In this document: piece after piece, positions 1 through 38,413 of the stretch
Numbering within the stretch: the first letter of the stretch is position 1
Layout of the letters: each line of letters opens with the position of its first letter
Source of the DNA: a virus
Reading direction: 5' to 3' (one strand)
DNA length: 38,413 nt
IMG/VR virus record: IMGVR_UViG_3300028364_000072
Coordinates: 1 to 38,413 of that record
Notes under the pieces: generated by a model
Databases searched by the model: none
Told to the model about the DNA's origin: nothing
Seen by the model: the letters and a program-made list of their open reading frames with translations, nothing else
Position numbers and translations under genes: made by a program

Positions 1-140
1 CTATCCCAATGAACAGGTGTATTAGGGTTATGCTTTTCGTTAGCTTTCCAAGAATGATTTGCTACTGCCATTACAGCATCAGGAAAGTATTTTAAGAAGC
101 CTTCGTATACTGGGTATGTTTTTCTTTTTTCGCTAGTCAT
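1..140 (-). CDS. dATP/dGTP diphosphohydrolase-like protein, N-terminal part (cut by window edge)
   Basis: Only the first 46 codons are present. They match the start of the full gene at 33348-33734 almost base for base, including the residues TYPVYEGFLKYFPDAVMAVA. The start is ATG at 140, one base after the stop of the ERF gene. See the full copy for function. Confidence 0.85.
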   Translation of the reverse strand, partial: MTSEKRKTYPVYEGFLKYFPDAVMAVANHSWKANEKHNPNTPVHWD

Positions 141-141
141 A

Positions 142-636
142 TTATTGTGTTAGTAATTTAGCGTCTGTATCTGATAATGTATACTTACTTCTAATTTGCT
201 CTACAGTCCATTTACCACTTTTAACTGCCTCTAGTGCTGTTTCCCACTTATCACTTGCTGGTGTTAGCTTAGATTTTTCTCCACCCTTTTTACCATCATC
301 ATCTTCTGATTCAAGTCCTAAGAATGATTGTAAAGCATAACGTCTGTAGTAAGTAATAGTTGAGCCTTGCTTTTGTGGATCTGAATTATCTAAGAACGGG
401 AATGTTTCCTCTATTTTTTCTCCTGATTCTGTATCTACTATAACAGTTTTAATTGCTGGCTTTCCATCTACGTTAGTTAATGGTTGTAGTATGTATAGTC
501 CATGCTTTTCAAATACAGGTTTAATCTTTTCTAGTATCTGGTTGATGTCAAAGTATTTATAGTTATACCCTTTTGTGTCTTTCTTCATTGCTGGCAATTC
601 TGATATTGCCTTAGCTAGTTTTTTGTATATTTCCAT
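142..636 (-). CDS. erf: ERF-family single-strand annealing protein, copy A
   Basis: This 164-residue protein has the ERF signature: an N-terminal stretch with ELPAMKKDTKGYNYKYFDIN, a central FPFLDNSDPQKQGS segment followed by YYRRYALQSFLGLESEDDDG, then a short C-terminal helical region. ERF proteins anneal complementary single strands during phage recombination and replication. The start ATG has no SD; it is preceded by the AT-rich bases TTATAAT. The paralogue at 33736 shares nearly the same C-terminal 40 residues but differs through the middle. The gene lies between a small acidic gene and the diphosphohydrolase gene, with almost no spacing. Confidence 0.88.
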   Translation of the reverse strand: MEIYKKLAKAISELPAMKKDTKGYNYKYFDINQILEKIKPVFEKHGLYILQPLTNVDGKPAIKTVIVDTESGEKIEETFPFLDNSDPQKQGSTITYYRRYALQSFLGLESEDDDGKKGGEKSKLTPASDKWETALEAVKSGKWTVEQIRSKYTLSDTDAKLLTQ

Positions 637-637
637 A

Positions 638-793
638 TTATAAATAATTAATTACTTCTGCTCCGTTAATAATATTCTGTGTCATACTCTCTACTTCTGC
701 TTGTACATCTATACTACCATTCAGCAGCATTTCCTCATCATAATGACGAGTGACACTGCCCTCTGATGTTTCTATTGTTATTTTTGCAATCAT
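638..793 (-). CDS. small acidic phage protein, copy A
   Basis: 51 residues, unknown function. The ATG at 793 is chosen because it follows the stop of the upstream gene (795-956) as TAACATG; a longer reading would overlap that gene completely. The corresponding gene in the other module is 34869-35018, of similar size and acidity but weak sequence similarity. Confidence 0.65.
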   Translation of the reverse strand: MIAKITIETSEGSVTRHYDEEMLLNGSIDVQAEVESMTQNIINGAEVINYL

Positions 794-794
794 G

Positions 795-956
795 TTAATA
801 ATCTGGGTGAGAATTATCGTCAATGTAGTTTGATACATATTCGTCATCTCCGTTAAGTAGAAAGTCTACCTCTTGTAATAGTTTTGACCGACCTTCTGTA
901 TATGCCTTGTCAAATTCTGTAACTGTGTTTGCTTTTGCTAATTTATATTCGTTCAT
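795..956 (-). CDS. small conserved phage protein, copy A
   Basis: 53 residues beginning MNEYKLAKANTVTEF and ending SNYIDDNSHPDY. The gene at 35020 encodes a protein of the same length with a matching start (MNEYQMAKAK) and end (SNYIDDNTHPDF), so it is real despite its size. It is first in its operon, preceded by the GTTAATC leader box at 958-972. Function unknown. Confidence 0.8.
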   Translation of the reverse strand: MNEYKLAKANTVTEFDKAYTEGRSKLLQEVDFLLNGDDEYVSNYIDDNSHPDY

Positions 957-957
957 A

Positions 958-972
958 GTGTTTTTGATTAAC
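958..972 (-). promoter_or_regulatory. GTTAATCAAAAACA leader box
   Basis: On the minus strand GTTAATCAAAAACAC ends one base before the ATG at 956. Similar boxes precede the genes starting at 5227, 29524 and 35181. Upstream lies GGAGTATAGTATAGT, a likely -10 region (TATAGT) about 20 bases further. It could be an operator or a 5'-UTR element. Confidence 0.5.
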
Positions 973-1016
973 TTACTAATAACTATACTATACTCCTATT
1001 AGTATAATGTACAAGT

Positions 1017-1044
1017 AAAAAAGCACCTACGTTTAAGTAAGTGC
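1017..1044 (-). terminator. Rho-independent terminator after metallophosphoesterase A
   Basis: Minus strand: GCACTTAC, short loop, GTAGGTGC, then TTTTTT. It begins just past the stop of the phosphoesterase gene. A terminator of the same design follows copy B at 35245. Confidence 0.85.
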
Positions 1045-1051
1045 CATAAAA

Positions 1052-2368
1052 TTATACAAGTGTCAATAAAGCATACTTACCACTTTTATATAAAATACCA
1101 TGTGCGTTCATCCAAGAACCTGCACCCTTAGTATAAGATAGTTTTAAGTGTGTAGATGTTCCAACAACCATTCCATTACCATACATCTTAGGTGTATGTT
1201 CATGTCCAGTAATCATTTTAAGATTAAACTTATCAAAGCTCGAAGAAGAACCTCTTGCTCCGTTAAGACCTCTATGTCCATGATAACCAAGCTCAATACC
1301 TGATACTCTGTTTTCCTGATCTTCTATTAGGAAATTAAAGTTGCTCGGTACTTTTCCAATTAAGGATAAGGCTACTTCCAAAGATGCTTTTTTTGTATTC
1401 TCTACAATCGGTGCAAATAGTTTACTCGCAATAATAGAGTTATAACCATCTTTTAACCAGTTGTGCAAACCAAGATATGTTGTTAAAAATATATCATGAT
1501 TTGATTCAGATACTAGAAATTTTACATCAGGAAACTCTTTAGAAAAGAATTGTATTTCTGCCAATGTTTCCTCTAGCTCTTTCTTTAATACATGCCTTTT
1601 ATTAAAAACTGATCTAGCCTTTGATATAAAGTTCTTTTCTTCATGGTGGTTAATAGAGTGTCCATTAAACAAGTCATGAAATACAACTCTACGAGGGTTT
1701 AAGTCGTGTATCATTTGTATAGTTCTTTTTCTAGTAGTAGGACAAGTGTCGCCAGTATGCCAATCTCCGAGAATCAATGCCTCTGGTATTTGGGATAATA
1801 CTTTGCCACCTGAATAGTATTCTGTCAAGTAGTTAAACTTACCATTTTTAAGTGCTTCGACTTGGTGAATATCGAACTTCTTTCCGTTCTTAATCTCAAC
1901 GAATACAAAACCATACTGATGCTCTAAGTTAGCTTTACGCCCTTGTGCTGTGTGTAGTTTATAGTTTCCGTCTGTAAGTGAGCCTGTAGTTGCAAAGAAC
2001 CTAGGTAGTTTACTTGTGTTTGGGATAGACAAGTATCTTATCTTTGGACTTGGCAATATATACGAATGATCTCGCGAAAGTTTTTTGTTAAATCCAGTTA
2101 GAGGGTTAATCTGACTAGCTTTAATCATAGTATCATATATTTTAAGATTTGAATTAAGTGCTGTACCTGCTTTGTGCGGCACAATCAACTCAATACCTGA
2201 ATCAAATACAATAGGGTCAATTTCAATGTCATCTTTATTTTTACCATCCATTACGAAGGCTTTTATAACGGTAACACCATGCTGTTTTGCAAAGGCTTGT
2301 AGATTCTTTAATAGAATTTTATTAACCCTTGCACCACGCTGAATTGTTGTAATAATTTGCTTATTCAT
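1052..2368 (-). CDS. calcineurin-like metallophosphoesterase, copy A
   Basis: 438 residues. The C-terminal half carries the metallophosphoesterase motifs in order: GDWHTGD, then SESNHD (the usual GNHD position), GYHGHRG, and TGHEHTP near the C-terminus. Such enzymes bind two metals and cleave phosphodiester or phosphomonoester bonds; the substrate is unknown. The N-terminal 200 residues are phage-specific. It forms its own transcription unit, with promoter TGGTATAAT at 2398-2406 and a terminator at 1017. The homologue at 35295 is roughly half identical by eye, far more diverged than the flanking genes. Confidence 0.82.
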   Translation of the reverse strand: MNKQIITTIQRGARVNKILLKNLQAFAKQHGVTVIKAFVMDGKNKDDIEIDPIVFDSGIELIVPHKAGTALNSNLKIYDTMIKASQINPLTGFNKKLSRDHSYILPSPKIRYLSIPNTSKLPRFFATTGSLTDGNYKLHTAQGRKANLEHQYGFVFVEIKNGKKFDIHQVEALKNGKFNYLTEYYSGGKVLSQIPEALILGDWHTGDTCPTTRKRTIQMIHDLNPRRVVFHDLFNGHSINHHEEKNFISKARSVFNKRHVLKKELEETLAEIQFFSKEFPDVKFLVSESNHDIFLTTYLGLHNWLKDGYNSIIASKLFAPIVENTKKASLEVALSLIGKVPSNFNFLIEDQENRVSGIELGYHGHRGLNGARGSSSSFDKFNLKMITGHEHTPKMYGNGMVVGTSTHLKLSYTKGAGSWMNAHGILYKSGKYALLTLV

Positions 2369-2379
2369 AGTTATTTAGT

Positions 2380-2406
2380 TTAAGGTTATTTACCTTAATT
2401 ATACCA
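2380..2406 (-). promoter_or_regulatory. extended -10 promoter with overlapping dyad
   Basis: TGGTATAAT at 2406-2398 (minus). A 7-bp dyad, TTAAGGT and ACCTTAA separated by 5 bases (2380-2398), spans the predicted +1 near 2391, as expected for an operator. Here the 5' leader is about 22 bases, so this mRNA is not leaderless. Confidence 0.6.
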
Positions 2407-2420
2407 TATTGATATTTGAC

Positions 2421-2750
2421 TTATTTCTGTTTTGTGTTAAGTTTTAGCCACAGTTTTGCCACTGCTTCTATTGGTGTTTTACCATACGACCTGTTTTCTA
2501 CATAAAAATTAGAACCACAGCAGCCATAATCTTCTTCCCAAAACCCAGACTCCCATTCTTCTCCATCTACTCTTAATAAAAACTCTCTTGGTGATTTTAA
2601 ATTACCTCCACACTTATCTATAAGTTATTCTAAAGTAGGTGCTAAGTCTGGTAAGAAGATGTCATCAAGTGCTTGTGGGTCTTTTACCATCCAATTTCTA
2701 TCTATTGGAAACCCTGCGTCTTTTAATTGTTTTGCTAATTCATAATCCAT
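2421..2750 (-). pseudogene. small phage protein interrupted by an in-frame TAA
   Basis: Reading from ATG 2750 gives 109 codons ending at 2421, with one in-frame TAA at 2627-2625 (codon 42). The residues around it read LAPTLE-stop-LIDKCGG and later GKTPIEAVAKLWLKLN, which resembles a common small phage protein family with APTLSELIEACG and TPEEAVANLW motifs. A single G-to-T change (GAA to TAA) explains the stop. Downstream codons remain protein-like, so decay is recent or the base is an error. There is no equivalent in module B. Confidence 0.75.
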
Positions 2751-2751
2751 A

Positions 2752-2856
2752 TTATTTCTGTTTTAGGTTACAATCTTCACACAATCTTTTACCCTTATAA
2801 ATATAAATTGTATTTACTTCTTTCTTACACTCTACGCACTTATACATTGTTTTCAT
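2752..2856 (-). CDS. zinc-ribbon micropeptide, copy A
   Basis: 34 residues with two CxxC knuckles, YKCVECKKE and RLCEDCNLK, the classic four-cysteine zinc ribbon. Module B has a gene of exactly the same length at 36685 with the second knuckle (RCESCN) kept and the first partly lost. The 5' end overlaps the upstream gene by 17 bases. Role unknown; probably a small DNA- or protein-binding factor. Confidence 0.7.
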   Translation of the reverse strand: MKTMYKCVECKKEVNTIYIYKGKRLCEDCNLKQK

Positions 2857-2989
2857 TAATTATACTAATAAATTCTACAAATAACACACCAATACGATAT
2901 TCTTTGCTTTCCTCATATTTATTTTTAGTCATTTTAACACCACTTCTCATACCTTTTTCCCATTCTAATTGTTTTTCTGTTTTATTCAT
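2840..2989 (-). CDS. small charged hypothetical protein
   Basis: 49 residues, rich in Lys and Glu, ending in a hydrophobic stretch (RIGVLFVEFISII). The ATG at 2989 is chosen because it overlaps the end of the upstream gene by 8 bases. It overlaps the zinc-ribbon gene downstream. No family recognised, and no equivalent in module B. Confidence 0.55.
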   Translation of the reverse strand: MNKTEKQLEWEKGMRSGVKMTKNKYEESKEYRIGVLFVEFISIINENNV

Positions 2990-3220
2990 ATTCTTGTTTG
3001 ATTGCTTTAATAATCTCATTAATAGCCATTTTATATCCTTCTTTAAAATCTTCAACTTCTTCTTTTTCGTTTATTAATAATTTTTTGTTTGCAATCCCAT
3101 CACACTTCTCCCTCTCTTGTTGTACCATGTGTTCTGCGTATTGTTTGATAATCTGTATTTCCAAACAGTCTTTTTCATAATTAAATTCATCTGCAAGTAG
3201 TTTCTTAATTTTCTTTTCAT
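2982..3220 (-). pseudogene. helical small protein with an apparent 1-base deletion near its start
   Basis: The readable part (2982-3164 from a TTG) gives about 60 residues with EIQIIKQYAEHMVQQEREKC, a helical pattern also seen in the gene at 28905. Sensible codons continue upstream in the same frame to about 3215 (KKIKKLLADEFNYEKDC), but the only ATG, at 3220, is one base out of frame. One extra A in the A-run at 3214-3217 would give MKKKIKKLLADEFNYE. So the start is either broken, miscalled, or the TTG is used. Confidence 0.5.
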
Positions 3221-3229
3221 CGTGTTTTA

Positions 3230-3376
3230 TTATGCTGTTAAATTAACCACCTCAATAATCTCTGTATCTGGTGTTTCGTGTAATTGTCTAAATTTAATAA
3301 TTGCTTCTTGTTCACTCTTTGCGAGTATTTGTACTTGGTCTTTTTCAGAGGTACACATGTAGCTGTTTAATGTCAT
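3230..3376 (-). CDS. small conserved phage protein, copy A
   Basis: 48 residues beginning MTLNSYMCTSEKDQVQILAK. The gene at 36791 is nearly the same in its first 35 residues and identical in length, which confirms it is coding. The C-terminal ends differ. The start ATG lies 6 bases after the -10 hexamer at 3383-3388. Function unknown. Confidence 0.8.
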   Translation of the reverse strand: MTLNSYMCTSEKDQVQILAKSEQEAIIKFRQLHETPDTEIIEVVNLTA

Positions 3377-3382
3377 AAAACC

Positions 3383-3391
3383 ATTATTACA
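3383..3391 (-). promoter_or_regulatory. extended -10 promoter, predicted leaderless
   Basis: TGTAATAAT on the minus strand, then six bases, then ATG at 3376. The same arrangement, TGTAATAAT plus six bases plus ATG, occurs in module B at 37122-37130 before a different gene. Confidence 0.6.
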
Positions 3392-3412
3392 TTTACTGTA
3401 TTTTATGCAAGC

Positions 3413-3436
3413 AAAAAAGCCTTGACTTAACTAGGC
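3413..3436 (-). terminator. Rho-independent terminator
   Basis: Minus strand: GCCT, loop, AGGC, TTTTTT. It ends the operon 5227-3450. The same sequence recurs at 37151-37175. Confidence 0.75.
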
Positions 3437-3449
3437 TTTTGTGTTGTAT

Positions 3450-3614
3450 TTAAATTGAACCTGATTCTAATACTGGTTCACAATCTTTATGCTTTTCAAA
3501 AAATTCTGATACTTTAGAATCGGAATATAACATATGACCATTTGTTCCTGAATAAGAACCATACATAACTGATTCTTCGTGCTTATCGCATACTAAATAA
3601 TAATCTGTACTCAT
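3450..3614 (-). CDS. small acidic hypothetical protein
   Basis: 54 residues, beginning MSTDYYLVCDKHEESVMYGS; the CDKH and KDCEP segments could be metal ligands, but this is weak. The start overlaps the stop of the CHC2 gene as ATGA, typical of translational coupling. In module B this position is taken by an unrelated 64-residue gene. Confidence 0.65.
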   Translation of the reverse strand: MSTDYYLVCDKHEESVMYGSYSGTNGHMLYSDSKVSEFFEKHKDCEPVLESGSI

Positions 3615-4120
3615 TGCATTTCTATAACTGCAGTTTTAAAATCACAGTTGTTAATTTTCTGATAAACCTTAATGCTATCTGCAGACTCCTCACAAGAAAA
3701 GCATTTAACAAAGTTCCCTTTCTTATGATAACTTAAACTTGGCGACTTGTCATTATGCCACAAGCACTCTATATTATTACGCCCTATATCTAGCATTGTG
3801 TCAATAGGTACATCTTTTGCCCTTGCTATCATCTCGTCATTAATCTTTCCTATACCTGTTTGTAGTGGTGCGAACTTCACAGCATCTTCATGTAGCGTTT
3901 TTTTCAGGTACGAATAAATCTCTTTGCGTGCTTCTGGCTCTTTACCTAATTCTCGTAGCATATACTTTTCTGTAATTGGAACAGGTCTCTGGTTATCTAC
4001 CCAGTCTAGTTGTAGCTCGTTTACTATGCCACACTTATTGTATTTGTCTATGTAATAGAACTCTGCAATAGGTGATTTGTATTGAGGTGTCTTTACCCAG
4101 CGTTTTAGTTTAAGTTTCAT
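3611..4120 (-). CDS. primase-type CHC2 zinc-finger protein without TOPRIM, copy A
   Basis: 169 residues. The C-terminal 50 residues match the CHC2 zinc finger of DnaG-type primases: C119, H122, then C140 and C143 (ECLWHND...KCFSCEE), with the family's PSLSYH and YADSIKVY-like surroundings. The protein ends there; no TOPRIM catalytic domain follows, and none was found elsewhere in the window. Both copies stop at the same AVIEMQ end, so this is the natural length. It probably recognises primer sites and works with the helicase just upstream and with a host or unrecognised polymerising partner. The start ATG follows the helicase stop as TAATATG. Confidence 0.75.
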   Translation of the reverse strand: MKLKLKRWVKTPQYKSPIAEFYYIDKYNKCGIVNELQLDWVDNQRPVPITEKYMLRELGKEPEARKEIYSYLKKTLHEDAVKFAPLQTGIGKINDEMIARAKDVPIDTMLDIGRNNIECLWHNDKSPSLSYHKKGNFVKCFSCEESADSIKVYQKINNCDFKTAVIEMQ

Positions 4121-4121
4121 A

Positions 4122-5045
4122 TTAGTAGCCATCACCGAATTTTTCATGCTCAAATTCAATGTCATTATCTTCTACGAATCTAAAGTCTTTCATTTCTAAT
4201 TTAATAGAACCTGTTTGACCTGTACGTCTGTTAGCTTGTACCATACACAATGTTTTGTTTGTTGTCTTTGCTTCCTTGCTATCCATGTATGTTTCTCGCC
4301 ACAACATTATAATACCTGATGCCTCTTGAAAGATTGAACTTGAACCTTGCAATGCTTGTGTTGTTGGAATTTCTACAGGGTTATGTTTATTTATATGAAC
4401 CAACGTAACTATAACTATGTCAAGCTCTGCAGCAATCCATTTAAGCCCGTGCATAAGTTTACGAATCTTTAAATGCTCGTTATGATTATAGTTCTTTTCG
4501 TCTGCTTCCAAATAGGCAAGGTGATCTATAAACACAATATCTGAATTGTATTTAATAACTGCCTCGGTAATTCTATCTTCAACCCATTTTAAGTCTGGTA
4601 TCTTGTTTGTATAAGGTGCAAATGCTTTAGGTACTTTCATACCACGTTCTACCATAGTTTCTACAAGCTCTATTGCAGGTTGCTCTAATGGAATAATCAT
4701 AGGCTCATTGTGTGGCATACGTGTTACTAATTCCATCATCATTGCTGTTTTACCTGACTTAGGTGGTGCAGATAAGATATAGTGGTTCTTTCTATAAAAA
4801 CCACCTGCTTTTTTCCCCTCGTACCCTAGTAATTCGTCAAGACCAGTTATACCTGATGGTATTGGTACTGGTAGTGGTTTATTTCTTACCTCTTTTTCAA
4901 TTTCAGATAAAGAAATAACTACATCTTTTCCGTCATACTTTACCAAGTGTTCATTTGTTCTAGCTAGCATTTCTCTTTTTGTTTCAGAGTCTGCCATACC
5001 CTCAATCTTTGTTCTTAAATCGTTTAGTTTTGATTCTACTGACAT
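4122..5045 (-). CDS. RecA-fold replicative helicase (DnaB C-terminal-like), copy A
   Basis: 307 residues. Walker A is SAPPKSGKT (about 92-100), and Walker B is DIVFIDHLAYLE (about 169-180). A later QGSSSIFQEASGIIMLWRE segment and the NRRTGQTGSIKL motif fit DnaB-like helicases of the gp4/RepA type. The N-terminal part is short, with no full DnaB N-domain. With the CHC2 protein next to it, it should unwind the replication fork. It overlaps the upstream gene by 10 bases. Confidence 0.82.
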   Translation of the reverse strand: MSVESKLNDLRTKIEGMADSETKREMLARTNEHLVKYDGKDVVISLSEIEKEVRNKPLPVPIPSGITGLDELLGYEGKKAGGFYRKNHYILSAPPKSGKTAMMMELVTRMPHNEPMIIPLEQPAIELVETMVERGMKVPKAFAPYTNKIPDLKWVEDRITEAVIKYNSDIVFIDHLAYLEADEKNYNHNEHLKIRKLMHGLKWIAAELDIVIVTLVHINKHNPVEIPTTQALQGSSSIFQEASGIIMLWRETYMDSKEAKTTNKTLCMVQANRRTGQTGSIKLEMKDFRFVEDNDIEFEHEKFGDGY

Positions 5046-5227
5046 AATTTTTCTTTAATAAATTCAATAGAGTGCCAAGAACTATTTAGGTGGCCAAGCA
5101 TACCTGAATCATCTAAATTAACTGGCGATAATTTTACGAGAGTTTTTTTTACTTCAAGAACTTCCATACTTGGATTATTCAAAAAACCTAAATAACCTTT
5201 TATTTTTATAACATCTCCTTCATTCAT
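5036..5227 (-). CDS. small hypothetical protein upstream of helicase
   Basis: 63 residues starting MNEGDVIKIKGYLGFLNN, with alternating hydrophobic and polar residues suggesting a small beta barrel such as an SH3- or KOW-like fold; this is a guess from the pattern. It is first in the operon that continues through helicase, CHC2 protein and 3450. The GTTAATC box precedes it. Confidence 0.65.
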   Translation of the reverse strand: MNEGDVIKIKGYLGFLNNPSMEVLEVKKTLVKLSPVNLDDSGMLGHLNSSWHSIEFIKEKLCQ

Positions 5228-5232
5228 AATAT

Positions 5233-5246
5233 TGTTTTTGATTAAC
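5233..5246 (-). promoter_or_regulatory. GTTAATCAAAAACA leader box
   Basis: Exact GTTAATCAAAAACA on the minus strand, five bases before the ATG at 5227, as at 958 and 35186. Confidence 0.5.
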
Positions 5247-5293
5247 TTTTAATACACCAACCATACACCAGTGAGTAATATAATACAACTTGA

Positions 5294-5506
5294 CTAATTT
5301 TTAGTTTGTTGTGTTTCGGTTAGGGAAAGTAATCTTCCACGTTCTTGTAGAAGTAAAAATAATATGTTTTGTGTTTGTATTTTAAAATAATATTCTTCGC
5401 TTTCTGGGTTTGAGTTTGACATACAATCGTACATATCTTTTACTCTAAAAATAGCTTGATCTAATGTTGTTTTTCCTAATGTAATATCTTGTGTTAATTC
5501 ATTCAT
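5294..5506 (-). CDS. small hypothetical helical protein
   Basis: 70 residues, mostly helical in character, ending LSLTETQQTKN. It follows the initiator gene by four bases. A 21-base stretch inside it (5403-5423, encoding MSNSNPE) is identical to 28863-28883 in another small gene, pointing to shared origin or local gene conversion. No function recognised. Confidence 0.6.
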   Translation of the reverse strand: MNELTQDITLGKTTLDQAIFRVKDMYDCMSNSNPESEEYYFKIQTQNILFLLLQERGRLLSLTETQQTKN

Positions 5507-5510
5507 AGTT

Positions 5511-6227
5511 TTATTTGGTTAAAAACTTATACACTGTTTCCAATGTAAATTTATAATTGTTTTCCTCGCTACTTTTCTTTGCTTCCCTGAATGCACTCCA
5601 AAGCAACTTACGCCCAGCTTCTTCCTCATACCATACAGCGAGTTTACTAGCATGGCGTAAATGCCTTCTAAATGTTTCTTGTGCTATCTTCTTTGTCGGT
5701 AATTGAACACGCTCTTTAATTAAATAAGTTCCTATTATTTTATCTATTGGTTTTTCAGAGTTTTTCATTACTTCTAAATAATCTTTTTGATTGTATGCGA
5801 CCTCTTCGCTAACTTTCTTTTGATTACTTTCTTTCTCTTTCTTTTGTGAGTCAAGTGAGTTGACTAGATCTAGTACACTGAGTTGACTACTAGAGTCAAG
5901 TGAGTTGACTACCTGCTGGTCTACTAGGTTGACTACATAGTTTGTTGTTTTGTTTTTACGTTTAATTGTTTTTATTATTTCTTTTTCCTCTAACTGATTT
6001 AATACATTAATTAATCCCTGTCGAGACAATCCTGTTCCTGATTCTATCTTAATTCCATCCTTCTTAATTCCATTAAGCATTTGAGATAATGCAATATTAT
6101 CTGCTTCTTTATGGAATCCAAATGTTCTACGACAAATATACATCATTACTTTAAATTGAGCATGAGATAAATCAGCCATATTATCTAACAGTACATTTGG
6201 TATCTGTGTATAATTTGGTTTATTCAT
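5511..6227 (-). CDS. lambda O-like replication initiator
   Basis: 238 residues. The N-terminal 100 residues resemble the winged-helix domain of phage replication protein O and related replisome organisers: YTQIPNVLLDNMADLSHAQ, YICRRTFGFHKEAD, then a GLSRQGLINVLNQLEEKEII recognition-helix region. The linker (about 115-145) is low in complexity, with VNSLDS repeated, because the DNA there carries direct repeats (iterons). The C-terminal part is helical and should contact the helicase or its loader. As in lambda, the origin appears to lie inside the gene. A long structured leader precedes it. Confidence 0.75.
   Translation of the reverse strand: MNKPNYTQIPNVLLDNMADLSHAQFKVMMYICRRTFGFHKEADNIALSQMLNGIKKDGIKIESGTGLSRQGLINVLNQLEEKEIIKTIKRKNKTTNYVVNLVDQQVVNSLDSSSQLSVLDLVNSLDSQKKEKESNQKKVSEEVAYNQKDYLEVMKNSEKPIDKIIGTYLIKERVQLPTKKIAQETFRRHLRHASKLAVWYEEEAGRKLLWSAFREAKKSSEENNYKFTLETVYKFLTK
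5848..5935. other. putative replication origin: iterons inside the initiator gene
   Basis: GAGTTGACTA occurs at 5857-5866, 5880-5889 and 5902-5911, and a 9-of-10 match, AGGTTGACTA, at 5926-5935, spaced 22-24 bases, close to two helical turns. Iterons 1 and 3 sit in a 19-base direct repeat (5848-5866 and 5893-5911) that also forms a dyad, AGTCAA-5-TTGACT. The position in the linker of an O-like gene is the lambda ori arrangement. Confidence 0.7.
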
Positions 6228-6370
6228 AATTATTATTTAGTTAATCAAGCGAAAAGGAGAAATTCTAACTAGACCAATGACGTATCTAGGTAAAAATCCT
6301 CCTTTTTGCTGTCATTGTTATTAAGTTCAGTTAGTGCAATATTTGCACATACTGGATAGCAACGTGCTAC
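6228..6370 (-). promoter_or_regulatory. long structured 5' leader of the initiator gene
   Basis: From the predicted +1 at 6370 there are 143 bases before the ATG at 6227. They contain three hairpins: GTAGCA-cgt-TGCTAT at the very 5' end; GTGCAA-3-TTGCAC (6334-6348); and a long one with AAAAGGAG (6306-6299) pairing to CTCCTTTT (6259-6252) around an inner CTAGA/TCTAG stem. The last arm ends in UUUUCG, so it could act as an attenuator, and the only SD-like AAGGAGG is buried in it. No ORF fills the leader. Confidence 0.6.
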
Positions 6371-6376
6371 CTCTCT

Positions 6377-6385
6377 ATTATAACA
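6377..6385 (-). promoter_or_regulatory. extended -10 promoter of the initiator operon
   Basis: TGTTATAAT on the minus strand between the tRNA and the leader; six bases further is the predicted +1 at 6370. Confidence 0.65.
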
Positions 6386-6411
6386 TACATATACTAATTC
6401 ATGCAACTTTG

Positions 6412-6482
6412 CTACCCTCCATGGAATCGAACCACGCTTCTCTGTACCAAAAACAGATGTCCTACCGATAGACGAGAGGGTA
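6412..6482 (-). tRNA. tRNA-Gln (anticodon UUG)
   Basis: A 71-nt cloverleaf reads: acceptor TACCCTC/GAGGGTA (7 perfect pairs), D stem GTCT/GGAC, anticodon stem TCTGT/ACAGA with loop TTTTGGT (anticodon TTG), and T arm CGTGG-TTCGATT-CCATG. The discriminator is G. The U1-A72 first pair and G73 are glutamine identity elements. CCA is not encoded. A promoter lies so close that the transcript should start about two bases before the mature 5' end. Confidence 0.93.
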
Positions 6483-6490
6483 ATACTTAA

Positions 6491-6499
6491 ATTATATCA
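6491..6499 (-). promoter_or_regulatory. extended -10 promoter of tRNA-Gln
   Basis: TGATATAAT on the minus strand, then six bases, giving +1 at 6484. The mature tRNA begins at 6482. Confidence 0.65.
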
Positions 6500-6504
6500 C
6501 AAAT

Positions 6505-6540
6505 AAAAAAGCCACAAAGTCCCGTAGGATATTTGTCGCC
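6505..6540 (-). terminator. Rho-independent terminator after the transglycosylase
   Basis: Minus strand: GGCGACAAA, loop, TTTGTGGC, TTTTTT, with one mismatch in the stem. It abuts the tRNA promoter. Confidence 0.7.
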
Positions 6541-6551
6541 TTTAAATTCAA

Positions 6552-7013
6552 TTACAGAAACTTAATGTAATGACCATTTGTGTAACCATACCAAGGTTGC
6601 CAGTTTGTACCTCCATTAGAGATACGATAAGCCTCTTGAATATTACATACCATATCAAACGCACATTCTATTGAAACATCGGGATGCCAATATGAGTTTA
6701 TCTGAAACAGCCCACGATCTATCGAGTTGTGCATATCGGTGTTTGTGTTGGTAACTTTTACCCTACCTGAACTTTCCGACATCATAACTGCATAAGCTAA
6801 TTTCCAATCAGAACCAAATACTCGCTGTATTTCTTCCTTAATTGGATTTTCTTGTACTTGAGATACTTCGTCATTATCTACATTGGGTAATACCTCAACG
6901 TTCTGTATGACGCCTACTTCTTCATCTGGTTCTGCGTTCATTTCTGAGTTCGCATATAGAACAAGTGGAGTAAGCAAGGTAAGTATTAAAATTGTATTAC
7001 GAATCAAATTCAT
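6552..7013 (-). CDS. secreted lytic transglycosylase (lysozyme-like)
   Basis: 153 residues from ATG 7013. A hydrophobic N-terminus (NLIRNTILILTLLTPLVLYA, then NSEMNA) is a likely signal peptide or signal-arrest anchor. The catalytic domain shows the SLT/goose-lysozyme pattern: SESSGR with the catalytic Glu, DRGLFQINSYWHP, then an IQEAYRIS helix and GTNWQPW. It should cleave glycan strands of peptidoglycan. The later start is preferred because TGCTATACT (7043-7035) and the predicted +1 lie inside the 13 codons of the longer reading. The mRNA would begin with GCC-TTCG-GGC, a stable tetraloop hairpin. Confidence 0.8.
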   Translation of the reverse strand: MNLIRNTILILTLLTPLVLYANSEMNAEPDEEVGVIQNVEVLPNVDNDEVSQVQENPIKEEIQRVFGSDWKLAYAVMMSESSGRVKVTNTNTDMHNSIDRGLFQINSYWHPDVSIECAFDMVCNIQEAYRISNGGTNWQPWYGYTNGHYIKFL

Positions 7014-7027
7014 AAAATGCCCGAAGG

Positions 7028-7043
7028 CTTTGTTAGTATAGCA
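7028..7043 (-). promoter_or_regulatory. extended -10 promoter of the transglycosylase
   Basis: TGCTATACT at 7043-7035, +1 near 7028. The RNA starts with a GCCUUCGGGC hairpin, then AUUUU and the AUG. Confidence 0.55.
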
Positions 7044-7155
7044 TGTTTTCATAATTATAAAAACGCTGTTTTAAGACGTTATTTATCTTGAGGTGGGTAA
7101 GTATTGCACAATAGCATTTAAACACTTCTAAGATACCATTTTGAGCTTCTGGTGG

Positions 7156-7359
7156 CTAATCTCGGTCCTCAATAGCCTCGTAATACCATGTAAAACAATT
7201 CCTTGCCATGGCTTCTTTGTATTTACTACATTCTCGGTCTGCATTTCGGTTTACACGTTCAACTCTTTCGGTTGGTGTTTCATGTAATTCTTGCTTGACA
7301 AAGTCTATAATAAATAGTATTGCTAATAATGTTATAATTACAAATATTGTATCTTTCAT
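7156..7359 (-). CDS. small single-pass membrane protein
   Basis: 67 residues: MKDTIFVIITLLAILFIIDF forms one N-terminal membrane segment, followed by a charged tail with two Cys (RECSKYKEAMARNCFTWYY). Topology and its place before the transglycosylase would suit an accessory lysis protein such as an i-spanin or a holin partner, but this is only context. ATG 7359 lies eight bases after TATAGT. Confidence 0.65.
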   Translation of the reverse strand: MKDTIFVIITLLAILFIIDFVKQELHETPTERVERVNRNADRECSKYKEAMARNCFTWYYEAIEDRD

Positions 7360-7403
7360 ATACACACACTATATACGATTGTATAAGTTTGTCTATTGAC
7401 ATA

Positions 7404-7434
7404 TTAAAAAAACCATGTCGCAATGACATGGTTT
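7404..7434 (-). terminator. strong Rho-independent terminator
   Basis: Minus strand: ACCATGTC, ATTGC loop, GACATGGT, TTTTTT. It ends the 8532-7538 operon. Confidence 0.92.
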
Positions 7435-7453
7435 AGTGTATAGACTATACACT
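7435..7453. repeat. 19-bp perfect palindrome
   Basis: AGTGTATAG-A-CTATACACT sits directly against the terminator. It is either a second hairpin in the 3' UTR or a protein-binding operator. The 84 bases between it and the gene at 7538 hold only two tiny overlapping ORFs (13 codons from 7520, 10 codons further on), which I do not call as genes. Confidence 0.65.
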
Positions 7454-7537
7454 GTACTCTCGATAAGGGGTTAGCATATCAGTTGGATATAATACCTCCT
7501 CTTTGTATTAAATTTTTCATGATTTCTAGGTTTTAGA

Positions 7538-7756
7538 TTAATCTTTTTGTTCTTTGAAATTTACAGTTATAGGTCTAAAAATGTCTAACCGTTTAGGGTC
7601 ATCACATTCATCACAAGGTGTTTCTATTAAATAAGAATCTTGTGAGTGGGTGTGTACTACATGAGGTACAAAGTCTTCTGACTTATTTAACCATCTACCA
7701 TTGGTAGTCTGGAATTTATCATGTACGGTGCAAACGGGAATTGTTTCTCTTGCCAT
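7538..7756 (-). CDS. small hypothetical protein with CxxH and CxxC
   Basis: 72 residues. IPVCTVHDK near the N-terminus and TPCDECDDP in the middle could together bind zinc. Last gene of a three-gene operon with 7769 and 8125. No family recognised. Confidence 0.65.
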   Translation of the reverse strand: MARETIPVCTVHDKFQTTNGRWLNKSEDFVPHVVHTHSQDSYLIETPCDECDDPKRLDIFRPITVNFKEQKD

Positions 7757-7768
7757 TGTTTCTAGGTT

Positions 7769-8122
7769 TTAACTTAGTTCGTAATTTGTGTTTCGGAACA
7801 TAACTAATGCGTTCCATTCTTTTAATGGTAGTTCAAGGCTCTGTACTTTTTTAAACAGAGGTGTTTTAGTTTTATCTTCTGCTTCTTTAAGCTCGATACC
7901 ACAACCAACAATCCCGCAGCTAATTTCAATAGCCATAAACTTATTATCTCTAACAAGCCCTCCCCAAGAAATTAAATGAGGTGTTATACCATTCTTTACA
8001 TTCCACTCTATTTTATAGAGTATCAATTTCTGTCTTGTACCTCCCCACACTACATAGTGCGTTGCCTTATCATGTATTTTATGATCAGGGCAATAAAAAG
8101 GTCTACTGATTAAGTCTGCCAT
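7769..8122 (-). CDS. hypothetical protein
   Basis: 117 residues; N-terminal SRPFYCPDHKIHDK and central EISCGIVGCGIEL contain Cys and His that might bind metal. It starts two bases after the stop of the cREC gene (TAATTATG) and so is translationally linked. Function unknown. Confidence 0.65.
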   Translation of the reverse strand: MADLISRPFYCPDHKIHDKATHYVVWGGTRQKLILYKIEWNVKNGITPHLISWGGLVRDNKFMAIEISCGIVGCGIELKEAEDKTKTPLFKKVQSLELPLKEWNALVMFRNTNYELS

Positions 8123-8124
8123 AA

Positions 8125-8532
8125 TTAAGAGTTTTGTTCTATGTAGAAATTTTCTGCATAGGTCATTAGTTCATGTGTTATCTCATAACTACCAATAGGG
8201 TTTAAGCTATGTATAGTCCAGTTAGGAAGTTGTAGATTATGCTTTTGGCAATAGTCTACTAAGTATTTAGCACAAGTTAATCCTGTTGGAAAAACTGTTT
8301 TATTTTCTTCTCTCCATATTCTGTAAGTTCCCACCCAATGTTCTTTAGGTGCATAATGTTCAGGACATAAATCATGGTCAAAACTGATTGAATCAGGAAG
8401 TCCATTTATAAATATCGAATTAACAAATTCAGGATAACAGGTTGCCCAAATAACTTTATCATATGACGATATGTCAATGTGAGTTTGTTTATGTGGGTTT
8501 CTTATATCATCTAAGTATAGTAATGTTTTCAT
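8125..8532 (-). CDS. cREC-type protein (cyclic-phosphate-processing receiver-like domain)
   Basis: 135 residues. The protein shows the pattern I associate with the cREC family (receiver fold predicted to process cyclic phosphates): LYLDDIRNPH at the start, ISFDHDLCPEH with the acidic pair in the middle, TGLTCAKYLVDYC helix, and WTIHSLNPIGSYE near the end. The family is predicted to act on RNA 2',3'-cyclic phosphates or cyclic nucleotides and occurs in RNA-repair and phage counter-defence settings. Here it heads a three-gene accessory operon. The start has a 19-base leader. The match is from memory of motifs. Confidence 0.68.
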   Translation of the reverse strand: MKTLLYLDDIRNPHKQTHIDISSYDKVIWATCYPEFVNSIFINGLPDSISFDHDLCPEHYAPKEHWVGTYRIWREENKTVFPTGLTCAKYLVDYCQKHNLQLPNWTIHSLNPIGSYEITHELMTYAENFYIEQNS

Positions 8533-8557
8533 AATTTATTTTTTTAGGTTCTATCTA

Positions 8558-8566
8558 ATTATATCA
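8558..8566 (-). promoter_or_regulatory. extended -10 promoter of the cREC operon
   Basis: TGATATAAT on the minus strand, five bases after a terminator T-run. The leader here is about 19 bases (AT-rich, no SD). Confidence 0.65.
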
Positions 8567-8570
8567 TAAT

Positions 8571-8591
8571 AAAAACCCTGTACAAGGGTTT
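8571..8591 (-). terminator. Rho-independent terminator
   Basis: Minus strand: AACCC-TTGTACA-GGGTT, TTT. Second terminator downstream of the holin gene. Confidence 0.75.
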
Positions 8592-8645
8592 AAATCATAT
8601 AATCAAATTTTGTTGTGTGCAATATTACAGCGTACTCACAAAAGA

Positions 8646-8729
8646 TCATTTTGCTTTGGGTGTTTCGGGTTTCCTGATTATTGCTTTAACGTCTACTGCA
8701 AAACCTTTTTCGACCCTTCCAATATACAC
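8646..8729 (-). CDS. possible 27-residue peptide (GTG start)
   Basis: Between the two terminators, GTG at 8729 opens a 27-codon frame with a protein-like pattern (VEKGFAVDVKAIIRKPETPK). No clear start signal. The rest of 8592-8645 shows nothing. Confidence 0.3.
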   Translation of the reverse strand: MYIGRVEKGFAVDVKAIIRKPETPKAK

Positions 8730-8732
8730 TAA

Positions 8733-8757
8733 ACAAAAAACCTAGTCAATAGGTTGT
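8733..8757 (-). terminator. Rho-independent terminator overlapping the holin stop
   Basis: Minus strand: AACCTA-TTGAC-TAGGTT, TTTT. The holin stop codon lies in the hairpin. Confidence 0.82.
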
Positions 8758-8918
8758 GATGTTACGTATCGTAATAGACCTGAAATAAGTCCTATTACTG
8801 TTATAGCAATTCCTGCTACCTCTGATTCTTGTAGTGATTGGGTTACTGCTTCTAGGATTCCAATACCAGCAAGAGCTATTGAGAACCACATTGTTTTACT
8901 GTTGTACCATTTTTTCAT
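8742..8918 (-). CDS. holin-like membrane protein
   Basis: 58 residues from ATG 8918: MKKWYNSKTMWFSIALAGIG, then a second hydrophobic segment (VAGIAITVIGLISGLLRYV). Two membrane helices separated by a short acidic loop (QSLQESE), with a KKWYNSKTMW start, fit small phage holins that time lysis. It follows the endolysin gene with one base between stop and start (TAATATG). Confidence 0.75.
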   Translation of the reverse strand: MKKWYNSKTMWFSIALAGIGILEAVTQSLQESEVAGIAITVIGLISGLLRYVTSQPID

Positions 8919-8919
8919 A

Positions 8920-9903
8920 TTAATATTCGTAGATAGTCGGATAAGGTTTATCACTGTAGTTAATGTCTAAGTGAACAAACTGTTTAGCTCTGTTGATTCC
9001 AATACGTTTGATACCAACTTCCATAGCTGCTTTAATTATACCATATGTTTCTGCTCCTGTCCTTGCTCGCAAGTCTACTGCAAGCCCTGATAGGTGTGCT
9101 GAATTAGCTACACCACCAACACGTTTGTTATGTTCTGGTGTTCTAAATCCTGAATTAATTACAAAAGGTATACCTGCTATATCTCGTGCCTTATCTAATA
9201 GAAGAACAAACTCATGCTCTAATCCCTTAACCTCTAGTTCGGAAAAGTTTTTATACTTAGGTTTTTTTGCTGCGTTTATAGCAAGAAACGATTTAATTAA
9301 TTCTAATACAGCTTTAGGTAAACTTGACATAAAGTCTTGTGGTTCGTTTAAATACTTTGTAAAGGGATTGTATGATAGTAGTGTAACGTGATAGTTGCCT
9401 AGGTGGCTCTCAGGCACGTTGTTTTTGTAATAAGGTATAAGTTGCCCGTCTACTCTTGTAGAGTCCATCTGGTCTATTACACTGTGTCCAAGACTCTTTA
9501 GCTTTTTTCCTATTAGGTGCATAAGCTCATGAGGTAATACATGGTCGTTAGATCCGTCAGGGATTTCAGTTATAAAAGATCCATTAATAGGTTCTCTGCG
9601 AGAGTATGCAAAGTTTCCTGTATTTCTTTTAAACATAGGTACTCCGTCATACATAATTGCAACAAAGTCATAACCTAACGGAATTTTAGGTAATGATTTT
9701 AATGTGTAGCCAGTTTGACCATCTTTTGCTTTTCCTTTTTGTTTTATTTTAACATCAAAATCAGTTTCTATTACCGTAACTGTATATGGGATATTATTTA
9801 GTGCAAAGTTCTTATTTATATTAGAAAAGTATTTAAGGTTTTCAATCTCTTTTTCTACAAACTTATCGTTTACTCCTTTGTTTTTAAGTATTGCTATTTT
9901 CAT
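8920..9903 (-). CDS. endolysin: HExxH domain plus M15 D,D-peptidase
   Basis: 327 residues. The C-terminal 100 residues are a peptidase M15 (VanY/D-Ala-D-Ala carboxypeptidase-like) domain: INSGFRTPEHNKRVGG, the zinc-ligand motif SAHLSGLAVDLRA, and FVHLD with the last His. The N-terminal domain contains a separate zinc-protease signature, LPHELMHLIGKKLKSLGH (HELMH at 125-129). Two metallopeptidase sites in one lysis enzyme is unusual. The holin gene follows at once. Promoter TGGTATAAT is placed exactly six bases before the ATG. Confidence 0.78.
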   Translation of the reverse strand: MKIAILKNKGVNDKFVEKEIENLKYFSNINKNFALNNIPYTVTVIETDFDVKIKQKGKAKDGQTGYTLKSLPKIPLGYDFVAIMYDGVPMFKRNTGNFAYSRREPINGSFITEIPDGSNDHVLPHELMHLIGKKLKSLGHSVIDQMDSTRVDGQLIPYYKNNVPESHLGNYHVTLLSYNPFTKYLNEPQDFMSSLPKAVLELIKSFLAINAAKKPKYKNFSELEVKGLEHEFVLLLDKARDIAGIPFVINSGFRTPEHNKRVGGVANSAHLSGLAVDLRARTGAETYGIIKAAMEVGIKRIGINRAKQFVHLDINYSDKPYPTIYEY

Positions 9904-9909
9904 ATACCT

Positions 9910-9918
9910 ATTATACCA
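9910..9918 (-). promoter_or_regulatory. extended -10 promoter, predicted leaderless
   Basis: TGGTATAAT, six bases (AGGTAT), ATG at 9903. It directly follows a terminator T-run. Confidence 0.75.
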
Positions 9919-9921
9919 CGC

Positions 9922-9947
9922 AAAAACCCCTAATATCTAGGAGTTTT
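9922..9947 (-). terminator. Rho-independent terminator
   Basis: Minus strand: AACTCCTA-GATAT-TAGGGGTT, TTT. Three bases separate it from the endolysin promoter. Confidence 0.85.
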
Positions 9948-9983
9948 TCGTTTCTTTTTCTTTACTACTTTTTTTCCTTTCAT
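9930..9983 (-). CDS. 17-residue basic peptide
   Basis: MKGKKVVKKKKRKTPRY: 9 of 17 residues are Lys or Arg. It starts four bases after the stop of the gene at 9988 and its stop lies in the terminator hairpin. Codon structure and placement suggest it is translated; function unknown. Confidence 0.42.
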   Translation of the reverse strand: MKGKKVVKKKKRKTPRY

Positions 9984-9987
9984 AATA

Positions 9988-10215
9988 TTATTTTAGTCTT
10001 TCTCGGATAAATTCAAGCGAAGTTTTAATTGATGCTATATCAATTTGTAGCAAGGTGTATTCTAAATTTCTTTGTTTTTGTGTCTGAACAATCTCTTGCT
10101 GAGTTATTTCCATAGCGGAAAGCCTATTGCTAAAGTTAGTCCACGTTACAATAAGAGTTCCAATAAAGAATACTAGAAACCACCATGATTTAATTTTTGT
10201 TAAATGTTGTTCCAT
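9988..10215 (-). CDS. membrane-anchored coiled-coil protein (lysis accessory?)
   Basis: 75 residues: charged start, one membrane segment (WWFLVFFIGTLIVTW), then a long helix with heptad-like spacing (EITQQEIVQTQKQRNLEYTLLQID). The shape resembles XhlA-type holin partners or i-spanins. It lies between the fibre genes and the endolysin, which supports a lysis role, but no family match is certain. Confidence 0.65.
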   Translation of the reverse strand: MEQHLTKIKSWWFLVFFIGTLIVTWTNFSNRLSAMEITQQEIVQTQKQRNLEYTLLQIDIASIKTSLEFIRERLK

Positions 10216-10221
10216 AATAAT

Positions 10222-10494
10222 TTAGCTCACGTCTGTGATTATCCCATTCTTTACTGTAACTGTATCTCCTGTTCCATTTTCAAATGTTCCTGTAAAGGGT
10301 GTATCTGTACTGGCAGGTAATGAAGGCACAATTACGTTCTCTGTTCCATTGTATATAAATAGTTCATCTGAATCTGTAGCATAGTGAAACTCACCTTGCT
10401 TTGCAACAGCTTTAGTTGCTGACGTATTTATGTTTGTTTTTAATCCTGATTTTAGAATTATTCTGTATACTAAGTTGTTTAATCGTTTACTCAT
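10222..10494 (-). CDS. small virion appendage protein
   Basis: 90 residues. AKQGEFHYATDSDELFIYNGT is a motif common in phage fibre and appendage proteins, and the end (GTGDTVTVKNGIITDV) is the usual fibre C-terminal beta pattern. Likely a virion decoration or fibre base. Confidence 0.65.
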   Translation of the reverse strand: MSKRLNNLVYRIILKSGLKTNINTSATKAVAKQGEFHYATDSDELFIYNGTENVIVPSLPASTDTPFTGTFENGTGDTVTVKNGIITDVS

Positions 10495-10498
10495 AATA

Positions 10499-11362
10499 CT
10501 ATGTTAAGCTACCTGAACCAATACAAGGACTATCTCCTTTTAGATTATAGTTACCATTAACTCTATCAACAAGTTGTGGGTCATCCGTAGACACTCCAAC
10601 CTCACTCCCTTGGTAAGAGCAATTATATACATATGAGTATGATGTTTTCACTTCACCAATTCCTGTTTTACGATAATAACCTTGAACTAATTCTCTCCCA
10701 TCATTTACAATAATTGTATTTTTAACATCTATACTTTGTAAGACTCCTCCCTCACTTCTTGTTTGAAAAAGAAAATCAAATTCAGTAAATCCTGCTGGGT
10801 ATTGGTTATCAATATAAATTGTACAGTTATCAAGAATTGTTTTTGTTAACTCTGCAGTCCTTGTTGTAAATAAACTACCTACTGAACCATCATTTTTCAT
10901 TCTAGGTTTATTAAAAATGCAACTTCTAAACCTTGTACTACAACTAACAAACACTCCCCGTCTAATCGCACTAGAAGATATATCTTGTGAACCTGTCATC
11001 TCATCAAAAATACAATTATCTACAATTTCAAAGTTAAGATTTAATAAAAGACCATCGCCATTTTTAAATGTAATATCTCTAAATGAACCATTTAAAGTTC
11101 CGTCAAATTGACAAATAACATTTTGAAAATCTAAAATACAGTTATAAGGGTTTCCTCCAGAAGAACGAACTGTTCTATTTTGAAAACTTGTTACAACACC
11201 TATTTCAGATGTAAAGGTAATTAAATATGTTCCGTCATTTATAATAATTGTATCTGCTGTTCCTGAATTTGCTACTGCATATTGTATATTGAACCAAGGG
11301 CTAGCCTGTGATCCATCTCCTGTTGTATCGCTCCCATTAGGGTCTGTGTAAAATGTTGCCAT
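10499..11362 (-). CDS. right-handed beta-helix protein, tailspike-like
   Basis: 287 residues. The start, FYTDPNGSDTTGDGSQASPW, is the DUF1565-like opening of pectate-lyase-fold proteins; the rest is repeating short beta strands with Asn/Cys turns (NCIFDEM, SCIFNKP, NCTIYID). The end, NYNLKGDSPCIGSGS, is typical of parallel beta-helix repeats. It probably binds or cleaves a surface polysaccharide as a tailspike or branch fibre. Catalytic residues cannot be assigned. Confidence 0.75.
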   Translation of the reverse strand: MATFYTDPNGSDTTGDGSQASPWFNIQYAVANSGTADTIIINDGTYLITFTSEIGVVTSFQNRTVRSSGGNPYNCILDFQNVICQFDGTLNGSFRDITFKNGDGLLLNLNFEIVDNCIFDEMTGSQDISSSAIRRGVFVSCSTRFRSCIFNKPRMKNDGSVGSLFTTRTAELTKTILDNCTIYIDNQYPAGFTEFDFLFQTRSEGGVLQSIDVKNTIIVNDGRELVQGYYRKTGIGEVKTSYSYVYNCSYQGSEVGVSTDDPQLVDRVNGNYNLKGDSPCIGSGSLT

Positions 11363-11366
11363 ATAA

Positions 11367-12674
11367 TTAAAATGTTCCTCCGTTAATTTCTAAAGGTGTC
11401 TGTATTGCTCCTATATCCGTTTTCATGTTTTGCACTACTGGTGTTCCGTTTGCGTCTTTTGTATCATTATTACCTGTAATAAGACTTAGCTTATAAGGTT
11501 CAAAGTCTGTAAACTCTATATCTACAGGCGTTTCATGATTATCGGTTTCAATGTTTACTCCTGTAAGTGCTGTTTGCCACTCTCCATTTAAATAATATTG
11601 AGCAATTCTTCTATTAAGACTTGTTGAGAATATTGTTCTGATTCCACCTTCAATAGTATTTGAGTTTCCTTTTATACTTACGTCTGAAAGTGTTTTTTCT
11701 GAAATATAATCTTTACCATATCCATCAAGATTTGAATCTTGTATTGCTCCAATATCTAAAGCTCCAGTTCGTTCCTTGAATAAAGTAGATGCTTGTTGCC
11801 ATCCATCTGAATAAAGATACTTTTCACCTTTATCAGTAGAGAATCCAATAGTTCCATTTTCAGGTGTTTGGGATAATACAAATTGACGAGTTCCAACTAT
11901 TGTTTTAACCTTATCTAATGCTGCTTGCAGGTCTGTTTGATCTGCAAGAGTTCCTGTTATATCCCCCCATACAGTATCAGCTCCATCTCCTACTTTTACA
12001 TAAACAGAACCAGTCCATATATAGGATAAATTTGAATCTATTGCTATATAAAGAATATCTGTTTTTCCTGTAGCTGGAAAGGCTGCAAGGTTTGCGTATT
12101 GCTCTAATCCACCACCTGATTCTTTAACTAGTTTTTCAACAGCATATCTAGTCATTCCACTTACACCTTTGGAGCTAGTATTTTGTAAGTTTCTTATTTG
12201 ACTTGCATCTAATTCTATTTTATCTAAGTTCTTTAATTTAAGTACGTCAAGTTTTTCTTCGTCTGTCAAGTCTTCTAAAGAATCTCGTATTTCCTCTATA
12301 CTCTTTTCTGCAAACTCAGGAATTTCCAATATAGGAACTAATGAGGCAATCTGCTCTTTATCATCTTCCGTTAGAATGTAATCTTTTCCATTAACGGCTA
12401 TAGGAAGCTCTACAAGGCTTGCTATGGTCTCCTTATCCTCTTGAGTGAGTACATAGTCATTACCATCTTTAACTTCTGGCAACGTAACTAGGCTTGCAAT
12501 TTCTGCGTAATCCTTATCTGTAATTGAATAAGCATCGCCTTGATCACCTTTCTGTAATTGAATTGCCTCTAGTTTATTAAAGAACTCTTTCTGTAGTTTG
12601 TCAAACTTAGTGTTATTTTCTTTTTGAATACCTTTTTTAAGTAAAAGTAATTGTACGAGTAGCTTTTTATCCAT
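11367..12674 (-). CDS. tail fibre or appendage protein with internal repeats
   Basis: 435 residues from ATG 12674. After a coiled-coil start come three near-repeats of about 25 residues built on GNDYVLTQEDKETIASLVEL and GKDYILTEDDKEQIASLV. The central part has a SYIWTGSVYVKVGDG-type segment seen in many fibre proteins, and the C-terminal part is beta-rich. The upstream in-frame ATG is rejected because the promoter (12681-12689) lies between it and this ATG. Confidence 0.75.
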   Translation of the reverse strand: MDKKLLVQLLLLKKGIQKENNTKFDKLQKEFFNKLEAIQLQKGDQGDAYSITDKDYAEIASLVTLPEVKDGNDYVLTQEDKETIASLVELPIAVNGKDYILTEDDKEQIASLVPILEIPEFAEKSIEEIRDSLEDLTDEEKLDVLKLKNLDKIELDASQIRNLQNTSSKGVSGMTRYAVEKLVKESGGGLEQYANLAAFPATGKTDILYIAIDSNLSYIWTGSVYVKVGDGADTVWGDITGTLADQTDLQAALDKVKTIVGTRQFVLSQTPENGTIGFSTDKGEKYLYSDGWQQASTLFKERTGALDIGAIQDSNLDGYGKDYISEKTLSDVSIKGNSNTIEGGIRTIFSTSLNRRIAQYYLNGEWQTALTGVNIETDNHETPVDIEFTDFEPYKLSLITGNNDTKDANGTPVVQNMKTDIGAIQTPLEINGGTF

Positions 12675-12680
12675 AGGTAT

Positions 12681-12689
12681 ATTATACCA
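12681..12689 (-). promoter_or_regulatory. extended -10 promoter, predicted leaderless
   Basis: TGGTATAAT, six bases (ATACCT), ATG at 12674. TTGACA stands 21 bases upstream of the hexamer. Confidence 0.75.
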
Positions 12690-12750
12690 TAAAATGAGAT
12701 AATGTATTGTCAAGTTGCTTTATTCGTGATTATGTGTAAATATAGATTAT

Positions 12751-12867
12751 ATGAAAATAACACCACTAGACGTAATCGTACTTATCCTGTGTATTATATT
12801 TCCACCATTAGGTTTTGTCATATTAATATTATTAGGGTTTCTATTTATATTAGGATTATTTAAGTAA
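12751..12867 (+). CDS. 38-residue hydrophobic peptide on the opposite strand
   Basis: Plus-strand ATG 12751 to TAA 12867. The peptide is almost entirely membrane-like (VIVLILCIIFPPLGFVILIL and LGFLFILGL), with a charged FK end. It fills the gap between two minus-strand operons. The FPPLG motif recalls YqaE/Pmp3 peptides; small type I toxins or holins are other options. No good SD or promoter is visible. Confidence 0.5.
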   Translation: MKITPLDVIVLILCIIFPPLGFVILILLGFLFILGLFK

Positions 12868-12868
12868 A

Positions 12869-12890
12869 CAAAAACACCTTATTTGGTGTT
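12869..12890 (-). terminator. Rho-independent terminator overlapping the stop of 12879
   Basis: Minus strand: ACACC-AAATAA-GGTGT, TTTTG. It lies just past the end of the plus-strand peptide gene. Confidence 0.8.
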
Positions 12891-14780
12891 GTTTGTTGGT
12901 ACAAAGTCTATAGCTTTTTTAACTTGTTGTAATTTATCAACATCTAAGAATTGTTTACCAGCACTTTTTAGAATACCAGTAAGTATACCTAGAGGTCGTC
13001 CTGAAACTAATTCAGCACCTAGTTCAGCACCTTCTCCTATTTGTTTTGCAAGTAAAGATCGGTTTACTCCATTAGATGGACTTGCTTCAATAAGTATTTT
13101 CATTAGTCGAGTGTAATCTCTTATATCTTTTCCAGTAGCTTCTTTAAGTGTTCTAGCGACTTTTTGCAAATCACCTGCTCTCATTGAGTCTTCCCTGTTA
13201 ATAAGGGTTTTAATTTTATTATCAGATTTATTAAACTCGTCAATAACTGTTTTAGCTTTTGAATAACTAGTAAACCTTGAGGCTTCTTCTGTTGTCAATA
13301 ATGAATCACGAATTTCCTTTAATTGTCTATTCGTTGTCTTAGATAATCCTTGCAAACTACGTGAAATATCTGTACTTAAATTAAAATCAATTTTATTACC
13401 TAGGCTCTCCATTCCTAATATAAGTTGTTCGTTTGTAGTTGCATTTTTAATGTTTTCAAGAACTTCTACAATTTCAATATTAATATTGTTAATATCTGTA
13501 GGTGTAAATGGTGTATTAGAACCTTTAATTTTTTCATACTCACCAATATCATTTTTTCTAAGTCCTGTCTTAGATAATCTAGAATCAATGTCGTCAATAA
13601 CTGTTTGTATCTTTGGTTTATCTACTGGTAATGTATTTATTTTTTCTTTAATTTTTCCAATATCACTTCCAGTTTGTCTATTTATAGTTTCAAATTCATC
13701 AAATACTTTTTGTGTATCTTCTGTTGCAAGTTCAAATATTGGTGGTACTTCGTCATCAAGCTCACTTGCTTCTAGCCTATCAAGGTATCTGTTTCCTGTT
13801 TCTGGTTCTATCGGTAGTAGTCGTTTCTTATCTCTAGCTGAGAGTAAATCACCAGCCACTGCTTTCTGACCTACATTAGCATTTTCTTCTGTGATACCTG
13901 TTGCTGTATCTTTTAATGCTTCTTCAATAGTCTGTGGTTTTTTTACTACAGGTACATCATCAGCTACTTGACGAACTTGATTAAATTGGCTACGAAGTTC
14001 ATCTACGTTTCTTGTTACTGAACCTACTACGTTATCAACTTGGTTTCCAGCTTGGTCTACAACTTCACTAACAACACGTTTAGCATTACCTGCTTGTCCT
14101 CCTGTTGCAAATTCTGCAACTCCTTCAACAATTTGTCCACCAGCTACTAAGTTTTTAGCTAGTTCTGGATTTTCTTTTGCAAAGAAATTAAACTCTTCTT
14201 CTAAGAATTTTAAACCTTCACCAACATTACCATCGCCAAGGTTTGTATAACCCTCTACTGCATTAACAAGAAATTGTTTTACTTGTTGCTCTTGTTCTGC
14301 TGGTAATACAACCTTAACAATACCCTTAAATAGTTCACCAACTATATCACCAGAGGTTCTAACTCCTTGACCTGCAATCTGTAAACCACCTGATCTATTT
14401 CCTTGTTCTCCACCTATAGTACGTTCACCTATTTCAATTTGGTTTGCTTGTCCTTCATTAGCTTGATTCATTACCCCTGTTGCTGTTTGTTTAATGTCTT
14501 CAAATGTTTCAGGTGCTTTTTCTATTGCGTTTCTTGCCATTCCAATAGGAGAAAATCTATTTGTAACATCAATAACTTGTTTTAATATTGGGTTTTGTTC
14601 TACTCTACCTTGTGTTTGAGTAGTTTCTTCTTCATTTAATCTTGTTAATACTGACTGACTGTCAATACCTTCAACATTGTTTCCATTCTTAATAAGACTA
14701 TCCATAAAAGAAGCCTTAGGAATACCTCTAGCCTTTGCATTTTCTATTAATACTTTTGTTTGTTCTCTTGATAAATCCAT
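12879..14780 (-). CDS. large helical virion protein (possible ejection protein)
   Basis: 633 residues, mostly alpha-helical, with Gln/Asn-rich and coiled-coil segments and one moderately hydrophobic region near 150-175 (GDIVGELFKGIVKVVLPAE). No enzymatic motif. Its place after the large tail protein matches internal ejection proteins of podoviruses, which leave the capsid with the DNA. It is last in the operon that starts at 20892. Family not recognised. Confidence 0.6.
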   Translation of the reverse strand: MDLSREQTKVLIENAKARGIPKASFMDSLIKNGNNVEGIDSQSVLTRLNEEETTQTQGRVEQNPILKQVIDVTNRFSPIGMARNAIEKAPETFEDIKQTATGVMNQANEGQANQIEIGERTIGGEQGNRSGGLQIAGQGVRTSGDIVGELFKGIVKVVLPAEQEQQVKQFLVNAVEGYTNLGDGNVGEGLKFLEEEFNFFAKENPELAKNLVAGGQIVEGVAEFATGGQAGNAKRVVSEVVDQAGNQVDNVVGSVTRNVDELRSQFNQVRQVADDVPVVKKPQTIEEALKDTATGITEENANVGQKAVAGDLLSARDKKRLLPIEPETGNRYLDRLEASELDDEVPPIFELATEDTQKVFDEFETINRQTGSDIGKIKEKINTLPVDKPKIQTVIDDIDSRLSKTGLRKNDIGEYEKIKGSNTPFTPTDINNINIEIVEVLENIKNATTNEQLILGMESLGNKIDFNLSTDISRSLQGLSKTTNRQLKEIRDSLLTTEEASRFTSYSKAKTVIDEFNKSDNKIKTLINREDSMRAGDLQKVARTLKEATGKDIRDYTRLMKILIEASPSNGVNRSLLAKQIGEGAELGAELVSGRPLGILTGILKSAGKQFLDVDKLQQVKKAIDFVPTNNTK

Positions 14781-14785
14781 ATTAT

Positions 14786-16243
14786 TTAGTAGCCAGCATT
14801 TTCATACTCATTAGTTTGTAAAATTGTTTGTATTTCATTAACATACTCATCAGCTAACTTGTCTGCTATTGGTTTTAACTCTGGTGTTACAACCCCTCCA
14901 TTACGAAAGAAAGACTTAGCTGCATTTTCTTGAATAACTTGCATGGCATTAAATACGTTTGACTCTGAACCTCTAAACCTACCTGTTGGATTACCTACGT
15001 TGTCGTAAATAGCGAATCCTGCAAGTTCGTTAGCTGCTTGAGCAACTAATTGACGTTCACCATCTGACAATGCTCCAAATGTAGCACCTTGAGATTTTAC
15101 ATCAATTAAACTGTTAAGTGTATCTTTAGCTGTCAATGTTTTTGCATTAGCTCTAAATTTAGTGCTATCAGCTAAAAATAAAGGATTTGAAACTCTACCT
15201 AGTATTGTAGTACCTACAGAAGACTGTATACCTACTGGGTTTCCTATCATTCCTGTTACTAAATCAAGAGTAGCTTTAGAAGATGCTCTTCTTGCTTCTG
15301 CTTGAACTGGAGATGACTGTTGTAGTTTTTCTGCCTGAGCAACTTGCATAGCAATGTTATTTTTAGCAATAGTCTGTCGTTTAATCTGTAAATCAAGTTC
15401 AGCAATTTTCCCTAAACTCTTAGCTGATGCAATAGCACCATCTTTAGTTTTAGATTGTGTAATAGCTTGAATCTCATCAGCCCCAGCACCAGATTGCATA
15501 GCCTGTAGTGCAATACTTGAGATAGCATCACGTTCTTCTTCAAACTTCTTAGCTTCTGCTTGTAACTTATCTACTTCTTTTTGTTCTTCGTCTTGACTTA
15601 CTCCAGTTATTTCTTTTAGTAAATTAATACGAGCTTGCTTTTCTCCTACCTCAGCTTTCTGTACTGCTTGACTAATTTGTAATGACTGGTTTAGTTTTTC
15701 CTGAGCGTTTGATAACATTCCATTCTTTGCATCTAACAAAGCTCCAAGACTAGCAATATCTGCTGCACCTCGTTGCTGAATGATTGCTTGGCGACCTGTT
15801 ATAAAAGCACCTGGTATTCTGCGACCTTCTTCATCGATAAGTTGGTTTTGAATAGATCTAGTCTTTTGATTAATCAATGAGTTTAAGTCTTGAATATCTT
15901 TTTCAATAGGTTTTAATACTTCTTGACCTCTGTTAAATTCATTGCGTAATACATCACCACCTCCACCAATAGTTTGAGCCAATGACTCTTGTTCAGCGAA
16001 TTGTTTTTGCTGGTCTACAATTCTTTGGTCAGTTAAGGTTTGTAAGTTTGTCTGTTCTTCTGTTTGAGCTTGAGCTGACTGTAGAGCTTGATTAGCTAAA
16101 GGTGCTGACTCTCGCATATTAATTTCAGGCACAACAAGTGTTGGCTGTGGTGCGATCACTGTTGATGCAGGAATAACGCCACTTGTTTGAGTAACGTCGT
16201 TTATAGCTTCCATATCGAATGTTGTGTTTTGTTCATCGTTCAT
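14786..16243 (-). CDS. coiled-coil virion protein (possible ejection protein)
   Basis: 485 residues, very rich in Gln, Ala and Glu, with long heptad regions between about 60 and 310 (KLNQSLQISQAVQKAEVGEK and similar). The C-terminal 170 residues look globular. Together with the neighbouring 633-residue protein it is a good candidate for a second ejection protein. No family recognised. Confidence 0.6.
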   Translation of the reverse strand: MNDEQNTTFDMEAINDVTQTSGVIPASTVIAPQPTLVVPEINMRESAPLANQALQSAQAQTEEQTNLQTLTDQRIVDQQKQFAEQESLAQTIGGGGDVLRNEFNRGQEVLKPIEKDIQDLNSLINQKTRSIQNQLIDEEGRRIPGAFITGRQAIIQQRGAADIASLGALLDAKNGMLSNAQEKLNQSLQISQAVQKAEVGEKQARINLLKEITGVSQDEEQKEVDKLQAEAKKFEEERDAISSIALQAMQSGAGADEIQAITQSKTKDGAIASAKSLGKIAELDLQIKRQTIAKNNIAMQVAQAEKLQQSSPVQAEARRASSKATLDLVTGMIGNPVGIQSSVGTTILGRVSNPLFLADSTKFRANAKTLTAKDTLNSLIDVKSQGATFGALSDGERQLVAQAANELAGFAIYDNVGNPTGRFRGSESNVFNAMQVIQENAAKSFFRNGGVVTPELKPIADKLADEYVNEIQTILQTNEYENAGY

Positions 16244-16245
16244 AA

Positions 16246-16668
16246 TTATAGTCTATCAAAGTATGTGAATAATGGGTCGTAAGCATCTGACGAAGGGTTT
16301 TGCTGAAAACTTGCAAACCTATTAGATACAAATACTCTTGAGTGAGTTTCTTGTCTTTTTATTAAATCAATTAAGAGTGATTGAGTTGCATTAACCCAAG
16401 CGTTTACTCTTCCTACTGATGGTTGATCTATTACGCCATCGTTAAATAATATTTGCGGTGCTGAACCAGCATAACCTGTAGCTGAACCATTGAATACGGC
16501 TTCTCCGTTAAATAAATAATCATTTCCTCCTGCTTTTGGTAGTAATTTCTTATTTACGTCAGTCAAGTTTATTTTAACTGAGTTAATACCATCATGTGTA
16601 TGTCTTTTAACTTCTTGTGGTTGCTCAATGCTTGCTGTCTGTTCTCTTGTTTCTGTTACAATACTCAT
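16246..16668 (-). CDS. small virion protein
   Basis: 140 residues from ATG 16668, two bases after the stop of the large tail protein. It has a HTHDGINSVKINLTDV segment as found in phage baseplate and fibre proteins, and a C-terminal FVSNRFASFQQNPSSDAY. Probably a tail or neck component. Confidence 0.6.
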   Translation of the reverse strand: MSIVTETREQTASIEQPQEVKRHTHDGINSVKINLTDVNKKLLPKAGGNDYLFNGEAVFNGSATGYAGSAPQILFNDGVIDQPSVGRVNAWVNATQSLLIDLIKRQETHSRVFVSNRFASFQQNPSSDAYDPLFTYFDRL

Positions 16669-16669
16669 A

Positions 16670-18961
16670 TTAGTTGGTTTCAAACTTCCATAATCCAGCT
16701 GTTGTATTCATTACAATCTTATACTGTATTTGTTCAGTTTTGGGTGTTCCTAATTGACCCTTAAATGCGAATAATCCAGAGTCTGCAACTAATTGCTCTG
16801 ATGTTACAGTTTCTATGTGTTGCCATTCACCTGTAGTTGTTGTTCTAAAAAATAGCTTAACATATTCACCAGATCCAAAGGCATTATCAAAGTACATTGA
16901 ATATATGCCCTGCTTTCCCTTATTAGCAACTGTACCTGTAATTTCCATATTAGAAACTATGTAAGCGTCATCATTTGTCCAATTAGCAACTGCTGTACCT
17001 GCAATATCTAATTCATAAATACCATCTAGTGTTGCGTATACCAATTTGTTAGGTGCTGATTTTCCTATAGCTGTAACCTGTTCCTCTGTTCCTATAAGAC
17101 TCCATGCTCCGTTTTTAAATACCCATATACCTGTGTAAGTATCATCATTAATGATTTTAGCACCCATATAAGCTCCGTCATCAAAGAACTCCATACCCTT
17201 AGTAACAGCATCAAATTTAAACTTTGTCAATGAACATAAGTTTCTATTTTTCTGATACGAAGATAAGTTTGCAATATATACATTACCTGCTTTTTGTGAT
17301 GTAATGTATAGTAAGTTATTTTTTGAACTCATAGCACCGATTGGCTCTCCAATGTTTACAGGAATGTCAAAGAATGCTGAGTTTAAATCCCAAAAGAATA
17401 TTTTACCTGAATCTGTACCGATTGCCATATATAGACCAATATCAGCAAGTGCTGTAATTTTTGTGCTTAATGGTAAATCTAGTGCATCAACTAACAGTGT
17501 ATATGTATCACTATCATCTGGGTCAAATGTATCTTGAGCTCCTCTTTCCTGTAGGGAAGCAATAGAACTACCATTTGCCCAATACATTGTATCTCTAATT
17601 ATAATAGTTGGTGTAGAATCTACAGTACCTGTTGTAAATTTATAAACGGAGTAAGTAAGTCCTGATTTTATAACAAAGAAATCACCTGATCCACCTACTG
17701 ATTTTATATTATTTGGTGCAATAATTGTAGAATCTCCGAGTTGAAGAAAAGATCCATCATAAGTAAAGAAATAAGTTTTATTACCAAATAGAATAAAACC
17801 ATTATCATAAGAATCCATAGGAGCGTAATCTGTTCCAGATATTTGACCTAGTACACCAGATGTATTCCATCCAAGACCTGATGCTGTTGATACATATAGT
17901 CCTGCAACCCCTGCCTGTGTTCCATCTTCAAACAATGTTACAATATTTGTATTATCAATAGCTGATATATGAGGTTTGTTGTTAAATAAAACTTCACCAT
18001 CATCACCACTAAATAATGTTTCACGAGATACGTTTGTAATAGAGTTACTTCCATTAAAGTCAAACCTTGTAAACTCTAAGAAACCTCTATCTTCATTTAT
18101 TACTACTTCTTCATCGTTTATAATTTCTGTACGAGAATCAAACCTAATTGAATATCCAAGTACAACAATTTCATTATTATCAAACTGTTTTGCTTCTGCG
18201 TGTTGCAATGAATTACCTTTTGAAAAGTCATAAGCAATACTAGCTAATAGAGTACCTGATAGGTTGTAAACATAAATAGTATTTGTTGTTACAACTCCAA
18301 ATGCTGTATCTGATACCTTTGTTACGTCTTGTATCGTTGCTGTGTATCCTGATGTATCAATGGTTGCATCTAATGTTCCGTCTTTATCCCTTAAAAATAC
18401 ATTTTGAGATTCAGTTACAACAAACTTGTCGTTAGTAATCATAGCTACATACTTTTCATTTCCTAATACGGGTGAAAATTGCTGTGTAAACTGTGATTGA
18501 GTTTGACCCTTTGTTATAAGTGTTTCAAATGAGCTAGATAAGAGATTAAATCTTCCATCATTATTTGTATCAGTCCATATACCTTCATCAGTATTAGGTA
18601 TTGTTGGTAATGGGAAAAAGTAATCACGCCACACCATACCACCAGAAAAAGCACCATTACCACTTGATAAATAAGAGTTATTTTTTGACTGATATAATGC
18701 ACCACTTCCAAGTGTTAATTCTGATAATTCACCACCTAGTGTATTACCAACTGACTTTACTACTGCATAATACTCATTACTAATATCATAATATCCTTTG
18801 TGAATTTCTAGTATTTCTCCTGGTATTTCACGAATCTTTGCAGGCTTGTTCATAACCCTTAAAACGCCCTCATCATCAATGCGAACGTTTCTTAGGTTAG
18901 CTACCCCAGTGTAGTGACTATTTGCTATTCCATTTTTCCATTGTTCTGATGTTAATTGCAT
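16670..18961 (-). CDS. large tail protein with beta-propeller-like repeats (tail hub or needle-knob type)
   Basis: 763 residues. Repeated short beta strands with aromatic turns (IVVLGYSIRFDS, GLYMAIGTDSGKIFFWDLNS, NLLYITSQKAGNVYIANLSS, KLVYATLDGIYELDI) suggest one or two beta-propellers, as in P22 gp10-type hub and podovirus tail stabilisation proteins. The C-terminal 90 residues form a jelly-roll-like domain (YVKLFFRTTTTGEWQHIETV). This is probably the main tail-tube closing or hub protein. Confidence 0.65.
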   Translation of the reverse strand: MQLTSEQWKNGIANSHYTGVANLRNVRIDDEGVLRVMNKPAKIREIPGEILEIHKGYYDISNEYYAVVKSVGNTLGGELSELTLGSGALYQSKNNSYLSSGNGAFSGGMVWRDYFFPLPTIPNTDEGIWTDTNNDGRFNLLSSSFETLITKGQTQSQFTQQFSPVLGNEKYVAMITNDKFVVTESQNVFLRDKDGTLDATIDTSGYTATIQDVTKVSDTAFGVVTTNTIYVYNLSGTLLASIAYDFSKGNSLQHAEAKQFDNNEIVVLGYSIRFDSRTEIINDEEVVINEDRGFLEFTRFDFNGSNSITNVSRETLFSGDDGEVLFNNKPHISAIDNTNIVTLFEDGTQAGVAGLYVSTASGLGWNTSGVLGQISGTDYAPMDSYDNGFILFGNKTYFFTYDGSFLQLGDSTIIAPNNIKSVGGSGDFFVIKSGLTYSVYKFTTGTVDSTPTIIIRDTMYWANGSSIASLQERGAQDTFDPDDSDTYTLLVDALDLPLSTKITALADIGLYMAIGTDSGKIFFWDLNSAFFDIPVNIGEPIGAMSSKNNLLYITSQKAGNVYIANLSSYQKNRNLCSLTKFKFDAVTKGMEFFDDGAYMGAKIINDDTYTGIWVFKNGAWSLIGTEEQVTAIGKSAPNKLVYATLDGIYELDIAGTAVANWTNDDAYIVSNMEITGTVANKGKQGIYSMYFDNAFGSGEYVKLFFRTTTTGEWQHIETVTSEQLVADSGLFAFKGQLGTPKTEQIQYKIVMNTTAGLWKFETN

Positions 18962-19003
18962 AGTTTTTATTAGTTAGTTTACTGCTTAGCTTGAGCTGTC
19001 ATG

Positions 19004-19102
19004 TTAAATCCCATATACTTTAATATTTTGTTTAATTTCTGGGATAGAAATCTTATATACAATTTCCCCTTCTCTTTTTTGTTTTGTCTTTGTTGTTTTC
19101 AT
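19004..19102 (-). CDS. 32-residue peptide between tail genes
   Basis: MKTTKTKQKREGEIVYKISI then PEIKQNIKVYGI: basic start, amphipathic strand or helix. The 180-base gap also holds a 6-codon ORF upstream (after the stop at 19142) and a 7-codon ORF downstream, all linked by short TAA-ATG spacings. It may be a small real gene. Confidence 0.4.
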   Translation of the reverse strand: MKTTKTKQKREGEIVYKISIPEIKQNIKVYGI

Positions 19103-19141
19103 ATAATTTTGGTATGTTACTTTTCTTCGGGTGTCATAAAA

Positions 19142-20023
19142 TTATACTGACATTATTTGTAATCTAGTTCCGTTGTTATTCCCAATAATAGCACTTGTTG
19201 CTGAGTAATAAATTTCTACTGTATCGGAAGATGATAAACTTAATATTGCATTTGCATAAATAGTTTGACCGACCTTACTTGTTCCATTTTCCCAACCTGT
19301 AGTTACTTCTGCTGAACCATTTTTGTATATAATTAAATCACCTCTATCACCAGTATCACTAGCGTTACCAGTAATACTACATAAAACAGAATATTCCCCA
19401 TCTGAGGGTGCTGTAAATGTTGAACTTGCAAAACTAGAATCTCTATCAATTACCTCTGTTCCAAAGATTACTTTAGTGATAGTGCTTATATTTTGTGTTG
19501 CTGACGATTTAGCAATAATTAAAGTATTTGCTCCACCTCCTGATGCGTCTTGCCATGTTGCTGTTGTTCCACCTGTAGCTGTAAGCACTTGACCTGATGT
19601 TGGTGCTGCTGATGAATTTACGTTTACGACTGTAGTAGCTGAACTCAATGCACTTGTTTGTGTTGCGTTTCCTGCAGTAAGACCTGCTGCTGTTCCTGTT
19701 AAGTTTGTAGCAACCCCTGATGCTGGTGTACCTAATTCTGGTGCTACCATTGTTGCATTATTAATAGTTGGAGCTGTAAGTGTTTTATTTGTAAGTGTCT
19801 CTGTTCCAGCCAAGGTTGATGCCTTATCAGAGCCTGTTACTGTTGACAATTTATAATCATGTGTTGTAGTTACTGCTGAACCATCAATACCTACCTTTGT
19901 TTCTAATGCTTCTATTGCATCGTTTGCGTTTGCATGCTGGTCTGCATGATTAACAACAGATACTTTGTCTGTAGCTGTTGGGTTTGTTAGTACGTCTTTA
20001 CTTGTTGGAAAATTTGTTGCCAT
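19142..20023 (-). CDS. fibre protein with C1q-like C-terminal domain
   Basis: 293 residues. The start (NHADQHANANDAIEALETKV) is the conserved N-terminus of many phage virion fibre proteins; the middle is a Thr/Ala/Ser-rich shaft with GTETLTNKTLTAPTI repeats. The last 120 residues have the beta pattern of a C1q/TNF jelly roll (FTAPSDGEYSVLCSI, RGDLIIYKNG, IEI-YYSATS), used as trimeric receptor-binding heads. Confidence 0.72.
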   Translation of the reverse strand: MATNFPTSKDVLTNPTATDKVSVVNHADQHANANDAIEALETKVGIDGSAVTTTHDYKLSTVTGSDKASTLAGTETLTNKTLTAPTINNATMVAPELGTPASGVATNLTGTAAGLTAGNATQTSALSSATTVVNVNSSAAPTSGQVLTATGGTTATWQDASGGGANTLIIAKSSATQNISTITKVIFGTEVIDRDSSFASSTFTAPSDGEYSVLCSITGNASDTGDRGDLIIYKNGSAEVTTGWENGTSKVGQTIYANAILSLSSSDTVEIYYSATSAIIGNNNGTRLQIMSV

Positions 20024-20024
20024 A

Positions 20025-20198
20025 TTATAATAAATCTAAGTTAGTCCACTCTGTTAATGTCCCTAGTCCGTTATACCTTACAGATAATTCAGCTAAAGGG
20101 TCTACTGCTATATCATAAGAAAGATTATCTTGGTTATAAGTCCAAGTACCTTCTCCACCTTGCTGTAGGTTACTCCACTCCGTATTTCTAGAACTCAT
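20025..20198 (-). CDS. small virion-associated protein
   Basis: 57 residues from ATG 20198, joined to the adaptor gene as TAATATG. Trp- and Tyr-rich (TEWSNLQQGGEGTWTYNQDN). Small proteins of this kind are common next to podovirus adaptors; function unknown. Confidence 0.6.
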   Translation of the reverse strand: MSSRNTEWSNLQQGGEGTWTYNQDNLSYDIAVDPLAELSVRYNGLGTLTEWTNLDLL

Positions 20199-20199
20199 A

Positions 20200-20892
20200 T
20201 TACAGAGAATTAGGTACAAAAGGTGTAAGTCGCCCACGTTTTCGTCTTGATCCGTAATACTTCTTAATTCGTACGATTATATCTTGTAATAGTGCATCCA
20301 TTTTCTGATACGTTGCATTCATGTCAGCTTGACTTGATGCGTAATGTCTTGCATTCCATAATGGAATAAACTCATGATAGATTTCTGCAAATCCTGCTTC
20401 CTTACTTGTATCAGTTGTAGCAAAGTAGCTTGCTGGTCGTGAGAAATAGATTCTCATACCGTCTGCTAGGTCATAGTTAGGTTTAGGATATAAGAAAAGT
20501 GATTCCCCTACTTTCTCGTAATAGATAGGTGTTCCAGTCTCTTCTCCTAGTTCAGATATAGGTGTTTTAATATCAGACTCAGCAATAGGTATCATAACTG
20601 ATGCTTTACCTTCTGCGTTATCAATCTCAAGCCGAGATACTGTTAAATGCTTTACACTCATTGTGTATTGCCCTTGTCCTGATACAACGTCAGTTACAGC
20701 AATAGGTAAGTCTGGGTGATTCTTGTCATCCCACTGCCATGAACCATCAACTGCTAATATAATAGATGTAAGCTCATCCAACGCTCTATTAGAGTGTCTT
20801 GTAAGTGCATCTAGCGAGTAATTGACAAAGTTAATGTCATTTTCAAAACCTAATAGGAATTGAGTCTCTTTTTTAATCTCTGTAAACGTCAT
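20200..20892 (-). CDS. head-tail adaptor (P22 gp4 / tail tubular A-like)
   Basis: 230 residues. The helical start (FTEIKKETQFLLG, then SLDALTRHSNRALDELTSII), the YEKVGESLFLYPKPNYD strand region and the helical C-terminus with a basic tail (KKYYGSRRKRGR) match the podovirus adaptor family that binds under the portal. Gene order (after capsid, before fibres and tail hub) agrees. The ATG is six bases after TATAAT. Confidence 0.72.
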   Translation of the reverse strand: MTFTEIKKETQFLLGFENDINFVNYSLDALTRHSNRALDELTSIILAVDGSWQWDDKNHPDLPIAVTDVVSGQGQYTMSVKHLTVSRLEIDNAEGKASVMIPIAESDIKTPISELGEETGTPIYYEKVGESLFLYPKPNYDLADGMRIYFSRPASYFATTDTSKEAGFAEIYHEFIPLWNARHYASSQADMNATYQKMDALLQDIIVRIKKYYGSRRKRGRLTPFVPNSL

Positions 20893-20898
20893 ATCTAT

Positions 20899-20930
20899 AT
20901 TATACCATGATATATCAATATAATTTTGTC
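20899..20930 (-). promoter_or_regulatory. promoter with TTGACA and extended -10, predicted leaderless
   Basis: TGGTATAAT at 20907-20899, six bases (ATAGAT), ATG at 20892. TTGACA lies 22 bases upstream of the hexamer, the same long spacing as at the portal promoter. Confidence 0.78.
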
Positions 20931-20934
20931 AAAC

Positions 20935-20960
20935 AAAAACACTTATTTTTCTAAGTGTTT
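20935..20960 (-). terminator. Rho-independent terminator
   Basis: Minus strand: ACACTTAG-AAAA-TAAGTGT, TTTTG. It overlaps the end of the gene at 20943. Confidence 0.82.
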
Positions 20961-21308
20961 AATCCATCCATTATCAATCTCTGCAATACGTTGTTTAAGG
21001 TCAAGTTCTGCTGCCTCTAATGTCTTTGGTTTATGGTCTGTAAACTCTACCTCTACTTTTCCATCTACGATTTTAGGTTGGCTGAATGTTTCATACTCTC
21101 CCTTTTTTTCCAATACAAGTGGAATGAAAATCTTTGCAATTTTTCCTCGTAGCTTTACACTGCCTTCAAGTTCTGCCTTGTTTTCTTCTTGGATTTCTTT
21201 CATTCTAGCTGTAAGTTCTGCTACTTCCTTTTTAGCACCCTTTAAACTTTCTTCAATCTTCAATTCCTTCTCTAGTAATGTTAATAGCTTTTTATTTTCA
21301 ATAATCAT
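20943..21308 (-). CDS. coiled-coil protein in the structural region
   Basis: 121 residues; the first 60 are a charged coiled coil (LEKELKIEESLKGAKKEVAE and on), followed by a strand-rich FSQPKIVDGKVEVEFTDHKP and a final helix. It is a one-gene transcription unit between capsid and adaptor. Could be a head-completion or regulatory protein; no family recognised. Confidence 0.62.
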   Translation of the reverse strand: MIIENKKLLTLLEKELKIEESLKGAKKEVAELTARMKEIQEENKAELEGSVKLRGKIAKIFIPLVLEKKGEYETFSQPKIVDGKVEVEFTDHKPKTLEAAELDLKQRIAEIDNGWIKHLEK

Positions 21309-21316
21309 ACCATGTA

Positions 21317-21325
21317 ATTATAACA
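21317..21325 (-). promoter_or_regulatory. extended -10 promoter
   Basis: TGTTATAAT on the minus strand, eight bases, then ATG at 21308. Confidence 0.68.
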
Positions 21326-21346
21326 TATGTATATAGTTTGTGCAAA

Positions 21347-21367
21347 TAAAAAAACCACCGAAGTGAT
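21347..21367 (-). terminator. terminator after the major capsid gene
   Basis: Minus strand: ATCAC-TTCG-GTGGT, TTTTTT. Short stem with a TTCG tetraloop. Confidence 0.65.
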
Positions 21368-21378
21368 TTGATTAATGC

Positions 21379-22200
21379 TTAGGCGGCTAGGTCGTATTTT
21401 ACAACCAAGTCTTCAGCGTTGTTCCAAAGTGCTGATTTGAAGTATACATATGCTGCATATTCCATTCCAGTCTTTCCTGAAACTCCTTTTTCTTCTAGAG
21501 TTACCCCTTGTACCCCTGTACCAGTAGTTGAAGCTCCTTTAATTCCTGCAAGTGCAGTTGTCGCTGGAAGTGTTCCTCGTACTACATAAATTTCGTGTCC
21601 CATGTAATCTTTCCCGGTAAATCCGTTGTTTAGAACTGAGTCAGCGAAAGTAAATCCACTAAGTGCTCCTGCCTCTACGAACGCTGGCATTTGGTCAGCA
21701 TCAATAATAAGGTATGAACCATTAAGTGAGTTTTCGTAACCTGCTAAGAATGCAGATAGTTTTGAAACTTCTTCAATAACGTTTGCTGCTGTAAATCCTC
21801 CAGTTACTGTAATAGTATTTGAAGCTCCTGCTGCAAGTTGTACGAATAGGTCTTTATCAATAGCTTGTGCAAGTTTTGAAGCTGCGATTGATAGGTGTTT
21901 TGATCCAAGATCGAAATCTGAGAATACTTCCTCAAAGTTTCGGATATGGAATGAATAGATAGCTTCATCTGTAACTGTTAGATTGTCGTCTACAGTTGTG
22001 ATATCTGCTGGTGTATATCCTCCAGTCATTGGTGTGTTCAATGTAACTGCTACAGCGTCTGTATAAGGATTTTCAATAACTTTAACTCCTGACTTAAATT
22101 CAGAAATTCTTTTTGCAACAGTCATTGACTCTAGATTCATTTGCAAAACGCTTTCTTTTGCTTCCTGAGTGAATGTTGTTGAACTAATTGTGTTTGCCAT
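21379..22200 (-). CDS. major capsid protein
   Basis: 273 residues, beginning ANTISSTTFTQEAKESVLQM. A compact HK97-fold capsid is suggested by the N-terminal arm, the long SIAASKLAQAIDKDLFVQLA helix (spine), the LIIDADQMPAFVEA segment and the GHEIYVVRGTLPA strand near the C-terminus. It lies directly downstream of the scaffold gene, and its codons look more even than its neighbours', as expected for a highly made protein. No cleaved delta domain is seen; a separate scaffold does that job. Confidence 0.8.
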   Translation of the reverse strand: MANTISSTTFTQEAKESVLQMNLESMTVAKRISEFKSGVKVIENPYTDAVAVTLNTPMTGGYTPADITTVDDNLTVTDEAIYSFHIRNFEEVFSDFDLGSKHLSIAASKLAQAIDKDLFVQLAAGASNTITVTGGFTAANVIEEVSKLSAFLAGYENSLNGSYLIIDADQMPAFVEAGALSGFTFADSVLNNGFTGKDYMGHEIYVVRGTLPATTALAGIKGASTTGTGVQGVTLEEKGVSGKTGMEYAAYVYFKSALWNNAEDLVVKYDLAA

Positions 22201-22240
22201 AATTGGTAATGTTTAGTAAGTTTAATAAATAAATAATTTG

Positions 22241-22747
22241 TTATTTACCACCTCGTACTCGCTTCAAGTCTTCCTGTGTTCCTTTCCCTTCCATAATACG
22301 CTTTCGTACTTGTTCAAGATTTTCTGTTACAGAACGACCACGCTTAGATGCTCCAACAGTTGCCTGTTTTGAAATAGCTTCTTTAGCTTGCTTGTCTTTC
22401 CAGATAGTAAAATATTCTGAGTTACGTGCATCAATTAAGTCCATATCTTCCATAGCAGCAATTTTCTTAAGTTTTTCAATCTCATCTGAGGTTACTCCGT
22501 TAAAACGTAGTAAATCAATTTGAGAGTCAAACTTGTTAGTTGTTTTCTGTGGCTTAGATGTTTTCTTTTTAGAGTTTTGCTTACTTTTTACGATAGCTCC
22601 CTCTGCTTTTAATGCTCGTGCTTGCCAATCAACCCCCTCTGAGCCATCTTGGTCTTCTTCTTGTAAATCTTCTTCGTTATCTTCGACTTCATCTACGATG
22701 TCATCTTCAATTACTTCTGATTCGTTAAATTCGTTTTCTTGTGACAT
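22241..22747 (-). CDS. scaffolding protein
   Basis: 168 residues: a very acidic N-terminus (EVIEDDIVDEVEDNEEDLQE), then a helical middle and a basic C-terminus (RKRIMEGKGTQEDLKRVRGG). Acidic start plus basic helical end, right before the capsid gene, is typical of phage scaffolds; the basic end would bind the capsid's inner face. Confidence 0.75.
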   Translation of the reverse strand: MSQENEFNESEVIEDDIVDEVEDNEEDLQEEDQDGSEGVDWQARALKAEGAIVKSKQNSKKKTSKPQKTTNKFDSQIDLLRFNGVTSDEIEKLKKIAAMEDMDLIDARNSEYFTIWKDKQAKEAISKQATVGASKRGRSVTENLEQVRKRIMEGKGTQEDLKRVRGGK

Positions 22748-22837
22748 AAACGCTAAAATGTTTTAAATGGATATAATGCCTCCACTGGCGTTTTTAAATG
22801 TATTTATTCAGTCGAACTATACTAAACGACACGCTGT

Positions 22838-22987
22838 CTACTTTGCGATTTTCTTCATCTTTAGGAAAGCAGAATCAAGTGCTAAATATGCTCCTTGCAA
22901 TCCTGAACCATCTTTTCCTACCTTGCTATACTCTATTGACAACTTGTCAATCTCACTCTCTAGTATACCACGGATTTCATTTCTCAT
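22838..22987 (-). CDS. small helical protein between portal and scaffold
   Basis: 49 residues from ATG 22987, starting 11 bases after the portal stop. Amphipathic helices (RNEIRGILESEIDKLSIEYS; LALDSAFLKMKKI). Small proteins are often found at this position; role unknown. Between it and the scaffold gene, 22748-22837 holds a leader with a 6-bp stem (AAACGC/GCGTTT) enclosing the region before the scaffold ATG. Confidence 0.6.
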   Translation of the reverse strand: MRNEIRGILESEIDKLSIEYSKVGKDGSGLQGAYLALDSAFLKMKKIAK

Positions 22988-22997
22988 GATTTCGTTA

Positions 22998-24827
22998 TTA
23001 TAAAATTTGATTGTTTCCTTGTGCATTTTGTTCTACTGAGTTAATGGTTGGTATATCTCCTTGCCCCTGTGATGCCCCTAATTGGCTCTCTACGGGCTTT
23101 TTAGCTGATGGTGTACCTAATCCATATTCGACCATAGAAACTCCAGCTAGACGGGTAATTTCTTTTACAAGATTTGGTACTGTCTCTGGTGGGAATGCTC
23201 CTGACTGGTCTTGCATTGCCATTTGTAATAGTGAGTTTAATGTTTCAAGTTTAGCTGCTACATTCTCTTCTTCACCAGTGATATCAACACGAATATTGTC
23301 AATAGCTTCTTTCAAGTCTCCTTTTTTAATATCTAGGAATTGAATTTCTTTCTTTGGTAAGTTATCTTTAACTTCTGCAATCATTTCTTGATATGTCAAT
23401 GGGTCAAGTTCTCTTCCTGATTCCAAGATGTCCTGTACTTTTCTATTAGCAATAGATAAAGCGAATCGGTCATGAATAATATCAATCTCTTGTGCTGAGA
23501 ATCCAGCCTCAAGAATAAAGTCTTTATCAATACCTTTTGCAACTTCAGGTAGAATCCACTTAGTTATAACCTTAGATCCAAGGCAAATTCCTTTTTTTTC
23601 TCTTCTATAGTCAAAGATTGAACTTGCTTGTTTAGCTTGTAGCAATCCTAATCGGTATGAAAGCCCTGATGTAGTTTCTTCCCCTGTTACAGAGTCAAAT
23701 GCTGACATAGTAGCCTTATAAGAGTCTTGCCATGAATTAACAGCACTTGGTAAGAACTGTAATGAGTTAGATGTAGTATCTAGGTTCTTATATGTCTTAC
23801 CTGAACGTACTAGCAATGTATCACCACGTTTCTTTTCAGTTAGAACGTTTAAGTCACCAATCTCTTCATCATCAGTTACCATAAGTCCTATAGATGCAAG
23901 TTCTAATGCTCTACGTTCTAGAATCTTATATAGGTTTACTTCACCCTGTGCCTCTTTACCTTCTTCAACAACTCCTAAAGCCCAGCCTACTCCTAGACGT
24001 TTTTTACGACCATCATAGATATAATTTGATTCTTTAATTTCCTCTTTAAATAAAAGTACCCCTTTATTCTCTTCACCACCTCCAATTACAAAGTAATGTT
24101 GTAGTGAATAACCTTTTGGAGCTTCTTCATCTGATTCTAGCTCATCTTCCATGTATACAGCTTTAGAGAATTGACCTTCAACCTCTAGAACTTCAATTAC
24201 ATTAGTATTTCCCTTGTCTTTATCTTCTCGTTGCTGGTCTAGGGCTTCAAGTGCCTCATCAATAGCTTCATCAATCCAAATACCACGCTTTGATTCTAAT
24301 TCAAGTGACGTCATATAGTGAGATTCAACCTTAGCACCATTTTCAATATCAAATTGGTCAAATGCAATAGATAACCAGTTTACAATGGAAATGTCTAGCT
24401 TCCCGTTCTGATCGTAAGAACGTTTGAATAGAACATTACCATATCGTGATAACATTTCTCCATACTCATTAAGCGTTTCAGCAAAGTTCATTTCCTTAAA
24501 CATGTTGTGCATGTACTTTGTTGCAAGCATTGCCTGAACCTCAAACTCTGGACTTGTAGGTCGTAAGATAATGTCTTTAGTGTCAATATCTGTTGCTCTT
24601 ATCTCTAGGTCTACAATCTGATTAACAATATTAAAGAAAGGTTTCTTTCCCAACTCATCAGTATCACCTGATAAGTATTTAGATGCACTCATAAAGGTAA
24701 TAAATGCAATCTCTTTCCTTGTATCGTATTGATATTCAATAGAACTATTGTCTAGTTCATATGTATCAACATGTATTGGTTGTTCAAAATGCGACTTAAT
24801 GTCGTCAATCTCTCTAAATAGTTTCAT
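22998..24827 (-). CDS. portal protein
   Basis: 609 residues. The order of features matches podovirus portals: N-terminal helices, a FFNIVNQIVDLEIRATDIDT segment, LNEYGEMLSRYGNVLFKRSY in the wing, a long helical region with SLQFLPSAVNSWQDSYKATM, and a low-complexity C-terminal tail with GQGDIPTINSVEQNAQ. It forms the DNA entry pore and sits first in the head operon. The ATG at 24827 is preferred over the upstream TTG, which lies only two bases from the -10. Confidence 0.78.
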   Translation of the reverse strand: MKLFREIDDIKSHFEQPIHVDTYELDNSSIEYQYDTRKEIAFITFMSASKYLSGDTDELGKKPFFNIVNQIVDLEIRATDIDTKDIILRPTSPEFEVQAMLATKYMHNMFKEMNFAETLNEYGEMLSRYGNVLFKRSYDQNGKLDISIVNWLSIAFDQFDIENGAKVESHYMTSLELESKRGIWIDEAIDEALEALDQQREDKDKGNTNVIEVLEVEGQFSKAVYMEDELESDEEAPKGYSLQHYFVIGGGEENKGVLLFKEEIKESNYIYDGRKKRLGVGWALGVVEEGKEAQGEVNLYKILERRALELASIGLMVTDDEEIGDLNVLTEKKRGDTLLVRSGKTYKNLDTTSNSLQFLPSAVNSWQDSYKATMSAFDSVTGEETTSGLSYRLGLLQAKQASSIFDYRREKKGICLGSKVITKWILPEVAKGIDKDFILEAGFSAQEIDIIHDRFALSIANRKVQDILESGRELDPLTYQEMIAEVKDNLPKKEIQFLDIKKGDLKEAIDNIRVDITGEEENVAAKLETLNSLLQMAMQDQSGAFPPETVPNLVKEITRLAGVSMVEYGLGTPSAKKPVESQLGASQGQGDIPTINSVEQNAQGNNQIL

Positions 24828-24835
24828 ATACAACC

Positions 24836-24869
24836 ATTATACCATGGTATGGGTATTTCGATTTGTCAA
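24836..24869 (-). promoter_or_regulatory. late promoter of the portal-capsid operon
   Basis: TGGTATAAT at 24844-24836, eight bases before the ATG. TTGACA at 24869-24864 stands 22 bases from the hexamer, too far for normal sigma-70 pairing, but the same spacing is found at 20899. Confidence 0.72.
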
Positions 24870-24871
24870 AC

Positions 24872-24929
24872 AAAAAACCACTAAGGGTTTAATGTTTAGT
24901 AGCTTTTCTAGGTGATCGCCCGATTACCT
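24872..24929 (-). ncRNA. predicted 58-nt small RNA
   Basis: The promoter TGTTATAAT at 24944-24936 predicts +1 at 24929. From there the RNA begins exactly with the hairpin AGGU-A-AUC-GGGC-GAU-C-ACCU, continues through an unpaired stretch, and ends in AACC-CUUAGU-GGUU followed by a U-run. No ORF lies in it. The hairpin is complementary to a loop in the plus-strand RNA at 25066-25074. The terminator abuts the portal promoter. Confidence 0.55.
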
Positions 24930-24935
24930 GTCTTT

Positions 24936-24944
24936 ATTATAACA
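24936..24944 (-). promoter_or_regulatory. extended -10 promoter of the small RNA
   Basis: TGTTATAAT on the minus strand with no ATG at the predicted +1. It is divergent from the plus promoter at 24977, with 33 bases between them. Confidence 0.6.
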
Positions 24945-24976
24945 CACATTTAACAAAATCACTAACTTCAATACTA

Positions 24977-24985
24977 TGGTATAAT
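24977..24985 (+). promoter_or_regulatory. extended -10 promoter of the plus-strand RNA
   Basis: TGGTATAAT on the plus strand, identical to the consensus of the leaderless promoters. Predicted +1 at 24992 (no ATG there). Confidence 0.7.
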
Positions 24986-24991
24986 AGATAG

Positions 24992-25210
24992 GTAACACAA
25001 TTTAATATAGTGACAAGTGATGACGATGGGTTTAATTAATGAAACGTCTTAAAAGATACAGCTATTCGCCCGATACTGTACGGCATATATACCACTCTTG
25101 GTTATATGTTTAAGTGATTTAGCTTTTTTAGCTTACATCGAGTTTAAACAGATGTGTTGAGGTTAAAGTTTAGTACCAGTTCTGCTCTTTAGCAGGATTG
25201 GGTACTTTTA
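24992..25210 (+). ncRNA. predicted structured RNA of about 220 nt
   Basis: It runs from the predicted +1 to a terminator and has no ORF above a few codons. Helices: closing stem AACACA (24994-24999) with TGTGTT (25153-25158); TACAG-c-TAT / ATA-CTGTA with loop TCGCCCG (25057-25080); a 9-bp hairpin at 25084-25108 with loop ACTCTT; a long imperfect hairpin starting GTTTAA/TTAAAC (25108-25149) around AGCT/AGCT. It ends with GTACC..CTGC/GCAG..GGTAC and TTTT at 25173-25209. I know no family that matches. Confidence 0.6.
25173..25210 (+). terminator. Rho-independent terminator of the plus-strand RNA
   Basis: GTACC with GGTAC, inner CTGC with GCAG, then TTTTA. The 9-mer GGTTAAAGT occurs just before and just after it. 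Confidence 0.75.
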
Positions 25211-25246
25211 TACAAGAAAAGGTTAAAGTAATTAAGACTATAAGAT

Positions 25247-25555
25247 ATGAATATAGAGAGAAGGGAGTGTGGTTATAAGGATTGTAATGAAATCAATAAG
25301 GTTTACTATCATTTATATAAAAATGCAACAAAACATCTAACAATGAGATGTAAAATTCATGGTTATGTTACTATTCAATATGAAAATGGATTAGATATAC
25401 CTTGGTATGACCAGAGTAAACCAGAAATATTTGCAGAAATAAATGAAATAAAAAGAGTACAAAAACAAGCTATTAAACAAAAGCGATTGTCAAGGCGGAT
25501 CAATAATAATAATAAAAGAACAACAATGTCAGCAAGCCAACTACTGTCAATGTAG
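25247..25555 (+). CDS. plus-strand basic protein with a possible zinc site
   Basis: 102 residues. The N-terminal half has RECGYKDC and, 24 residues on, RCKIHGY, a CxxxC...CxxH arrangement of a small zinc module. The C-terminal third is very basic (KRVQKQAIKQKRLSRR), suggesting nucleic-acid binding. It is the only sizeable gene on this strand and would be reached by read-through from the structured RNA. A terminator overlaps its stop, which supports it being a real unit. No SD. Confidence 0.62.
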   Translation: MNIERRECGYKDCNEINKVYYHLYKNATKHLTMRCKIHGYVTIQYENGLDIPWYDQSKPEIFAEINEIKRVQKQAIKQKRLSRRINNNNKRTTMSASQLLSM

Positions 25556-25562
25556 TTTTTTT
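25539..25562 (+). terminator. Rho-independent terminator of the plus-strand gene
   Basis: AACTAC-7-GTAGTT followed by TTTTT; the TAG stop codon is inside the stem. Confidence 0.8.
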
Positions 25563-25576
25563 GTTTACCTTTATTA

Positions 25577-25602
25577 GAAAAAAACACTCTTAGGAGAGTA
25601 TT
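25577..25602 (-). terminator. Rho-independent terminator of the gene at 25590
   Basis: Minus strand: ACTCT-CCTA-AGAGT, then G and a T-run. It converges with the plus-strand terminator at 25539. Confidence 0.78.
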
Positions 25603-26157
25603 TCTATTAGCTGATTAGTTACCTCTTGTGTTTGTGTTTCAGGTGTTTTGGATAGGTCGTATTTAATAGATTCATGCTCCTCATAAGAAATATATAAATT
25701 TTTACCTAACAAATCTATAAATTCTAATTCTAATTGTGGTAATGCCCTCAATAGGTCTTCCAATGTAGATGGTTTACCGAGGTTTTGCCATTTACCCATA
25801 GAATCATCAAACCTAAATGATTTAAACAATTTGTATGTGCCATCAAAACCTGTGTATTGTGTAAAAAATCCTTTTTTTTGAAGTTCTAATACTGTACATA
25901 ATCTTTCTCCGTAATCTTCATCTTTATGTAAAACCTCACAACCAAACTCCAAAGGTATATCTATTCCTGTACCTGAACAGATTTTGCAATCACCATTATG
26001 TTGTTCACATTCTTTAGTACAAGGGCTATATTCTTCCCCTGTTTCAATATCTGTAGGAACGTGTCCTCCTGCATGTTCACATAGTGAGTATCCATCCCCC
26101 CCCACAATCCCCACAAGTATGGTTTATCTTCTGTATTGCTTTTCTTAATGTATTCAT
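25590..26157 (-). pseudogene. zinc-finger protein with a frameshift at a G8 run
   Basis: From ATG 26157 the frame reads MNTLRKAIQKINHTCGDCGG and then runs out of frame at eight Gs (26103-26096). With seven Gs it would continue CGGDGYSLCEHAGGHVPTD and on to 25590, giving 188 residues. The joined protein has CGDC, SLCEH, YSPCTKECEQH and DCKICSGTG Cys clusters, so several zinc knuckles, then a globular C-terminus. ATG 26157 sits six bases after TATAGT, supporting it as the true start. Broken gene, phase-variable gene or sequencing error. Confidence 0.72.
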
Positions 26158-26163
26158 ACCCTT

Positions 26164-26169
26164 ACTATA
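26164..26169 (-). promoter_or_regulatory. -10 element, predicted leaderless
   Basis: TATAGT, six bases (AAGGGT), ATG at 26157. No TG extension. Confidence 0.5.
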
Positions 26170-26193
26170 TACTATAGGTAAAATAAAAGCAAG

Positions 26194-26310
26194 CTATCGT
26201 TTATTGACAGCCTGCAAATATTGTTCCATAGTTGGAGTTCGTGTACCTAACTTTATAAAGGTTTGTTCAACTAACTCTTTTATATCATCATTTGTAAGTT
26301 TATCCTTCAC
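26194..26310 (-). CDS. small helical protein, GTG start, possibly frameshifted from 26300-26395
   Basis: From GTG 26310: KDKLTNDDIKELVEQTFIKL and on to LQAVNKR, 38 residues with good helical character. It overlaps the preceding gene's end by 11 bases in another frame. Sensible residues continue upstream in this frame, so this may be the second half of one gene split by an indel near 26320. Confidence 0.42.
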   Translation of the reverse strand: MKDKLTNDDIKELVEQTFIKLGTRTPTMEQYLQAVNKR

Positions 26311-26395
26311 AGCTTGTACATGTATTAGGGATATCTTCTTGTTCTCCTGCCTTATCTTCACTAGTAAATGGGTCTTCGTAATCTTGATCTCGCAT
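26300..26395 (-). CDS. 31-residue acidic peptide
   Basis: MRDQDYEDPFTSEDKAGEQE then DIPNTCTSCEG. The ATG is six bases after TACAAT in TGATACAAT. A CxxC near the end would be half of a zinc knuckle, and the next 38-residue frame might be its continuation. Confidence 0.5.
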   Translation of the reverse strand: MRDQDYEDPFTSEDKAGEQEDIPNTCTSCEG

Positions 26396-26401
26396 TACCC
26401 T

Positions 26402-26410
26402 ATTGTATCA
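26402..26410 (-). promoter_or_regulatory. extended -10 promoter, predicted leaderless
   Basis: TGATACAAT, six bases (AGGGTA), ATG at 26395. Placed right after the large terminase stop. Confidence 0.6.
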
Positions 26411-26423
26411 CAGATGGATTCAG

Positions 26424-28025
26424 TTACAAGCCTCCAAACGTATTAACTTTAGCTTGACGTTTCTTATATCTCTTCCATTCTTTAACTGGATCTTTACTTG
26501 AATGAGCATAATCCTTTACAGCCCAAGCAATACATACAGCAATCAATAAGTCAAAGTGTCTAGTAGCTAATGCTTCACCATTGTTTTCTAGGTCGTTAAA
26601 GCTAAATGACTTCATCTCTCGTAGAACGTCAACATCATAAATCTTAATCAATCCCTCGTTAAATGCAGTTCTAAACTTATACAACATATCAGGTTTTGTC
26701 TTTGAGTTAGTATGCCATCCTAGTATTTTCTTAGGTGTAGCTGAATGCATAGCCATAGTTCTGTCCTGGTAAACATTAGAGTATATATTCTTCAATGCGT
26801 CAACTGTACTTAATCCAATACTATTACGTTCAGGAGCTACTAGACATCCACCATACTTGTTCCCAGCTCTTGCAATCTCATGTGCAAATATATCAGGAGC
26901 AATCCTATTGTTATGATACGTTGCCACAAGTTCACCTGTTGTCAAGTTAAACGCTGCAATAGTAGAACTATCTCCACCTCCCCCACCTGCAACATCAGCA
27001 CCAACATCATATCTATGACCTTGATAAAAGTCTTTCCATACCTTAAGTCCTGCTTCATTTCTAATAGGTTCAATTACGGTTTTTAGTTGCTCATCTACTA
27101 GGTCTAAGTCAAAGAACTTGTCATCCTCTCGGCTTGGGTCACACAAATACTCTGAAAACCAGTATTGACTATCCACATTTAATGCGATTACTTTCTCTAA
27201 TGGAAATCTATCAGCCCATGTAGGCTTTGCATCTACGAGCTTTTTACCATCATATACACAATCTGTAGCAATAGCCCATACCATTTCTGTAACTGAACCC
27301 TTACTCGCTATCATCTCTACGCTTCCATATTCTGAAATGTAGTTGGCTGTACATATGTAACTACCATCTGGACTCATACCATCTATAGCCTCCTCGATCT
27401 TATCCATTACAGATTGAGTTACCACGGCACTCTTGATACTTTCTCTATCCTCAATATCATCAAACCATATAAAATCAGGTCGATAGCTCTCAATACCTTG
27501 GTTATGTCCACGCTGTGTCTGTCCTACTGTACCAGCTGTGAGCTTAACATCTGACTTCATGGTAAAACTTCCCATAGTTTCCTCACGCTTCTTGTCACCC
27601 TCTTTGGCAAATAGATCACCGAATACAGGTTTAATAACCACTAAAGCGTTGTATACATCAGTTACCACCTGTTTAGAGTTCTTTAAATCCTTTGATAGTA
27701 CCTTATTGTACATACGTCTCACATCTCTTGAGTCACAAGCTAATACAAATACCATTACTAACTTCATGATCGCAGTCTTACCACAACCACGAAACCCCTT
27801 AATAAGGAAGTTTTGTTGCCCTAAGTATGACTTAATGTAATGCTTTGTCAATACCTCATGTAGTTCTACACTTTTAGAGTTAAATGAAGTAGGGAAAAAA
27901 TACCTTGTAAAGTATACATACTTCTTGTACATCATGTCAACATCATCTTTCTCTGTGAAGCTAAACAGTTCTCTTTTATCCGCACTTGACCCATCAAATA
28001 GTATGCTTTCTATAGTTTCATTCAT
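26424..28025 (-). CDS. terL: terminase large subunit
   Basis: 533 residues. The N-terminal ATPase has Walker A GFRGCGKT (77-84) and Walker B FIWFDDIED (about 190). The C-terminal RNase H-like nuclease has YDVGADVAGGGGGDSS with the first metal-binding Asp, a LVAPERNSIGLSTVDAL segment, and HFDLLIAVCIAWAV near the end. It pumps DNA into the prohead through the portal and cuts the concatemer. The ATG is exactly six bases after TATAAT. It forms a one-gene transcription unit. Confidence 0.9.
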   Translation of the reverse strand: MNETIESILFDGSSADKRELFSFTEKDDVDMMYKKYVYFTRYFFPTSFNSKSVELHEVLTKHYIKSYLGQQNFLIKGFRGCGKTAIMKLVMVFVLACDSRDVRRMYNKVLSKDLKNSKQVVTDVYNALVVIKPVFGDLFAKEGDKKREETMGSFTMKSDVKLTAGTVGQTQRGHNQGIESYRPDFIWFDDIEDRESIKSAVVTQSVMDKIEEAIDGMSPDGSYICTANYISEYGSVEMIASKGSVTEMVWAIATDCVYDGKKLVDAKPTWADRFPLEKVIALNVDSQYWFSEYLCDPSREDDKFFDLDLVDEQLKTVIEPIRNEAGLKVWKDFYQGHRYDVGADVAGGGGGDSSTIAAFNLTTGELVATYHNNRIAPDIFAHEIARAGNKYGGCLVAPERNSIGLSTVDALKNIYSNVYQDRTMAMHSATPKKILGWHTNSKTKPDMLYKFRTAFNEGLIKIYDVDVLREMKSFSFNDLENNGEALATRHFDLLIAVCIAWAVKDYAHSSKDPVKEWKRYKKRQAKVNTFGGL

Positions 28026-28031
28026 TACTCC

Positions 28032-28040
28032 ATTATACCA
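28032..28040 (-). promoter_or_regulatory. extended -10 promoter of terL, predicted leaderless
   Basis: TGGTATAAT, six bases (GGAGTA), ATG at 28025. The T-run of the upstream terminator ends only two bases before it. Confidence 0.78.
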
Positions 28041-28041
28041 T

Positions 28042-28060
28042 TAAAAAAGACCCTAGTCTA
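28042..28060 (-). terminator. Rho-independent terminator after terS
   Basis: Minus strand: AGAC-TAGG-GTCT, TTTTT. It overlaps the terS stop codon. Confidence 0.72.
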
Positions 28061-28448
28061 ATAGTGCCTTTCTAATAGCTTCCTTACGTTCATCTGATAA
28101 CTCATCAGTTATAACCTCAGCCATAGTCTCTGTCCTTAAGCTAAAGTCATTCTTCATCTTACGTTCAGCCCACCATTTAGTGGTTTCTTTTTTCTTATCG
28201 TTCTCATCAGTTTCGCTTGCAATTTGTTGCTGTAGGTTGCTCATAGCCATACGATTTATAGCGTTTTCCCAGTTTTGCAGTTTCATTCCAAGTGCTTCAT
28301 CTGCTTTTACCCAGTTAGATAATGTTCCCTCTGCTAATCCTATCATTTTACAAGACTTTGCTCGTGAAAATCCAAGTTCAAGGCTATCCTTTAAACTTTG
28401 AATGATAACATCTTTTTGTTCTTTTGTAAATGCTTTTCCCTGTGCCAT
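28053..28448 (-). CDS. terS: terminase small subunit
   Basis: 131 residues. The N-terminal helix-turn-helix (LELGFSRAKSCKMIGLAEGT then LSNWVKADEAL) recognises the packaging site. A helical middle (NAINRMAMSNLQQQIASETD) suits ring formation, and a charged C-terminus would contact the large subunit. It has its own promoter, six bases from the ATG. Confidence 0.78.
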   Translation of the reverse strand: MAQGKAFTKEQKDVIIQSLKDSLELGFSRAKSCKMIGLAEGTLSNWVKADEALGMKLQNWENAINRMAMSNLQQQIASETDENDKKKETTKWWAERKMKNDFSLRTETMAEVITDELSDERKEAIRKALLD

Positions 28449-28454
28449 ATCTAT

Positions 28455-28463
28455 ATTATACCA
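28455..28463 (-). promoter_or_regulatory. extended -10 promoter of terS, predicted leaderless
   Basis: TGGTATAAT, six bases (ATAGAT), ATG at 28448. TTACAC lies 17 bases upstream. Confidence 0.78.
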
Positions 28464-28465
28464 TG

Positions 28466-28603
28466 TTATTGTCGCTTGTGTAATTTACCCTCATAATATA
28501 CGTCTCTCCTTATAATCTCCAGCTCGAAGATTGTTTTGTCTACCCACTCTGGCTTTTTCTTTTTTATCGCAACTGCTATTAGAAATAATATGTTATTTTC
28601 CAT
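28466..28603 (-). CDS. 45-residue hypothetical protein
   Basis: MENNILFLIAVAIKKKKPEW and then a charged helix ending KLHKRQ. The ATG is six bases after TATAAT in TGTTATAAT. Its stop lies just before the terS promoter. A short hydrophobic start may associate with membrane. Unknown function. Confidence 0.68.
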   Translation of the reverse strand: MENNILFLIAVAIKKKKPEWVDKTIFELEIIRRDVYYEGKLHKRQ

Positions 28604-28609
28604 GCGTTT

Positions 28610-28618
28610 ATTATAACA
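28610..28618 (-). promoter_or_regulatory. extended -10 promoter, predicted leaderless
   Basis: TGTTATAAT, six bases (AAACGC), ATG at 28603. Confidence 0.72.
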
Positions 28619-28636
28619 TTTTTACATCAACCATGC

Positions 28637-28656
28637 AAAAAACCACTTTACGTGGT
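28637..28656 (-). terminator. Rho-independent terminator
   Basis: Minus strand: ACCAC-GTAAA-GTGGT, TTTTT. It ends the 29524-28658 operon. Confidence 0.85.
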
Positions 28657-28657
28657 C

Positions 28658-28912
28658 TTAATACTCATCAGATAGTGTTGGCATACTCATTCTGTCTAGA
28701 AAATCTAATACTCTATGTGATTCTTTTGTAAAATCTGACGCTACAGCCTTTCTAATTCTAAAAGGTAAGTTTTGGTGATGTTTTAAACTTGTACCTGAAT
28801 GTCTATTAAAAGACGCATAGCCTCTATAATCTGAATTTATCTTATAATACATTAGTCCTGACTCTGGGTTTGAGTTTGACATAATGCTTGATACATAGAT
28901 TTCTTTATTCAT
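28658..28912 (-). CDS. small basic hypothetical protein
   Basis: 84 residues with MSNSNPES at position 11, encoded by the 21 bases shared with 5403-5423. His/Arg-rich middle (FNRHSGTSLKHHQNLPFRIR). It overlaps the upstream gene by 8 bases. No family recognised; starting at the inner ATG is possible. Confidence 0.6.
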   Translation of the reverse strand: MNKEIYVSSIMSNSNPESGLMYYKINSDYRGYASFNRHSGTSLKHHQNLPFRIRKAVASDFTKESHRVLDFLDRMSMPTLSDEY

Positions 28913-29186
28913 GGTCTTGGTTTATTAAATTAATATGTTCTTCTCTCCATTTAACAAATTGTTTAATACACATAATAGAAAGTGAATCTAACATCATTTT
29001 GTGCATTGTTTCTTGTGTTTTATAATCTTGCCACATCCTCTCCCTCTCTTGCTGTAGTTCTTGTTTGATGAAGTTAATTACTGGACTTGCTAATATGTTG
29101 TTTTTACATACCCAACCTCTTCCATCTTCATGAGTCATAAACTTTTCTCTGAACCTCTCCTCTAGTGTTGTTTGGTTATTATTCAT
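28905..29186 (-). CDS. helical hypothetical protein
   Basis: 93 residues; NFIKQELQQERERMWQDY is the same helical pattern as in the broken gene at 2982. Starts after a TAG-T-ATG junction. Function unknown. Confidence 0.62.
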   Translation of the reverse strand: MNNNQTTLEERFREKFMTHEDGRGWVCKNNILASPVINFIKQELQQERERMWQDYKTQETMHKMMLDSLSIMCIKQFVKWREEHINLINQDHE

Positions 29187-29187
29187 A

Positions 29188-29373
29188 CTACTTAAATGCT
29201 CTTGCTATGTAACTAATAAAGTAAGGTGCTACTAATGCTACTGCCTCGAATACTACTAATGTTTCTAAATAGTCTACCTCTAGCTTTGTAAATACTGTGT
29301 AGATTACGAATATCATCCAGAAGAATACTCCTGTAAATGCTCGTGTAATTGTTTGTTGAAATGTTTTGTTCAT
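29188..29373 (-). CDS. small membrane protein with two helices
   Basis: 61 residues: AFTGVFFWMIFVIYTVF and LVVFEAVALVAPYFISYIA are two membrane helices around a short acidic loop. It could be a second holin-like or superinfection protein; position in an early-type operon argues against lysis. Confidence 0.62.
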   Translation of the reverse strand: MNKTFQQTITRAFTGVFFWMIFVIYTVFTKLEVDYLETLVVFEAVALVAPYFISYIARAFK

Positions 29374-29374
29374 G

Positions 29375-29524
29375 TTATTTGTTGTTAATTTCTGTTAAGT
29401 CTTTAATAATATCTTCTACATATTCTCCCTCGTGGTCTGGCCAGTCATCATGATGTATACCATCTTCTGTCATGTTTTCTGCTGCTAAATCTTCTATGTC
29501 TGTAAATATCTTTGCTAATGTCAT
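29375..29524 (-). CDS. 49-residue very acidic protein
   Basis: MTLAKIFTDIEDLAAENMTE and on through GIHHDDWPDHEGEYVEDIIK. About one third Asp or Glu. First gene of its operon, preceded by the GTTAATC box. Small acidic early proteins are sometimes DNA mimics, but nothing here proves it. Confidence 0.62.
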   Translation of the reverse strand: MTLAKIFTDIEDLAAENMTEDGIHHDDWPDHEGEYVEDIIKDLTEINNK

Positions 29525-29529
29525 AATAA

Positions 29530-29540
29530 TGTTGATTAAC
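29530..29540 (-). promoter_or_regulatory. GTTAATCAACA leader box
   Basis: GTTAATCAACA on the minus strand, five bases before the ATG at 29524. Upstream is GGAGTATAGT, the same -10-like string as before 956. Confidence 0.45.
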
Positions 29541-29581
29541 GTATCGCTGAATTGCTTTACTCCTTAACTATACTCCAAAAG

Positions 29582-29603
29582 AAAAAGCCTGTCTAGTGAC
29601 AAA
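29582..29603 (-). terminator. terminator after the methyltransferase
   Basis: Minus strand: TTTGTC-ACTA-GACAGG, C, TTTTT. Four good pairs. Confidence 0.6.
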
Positions 29604-29620
29604 CTATTTAATCTGTGTTG

Positions 29621-31159
29621 TTATTTAACTGCGTCAATCCGAGCCTGTGCAATTTTACAGTACTCTGGGTCTAATTCTATTCCTATAAAGTCAAAGCCCT
29701 CTAGTACACAAGCCTTACCTGTTGAACCTGATCCCATGAAAGGGTCTAGTACAGTTCCACCTACTGGTGTTACAAGGCGTACAAGGTATTGCATGAGTGC
29801 TGTTGGTTTAACTGTTGGGTGGTTGTTGGCATTTATTGTTTTTGGTCTTCCGTCTGATTCAAACACATCGAATGAACTTGCTTCTCTTTTTTCTTGACTA
29901 GCCCATGTTTGTTTCTCCTCAAACTCATCCAACCCCTCATTCCTATCTTTCTTTGAAGCCTTGGCACAATAGAAATACCTAGCTGCACTACCTCCTAAAT
30001 CATTATAGCCACCTCTTTCAGAGACTGTTTCCTCTGCTTTATTGTCTGCTCGTGGAATTGGTTTACCTTTCCCTCCTGATTTACTTGGTGCTGTATCAGG
30101 AAACAACCCCACCACCTCATCACTTCCGTCATGTATGAAGTTTGCAGGGAATCTGCCAGTTTGCTTTGGTCTTTCAAATTCCTTTCTTTTACTTTCATAA
30201 AGCCTAACACATTCTCCCACTATTGAGTCAAATAGTATTCTATCTCCATCATTAATTTCAGGTAACTTGCACCAATTATATACTTCAGGTGATTCAAGAT
30301 TTTCTTTTAACTCTGACCAAACATAATCCTCATCATCTAACCATTTTTTAATTAAATCTTTATGTTCGTTTTTGTACCAGTATTTCTCTCCATGATAATC
30401 AACCTCTGACATATCAACGTCAGGTGCTGAACCCGCACTAGAATTTGATGTACATTTCCCTTGTGGTGTTGCACTAGCTTTATCTGCTTCTCCTTGATAT
30501 TCCACCCTACACCCATCAATATTTATCCCACCTGTTCCCCACTCTATTACATTCTTAGCAATAGTCTTTTCAGATAAAGGTTTTCTTGCTACTACAATAG
30601 GTTCATGTGCAGGCTTTAGTGCTGTACCCCAGCCTTCGTATGGTGATGAGCCTTTGGTATCAATTACAATATTTGTACCACTTCCTGCATCTGAATTTCC
30701 TCTTCCTGACTTTCTTGATGCCATTGCAGAACCAGTAATTCTTTCTCCAACAATATCCCTCTCATTCCCCTGCAACTTATCAACTGACTTTCCTATGTTA
30801 TGCGACTTAGGAAATCCTGAACCATAAACCCACATAATCTGGTCACGAATCTCAAACCCAGCGTCTTCAACTGCAGAAGCTAATCTGTGATATGTTCTAC
30901 TTCCACCGAAAGCAAGTAAATATCCTCCTGGTTTTAACACTCTTAATACCTGCTCCCAAAGTTCAACATTATATTCTATTCCACTACCATCCCACTCTTT
31001 GCCCATAAATCCTTTTGATGACTTTGGTAAAGCACCATCTGTTCCAAGCCTTTTTACAATACTAACAAGTCCATATGGTGGATCACAAACCACTGCATCA
31101 ATACTATTAGCTGTTGCTCTTTTTAATACTTCTAAACTATCTCCGTTTATTATTTTCAT
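29621..31159 (-). CDS. DNA methyltransferase (N4/N6, DPPY type)
   Basis: 512 residues. Motif IV, VVCDPPYG, is near the N-terminus (26-30), and the AdoMet-binding motif I, LDPFMGSGST, comes at about 472-481, followed by FIGIELDPEYCKIAQ. This order is the beta class of amino-methyltransferases. The 300-residue insert between them is large and holds a target-recognition region (SSPYEGWGTALKPAHEPIVV and others). No restriction partner is adjacent, so it is an orphan enzyme likely protecting phage DNA. ATG 31159 lies eight bases after TATAAT. Confidence 0.88.
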   Translation of the reverse strand: MKIINGDSLEVLKRATANSIDAVVCDPPYGLVSIVKRLGTDGALPKSSKGFMGKEWDGSGIEYNVELWEQVLRVLKPGGYLLAFGGSRTYHRLASAVEDAGFEIRDQIMWVYGSGFPKSHNIGKSVDKLQGNERDIVGERITGSAMASRKSGRGNSDAGSGTNIVIDTKGSSPYEGWGTALKPAHEPIVVARKPLSEKTIAKNVIEWGTGGINIDGCRVEYQGEADKASATPQGKCTSNSSAGSAPDVDMSEVDYHGEKYWYKNEHKDLIKKWLDDEDYVWSELKENLESPEVYNWCKLPEINDGDRILFDSIVGECVRLYESKRKEFERPKQTGRFPANFIHDGSDEVVGLFPDTAPSKSGGKGKPIPRADNKAEETVSERGGYNDLGGSAARYFYCAKASKKDRNEGLDEFEEKQTWASQEKREASSFDVFESDGRPKTINANNHPTVKPTALMQYLVRLVTPVGGTVLDPFMGSGSTGKACVLEGFDFIGIELDPEYCKIAQARIDAVK

Positions 31160-31167
31160 ATACATAG

Positions 31168-31176
31168 ATTATAGCA
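31168..31176 (-). promoter_or_regulatory. extended -10 promoter of the methyltransferase
   Basis: TGCTATAAT on the minus strand, eight bases before ATG 31159; a second in-frame ATG lies two bases after it and is less likely. Confidence 0.68.
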
Positions 31177-31181
31177 AAATA

Positions 31182-31202
31182 AAAAACACTATGCAAGTGC
31201 TT
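31182..31202 (-). terminator. Rho-independent terminator after the HNH gene
   Basis: Minus strand: GCACT-TGCAT-AGTGT, TTTTT. Confidence 0.7.
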
Positions 31203-31608
31203 AATCTCTTGGAAAACCCTGTAGCCTCTCTAACTGTTCTTCGTAATAAACTTTATTAGTCTTTATAGTCTCTTGCTTTTTCCGATACAAGTCTTGAAAC
31301 CATGGCAATCCATTTATCTCTACAATCCTAGATGCCCACAAACTTTCATTCATATGCAACATAAGATGGCAATGATTACATAATGGAATAAGATTATCAA
31401 TCTCGTATCTAAGTCTATTTGAGCTTGCCTTGTGTACATGGTGATGGGCTACCTGAGTGTCATATGTACACTTTTCGTTGCCTAGTGAGCCATTTAGAAG
31501 GCATACAGGGTACATGTACTTTATAATGGGAGATAGTAGTTTATCACATTTAGCTTGTAGCTTTGAGATTTCTGACTTTCCTTTTTTTCTAATAGGCGAA
31601 CGTTTCAT
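31201..31608 (-). CDS. HNH nuclease, NinG/Rap-like
   Basis: 135 residues. YPVCLLN and EKCTYD give Cys ligands, then VAHHHVHKASSNRLRYEIDN and LIPLCNHCHLMLH form the HNH core (AHH, N, and CNHCH). The order and size fit NinG/Rap-type phage recombination nucleases. Operon neighbours (methyltransferase downstream, PD-(D/E)XK, NinB-like upstream) support a recombination role. Leaderless-type start. Confidence 0.78.
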   Translation of the reverse strand: MKRSPIRKKGKSEISKLQAKCDKLLSPIIKYMYPVCLLNGSLGNEKCTYDTQVAHHHVHKASSNRLRYEIDNLIPLCNHCHLMLHMNESLWASRIVEINGLPWFQDLYRKKQETIKTNKVYYEEQLERLQGFPRD

Positions 31609-31614
31609 TCCTTT

Positions 31615-31623
31615 ATTATACCA
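31615..31623 (-). promoter_or_regulatory. extended -10 promoter, predicted leaderless
   Basis: TGGTATAAT, six bases (AAAGGA), ATG at 31608. It lies at the end of the nuclease gene upstream. Confidence 0.78.
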
Positions 31624-32298
31624 CTAAAACATTTCTTCTACAAGTTTTGCTTTCTCTAACTCTTGCTTTCTAATTTCTAATATAGGTTGAACGTCTATGT
31701 CTTCCAGTTCAATCACGTTGTAAACTTTTCCGTCCCAATGATACACAAACCTAGTACACTCTGTACCTACTAGAACCTCGTAAGTCTTAGCTTGCAATCG
31801 AACCTTGTTTAGGTTGTTTACTTTTACCTTATTTAATGGTTTAATAAAGTTACCTTTCTTACCTGGTTTCAGGGTATCGTTAGTCTTTATATCAGCAATA
31901 ATATTTTCCGTAACTGAATAAAGGTCAAGCGTTCCTCCTAGTTCGTACTCATGGTTAAACACTCTATGCTCTGATAACCACTTTATGTGTCCAAATTGTT
32001 TATCAAACTGCCTAACTGCCTTTAGTAAATGAGGTTGTGTTGGCTCTATCTGATACTTTAACCATAGCTCTACTGACTTGTGTATAGAGTTACCATAATC
32101 TATAGCTATATCACGCTTTAAATCCCATTCGTTAAGTATTTCATTCTTATCCCTACCTGATTTCTTAGCTACCATATGTGATACCATGTTTGCATTAAAT
32201 GGTCTTTCATACGTTCCTATCAGTTCAGTTACAGACATGAGCTTTCGGTCATCTATGTAATATTCGTGCTTAACTGCATCAAATCGTGAATTGCTCAT
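31624..32298 (-). CDS. PD-(D/E)XK exonuclease, RecB/Cas4-like
   Basis: 224 residues. Motifs in order: YGNSIHKSVELWLK (motif I helix), ELGGTLDLYS (the Asp), NIIADIKTND (D-x-K) and RLQAKTYEVL (Q-x-x-x-Y). These are the RecB-family nuclease signatures. With ERF and SSB this completes an exonuclease-annealing recombination set. It begins one base after the NinB-like stop (TAATATG). Confidence 0.82.
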   Translation of the reverse strand: MSNSRFDAVKHEYYIDDRKLMSVTELIGTYERPFNANMVSHMVAKKSGRDKNEILNEWDLKRDIAIDYGNSIHKSVELWLKYQIEPTQPHLLKAVRQFDKQFGHIKWLSEHRVFNHEYELGGTLDLYSVTENIIADIKTNDTLKPGKKGNFIKPLNKVKVNNLNKVRLQAKTYEVLVGTECTRFVYHWDGKVYNVIELEDIDVQPILEIRKQELEKAKLVEEMF

Positions 32299-32299
32299 A

Positions 32300-32581
32300 T
32301 TATTCTGGAAGTTCCAACTCTAGCCCATCTTTAGCAAGTTTATTAACCCATAATTCTATGACCATGTCAATATCTTGCGTAGTATACTTAGTAGTTGAAT
32401 CTTTTTTAATTACTTTGGCTGTTAATTGTTTAGTAATCGACTTTACTATCTCTGGTGTTACTTCTATCTCAAATGTTTCAGCTATAAGTTTCTGAACCGT
32501 TATACCTGAATCATTACACTTTTCTGCTATCTGTTTGAATATAGCGTGCATGAGTTTATTTTGAGGATTTGTTCTTTGCAT
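32300..32581 (-). CDS. NinB-like recombination protein
   Basis: 93 residues. QRTNPQNKLMHAIF at the start (RTxxQNxxxH) and DSTTKYTTQDIDMVIELWVN near the end match the NinB family, which aids phage recombination with Orf-like function. Shorter than lambda NinB. Overlaps the upstream gene by 26 bases. Confidence 0.7.
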   Translation of the reverse strand: MQRTNPQNKLMHAIFKQIAEKCNDSGITVQKLIAETFEIEVTPEIVKSITKQLTAKVIKKDSTTKYTTQDIDMVIELWVNKLAKDGLELELPE

Positions 32582-32891
32582 AATACTTTTTTAACTCTTT
32601 CCAATACTCTTTGTATCTCTCTGAGTAACTAAAGTAGTTTTTACTATAGTTTCCAATCATGCGTACAGACCTATCATCTAGCTCTACACCAAGACTAGAT
32701 GTAATATACTCACCATCAGTAAGCTCATCTAACATTTTAATTTCAGCACCCATGTATTCAATAAACTGCTCATAAGTTTCACCATCCTTAACTTCTGATT
32801 GAATTATTAAATCAATATAACTCTTTAATCCATATATTATGGTTTGTAAATCTTCTGGTGTAAATTCTATTGTATGTGTTTTTATTTTCAT
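32556..32891 (-). CDS. hypothetical acidic helical protein
   Basis: 111 residues, starting KIKTHTIEFTPEDLQTIIYG. Helical, acidic, aromatic at the C-terminus (KNYFSYSERYKEYWKELKKY). It opens the recombination operon. The leader contains AGAGGGG, one of the few SD-like sequences here. Confidence 0.62.
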   Translation of the reverse strand: MKIKTHTIEFTPEDLQTIIYGLKSYIDLIIQSEVKDGETYEQFIEYMGAEIKMLDELTDGEYITSSLGVELDDRSVRMIGNYSKNYFSYSERYKEYWKELKKYYAKNKSSK

Positions 32892-32928
32892 ATCAACACC
32901 CCTCTACGTTAATCAAACAGGGGCATTG

Positions 32929-32948
32929 ACACAAAAACAAATTTGTGC
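32929..32948 (-). terminator. possible terminator after the SSB gene
   Basis: Minus strand: CACAAA, TTTGTT, TTTGTG. AU-rich and weak. Confidence 0.4.
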
Positions 32949-32954
32949 TGTAGT

Positions 32955-33332
32955 TTAGAAAGGTATTTGATCAAGTGAGTCTTCCTCTACTGGAATTTCT
33001 TGACTTTGCGTTTCCTCTGCTGTAACTTTTTCTACTTTCCATGCTCGTACATCTGCAAAGAATTTACCTTTCCATTCTGACGTTGCTAGGTTAAATGTAA
33101 CTACTACTTCTGTACCTACTGCGTACATCTTTGCAAAGTCATCAGCGTACTTAACATTTTCTCCATTCTTGAAATATGAGAAGTTTCCTACTTGTGGGTA
33201 TTCGTCTTTATCTTCTGTTACCTGAAACTTTAGAGATGCCCATTCTTTACCTGTTTTTTTTGATGTCCCTTTTTCTACGTCTTCAATGTGAGTAATCTTT
33301 CCTGTAAATGTTAATTCGTTTTTATTTTCCAT
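32955..33332 (-). CDS. ssb: single-stranded DNA-binding protein (OB fold, DUF3127-like)
   Basis: 125 residues. LTFTGKITHIEDVEKGTSKK, GKEWASLKFQVTED, GTEVVVTFNLATSEWKGKFF and ADVRAWKVEKV follow the DUF3127 OB-fold pattern. The C-terminus is acidic and ends EEDSLDQIPF, which copies the IPF tip of bacterial SSB used to recruit partners. The start is leaderless-type (TGATAAAAT plus six bases). Confidence 0.8.
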   Translation of the reverse strand: MENKNELTFTGKITHIEDVEKGTSKKTGKEWASLKFQVTEDKDEYPQVGNFSYFKNGENVKYADDFAKMYAVGTEVVVTFNLATSEWKGKFFADVRAWKVEKVTAEETQSQEIPVEEDSLDQIPF

Positions 33333-33338
33333 GTATAT

Positions 33339-33347
33339 ATTTTATCA
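33339..33347 (-). promoter_or_regulatory. extended -10 promoter of ssb, predicted leaderless
   Basis: TGATAAAAT, six bases (ATATAC), ATG at 33332. Confidence 0.6.
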
Positions 33348-33734
33348 TTAATTAATAAGTTCTGCAAGTTTGTCTAGTCTATCGTTAAACAGAATAGATG
33401 CCTTTTCTTTTTTATAAGCTAAGCTGCCAAACTTATGTTGCTCTTGCTCTGACTCTAACTCTTTTTGCAAGTTAGCCATGGCTCTCCAAGCTATACTTGT
33501 TGATGTTCGTAAACCATCTTCACAAAACTTTTCCCCTTTAGCTAGGTCAATAATATGCCGAGCCAATGCGTCTTTTTCGTCTGTAGACTTTGCCCTATCC
33601 CAATGAACAGGTGTATTAGGGTTATGCTTTTCGTTAGCTTTCCAAGAATGATTTGCTACTGCCATTACAGCATCAGGAAAGTATTTTAAGAAGCCTTCGT
33701 ATACTGGGTATGTTTTTCTTTCTTCGCTAGTCAT
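33348..33734 (-). CDS. dATP/dGTP diphosphohydrolase-like protein
   Basis: 128 residues. ERKTYPVYEGFLKYFPDAVM, HNPNTPVHWDRAKSTDEKDA and LARHIIDL, then SIAWRAMANLQKEL are the signature of the phage family annotated as dATP/dGTP diphosphohydrolase N-terminal domain. The family may clean or bias the nucleotide pool. It follows the ERF gene by one base. Base 1 of the window falls inside the left copy of this gene. Confidence 0.72.
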   Translation of the reverse strand: MTSEERKTYPVYEGFLKYFPDAVMAVANHSWKANEKHNPNTPVHWDRAKSTDEKDALARHIIDLAKGEKFCEDGLRTSTSIAWRAMANLQKELESEQEQHKFGSLAYKKEKASILFNDRLDKLAELIN

Positions 33735-33735
33735 A

Positions 33736-34233
33736 TTATTGTGTTAGTAATTTAGCGTCTGTATCTGATAAGGTATACTTACTTCTAATTTGCTCTACTG
33801 TCCATTTACCACTTTTAACTGCCTCTAGTGCTGTTTCCCATTTATCGCTTGTTGGTGTTAGCTTAGCTTTTTCTCCTCCCCTTTTACCATCATCATCTTC
33901 TGATTCAAGCCCTAGAAATGATTGTAGTGCGTAACGCTTGTTATAGGTTACAACACTTCCTTGTTTCTGTGGATCTGGATTATCTAGGAAAGGAAATACA
34001 TCTTCGATAGATTCTCCTGTTTCTAGTTCCACAATCCTAGTTCTAATCGCTGGCTTTTCTCCAATATGAGTCAATGGTTGCAATAGCAATAACCCATTAG
34101 CTCTGAAAATAGGTTTAATGATTTTCAACATTTGGTTAATATCAAAGAATTTATAATTATATCCTTTAGTATCTTTTATCATAGGTGGTAACTCTGATAT
34201 TGCTTTGTCTAGTTTTATGTATAGTGTTTTCAT
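33736..34233 (-). CDS. erf: ERF-family single-strand annealing protein, copy B
   Basis: 165 residues from ATG 34233 (TAATATG junction). The ELPPMIKDTKGYNYKFFDIN start and the FPFLDNPDPQKQGS and YALQSFLGLESEDDDG segments match copy A; the last 35 residues are the same. Differences concentrate at 45-75. Confidence 0.88.
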   Translation of the reverse strand: MKTLYIKLDKAISELPPMIKDTKGYNYKFFDINQMLKIIKPIFRANGLLLLQPLTHIGEKPAIRTRIVELETGESIEDVFPFLDNPDPQKQGSVVTYNKRYALQSFLGLESEDDDGKRGGEKAKLTPTSDKWETALEAVKSGKWTVEQIRSKYTLSDTDAKLLTQ

Positions 34234-34234
34234 A

Positions 34235-34867
34235 TTATTCAACTGGTTTAAGCTCTTGTAGTCTTTCGTCTAATTCAGACTTTTTATATTTCTTTCCATT
34301 AAATTCTACAGTTTCGATTTCTTCTTCTGGATTATTCTTTAATCTTTTTAAGGCAAGTAATAGATTGTCTTTTAACATGGAAACATTTGCTGACCTTGCT
34401 GACTCTGCTGCTGACTCTGCTTCTAACCAACGCCCGTCTTCAATCTCTGCATATTCTACATTAAGCCTCATCACTGTCTTAATTGCTTCTTCAACTCCAT
34501 ACTCATCTGATTCTAAATTTTGTAATAGATTAGATAATCTAAAAAAGTCTAAATCACAACGTAGCTTATATAATTCATCTTTTGATACACCTATTGGCAT
34601 AGCCCTTAAGAACTCAAGTGGAAATACTTTTGCTTCTTCATTCTGTAGCCCTTCAAATATTTTATCTTCTAAGTGTGCTAACCATTCTGGTATACCTAAC
34701 TCTGTTTCGTATTTACTATGGTCATTACCTTCTATAGTGCATCCAATAGCACAACCCTTTCCATTTTCCCAATATCTTCCTTTAATGATGTTATCTGCTT
34801 GTTGGTGATCCTCAAGTCTTTTAATATATTTATCTTTTATTGATTGTTTTCCGTGAAATGTTTCCAT
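34235..34867 (-). CDS. phage protein with Ala/Ser-Glu heptads, only in module B
   Basis: 210 residues. The start (METFHGKQSIKDKYIKRLED), GKGCAIGCTIEGNDHSKYET, LGIPEWLAHLEDKIFEGL and LEFLRAMPIGV match a widespread phage or prophage family of unknown role whose members carry runs of AESAAWSA-type repeats; here AESAAESARSA is short. It is absent between ERF and the small gene in module A. Ends in a helical charged tail. Confidence 0.72.
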   Translation of the reverse strand: METFHGKQSIKDKYIKRLEDHQQADNIIKGRYWENGKGCAIGCTIEGNDHSKYETELGIPEWLAHLEDKIFEGLQNEEAKVFPLEFLRAMPIGVSKDELYKLRCDLDFFRLSNLLQNLESDEYGVEEAIKTVMRLNVEYAEIEDGRWLEAESAAESARSANVSMLKDNLLLALKRLKNNPEEEIETVEFNGKKYKKSELDERLQELKPVE

Positions 34868-34868
34868 G

Positions 34869-35018
34869 TTAGTTAAAATAAGTGCTAGTGTTCATAATTA
34901 CCTCTGTCATCTCCGTTACTTCCTTTTGTACGTCTACCATTTCGTTAATGATAGAGTCATCAGTATAGACTCTCTCTATTGAGCCATACTGAGGGATTGT
35001 TAGTTTAAGTGTTGCCAT
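34869..35018 (-). CDS. small acidic phage protein, copy B
   Basis: 49 residues from ATG 35018, MATLKLTIPQYGSIERVYTD. Counterpart of 638-793 by position. The inner start is taken because the longer frame overlaps 35020-35181. Confidence 0.62.
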   Translation of the reverse strand: MATLKLTIPQYGSIERVYTDDSIINEMVDVQKEVTEMTEVIMNTSTYFN

Positions 35019-35019
35019 G

Positions 35020-35181
35020 TTAGAAATCAGGATGAGTATTATCATCAATGTAGTTTGATACTTCTTCCTCGTCACCCTCCAATAGAAAATCAATCTCGTC
35101 TAGTAATCTTGTACGACCTGATTCGTACGACTTTTCAAATTTAGTTGTTGTCTTTGCTTTTGCCATTTGATATTCATTCAT
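35020..35181 (-). CDS. small conserved phage protein, copy B
   Basis: 53 residues, MNEYQMAKAKTTTKFEKSYE, ending SNYIDDNTHPDF; same length as its copy A partner at 795. Confidence 0.8.
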   Translation of the reverse strand: MNEYQMAKAKTTTKFEKSYESGRTRLLDEIDFLLEGDEEEVSNYIDDNTHPDF

Positions 35182-35185
35182 GTTA

Positions 35186-35207
35186 TGTGTTTTGATTAAC
35201 GATTAAC
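35186..35207 (-). promoter_or_regulatory. GTTAATC leader box, tandem
   Basis: GTTAATC occurs twice in tandem (35207-35201 and 35200-35194) followed by AAAACACA, five bases before the ATG at 35181. Confidence 0.5.
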
Positions 35208-35244
35208 ATATACAATATACACCCATTAGGATAAATATGCAAGT

Positions 35245-35273
35245 AAAAAAGCACCCCTATAAATAGAAGTGCC
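35245..35273 (-). terminator. Rho-independent terminator after metallophosphoesterase B
   Basis: Minus strand: GCACTTCTA-TTTA-TAGGGGTGC, TTTTTT; nine pairs including two G-U. Confidence 0.87.
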
Positions 35274-35294
35274 ATGTTTTTCAGATTTGTCAAA

Positions 35295-36602
35295 TTATGT
35301 AATCATTACATATAACATCTGATGTCCGTCTTTGTAAACAATACCATTAGCATGTGCATGAGCCGAAGGTCCTTTCATGTATCTTTGTTTTAAGGTACAG
35401 TTAGTTCCTACTGAAATTGCATTAGCAAGTCTTTCTGGCTTATGAGTATGTCCTGACATTTGCTTAAAGTTTTGCCTATCAAATTGAGCAATACTTCCTC
35501 TTGATCCTGATATACCACAATGTCCATGTGAGCCAATATTAATACCAGCTACTCTGAACTCGTCATTTTCTAATAAGAATTTCATATTCTTTGGTAGCTT
35601 TCCAATTGACTCAAGTGCTATTTGTAGAACAGGTTTCTTTTCTTTTAGAATTTCAGGTATTATCTTAGCAATAAACAAAAAGTTTTGTGGATTATACATA
35701 AAGTCTCCTGAATCAATGTATCTTCTTAAAAAAACATCGTGGTTACTTTCAGGAATAATAAACTTTATATTAGGAAATTCTTTTGCCATTCCAATTAAAT
35801 GCTTATATACCATTTTTAATTCTTTATCAAGTGAGTCTTTCTTCATTTGATAATTCTTTAACGACGATATAAAAGATTTAACTTCATGTCTATTAACGCT
35901 TGCTCCATCAAACACATCATGCAACGCACAATATTCTGGTTTCATATCTCTCAACTGATCGAGCGACATAGCATAAGCTTTTTTATCAAGAATACCTAAG
36001 TGCAAATCCCCAAGAACTATTGCTTTTGGTCGAGACTTTTCTACCTTTCCTTTATTGTAAAATTCAGTTAAGTAATTAAAGTTTCCATTCTTTTGGCAAT
36101 CAACTTGTAGTCCGTAGAACACTCTATTATTTACAATCCGCACATAGATAAAACCAAACTCATGTTGCTCTAATGCTTTTTGTCCTAATTGGGTATTCAA
36201 CTTATACGACCCTTCTGTTAATGCTCCCGTAGACATTAATGCTCTTGGGTGGTGTGATAAATTAGACAATGTTGTATATCTAATTTTAGTTGCTGGTAAA
36301 ATGTGAGAACATTCTCGTGGCAGTTTAGAATTTAAACCGTTAAAAGGTCTAACTTTCTGTGCTTGCACTTTCATATCTCTAAGACGTAAATTGCTATTAA
36401 GATTTTTATTATCTACAATAGAAAATCCTGCATCAAAAACTCTAGGGTCTACAATTTCATCATCTTTATATTTACCATTCATTACAAAGGTTAATAATCC
36501 CTCATCTGTTACATCATGAACTTTTTGAAAAGCCTTGATGTTCTTTAATAGGTTTTTATTAACTTTAGCTCCTTTTTGTACTGTTGTTATAATGTATTTC
36601 AT
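35295..36602 (-). CDS. calcineurin-like metallophosphoesterase, copy B
   Basis: 435 residues. LGDLHLG, PESNHDVF, GSHGHCGISG and SGHTHKPE are the metal-binding motifs, with a full D-x-H. About half identical to copy A by eye, with the same domain layout and the same single-gene unit (promoter 36658, terminator 35245). Substrate unknown. Confidence 0.82.
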   Translation of the reverse strand: MKYIITTVQKGAKVNKNLLKNIKAFQKVHDVTDEGLLTFVMNGKYKDDEIVDPRVFDAGFSIVDNKNLNSNLRLRDMKVQAQKVRPFNGLNSKLPRECSHILPATKIRYTTLSNLSHHPRALMSTGALTEGSYKLNTQLGQKALEQHEFGFIYVRIVNNRVFYGLQVDCQKNGNFNYLTEFYNKGKVEKSRPKAIVLGDLHLGILDKKAYAMSLDQLRDMKPEYCALHDVFDGASVNRHEVKSFISSLKNYQMKKDSLDKELKMVYKHLIGMAKEFPNIKFIIPESNHDVFLRRYIDSGDFMYNPQNFLFIAKIIPEILKEKKPVLQIALESIGKLPKNMKFLLENDEFRVAGINIGSHGHCGISGSRGSIAQFDRQNFKQMSGHTHKPERLANAISVGTNCTLKQRYMKGPSAHAHANGIVYKDGHQMLYVMIT

Positions 36603-36627
36603 AATTTATTAATTTAAAGGTTCAATA

Positions 36628-36666
36628 GATTTACGCTTTGTAAATCGTCTTAACCCTATTATACCA
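36628..36666 (-). promoter_or_regulatory. extended -10 promoter with hairpin in the leader
   Basis: TGGTATAAT at 36666-36658, +1 near 36651, and a 7-bp hairpin GATTTAC/GTAAATC (36628-36646) in a 48-base leader. The leader differs from copy A in length and sequence. Confidence 0.6.
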
Positions 36667-36684
36667 TTTTGATATTTGACAAGA

Positions 36685-36789
36685 TTACGCTTTCATGTTA
36701 CAGCTTTCACATCTTACTACTTCCTTTGTGTAGTATCTTGTTAGCCCATTTAGATTCTTGTTGCAGTCGTTAAATCTCTCTATTTTCAT
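36685..36789 (-). CDS. zinc-ribbon micropeptide, copy B
   Basis: 34 residues, MKIERFNDCNKNLNGLTRYY, then RCESCNMKA. Same length and place as the copy A ribbon, but the first knuckle has a single Cys. Confidence 0.6.
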   Translation of the reverse strand: MKIERFNDCNKNLNGLTRYYTKEVVRCESCNMKA

Positions 36790-36790
36790 G

Positions 36791-36937
36791 TTAAAAAGTT
36801 TTTTGGATTACCTCAATCAGTTCATCATCAGGTGTTTCATGTAACTTTCTGAATTTAATAATTGCCTCTTGTTCACTCTTTGCGAGTATCTGTACTTGGT
36901 CGTTTGCAGAGGTACACATGTAGCTGTTTAATGTCAT
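36791..36937 (-). CDS. small conserved phage protein, copy B
   Basis: 48 residues, MTLNSYMCTSANDQVQILAK; almost the same as 3230-3376 except its end. Joined to the next gene as TAACATG. Confidence 0.78.
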   Translation of the reverse strand: MTLNSYMCTSANDQVQILAKSEQEAIIKFRKLHETPDDELIEVIQKTF

Positions 36938-36938
36938 A

Positions 36939-37115
36939 TTAATTATTTACTTCTGTTAAAAATCCAGTATGTAACATAAAAGCTAATTCTTTACCTGCAA
37001 TGTTTTCATTATAATGGTCGAAATTAGCTAAGATTATATTACCCTGTTTATTTGATTCAAAAATATGCCCCTTTTCGTATTTACCAAAACTACGGTTTAA
37101 TTTATATTTATTCAT
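36939..37115 (-). CDS. small hypothetical protein, module B only
   Basis: 58 residues beginning MNKYKLNRSFGKYEKGHIFE. A beta-rich look with FDHYNENIAGKELAF. ATG is six bases after AATAAT in TGTAATAAT. Module A has no equivalent. Confidence 0.62.
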   Translation of the reverse strand: MNKYKLNRSFGKYEKGHIFESNKQGNIILANFDHYNENIAGKELAFMLHTGFLTEVNN

Positions 37116-37121
37116 AAGTCT

Positions 37122-37130
37122 ATTATTACA
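37122..37130 (-). promoter_or_regulatory. extended -10 promoter, predicted leaderless
   Basis: TGTAATAAT, six bases (AGACTT), ATG at 37115. Same promoter as at 3383. Confidence 0.6.
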
Positions 37131-37150
37131 TTTACTGTATTTTATGCAAG

Positions 37151-37175
37151 AAAAAAAGCCTTGACTTAACTAGGC
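37151..37175 (-). terminator. Rho-independent terminator
   Basis: Same GCCT/AGGC hairpin and T-run as at 3413. Confidence 0.75.
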
Positions 37176-37195
37176 TTTTGTGGTGTATTATATAT

Positions 37196-37237
37196 TCATT
37201 CATCTGGGTGCTGACCCATTGGTTTTTCTTGTTTCAT
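37196..37237 (-). CDS. possible 13-residue peptide
   Basis: MKQEKPMGQHPDE, following the 37249 gene's stop after a short AT-rich spacer. Low certainty; it fits the dense packing of this operon. Confidence 0.28.
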   Translation of the reverse strand: MKQEKPMGQHPDE

Positions 37238-37248
37238 ATTATTTATTA

Positions 37249-37443
37249 TTAGTTATTAATTGTTTTTGTTATTCTAAATAAAACTATTGATATTTGCCAT
37301 TTCCAAAAATTTATAAAGATAGACCACTCAGTAAAGTCTGGTAGTTCTTCATAATTAAAATTGATTCCAAAGCCTCTATCTTTTAATCCGCAAAATCTTC
37401 CTAATTTAGTTATTTCAAATCTTTTTCTTTTTGTTGGTTTCAT
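37249..37443 (-). CDS. small basic/aromatic hypothetical protein
   Basis: 64 residues; a basic start (MKPTKRKRFEITKLGRFCGL) and an aromatic hydrophobic strand region (WSIFINFWKWQISIVLFRI). It takes the place that 3450-3614 has in module A. Function unknown. Confidence 0.6.
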   Translation of the reverse strand: MKPTKRKRFEITKLGRFCGLKDRGFGINFNYEELPDFTEWSIFINFWKWQISIVLFRITKTINN

Positions 37444-37444
37444 A

Positions 37445-37954
37445 TTATTGCATTTCTATAACTGCGGTCTTAAAATCACAGTTGTTAATTTTCTGATAAA
37501 CCTTTATGCTATCTGCATACTCATCACAAGCAAAGCATTTAACAAAGTTCCCTTTTTTATGATAACTTAAACTTGGCGACTTGTCATCATGCCACAAGCA
37601 CTCTATATTATTACGCCCTATATCTAACAGATTGTCAATAGGTACATCTTTTGCCCTTGCTATCATAGCGTCATTAATTTTTCCTATACCTGTTTGTAGT
37701 GGTGCAAACTTTTTAGCTAACACGTTCTTTGTTAAATTCAAATAAGAGTAAATGTCTTTTCGTGCTTCAGGGTCTTTCCCTAACTCTCGGAGCATAAACT
37801 TATCCGTAATTGGACGTGGTCGTTTACTTTCTAACCAATCTAATTGTAGCTCATTTACTATGCCACACTTTCCGTATTTGTCCATATAGAAGAACTCAGC
37901 TATTGGTACATTATATTGGATTGAATTTATCCAGCGTTTAACTTTTAGAATCAT
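37445..37954 (-). CDS. primase-type CHC2 zinc-finger protein, copy B
   Basis: 169 residues from ATG 37954 (TAATAATATG junction with the helicase). The C-terminal CHC2 region (ECLWHDD, KCFACDE) matches copy A, with C/H/C/C all present and again no TOPRIM. Differences from copy A concentrate in the N-terminal domain. Confidence 0.75.
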   Translation of the reverse strand: MILKVKRWINSIQYNVPIAEFFYMDKYGKCGIVNELQLDWLESKRPRPITDKFMLRELGKDPEARKDIYSYLNLTKNVLAKKFAPLQTGIGKINDAMIARAKDVPIDNLLDIGRNNIECLWHDDKSPSLSYHKKGNFVKCFACDEYADSIKVYQKINNCDFKTAVIEMQ

Positions 37955-37958
37955 ATTA

Positions 37959-38413
37959 TTACCCGTCATAGTCATCTTCATAACTAAAGGTTATATTGTT
38001 ATCTTCTAAAAATCTAAAGTTCTCCATCTTTAATTTAATCGACCCTGTTTGTCCTGTACGTCTGTTCGCTTGAACCATACATAATGTCTTGTTAGATGTC
38101 TTTAGTTCCTTTTTATCCATGTATGTTTCTCGCCACAACATTATAATACCTGATGCCTCCTGAAAGATTGAACTTGAACCTTGTAAGGATTGTGTTGTTG
38201 GAATTTCTACAGGATTATGTTTGTTAATGTGTACTAATGTAACAATAACAATATCAAGCTCTGCAGCAATCCATTTAAGCCCGTGCATAAGTTTACGAAT
38301 CTTTAAATGCTCATTATGATTATAGTTCTTTTCGTCTGCTTCCAAATAGGCAAGGTGATCTATAAACACAATATCTGAATTGTATTTAATAACTGCCTCG
38401 GTAATTCTATCTT
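37959..38413 (-). CDS. RecA-fold helicase, copy B (cut by window edge)
   Basis: The C-terminal part only, from just before the Walker B (FIDHLAYLEADEKNYNHNEH) to the end. Almost the same as copy A until the last 40 residues, where the two diverge (ENFRFLEDNNITFSYEDDYD). Confidence 0.82.
   Translation of the reverse strand, partial: DRITEAVIKYNSDIVFIDHLAYLEADEKNYNHNEHLKIRKLMHGLKWIAAELDIVIVTLVHINKHNPVEIPTTQSLQGSSSIFQEASGIIMLWRETYMDKKELKTSNKTLCMVQANRRTGQTGSIKLKMENFRFLEDNNITFSYEDDYDG

Follow-up and report, generated by a model that had tools for sequence, protein, structure and literature searches.

Extended −10 promoters six bases before the start codon suggest leaderless messages for packaging, structural and lysis genes of a virus

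We find that in a DNA of 38,413 nucleotides from an uncultured phage (the window, that is, the whole stretch of DNA that was analysed) the extended −10 promoter TGnTATAAT ends exactly six bases before the ATG at a set of minus-strand genes, and that this spacing is retained in related phages. Judged from the sequence, about a quarter of the genes are best explained as having leaderless mRNAs. In the whole explanation, which combines leaderless extended −10 expression, internal starts free of Shine-Dalgarno (SD) sequences and a probable host among the Patescibacteria, we have good confidence.

Results

A motif scan of the minus strand gives 17 exact TGnTATAAT sites. At seven of them an ORF-opening ATG lies exactly 6 bases 3' of the hexamer (9903, 12674, 20892, 28025, 28448, 28603 and 31608), just as the initial annotation had claimed, and at three of them it lies at 8 bases, which are again those it had named (the portal at 24827, the methyltransferase at 31159 and 21308), with every other distance up to 39 occurring fewer than two times (Table 1). 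On the plus strand, none of the four TGnTATAAT sites stands before an ORF-opening ATG. When TGn is kept and at most one mismatch is allowed, the motif is at 6 in 11 of 54 listed starts and at 8 in 3 of 54, with at most one case at every other distance from 0 to 29. Among the starts with weaker hexamers to which the same spacing had been ascribed, 33332, 26395, 3376 and 37115 have it and 26157 has TATAGT without TGn; 26157 and 26395 are weak cases because their frames are of only 26 and 31 aa. It is noted that the 54 starts were listed by hand and include those named beforehand, so that there is some circularity in finding every one of the 11 motif ATGs among them; frames of 45 codons or more begin at 10 of these 11. 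ORFs were called simply, each of 100 aa or more being taken from its first ATG. A purine occupies the seventh position after the hexamer in all three 8-base cases, and 8 of the 11 6-base starts have a pyrimidine just before the ATG.

An accepted in-silico criterion for leaderless genes is TANNNT about 12 bp upstream of the start, counted from the first T, and such TA-led genes exceed 20% in Actinobacteria and Deinococcus-Thermus, according to Zheng et al. 2011 (PMC3160421). In the window, a −10-like box has its first T at this position exactly at 7 starts, and at 11 with at most one mismatch; at 3 more starts the first T lies 14 bp upstream of the ATG.

It might be supposed that the spacing arose by accident, from the AT-richness of the genome or from the selection of examples, considering that the window has 34% GC, that the list of starts includes those of the initial annotation and that a looser pattern, without TGn and with one mismatch, is matched 47 times where 32.1 matches are expected. 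As the looser pattern is only modestly above expectation, TGn and the position at gene starts are the carriers of the signal, and for the exact TGnTATAAT-N6-ATG the 7 observed cases stand against a mean of 0.038 and a maximum of 2 in 2000 Markov-1 sequences, with no gene list used. Together with the plus-strand result and the same spacing in diverged relatives (see below), this leaves such an accident a negligible probability; the null model and the conservation rule out chance in AT-rich DNA.

Table 1. Promoter and start features of the window
Feature	Coordinates	Strand	Arrangement	Gene and remarks
terL start	28023..28040	−	TGGTATAAT-N6-ATG	26424-28025, 533 aa
Gene before terL, 131 aa	28446..28463	−	TGGTATAAT-N6-ATG	28053-28448; HTH_Tnp_1 match
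45-aa gene	28601..28618	−	TGTTATAAT-N6-ATG	28466-28603; hairpin and T-run upstream
HNH endonuclease gene	31606..31623	−	TGGTATAAT-N6-ATG	31201-31608
230-aa structural protein	20890..20907	−	TGGTATAAT-N6-ATG	20200-20892; TTGACA upstream
435-aa protein	12672..12689	−	TGGTATAAT-N6-ATG	11367-12674; peptidase and tail-protein matches
Endolysin (Peptidase_M15_3)	9901..9918	−	TGGTATAAT-N6-ATG	8920-9903
ssb	33330..33347	−	TGATAAAAT-N6-ATG	32955-33332
48-aa gene, end-repeat copy A	3374..3391	−	TGTAATAAT-N6-ATG	3230-3376
58-aa first gene, end-repeat copy B	37113..37130	−	TGTAATAAT-N6-ATG	36939-37115; same promoter as copy A
31-aa frame	26393..26410	−	TGATACAAT-N6-ATG	weak case
26-aa frame	26155..26169	−	TATAGT-N6-ATG, no TGn	weak case; preceded by hairpin and T-run
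Portal	24825..24844	−	TGGTATAAT-N8-ATG	22998-24827; 6 bases in sister L309
DNA methyltransferase	31157..31176	−	TGCTATAAT-N8-ATG	29621-31159; further in-frame ATG at 2
121-aa gene	21306..21325	−	TGTTATAAT-N8-ATG	20943-21308; 8 also in L307, L308, L309
Leadered promoter, 29 bases	2366..2406	−		A1-like DNA transfer gene (1052-2368); contrast case
Leadered promoter, 25 bases	8530..8566	−		135-aa cREC_REC gene; contrast case
tRNA-Gln promoter	6482..6499	−	TGATATAAT, then 8 bases	tRNA-Gln (6411-6482)

The tRNA-Gln gene, which begins 8 bases after its own TATAAT, provides an internal yardstick for the transcription start; tRNA is the sole Rfam match in the window at gathering scores. Three exact TGnTATAAT promoters have leadered genes, at 2368 (29 bases), 8532 (25 bases) and 36602 (55 bases), and no ORF opens with an ATG within 40 bases of the exact sites at 24941, 9040 and 6382. 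The proposal of systematic leaderless mRNAs thus holds in part: the fixed distance makes leaderless messages the best reading, but these three strong promoters have leaders and the signal is weak across the TerL family. Similarly, it was too broad to say that packaging, lysis, adaptor and nuclease genes are nearly all leaderless. The spacing is 6 at terL, the gene before it (by its position probably the small terminase), the endolysin, the 230-aa structural protein and the HNH gene, and 8 at the portal, but the major capsid gene (22200), the second lysozyme-like gene (7052) and the replication genes (5045, 6227) fall outside the set.

The spacing is retained in sister phages and in the end copy of the window, with the spacer bases, and even the first gene, differing. 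The window ends form an imperfect repeat of which the two copies have diverged, and therefore 3376 and 37115 are diverged copies of one promoter; in copy B the 58-aa gene lies between the promoter and the old first gene, with the ATG again at 6. In L002 (63% TerL) three genes are at 6, that is, 3 of the 4 scored ATGs, including terL and the 135-aa gene before it. The terL of L012 has TGGTACAAT at 6 and that of L013 has 7; the spacings of 20892 and 21308 are retained in L307, L308 and L309, and the portal spacing, 8 in the window, is 6 in L309. Conservation is partial in L004, L008, L012 and L013, and no such box lies upstream of the called terL starts of L003, L004 and L005. A distance histogram on related contigs, the check put forward in the initial annotation, has its mode at 6, strong in close relatives, but is uneven and weak across the TerL family (relatives being the best 80 of 122): the motif is at 6 in 10 of 113 sites, and an exact-6 case occurs in 7 of 61 de-replicated loci, which are 85 minus 24 near-duplicates, with L001 (identical TerL) left out.

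Most internal genes had been said to lack SD sequences. The lack of SD is confirmed: an SD motif precedes 1 of 37 starts, whereas a background window gives 3 of 37; in 11 relatives, where a wider window was used, it is found in 8 of 129 starts and the background is 23. An SD-led phage with misplaced starts was considered and rejected, as SD is absent whichever window is used. It was overstated that most internal genes start at TAATATG or TAACATG, since TAAT or TAAC precedes 9 of 40 non-leaderless starts; ATT precedes 13 of 40. These starts have A at −3 in 32 of 40, A at −6 in 28 of 40 and T at −1 in 30 of 40.

A further matter is whether these promoters, though real, are secondary, with the mRNA made mostly by read-through from upstream and the leaderless form minor or late. 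The upstream stop is 15–28 bases away at 26395, 28025, 28448, 31608 and 33332, and a simple terminator scan found none in these gaps; at 28448, 31608 and 33332 the gap is 15–17 bases, and therefore read-through mRNA may also carry these genes. By contrast, a hairpin with a T-run was found ahead of 6 of 15 starts of the leaderless type and of 4 of the 39 others (simple scan, loose criteria; Fisher p 0.02), read-through predicts no fixed 6-base distance, and no SD is available to serve a leader. We thus consider mainly read-through expression unlikely and leaderless messages from the adjacent promoters the better reading.

The same measurement was made at gene starts of bacterial genomes that we infer to be Patescibacteria. 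A −10-like TANNNT is at 6 in 77 of 698 starts, with 27–47 at the adjacent distances, and in 43 of 319 starts of the other of two samples. Since the first Gammaproteobacteria sample (55% GC) has 70 TATAAT sites against 332 in Patescibacteria, a GC-matched subset of three genomes (44% GC) was added, where TANNNT is at 6 in 1 of 99 starts. The exact pattern against its backward control gives 1439 versus 108 in 192 genomes and 120 versus 103 in 200 control genomes, a comparison in which promoter richness and ATG spacing are not separated; the distance counts at gene starts separate them. When Patescibacteria are pooled, TATAAT distances cluster at 5–9 and are most frequent at 6, a wider peak than that of the phage. 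T at −1 is found at 86% in the window, 78% in G166, 74% in G360 and 18% in the control, and at only 45% in a second sample of G166. SD use varies among Patescibacteria genomes. As to sampling, the stretches of G160, G171 and G166 were picked partly with knowledge of matches, which biases their counts upward; L046–L065 were taken from contigs with TerL-like matches; and L199–L238 come from long contigs, where G035:C3 and G127:C3 were previously known to bear matches and the stretches used exclude those matches. The phage thus shares the initiation signals of Patescibacteria, namely the excess at 6 and T at −1, which does not imply exclusivity to this phylum.

The spacing had been called a clue to the host, and it is one in that Patescibacteria share the signature in a weaker form, but it does not by itself prove the host. 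Patescibacteria are the likeliest, if unproven, host, and we lean slightly towards a member of Patescibacteria (CPR) itself using SD-poor and leaderless starts. The genome group searched for the portal was the class of G166, where two of the 188 Patescibacteria genomes have homologues with 23–27% identity (E 1.8e-40 and 3.9e-24), and a portal tblastn against 50,697 records of cultured phages gave no match; a PHROG head-tail adaptor profile does, however, match the portal (E 3.5e-6). G725 carries a distant TerL (29% over 196 aa) on a 214-kb contig, some 8 kb after secA. G725, G714 and G727, which carry the best distant TerL matches of that class search, were rejected as host models because of few cases at 6 (TATAAT at 6 in 4 of 175, 5 of 90 and 1 of 28 sites). 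It is quite possible, at somewhat below an even chance, that the leaderless signature is right and the host lies outside Patescibacteria, e.g. in Bacteroidota or another SD-poor lineage: the nearest matches of the A1-like protein are in Flavobacterium phages (31%), TerL is weakly similar to Winogradskyella and Rhizobium phages, and the control covers only one other phylum. Bacteroidetes also lack SD, and F. johnsoniae favours A at −3 (PMC6847099), like the SD-less non-leaderless genes of the window with A at −3 and −6; its transcripts are, however, mostly leadered, with leaders of >10 nt in 87% of the predicted transcripts with a probable promoter in that study, whereas the window has a strong T at −1 (30/40) and common leaderless-type starts. 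The Bacteroidetes −7 box, TAnnTTTG, is a further point against a host in that group, and the portal searches and the excess at 6 in Patescibacteria gene starts also speak against a host outside this phylum.

Other routes to the host were tried and rejected. The three genome contigs with full-length TerL matches are titled Parcubacteria, Gammaproteobacteria and Methylobacter, and thus binning says little on the host. For DNA identity or spacers, positions 5046-24900 against 379 genomes gave, among the matches listed, the tRNA region as recurrent match (up to 84%) and many short matches, the best non-tRNA one being 33 bases at 91% (E 5.7e-5); no CRISPR-like arrays were seen at the two short matches inspected (L166, L167). 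Saccharibacteria as specific host were rejected because G171, whose 16S matches four Saccharibacteria primers with 0–1 mismatch, has many starts at 6 but SD in 53 of 107 genes, unlike the phage. As a side observation, L018 has an SU10-type portal and other frames that look phage-like by eye, and in L019 one frame was identified, a DNA methylase.

Discussion

In the model that we propose, the genes would have strong promoters of the extended −10 type, used by a primary-type sigma factor. Transcription usually starts about 7 bases after the −10 hexamer; here the usual start point would be the A of the AUG, with a gap of 6 giving a leaderless transcript and a gap of 8 a 2-base leader. The messages would be translated by ribosomes that bind a 5'-terminal AUG. 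Where a terminator lies upstream, at 6 of the 15 listed starts, it would make up a compact module with the promoter and the start codon, and the operon-internal genes and the few leadered first genes would start without SD, in surroundings rich in A and with T at −1.

The lambda cI gene is a leaderless phage repressor gene, and to our knowledge the phage leaderless mRNAs known so far are those of single regulatory genes. The cI and cro genes of the temperate phage PY54 are leaderless by RACE (PMC4488713), and in PY54 and lambda the mRNA begins at the AUG right after a strong promoter, as predicted here; there, however, one or two regulatory genes are concerned, whereas in the window they are packaging, structural, lysis, nuclease and ssb genes. 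The TA-led genes of Zheng et al. have the same 6+6 geometry, but are of cellular genomes, phage being mentioned once, for lambda (PMC3160421), whereas the box found here is an extended −10 close to the consensus, with distances that peak tightly, in a phage of 34% GC. In Mycobacterium leaderless starts are regular in expression, and they would be likewise here, but there they were mapped experimentally in actinobacterial cells (PMC4633059 and PMC3898074), whereas here they are read from the DNA alone.

If terminase, portal, endolysin, structural and nuclease genes are on leaderless messages, the host ribosomes must handle such mRNAs well. The same spacing in Patescibacteria leads directly to a prediction for this large phylum, which has reduced ribosomes and has hardly been cultured; no paper on leaderless genes of CPR was among the matches listed in a literature search on leaderless and Patescibacteria. 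We give an even chance to the more general idea that leaderless, SD-free initiation with the extended −10 six bases before the AUG is a general mode of many Patescibacteria, and that their phages took it over for genes of structure, packaging, lysis and nucleases as terminator-promoter-AUG modules with almost no untranslated sequence. Moreover, the −10 to ATG histogram is a simple sequence test that can propose hosts for uncultured phages and correct start-codon calls.

Finally, we note that in reassigned-code CPR phages TGA encodes glycine. A reassigned code was rejected for the window, where table 11 gives the identified genes at full length and the stop codons of the minus-strand ORFs with 100 aa or more are 31 TAA, 3 TAG and 1 TGA.

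Spacing between the extended −10 box and the start codon

The window (38,413 bases, 34% GC) is that of an uncultured virus with one tRNA-Gln, and its minus strand carries most of the long ORFs. On this strand there are 17 exact TGnTATAAT sites. At 7 of them the hexamer is followed after 6 bases, and at 3 after 8 bases, by an ATG with an ORF of 35 codons or more, while each remaining distance up to 39 bases is seen at most once; none of the 4 exact sites on the plus strand is upstream of an ORF-opening ATG. The claim of the initial annotation, that an extended −10 box ends exactly 6 bases before many ATGs, is thus confirmed with corrections, the 7 strict cases comparing with a mean of 0.038 (maximum 2 in 2000) in simulated sequences of the same dinucleotides. 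With one mismatch allowed in the hexamer after TGn, the box is at 6 in 11 and at 8 in 3 of 54 starts, a list compiled by hand that includes the starts named initially, and any other distance up to 29 occurs at most once. All 11 of the 882 minus-strand ATGs that have the motif at 6 are entries of that same list, and 10 of the 11 open at least 45 codons.

Among the weaker cases that had also been named, ssb (33332) and the repeated promoter at 3376 and 37115 are robust, while 26157 and 26395 open just 26 and 31 codons, the former without TGn. Because of these short frames, and because 3376 and 37115 represent a single promoter present twice, the robust exact-6 set is reduced to the strict seven, ssb and the repeated promoter. 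It is noted that the two short frames contain CxxC (CGDC and CTSC, respectively) directly 3' of −10-like boxes, and they may encode small zinc-binding peptides or may be non-genes.

Positions of start sites, promoters and candidate elements in the window
Feature	Position	Strand	Spacing or leader
Start with exact box	9903	minus	6 bases
Start with exact box	12674	minus	6 bases
Start with exact box (230-aa structural protein)	20892	minus	6 bases
Start with exact box (terL)	28025	minus	6 bases
Start with exact box	28448	minus	6 bases
Start with exact box	28603	minus	6 bases
Start with exact box	31608	minus	6 bases
Short CxxC frame, 26 aa	26077-26157	minus	
Short CxxC frame, 31 aa	26300-26395	minus	
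Leadered strong promoter	2368	minus	29-base leader
Leadered strong promoter	8532	minus	25-base leader
Leadered strong promoter	36602	minus	55-base leader
Candidate small RNA	24865-24941	minus	
Predicted transcript beyond tRNA-Gln	6228-6382	minus	

Conservation of the spacing

The ends of the window form an imperfect repeat, in which segments 1-641, 791-1047, 1251-1361, 2196-2387, 3249-3377, 3373-3450 and 3613-4579 have counterparts of 70-94% identity in the final 4.8 kb, so that 3376 and 37115 are two versions of one promoter. In copy A the first gene after this promoter, with its ATG at 6, encodes 48 aa. In copy B the counterpart of that gene is separated from the promoter by another gene, of 58 aa; the ATG of the 58-aa gene is again exactly at 6, and the counterpart begins 1 base after the stop of the 58-aa gene. 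As the six spacer bases are not the same, the two copies keep the promoter-to-ATG distance and not the spacer sequence. Note also that the repeat (1-4579 and 33595-38413) is gene-collinear, with two Erf genes, two DnaG-zinc-finger genes and a second region of the A1-like DNA transfer gene. One reading is that the assembly of a circular or permuted genome of about 33.6 kb ran on into the same region of a second strain; the other is a genuine duplication whose copies have diverged.

Searching IMG/VR with TerL gave 16 loci. The alignment raised this number to 122, and the best 80 were retained. In the relative L002 (63% TerL identity) a 135-aa gene, terL and the portal gene are all at 6. The portal start is at 6 in L309 and at 8 in the window (24827), the first residues being identical (ATGAAACTATTTA), and in L307, L308 and L309 the orthologue of 20892 stays at 6 and that of 21308 (a 121-aa gene) at 8. 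Among distant relatives, terL is at 6 in L012 (TACAAT) and at 7 in L008, L013 and L017, no such box is upstream of terL, at its called start, in L003, L004 and L005, and the portal is at 8 in L004 and at 10-14 in L005, L014 and L017. The histogram of distances on related contigs, which had been proposed as a check, has its mode at 6, a distance held in close kin, but only 10 of the 113 exact sites in 61 de-replicated loci are there (5 are at 10, and at most 3 at any other distance), with at least one exact-6 case in 7 of the 61 loci. Since distances vary in the distant loci, the tight spacing rule, judged from these sequences, is a property of the closer kin of the window and loosens farther out.

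A proposed leaderless mechanism

Transcription begins about seven bases after the −10 hexamer, in agreement with the tRNA-Gln of the window, which is driven by one exact promoter and starts 8 bases after its hexamer. The extended −10 box would be recognised by an RNA polymerase whose sigma factor is of the primary type; some of the promoters, those of 20892, 12674 and the portal gene, also have TTGACA upstream of the box. At a spacing of 6 the transcript would then begin at the A of the AUG, and at a spacing of 8 a start at the seventh base, a purine at each of the three genes, would give a two-base leader. Ribosomes binding the 5'-terminal AUG would begin translation; the binding of 70S ribosomes to leaderless mRNA is among the subjects reviewed in PMC9031893. 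The leaderless interpretation put forward initially is well supported at the level of sequence, its extent having been slightly overstated.

SD-like tetramers are upstream of 1 of 37 starts in the window, against a background of 3, and of 8 of 129 starts in 11 relatives with a wider search window, against a background of 23. The other 40 starts of the window have A at −3 in 32, A at −6 in 28 and T at −1 in 30. By loose criteria, a hairpin with a T-run is present within 90 bases upstream of 6 of 15 leaderless-type starts versus 4 of 39 others (Fisher p 0.02).

The three leadered promoters share, upstream of the ATG, an element like GAACCT(T)AAA (AACCTTAAA at 2368), and a similar element is present around 8015 in the relative L310, upstream of the A1-like gene; it is possibly an SD-free initiation element. 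Two further strong TGTTATAAT promoters precede possible RNAs. The one 5' of the portal gene has no ORF-opening ATG nearby and is followed by a hairpin and T-run, with which a small RNA may end; L309 has the same promoter and then a 5' hairpin whose stem differs in sequence, and an Rfam search with the candidate RNA gave no match. The other, beyond tRNA-Gln, has no ORF-opening ATG within 40 bases, and its predicted transcript has a hairpin at the beginning and a fold of −40 kcal/mol, a single value without shuffled comparison.

Start signals in candidate hosts

Across 192 genomes of the phylum to which the Parcubacteria MAG belongs, there are 1439 occurrences of the exact pattern versus 108 of the backward pattern. 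The exact pattern is present in 173 of these genomes, the highest numbers being 100 and 86 per 0.7 Mb. For 200 genomes from the phylum of the Gammaproteobacteria MAG the numbers are 120 versus 103. As this control does not separate spacing from promoter richness, the DNA at gene starts was also read directly. Of 319 starts in a first Patescibacteria sample (20 stretches, 11 genomes), 43 have TANNNT at 6, against 3-21 at the other distances from 3 to 15; of 698 in a second (40 stretches, 20 genomes), 77 have it there, against 27-47 at other distances; in the control phylum it is at 6 in 1 of 316 starts, and in 1 of 99 for the subset with 44% GC. Because the TATAAT-to-ATG distances in the 40 Patescibacteria stretches are concentrated at 5-9 (9, 13, 9, 8, 8) and scrambled hexamers are flat, the Patescibacteria peak is real but broader than that of the phage.

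Exact sites are at 6 in 39 of 92 cases in the genome G160 and 12 of 32 in G171, which four primers identify as a Saccharibacterium, the stretches being partly chosen for matches. SD sequences are also used in these two (59 of 187 and 53 of 107 starts), and are rare in G166 (4 of 80), G360 (1 of 39) and G368 (1 of 33). T at −1 of non-leaderless starts reaches 78%, 74% and 67% in the latter three, close to the 86% of the phage, but with 45% in a second sample of G166 and 12 to 72% in other Patescibacteria genomes. Note also that G112 and G160 (0.7 Mb each) are the extremes for TGNTATAATN6ATG, with 100 and 86 sites, respectively, and 1 backward site each, far above the median of 5 in the 192 genomes, apparently representing a lineage with extreme leaderless gene use, and that in G340 and G257, also Patescibacteria, the box-to-ATG distance seems highest at 5, not 6.

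Leaderless genes identified through a box some 12 bp before the start codon are established in bacteria (PMC3160421), and in phage PY54 the single genes cI and cro are reported as leaderless by RACE (PMC4488713), whereas here leaderless starts are predicted for packaging, structural, lysis and nuclease genes. Systematic leaderless use by such phage genes, together with the same excess in Patescibacteria, was not found among the literature matches listed, which are open-licence papers.

Host assignment

The TerL alignment matched three genome contigs, and since these carry three different titles (Parcubacteria, Gammaproteobacteria and Methylobacter), binning says little on the host. Because a distant TerL (29% over 196 residues) lies about 8 kb after secA on a 214-kb contig of G725, at least distant kin of the phage, as identified by this similarity, probably sit in Patescibacteria chromosomes. 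The search for portal homologues covered 188 genomes, all from the class of G166, and two of them (G843 and G777) have one, at 23-27% over about 500 residues. The A1-like protein (1052-2368) is closest to those of Flavobacterium phages (31%), which counts against a Patescibacteria host, and a search for CRISPR spacers with half of the window in 379 genomes, arrays being sought at two matches, showed none. Taken together, we lean slightly towards Patescibacteria as the host: the proposal that the leaderless starts give a clue to the host was fruitful, as Patescibacteria gene starts show the excess at 6, but the host is not proven.

The portal had no tblastn match among 50,697 phage records, and the PHROG adaptor profile matches it weakly. 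In L018 (2596-4527), a Parcubacteria-titled contig, the gene product that follows the TerL relative is a Phage SU10-type portal (Pfam SU10_portal, E 1.9e-17), which hints at a wider affinity of this phage family.

Follow-up and report, generated by a model that had tools for sequence, protein, structure and literature searches.

Two predicted divergent RNAs between the portal and terminase genes of a phage share two complementary matches and may form a trans-acting antisense pair

We analysed a virus record of 38,413 bases, which was searched over its full length (the window). The region of interest is flanked by the portal gene and the large terminase gene, both of them encoded on the minus strand. 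Between these genes, promoter and terminator patterns predict two RNAs that are transcribed away from each other, a small RNA on the minus strand and a long RNA on the plus strand. The features of the region are as follows, where L004 denotes a related viral contig:

22998-24833, minus: portal gene (weak matches to the PHROGs connector and Pfam SU10-portal)
24836-24844, minus: portal gene promoter TGGTATAAT, directly after the small RNA; the portal ATG is nearly leaderless
24872-24929, minus: predicted small RNA, 58 nt, with a 5' hairpin, a linker, an intrinsic terminator hairpin and a U-run
24878-24902, minus: small RNA terminator hairpin, 7 pairs with an 11-nt loop; U-run at 24877-24872
24910-24929, minus: small RNA 5' hairpin with loop GGGC, from the fold and the pair comparison with L004
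24936-24944, minus: extended -10 promoter of the small RNA, TGTTATAAT; the same TGTTATAAT is found in L004
24977-24985, plus: extended -10 promoter of the long RNA, TGGTATAAT; TATGGTATAAT is also found in L004
24992-25210, plus: predicted long RNA, ~219 nt, from promoter and terminator patterns, divergent from the small RNA
25057-25080, plus: long RNA hairpin UACAG-C-UAU-[UCGCCCG]-AUA-CUGUA, from the changes in L004 and a consensus fold
25134-25156, plus: 3' hairpin of the long RNA with the 11-nt loop GAGUUUAAACA; invariant in L004, hence without covariation
25172-25206, plus: long RNA terminator hairpin (-18.3 kcal/mol), followed by UUUU
25247-25555, plus: 102-codon ORF after the long RNA terminator, without an extended -10 promoter of its own
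26424-28025, minus: large terminase gene

The RNA starts were set seven bases after TATAAT, following the virus's own promoters. The extended -10 pattern TGnTATAAT occurs 21 times in the window, 17 times on the gene-dense minus strand and four times on the plus strand. We chose this spacing because at 7 of the 21 sites an ATG lies exactly six bases 3' of TATAAT. Minus-strand promoters of this kind were found at 31623, 28618, 28463, 28040, 20907, 12689 and 9918. Given this distance the messages of these genes are probably leaderless, so that leaderless messages are probably common in this phage and Shine-Dalgarno sequences rarely used. At most gene starts a Shine-Dalgarno site is absent and the typical start reads TAATT-ATG-AA. 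Elsewhere in the window we encountered a tRNA-Gln gene (anticodon TTG, 6411-6482, minus strand). Similar proteins are encoded near both ends of the record (1052-5045 and 35295-38369): proteins of 435 and 438 aa, CHC2 primase-like proteins and DnaB_C helicases. Their likeness was judged from the translations, with the helicases assigned by Pfam, and the paired proteins represent either a duplicated replication module or an assembly oddity.

By the promoter spacing rule the small RNA begins at 24929 with AGGUAAUCGGG and ends at 24872. The first-pass annotation of this DNA had predicted, from the minus-strand promoter at 24944-24936, a 58-nt RNA that starts with a hairpin and ends at a terminator adjoining the portal promoter. 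Our analysis agrees in each respect: the predicted RNA from 24929 to 24872 has exactly 58 nt, and both hairpins (24910-24929 and 24878-24902) are seen in the fold. The stretch of 61 nt from 24932 to 24872 folds into these two hairpins with a z of -2.49, and 5 of 200 shuffles folded as well. A pattern scanner had passed over the terminator since its 11-nt loop exceeds the scanner limit of 8; folding reveals it. In L004 the small RNA is again 58 nt long, lies at the same position and is identical at 47 of 58 bases.

The fold of the long RNA as a whole is no better than that of shuffles (z -0.85). Its hairpin at 25057-25080 was recovered unaided by a consensus fold of the two viral sequences. The core of the long RNA (25024-25167) is identical to L004 at 135 of 144 positions (94%), and in a sliding comparison with L004 stretches of 144 bases that are equally conserved make up 0.9% of the aligned 4.7 kb. 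For the promoter gap between the RNA starts we counted 41 identical bases out of 62. Rfam 15 reported only a tRNA in the window at the gathering threshold, and for 24700-25600 nothing other than four unrelated weak hits even at E 10. Promoters and terminators of both RNAs are present as sequence patterns. Both RNAs likely exist and are structured.

To find relatives 2.9 million viral contigs were scanned with the portal and the terminase. Two contigs are the same virus (L003 and L007, 100%), two are 98% identical but lack the region (L005 and L006), and the others are distant, apart from L004. The portal of L004 is about 78-80% identical (1419/1815) and the contig keeps both RNAs. As it is the one informative relative, all covariation comes from two sequences. 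We searched 57 sources, drawn from 68 loci plus the window with duplicates and overlapping stretches left out, with a covariance model of the small RNA. The model matched this virus and L004 only, and the next best match had an E of 3.5.

None of the eight pairs of the long RNA hairpin at 25057-25080 is broken in L004 and two show Watson-Crick double changes (C-G to U-A and U-A to C-G). Two such double changes were obtained in 4 of 200,000 random placements of the nine long-RNA substitutions over the 144 positions. For the small RNA 5' hairpin we observed one double change (U-A to C-G), the repair of an A-C mismatch that interrupts the stem in this virus, one G-U pair and one broken pair (G-C to U-U). 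In the terminator stem of the small RNA one U-G pair became C-G and no pair was broken. We consider the hairpins well supported by this comparison of two sequences.

Two stretches of 9 nt are complementary between the RNAs:

24916-24924, minus: match 1 on the small RNA, AUCGGGCGA, complementary to UCGCCCGAU
25066-25074, plus: match 1 on the long RNA, UCGCCCGAU, with seven bases in the loop UCGCCCG
24885-24893, minus: match 2 on the small RNA, AUUAAACCC, wholly inside the 11-nt terminator loop
25028-25036, plus: match 2 on the long RNA, GGGUUUAAU, between GACG (25022-25025) and CGUC (25045-25048)

The first of these was already reported in the first-pass annotation, which placed a 9-mer at 24916-24924 and 25066-25074 and described seven of its bases as exposed in a loop of the long RNA. 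Both statements hold: TCGCCCGAT is found exactly twice in the window, at these positions and both times on the plus strand (chance expectation 0.02), and the loop is UCGCCCG. The second match (AUUAAACCC with GGGUUUAAU) had been overlooked. The complementary runs between both RNAs comprise two of 9 nt, two of 8 nt and one of 7 nt; the 8-nt and 7-nt runs are AT-rich and fall below 8 in L004. The 5' element of the small RNA would pair with the 3' element of the long RNA and its 3' element with the 5' one, thus both duplexes can coexist. As a control the long RNA was shuffled 5000 times with its dinucleotides preserved. A run of 9 or more arose in 383 shuffles, two such runs in 11, and two in antiparallel-compatible order in 5. 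Since we designed this test with knowledge of the second match, it flatters the result somewhat. Once match 1 is there, a further 9-nt run at some place is no great rarity (the same 383 of 5000).

In match 1 the GGGC loop faces the UCGCCCG loop and in match 2 the small RNA contributes its terminator loop, so that complementary sequences lie in hairpin loops of both RNAs, as in kissing-loop pairs. The small-RNA side of match 2 is fully unpaired (opening cost 0.0 kcal/mol), and the other three sites in this virus cost 2.2-3.9 kcal/mol to open. Because of the A-C mismatch in the stem and a loop of GGGC alone, the 9-mer of match 1 is not fully exposed in the small RNA. The predicted duplex energies in this virus are -15.6 kcal/mol for match 1 and -9.3 kcal/mol for match 2. 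AUUAAACCC includes UUAA, a sequence that fits the YUNR motif, so named in PMC4485353.

The two matches fared differently in L004. Match 2 pairs at 9 of 9 positions in both viruses and at the same places, with the end pair changed on both sides from A-U to U-A, that is GGGUUUAA(U/A) against (A/U)UUAAACCC. Random placement of the long-RNA substitutions kept it whole in 2537 of 200,000 trials; the double change concerns a terminal pair and is worth just 0.2-0.3 kcal/mol relative to the mixed pairs. For match 1 we found three of the nine positions changed, leaving six unchanged pairs, two G-U pairs and one C-U mismatch. The corresponding energies in L004 are -11.2 kcal/mol for match 1 and -9.2 kcal/mol for match 2. 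Duplexes mixed from both viruses reached -11.6 and -15.2 kcal/mol for match 1 and -9.0 kcal/mol for match 2, and the L004 small RNA with the long RNA of the window (-15.2) is a stronger match 1 than L004's own pair (-11.2). The first-pass annotation had suggested co-variation of the two 9-mers in relatives as a check, and a change in one of them without the other as evidence against the idea. Its pair does not covary, and weakens to 8 of 9 standard pairs in L004, which in part speaks against the idea by that measure; match 2, of which it did not speak, stays intact. We conclude from these alignments that match 1 retains a G/C-rich core (GGGCG with CGCCC) by conservation and shows no coevolution, and that match 2 is moderately supported. 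The kissing-type control in trans that had been proposed gains two collinear 9-nt matches and compensated hairpins in L004, and loses the covariation of the pair originally named. The complementarities and their order, the promoter and terminator patterns and the conserved hairpins with their compensatory changes are all read directly from the sequences. Overall the two RNAs probably do pair.

As a target of such pairing we identified a short reading frame within the long RNA:

25039-25113, plus: candidate 24-codon ORF, MKRLKRYSYSPDTVRHIYHSWLYV, open in both viruses

Match 2 stops two bases short of its AUG at 25039 and match 1 covers its codons 10-12. The start context TTTAATTAATGAAA is like the other, Shine-Dalgarno-free starts of the phage. 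The predicted 24-aa peptide is basic, without the hydrophobic character of the Fst/Ldr type, and Pfam and NCBIfam gave no match for it. Three of the seven substitutions relative to L004 fall on third codon positions, which is no excess, so the coding capacity of the candidate ORF is unproven. The 54 bases 3' of the ORF are even more conserved, with one change relative to L004, and the ORF does not explain this. A nine-codon upstream ORF (25010-25039, plus strand) starts with GTG here and with ATG in L004; its stop overlaps the AUG at 25039 (UAAUG) and might couple translation. The invariant 3' hairpin carries the self-complementary loop GUUUAAAC; this loop could bind another copy of itself, or else GGGUUUAA upstream of the AUG. 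We also weighed a hydrophobic frame at 25053-25157, which ends in YIEFKQMC and is similar in L004, as a possible toxin and rejected it for now: the two viruses share no start codon for it, L004 has an extra in-frame stop, and Pfam and NCBIfam gave no match. The 102-codon ORF, whose start lies 37 bases past the end of the long RNA and which might be expressed by read-through, had no match in Pfam, PHROGs, NCBIfam or PADLOC. Both target sequences, with at most one mismatch each and in order within 120 nt, occur nowhere else on either strand of the window. The timing of head genes and replication, which had been named as possible targets, are thus unsupported. The third proposal, a plus-strand protein, is the likeliest of the three, with the 24-codon ORF inside the long RNA taking the place of the 102-codon ORF.

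The reading that we favour, with a probability of roughly 0.45, is that the small RNA acts in trans as a two-loop antisense regulator that blocks translation of the 24-codon ORF. Its terminator loop AUUAAACCC would pair with GGGUUUAAU just before the AUG at 25039, and AUCGGGCGA of its 5' hairpin with the UCGCCCG loop, which falls on codons 10-12 of this ORF. The two contacts would jointly clamp the start region in such a way that the ribosome could not begin on this ORF, and the duplex may also mark the long RNA for decay. Since the virus lacks Shine-Dalgarno sites, pairing before the AUG would be the obvious way to block the start. The divergent starts are about 60 bases apart, and hence the ratio of the RNAs would depend on how strong the promoters and how stable the RNAs are, as it does in type I toxin-antitoxin and plasmid copy-control systems. 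This reading presumes that both RNAs are made and bind each other, that the ORF is translated and that its peptide has some effect.

Several other explanations have to be weighed against it. It is conceivable, if rather unlikely, that the long RNA has a function of its own as a non-coding RNA, for example in packaging or in binding a host or phage protein, with the small RNA as its antagonist or partner and the ORF accidental. The 94% identity of the core including the single change past the ORF, the invariant 3' hairpin with its self-complementary loop and the position between the portal and terminase genes would suit such a role, but the Rfam result for 24700-25600 offers nothing in its favour, and the location of match 2 just before an AUG would become a coincidence. 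Antisense RNA can also act by transcriptional attenuation, as for pT181. On this view the 102-codon gene would have the long RNA as its attenuated leader, with read-through of the terminator at 25172-25206 under the control of the small RNA, as in pIP501 and pT181, which we judge quite unlikely. Such a role would fit the short distance of 37 bases between the end of the long RNA and an ORF that has no extended -10 promoter of its own, as well as the two complementary loop pairs that are also used by pIP501 according to PMC4485353. However, no upstream stretch of at least 5 bases in the long RNA is complementary to the 5' arm of the terminator, and hence the mutually exclusive antiterminator of pIP501 and pT181 is not visible here; moreover, the L004 contig ends before the 102-codon gene. 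The repeats GGGTTTAAT and TCGCCCGAT could be DNA sites, either paired repressor operators at the divergent promoters or the remains of a duplication, and they do agree in orientation and order on the plus strand, with spacings of 31 and 38 bases. We regard this as improbable, as both sites are transcribed, one of them within the loop of a terminator, the intervening bases do not align between the repeats, and the changes in L004 preserve RNA hairpins (two plus one double changes) that operators would not need. To the same small degree we would credit two real but independent RNAs with a chance complementarity, for which match 1 decays in L004 without compensation and one 9-nt run is found in 383 of 5000 shuffles, but two collinear runs arose in just 5 of them and match 2 is retained with a double change.

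The favoured antisense pair can be set beside several known systems. ColE1 RNAI/RNAII, R1 CopA/CopT and hok/sok share with it kissing-loop recognition, a loop of the U-turn type and the control of a translated leader; unlike here, their antisense RNAs are encoded on the opposite strand of the target with full-length complementarity. The anatomy is closest to par of pAD1 (RNA I/RNA II, Fst), a type I toxin-antitoxin system in which, according to PMC7472228, a long RNA of ~230 nt with a short ORF is controlled by an antisense RNA of ~40 nt. Shared with par as described there are a short antisense RNA, a long RNA of similar size with a small ORF, a terminator loop as contact, and direct repeats that are read in opposite directions and so create trans complementarity at the start region. 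We find such repeats here as well, with the complementarity around the start codon of the small ORF, and complementarity of an antisense RNA to the region where translation of a small ORF starts is a general type I toxin-antitoxin feature. In par the promoters are convergent and share a bidirectional terminator (PMC7472228), whereas here they are divergent (24977 plus, 24944 minus) and have separate terminators. Furthermore the peptide is basic and not of the Fst type, and Pfam, NCBIfam and Rfam gave no match. As two defining par features are absent, we describe the pair as working like par and the other systems and not as a member. Divergent neighbouring genes with separate terminators and trans complementarity to the 5' part of an mRNA are known from tisB/istR-1, which has one 21-nt site at the ribosome standby site (PMC4147584), whereas here two 9-nt loop sites surround the AUG. 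pIP501 RNAII/RNAIII likewise uses two loop pairs that are complementary between antisense and target; its antisense RNA lies opposite the target and acts by transcriptional attenuation (PMC4485353), while in this phage the two RNAs are encoded side by side and we saw no antiterminator. The pair itself was not found in print among open-licence PMC papers, title listings and the starts of abstracts. An undescribed type, namely a phage-borne divergent two-loop antisense pair that uses apical and terminator loops to control a tiny ORF in an often leaderless virus lacking Shine-Dalgarno sites, is a tentative and somewhat doubtful interpretation.

We then considered the wider distribution. Among named phages and plasmids there are no close DNA relatives, and the terminase relatives are distant (36 records, none covering 80% of the query). 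In bacterial genomes a search with the portal alignment led to 138 pattern stretches and to no confirmed relative. A separate pattern for the ORF start had a single match (L070), which was judged to be chance because only the 21 searched bases match, and a match to the 3'-hairpin pattern (L069) was likewise judged to be chance. With degenerate patterns, whether for the hairpin, for the start region or for the small RNA, we detected only this virus and L004. We also inspected the 1500 bases before the portal match in 43 portal relatives (L027-L068 and L008, from 45 loci minus L004 and L026, which is the same virus): CGGGCG/CGCCCG and AAACCCTT/GGGTTTAA gave a few isolated matches and no pair. 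One of these relatives, L008, whose terminase is 63% identical, has a different RNA-like sequence before the portal (3240-3725), with an extended -10 promoter and an RNA of ~130 nt with a terminator. Two 9-nt matches connect it, in compatible order, to a stretch upstream (19 of 1500 shuffles do so), with both on the same strand. From this likeness the arrangement might be a fast-evolving standard element of the phage group.

Should the favoured reading prove true, a compact RNA switch lies between the portal and terminase genes of an uncultivated phage lineage. The switch would combine features of plasmid copy-control RNAs and of type I toxin-antitoxin systems, and a terminator loop would double as a recognition site. 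It would also show antisense control at starts that lack a Shine-Dalgarno sequence and offer no obvious target apart from the bases preceding the AUG.

Follow-up and report, generated by a model that had tools for sequence, protein, structure and literature searches.

Two divergent candidate RNAs with complementary loops between the terminase and portal genes of an uncultured phage

Back-to-back promoters between the terminase and portal genes of an uncultured phage would make two non-overlapping RNAs, one of about 220 nt on the plus strand and one of about 60 nt on the minus strand. The two are proposed to bind in trans through two loop-loop (kissing) contacts, A and B, whereby the small RNA probably acts as an antisense that silences the long one. 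We consider such a kissing-loop antisense pair the best reading of the locus, with a probability of about one half. Boundaries, conservation, one covarying hairpin and loop complementarity in two phages are supported by the sequences; from these we infer transcription, binding, the direction of control and the target. The likeliest target would be initiation at a 24-codon ORF within the long RNA, read-through of its terminator into a downstream ORF (25247-25555), or both. The original prediction, a new plus-strand RNA, described one half of this unit and missed the divergent second RNA with its two complementary loops.

The locus and its relatives

The sequence analysed (the window) is the virus record IMGVR_UViG_3300028364_000072 with its full length of 38,413 bases. 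Its long genes lie on the minus strand, among them those for the terminase large subunit (26424-28025) and a portal-like protein (22998-24833; weak match to a PHROG head-tail adaptor), the latter with a promoter at 24844-24836. Between the two, the plus strand carries an extended -10 element (TGGTATAAT, 24977-24985), the long RNA (24992-25210) and a 102-aa ORF (25247-25555). Near-identical intergenic stretches with the terminator AAAAGCCTAGTTAAGTCAAGGCTTTTTT are found at both record ends (3390-3470 and 37120-37190, minus strand), and the genes 1052-2368 and 35295-36602 both match PHROG 1745 (DNA transfer protein), which together suggests a duplicated block. A DNA methyltransferase of 514 aa (29621-31165, minus strand) possibly carries an insert in its middle; its PHROG 67 match runs along the whole protein but takes in only about 220 positions of the profile.

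Viral and genome contigs were scanned with portal, terminase, portal-alignment and ORF-102 queries. Apart from a near-identical contig (L002/L006/L009), the record has a single informative and diverged relative, L003, whose portal is 80% identical to that of the window and which shares its metagenome with the near-identical contig. Upstream of the portal match, L003 extends for 341 bases and covers the long RNA up to position 25167. Two partial contigs (L004 and L005, portal 98% identical) are missing the region of the RNA pair, and distant terminase relatives from the scans are without the long RNA. In most other relatives the terminase-portal interval is short or filled with ORFs and such RNAs are absent. 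The terminase matches of L022, L023 and L024 are interrupted by about 1 kb near residue 290-295 (in L023 also at 443); the interruptions resemble introns or inserted elements that occupy one common site in several relatives.

Among the INPHARED phages no relative of the portal or terminase was found, and the DNA match was only a 31-base chance piece. A strict pattern search of the RNA matched nothing beyond the near-identical contig and L003; a looser one built on three loop cores yielded four more matches, which are chance-like and lack the RNA pair. Covariance models R1 and R2, run over 49 related records, recovered only L003 plus one insignificant match (E 0.29). Using the Rfam 15 covariance models (phi29 packaging RNA, 6S, c4 and others) only tRNA matched at gathering scores, and a permissive Rfam scan gave chance-level matches only.

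The long RNA and its fold

The perfect plus-strand promoter that had been proposed is confirmed as an exact match to the extended -10 and is invariant in L003. Sites of this kind number 34 in the window versus 18.9 expected, a count reached in none of 100 shuffles. That every other such promoter begins a gene or the tRNA holds roughly, but one exact site, at 9035, is intragenic, the tRNA promoter reads TGATATAAT, and two TGTTATAAT sites (24936 and 6377) start other apparently non-coding units. The site at 6385-6377 (minus strand) starts a very stable stretch of three hairpins right after tRNA-Gln (6248-6371, minus strand; fold z -6.9, 0 of 200 shuffles). This stretch has no Rfam match. Across promoter and 5' end, 21 of 24 bases agree between this stretch (TATGTTATAATAGAGAGGTAGCAC) and the long RNA (TATGGTATAATAGATAGGTAACAC), and judged by predicted folding energy the stretch would be the stronger structural RNA candidate of the two.

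The long RNA extends from the predicted +1 to an intrinsic terminator (25171-25210). Between 24992 and 25167 it is 90% identical in L003 (158/176), whereas identity at fourfold-degenerate sites in the neighbouring portal gene is only 55%, hence synonymous positions are far diverged. Its most conserved stretch (25105-25167, 62 of 63 bases) is located outside both contacts. The DNA between the two divergent -10 boxes is only 57% identical with both boxes invariant. Taken together these values strongly indicate that selection acts on the RNA stretch and both promoters, and the predicted transcript of about 220 nt is very probably real. It looks untranslated. The stretch had been described as free of ORFs: no ORF of at least 60 aa is found in 24992-25210 on either strand, but a 24-codon ATG ORF is present.

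The folding energy is ordinary, with z -1.28 for 24992-25210 (25 of 200 shuffles are equally stable) and z -0.06 for 25018-25170, where the terminator is left out. Hairpin 1 (25022-25048) has a GACG/CGUC stem and contact B in its loop; the stem is invariant in both phages and thus carries no covariation information. Hairpin 2 (25057-25080, UACAG-C-UAU-UCGCCCG-AUA-CUGUA) bears contact A in its loop and corresponds to the predicted 8-pair hairpin with loop UCGCCCG. All eight pairs are kept in L003, where four of the five changes combine into two exactly compensated pairs, one going from C-G to U-A and the other from U-A to C-G; random sets of five substitutions gave this preserved pairing in 0.13% of trials. 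The predicted 9-pair hairpin was recovered as hairpin 3 (25083-25109). Its stem base is kept in L003, two of 11 pairs as written are lost there, and the CC/GG pairs can re-register. Hairpin 4 (25135-25155, ACAUC/GAUGU) is invariant in L003 and holds in its loop the palindrome GUUUAAAC (25142-25149), a possible self-pairing site. The clear terminator of the original prediction was found by scan and fold, with a stem at 25176-25201 (scan) that is extendable to about 25171-25205 and a U-rich tail to 25210; the L003 sequence stops short of it.

The proposed closing stem AACACA/UGUGUU was rejected, as two of its six pairs are disrupted in L003. It is the only stem hit by uncompensated breakage, while hairpin 2 is kept with its two compensatory changes. 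Hence the new RNA as such stands, with conservation far above neutral, compensatory changes and no Rfam match, whereas its fold had been only partly right. The covariation rests on two distinct sequences (window type and L003) and is therefore thin; column-shuffle controls (125/500 for the long RNA, 251/500 for the small RNA) have no power with two rows.

The small RNA, the loop contacts and the putative targets

Divergent to TGGTATAAT, the minus strand carries the extended -10 TGTTATAAT (24944-24936), which is invariant in L003. The distance between the -10 boxes is 32 bp in the window and 35 bp in L003, so that polymerases should compete for the two promoters. The predicted small RNA of about 60 nt (24930-24871, minus strand; fold z -2.2) consists of a hairpin and a terminator hairpin and stops short of the portal promoter. 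Its hairpin 1 is AGGUAAUC-GGGC-GAUCACCU with GGGC as the loop. The terminator (24902-24872, from sequence and fold) reads CUACUAA-ACAUUAAACCC-UUAGUGG-UUUUUU with an 11-nt loop, and its region (24866-24900) is conserved in 33 of 35 bases. L003 keeps both hairpins with one compensatory change, seen in hairpin 1, and two one-sided changes. Moreover the 9-nt core of hairpin 1 (AAUCGGGCG) shows no change in L003, compared to six changes in the other 11 nt (Fisher p 0.014).

The small RNA presents two complementary loops, AUCGGGCG and AUUAAACCC. Contact A is a 9-nt complementarity of UCGCCCGAU in the long RNA (25066-25074, plus strand) to AUCGGGCGA at the GGGC loop of hairpin 1 (24924-24916, minus strand), pairing CGCCC(GAU) with (AUC)GGGCG. 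Contact B is formed by GGGUUUAAU (25028-25036, plus strand) and AUUAAACCC in the terminator loop (24893-24885, minus strand). The two RNAs do not overlap and their complementarity is limited to these two 9-nt repeats, which are direct repeats in the DNA; the two direct-repeat pairs flank the divergent promoters. The contacts stand in antiparallel order on the two RNAs, hence both could form simultaneously. In a control with 1000 dinucleotide-shuffled pairs, one or more 9-nt matches occurred in 70 and two in a single pair.

In L003 both sides of contact B are changed (GGGUUUAAA in the long and UUUAAACCC in the small RNA). The core CGCCC/GGGCG of contact A is invariant there, with pairing confined to the core plus one G-U. 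At the start of contact A in the long RNA, UUCG/CUCG conforms in both phages to the YUNR pattern of a U-turn. The loops of the small RNA are predicted to be open (unpaired probability 0.99 for GGGC and 0.83-1.0 for AUUAAACCC), the contact loops of the long RNA partly open (0.1-0.97). A third complementary stretch (UAGCUUUUUUAG/CUAGAAAAGCUA) was rejected, being out of order and absent in L003.

Contact B is followed after 2 nt by the AUG of the 24-codon ORF (MKRLKRYSYSPDTVRHIYHSWLYV, 25039-25113, plus strand), a putative coding region and possible translated target. The start of this ORF is AT-rich and without Shine-Dalgarno sequence like other gene starts in the window. Most of these show no clear Shine-Dalgarno and have AT-rich TAAATTATT-like leaders or are apparently leaderless, a few bases after TATAAT. 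The 24-aa product is basic and has no Pfam match. Between the window and L003 two codon changes are synonymous and three non-synonymous, showing no protein-level selection; both synonymous changes are sides of compensated stem pairs. An overlapping hydrophobic frame (25053-25157) was rejected, since it has no ATG start and its codon changes in L003 are all non-synonymous or stop.

The 102-aa ORF at 25247-25555 was found only in the near-identical contig by the contig scans and has no match in Pfam, PHROGs or NCBIfam. The terminator of the long RNA sits just before it on the same strand, and the ORF is a possible read-through product. Its ATG is immediately preceded by TATAAG, so it may have a promoter of its own.

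Alternative readings and comparison with known systems

The long RNA could be a stand-alone structural or host-directed RNA, with the small RNA unrelated or only titrating and the loop complementarity a by-product of a small direct duplication. That its most conserved part (62/63) lies outside the contacts and includes a palindromic loop able to self-pair is in line with this idea, as are the direct repeats at the DNA level. The loop core of the small RNA is nevertheless fixed while its stem diverges, and contact B covaries; on balance we regard a stand-alone RNA as unlikely. A narrower form of the antisense reading would make the long RNA the 5' leader or attenuator of ORF 25247-25555, the small RNA tuning termination as RNAIII of pIP501 does. 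We find this somewhat harder to accept: the terminator is placed directly ahead of the same-strand ORF, but there is no clear antiterminator fold, TATAAG could serve as the ORF's own promoter, and the ORF is not seen in L003 (where the contig ends) or beyond the near-identical contig.

Rather than RNA contacts, the direct repeats GGGTTTAAT...TCGCCCGAT might be operators in the DNA at which a regulator controls the two divergent promoters, but this is very improbable. They do flank these promoters, yet they are located downstream of both start points and in hairpin loops, and the neighbouring stem changes are compensatory. Least probable of all is the absence of any functional RNA, in which case the region would be conserved DNA without a coding role or would contain a short coding sequence. 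Average folding energy and the presence of the 24-codon ORF would fit, whereas conservation reaches well past this ORF, and L003 retains both promoters as well as the terminator of the small RNA. Coding is further at odds with three of five changed codons being non-synonymous and the two synonymous ones being sides of compensated pairs.

The kissing-loop antisense pair might go further and form a self-contained module of two divergent RNAs with two kissing loops, an RNA-only switch of the addiction-like or timing kind with the head operon or the 24-aa peptide under its control; we consider this extension doubtful. In the more distantly related L010 (terminase 63% identical), this terminase-portal position is occupied by a different candidate RNA pair. 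Its two apparently non-coding units (about 3249-3540 and 3599-3735) are co-directional with the portal and do not resemble the window pair in sequence; the second has a terminator and a fold z of -3.2. Between them they have two complementary stretches of 9 nt, again antiparallel in order (CCCCUUUGU and UGAGAGCUU), a result matched by 7 of 300 shuffles. The contact bases in the second RNA are predicted to be mostly paired, and this pair is thus a lead only.

RNAII/RNAIII of pIP501 and sib/Ibs are cis-antisense systems encoded on overlapping DNA. They form two simultaneous loop pairs and have a YUNR U-turn beside the contact loop (PMC6562991). The window pair resembles pIP501 by two complementary loop pairs that are predicted to be exposed and by YUNR beside a contact loop. 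In contrast to pIP501, its RNAs are non-overlapping and would pair through two 9-nt repeats, and no replication gene is present here.

In par(pAD1), a type I toxin-antitoxin system, RNAs of about 220-230 nt and about 40-60 nt are transcribed in opposite directions across two direct repeats; the short RNA makes contact through its terminator loop, and a contact adjoins the initiation codon (PMC7472228). Two oppositely transcribed direct repeats creating complementarity, the RNA sizes, a terminator-loop contact and a contact near a start codon all recur in the window. However, the promoters are divergent instead of convergent, and each RNA has its own terminator in place of a shared bidirectional one. 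Moreover a hydrophobic Fst-like toxin peptide, as in Fst/Ldr, is absent, the 24-aa ORF product being basic and without Pfam match.

Phage c4 RNA presents complementary sequences in loops (PMC12197685). Like the proposed small RNA of the window, the c4 RNA of P1/P7 and sar of P22 are small phage antisense RNAs, and with c4 it also shares the loop-borne complementarity. Their target is an antirepressor mRNA; none was identified here, and the proposed target has no ATG ORF longer than 24 codons.

Outside model phages, few phage RNAs come with a proposed partner and a testable contact, and in this case both contacts are specified at single-base resolution. If true, a divergent, repeat-encoded antisense pair within the structural gene block would stand beside the known convergent and overlapping designs. 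By analogy, the best reading is a pair that would work like pIP501, c4 and par(pAD1) but is divergent and without an Rfam family.
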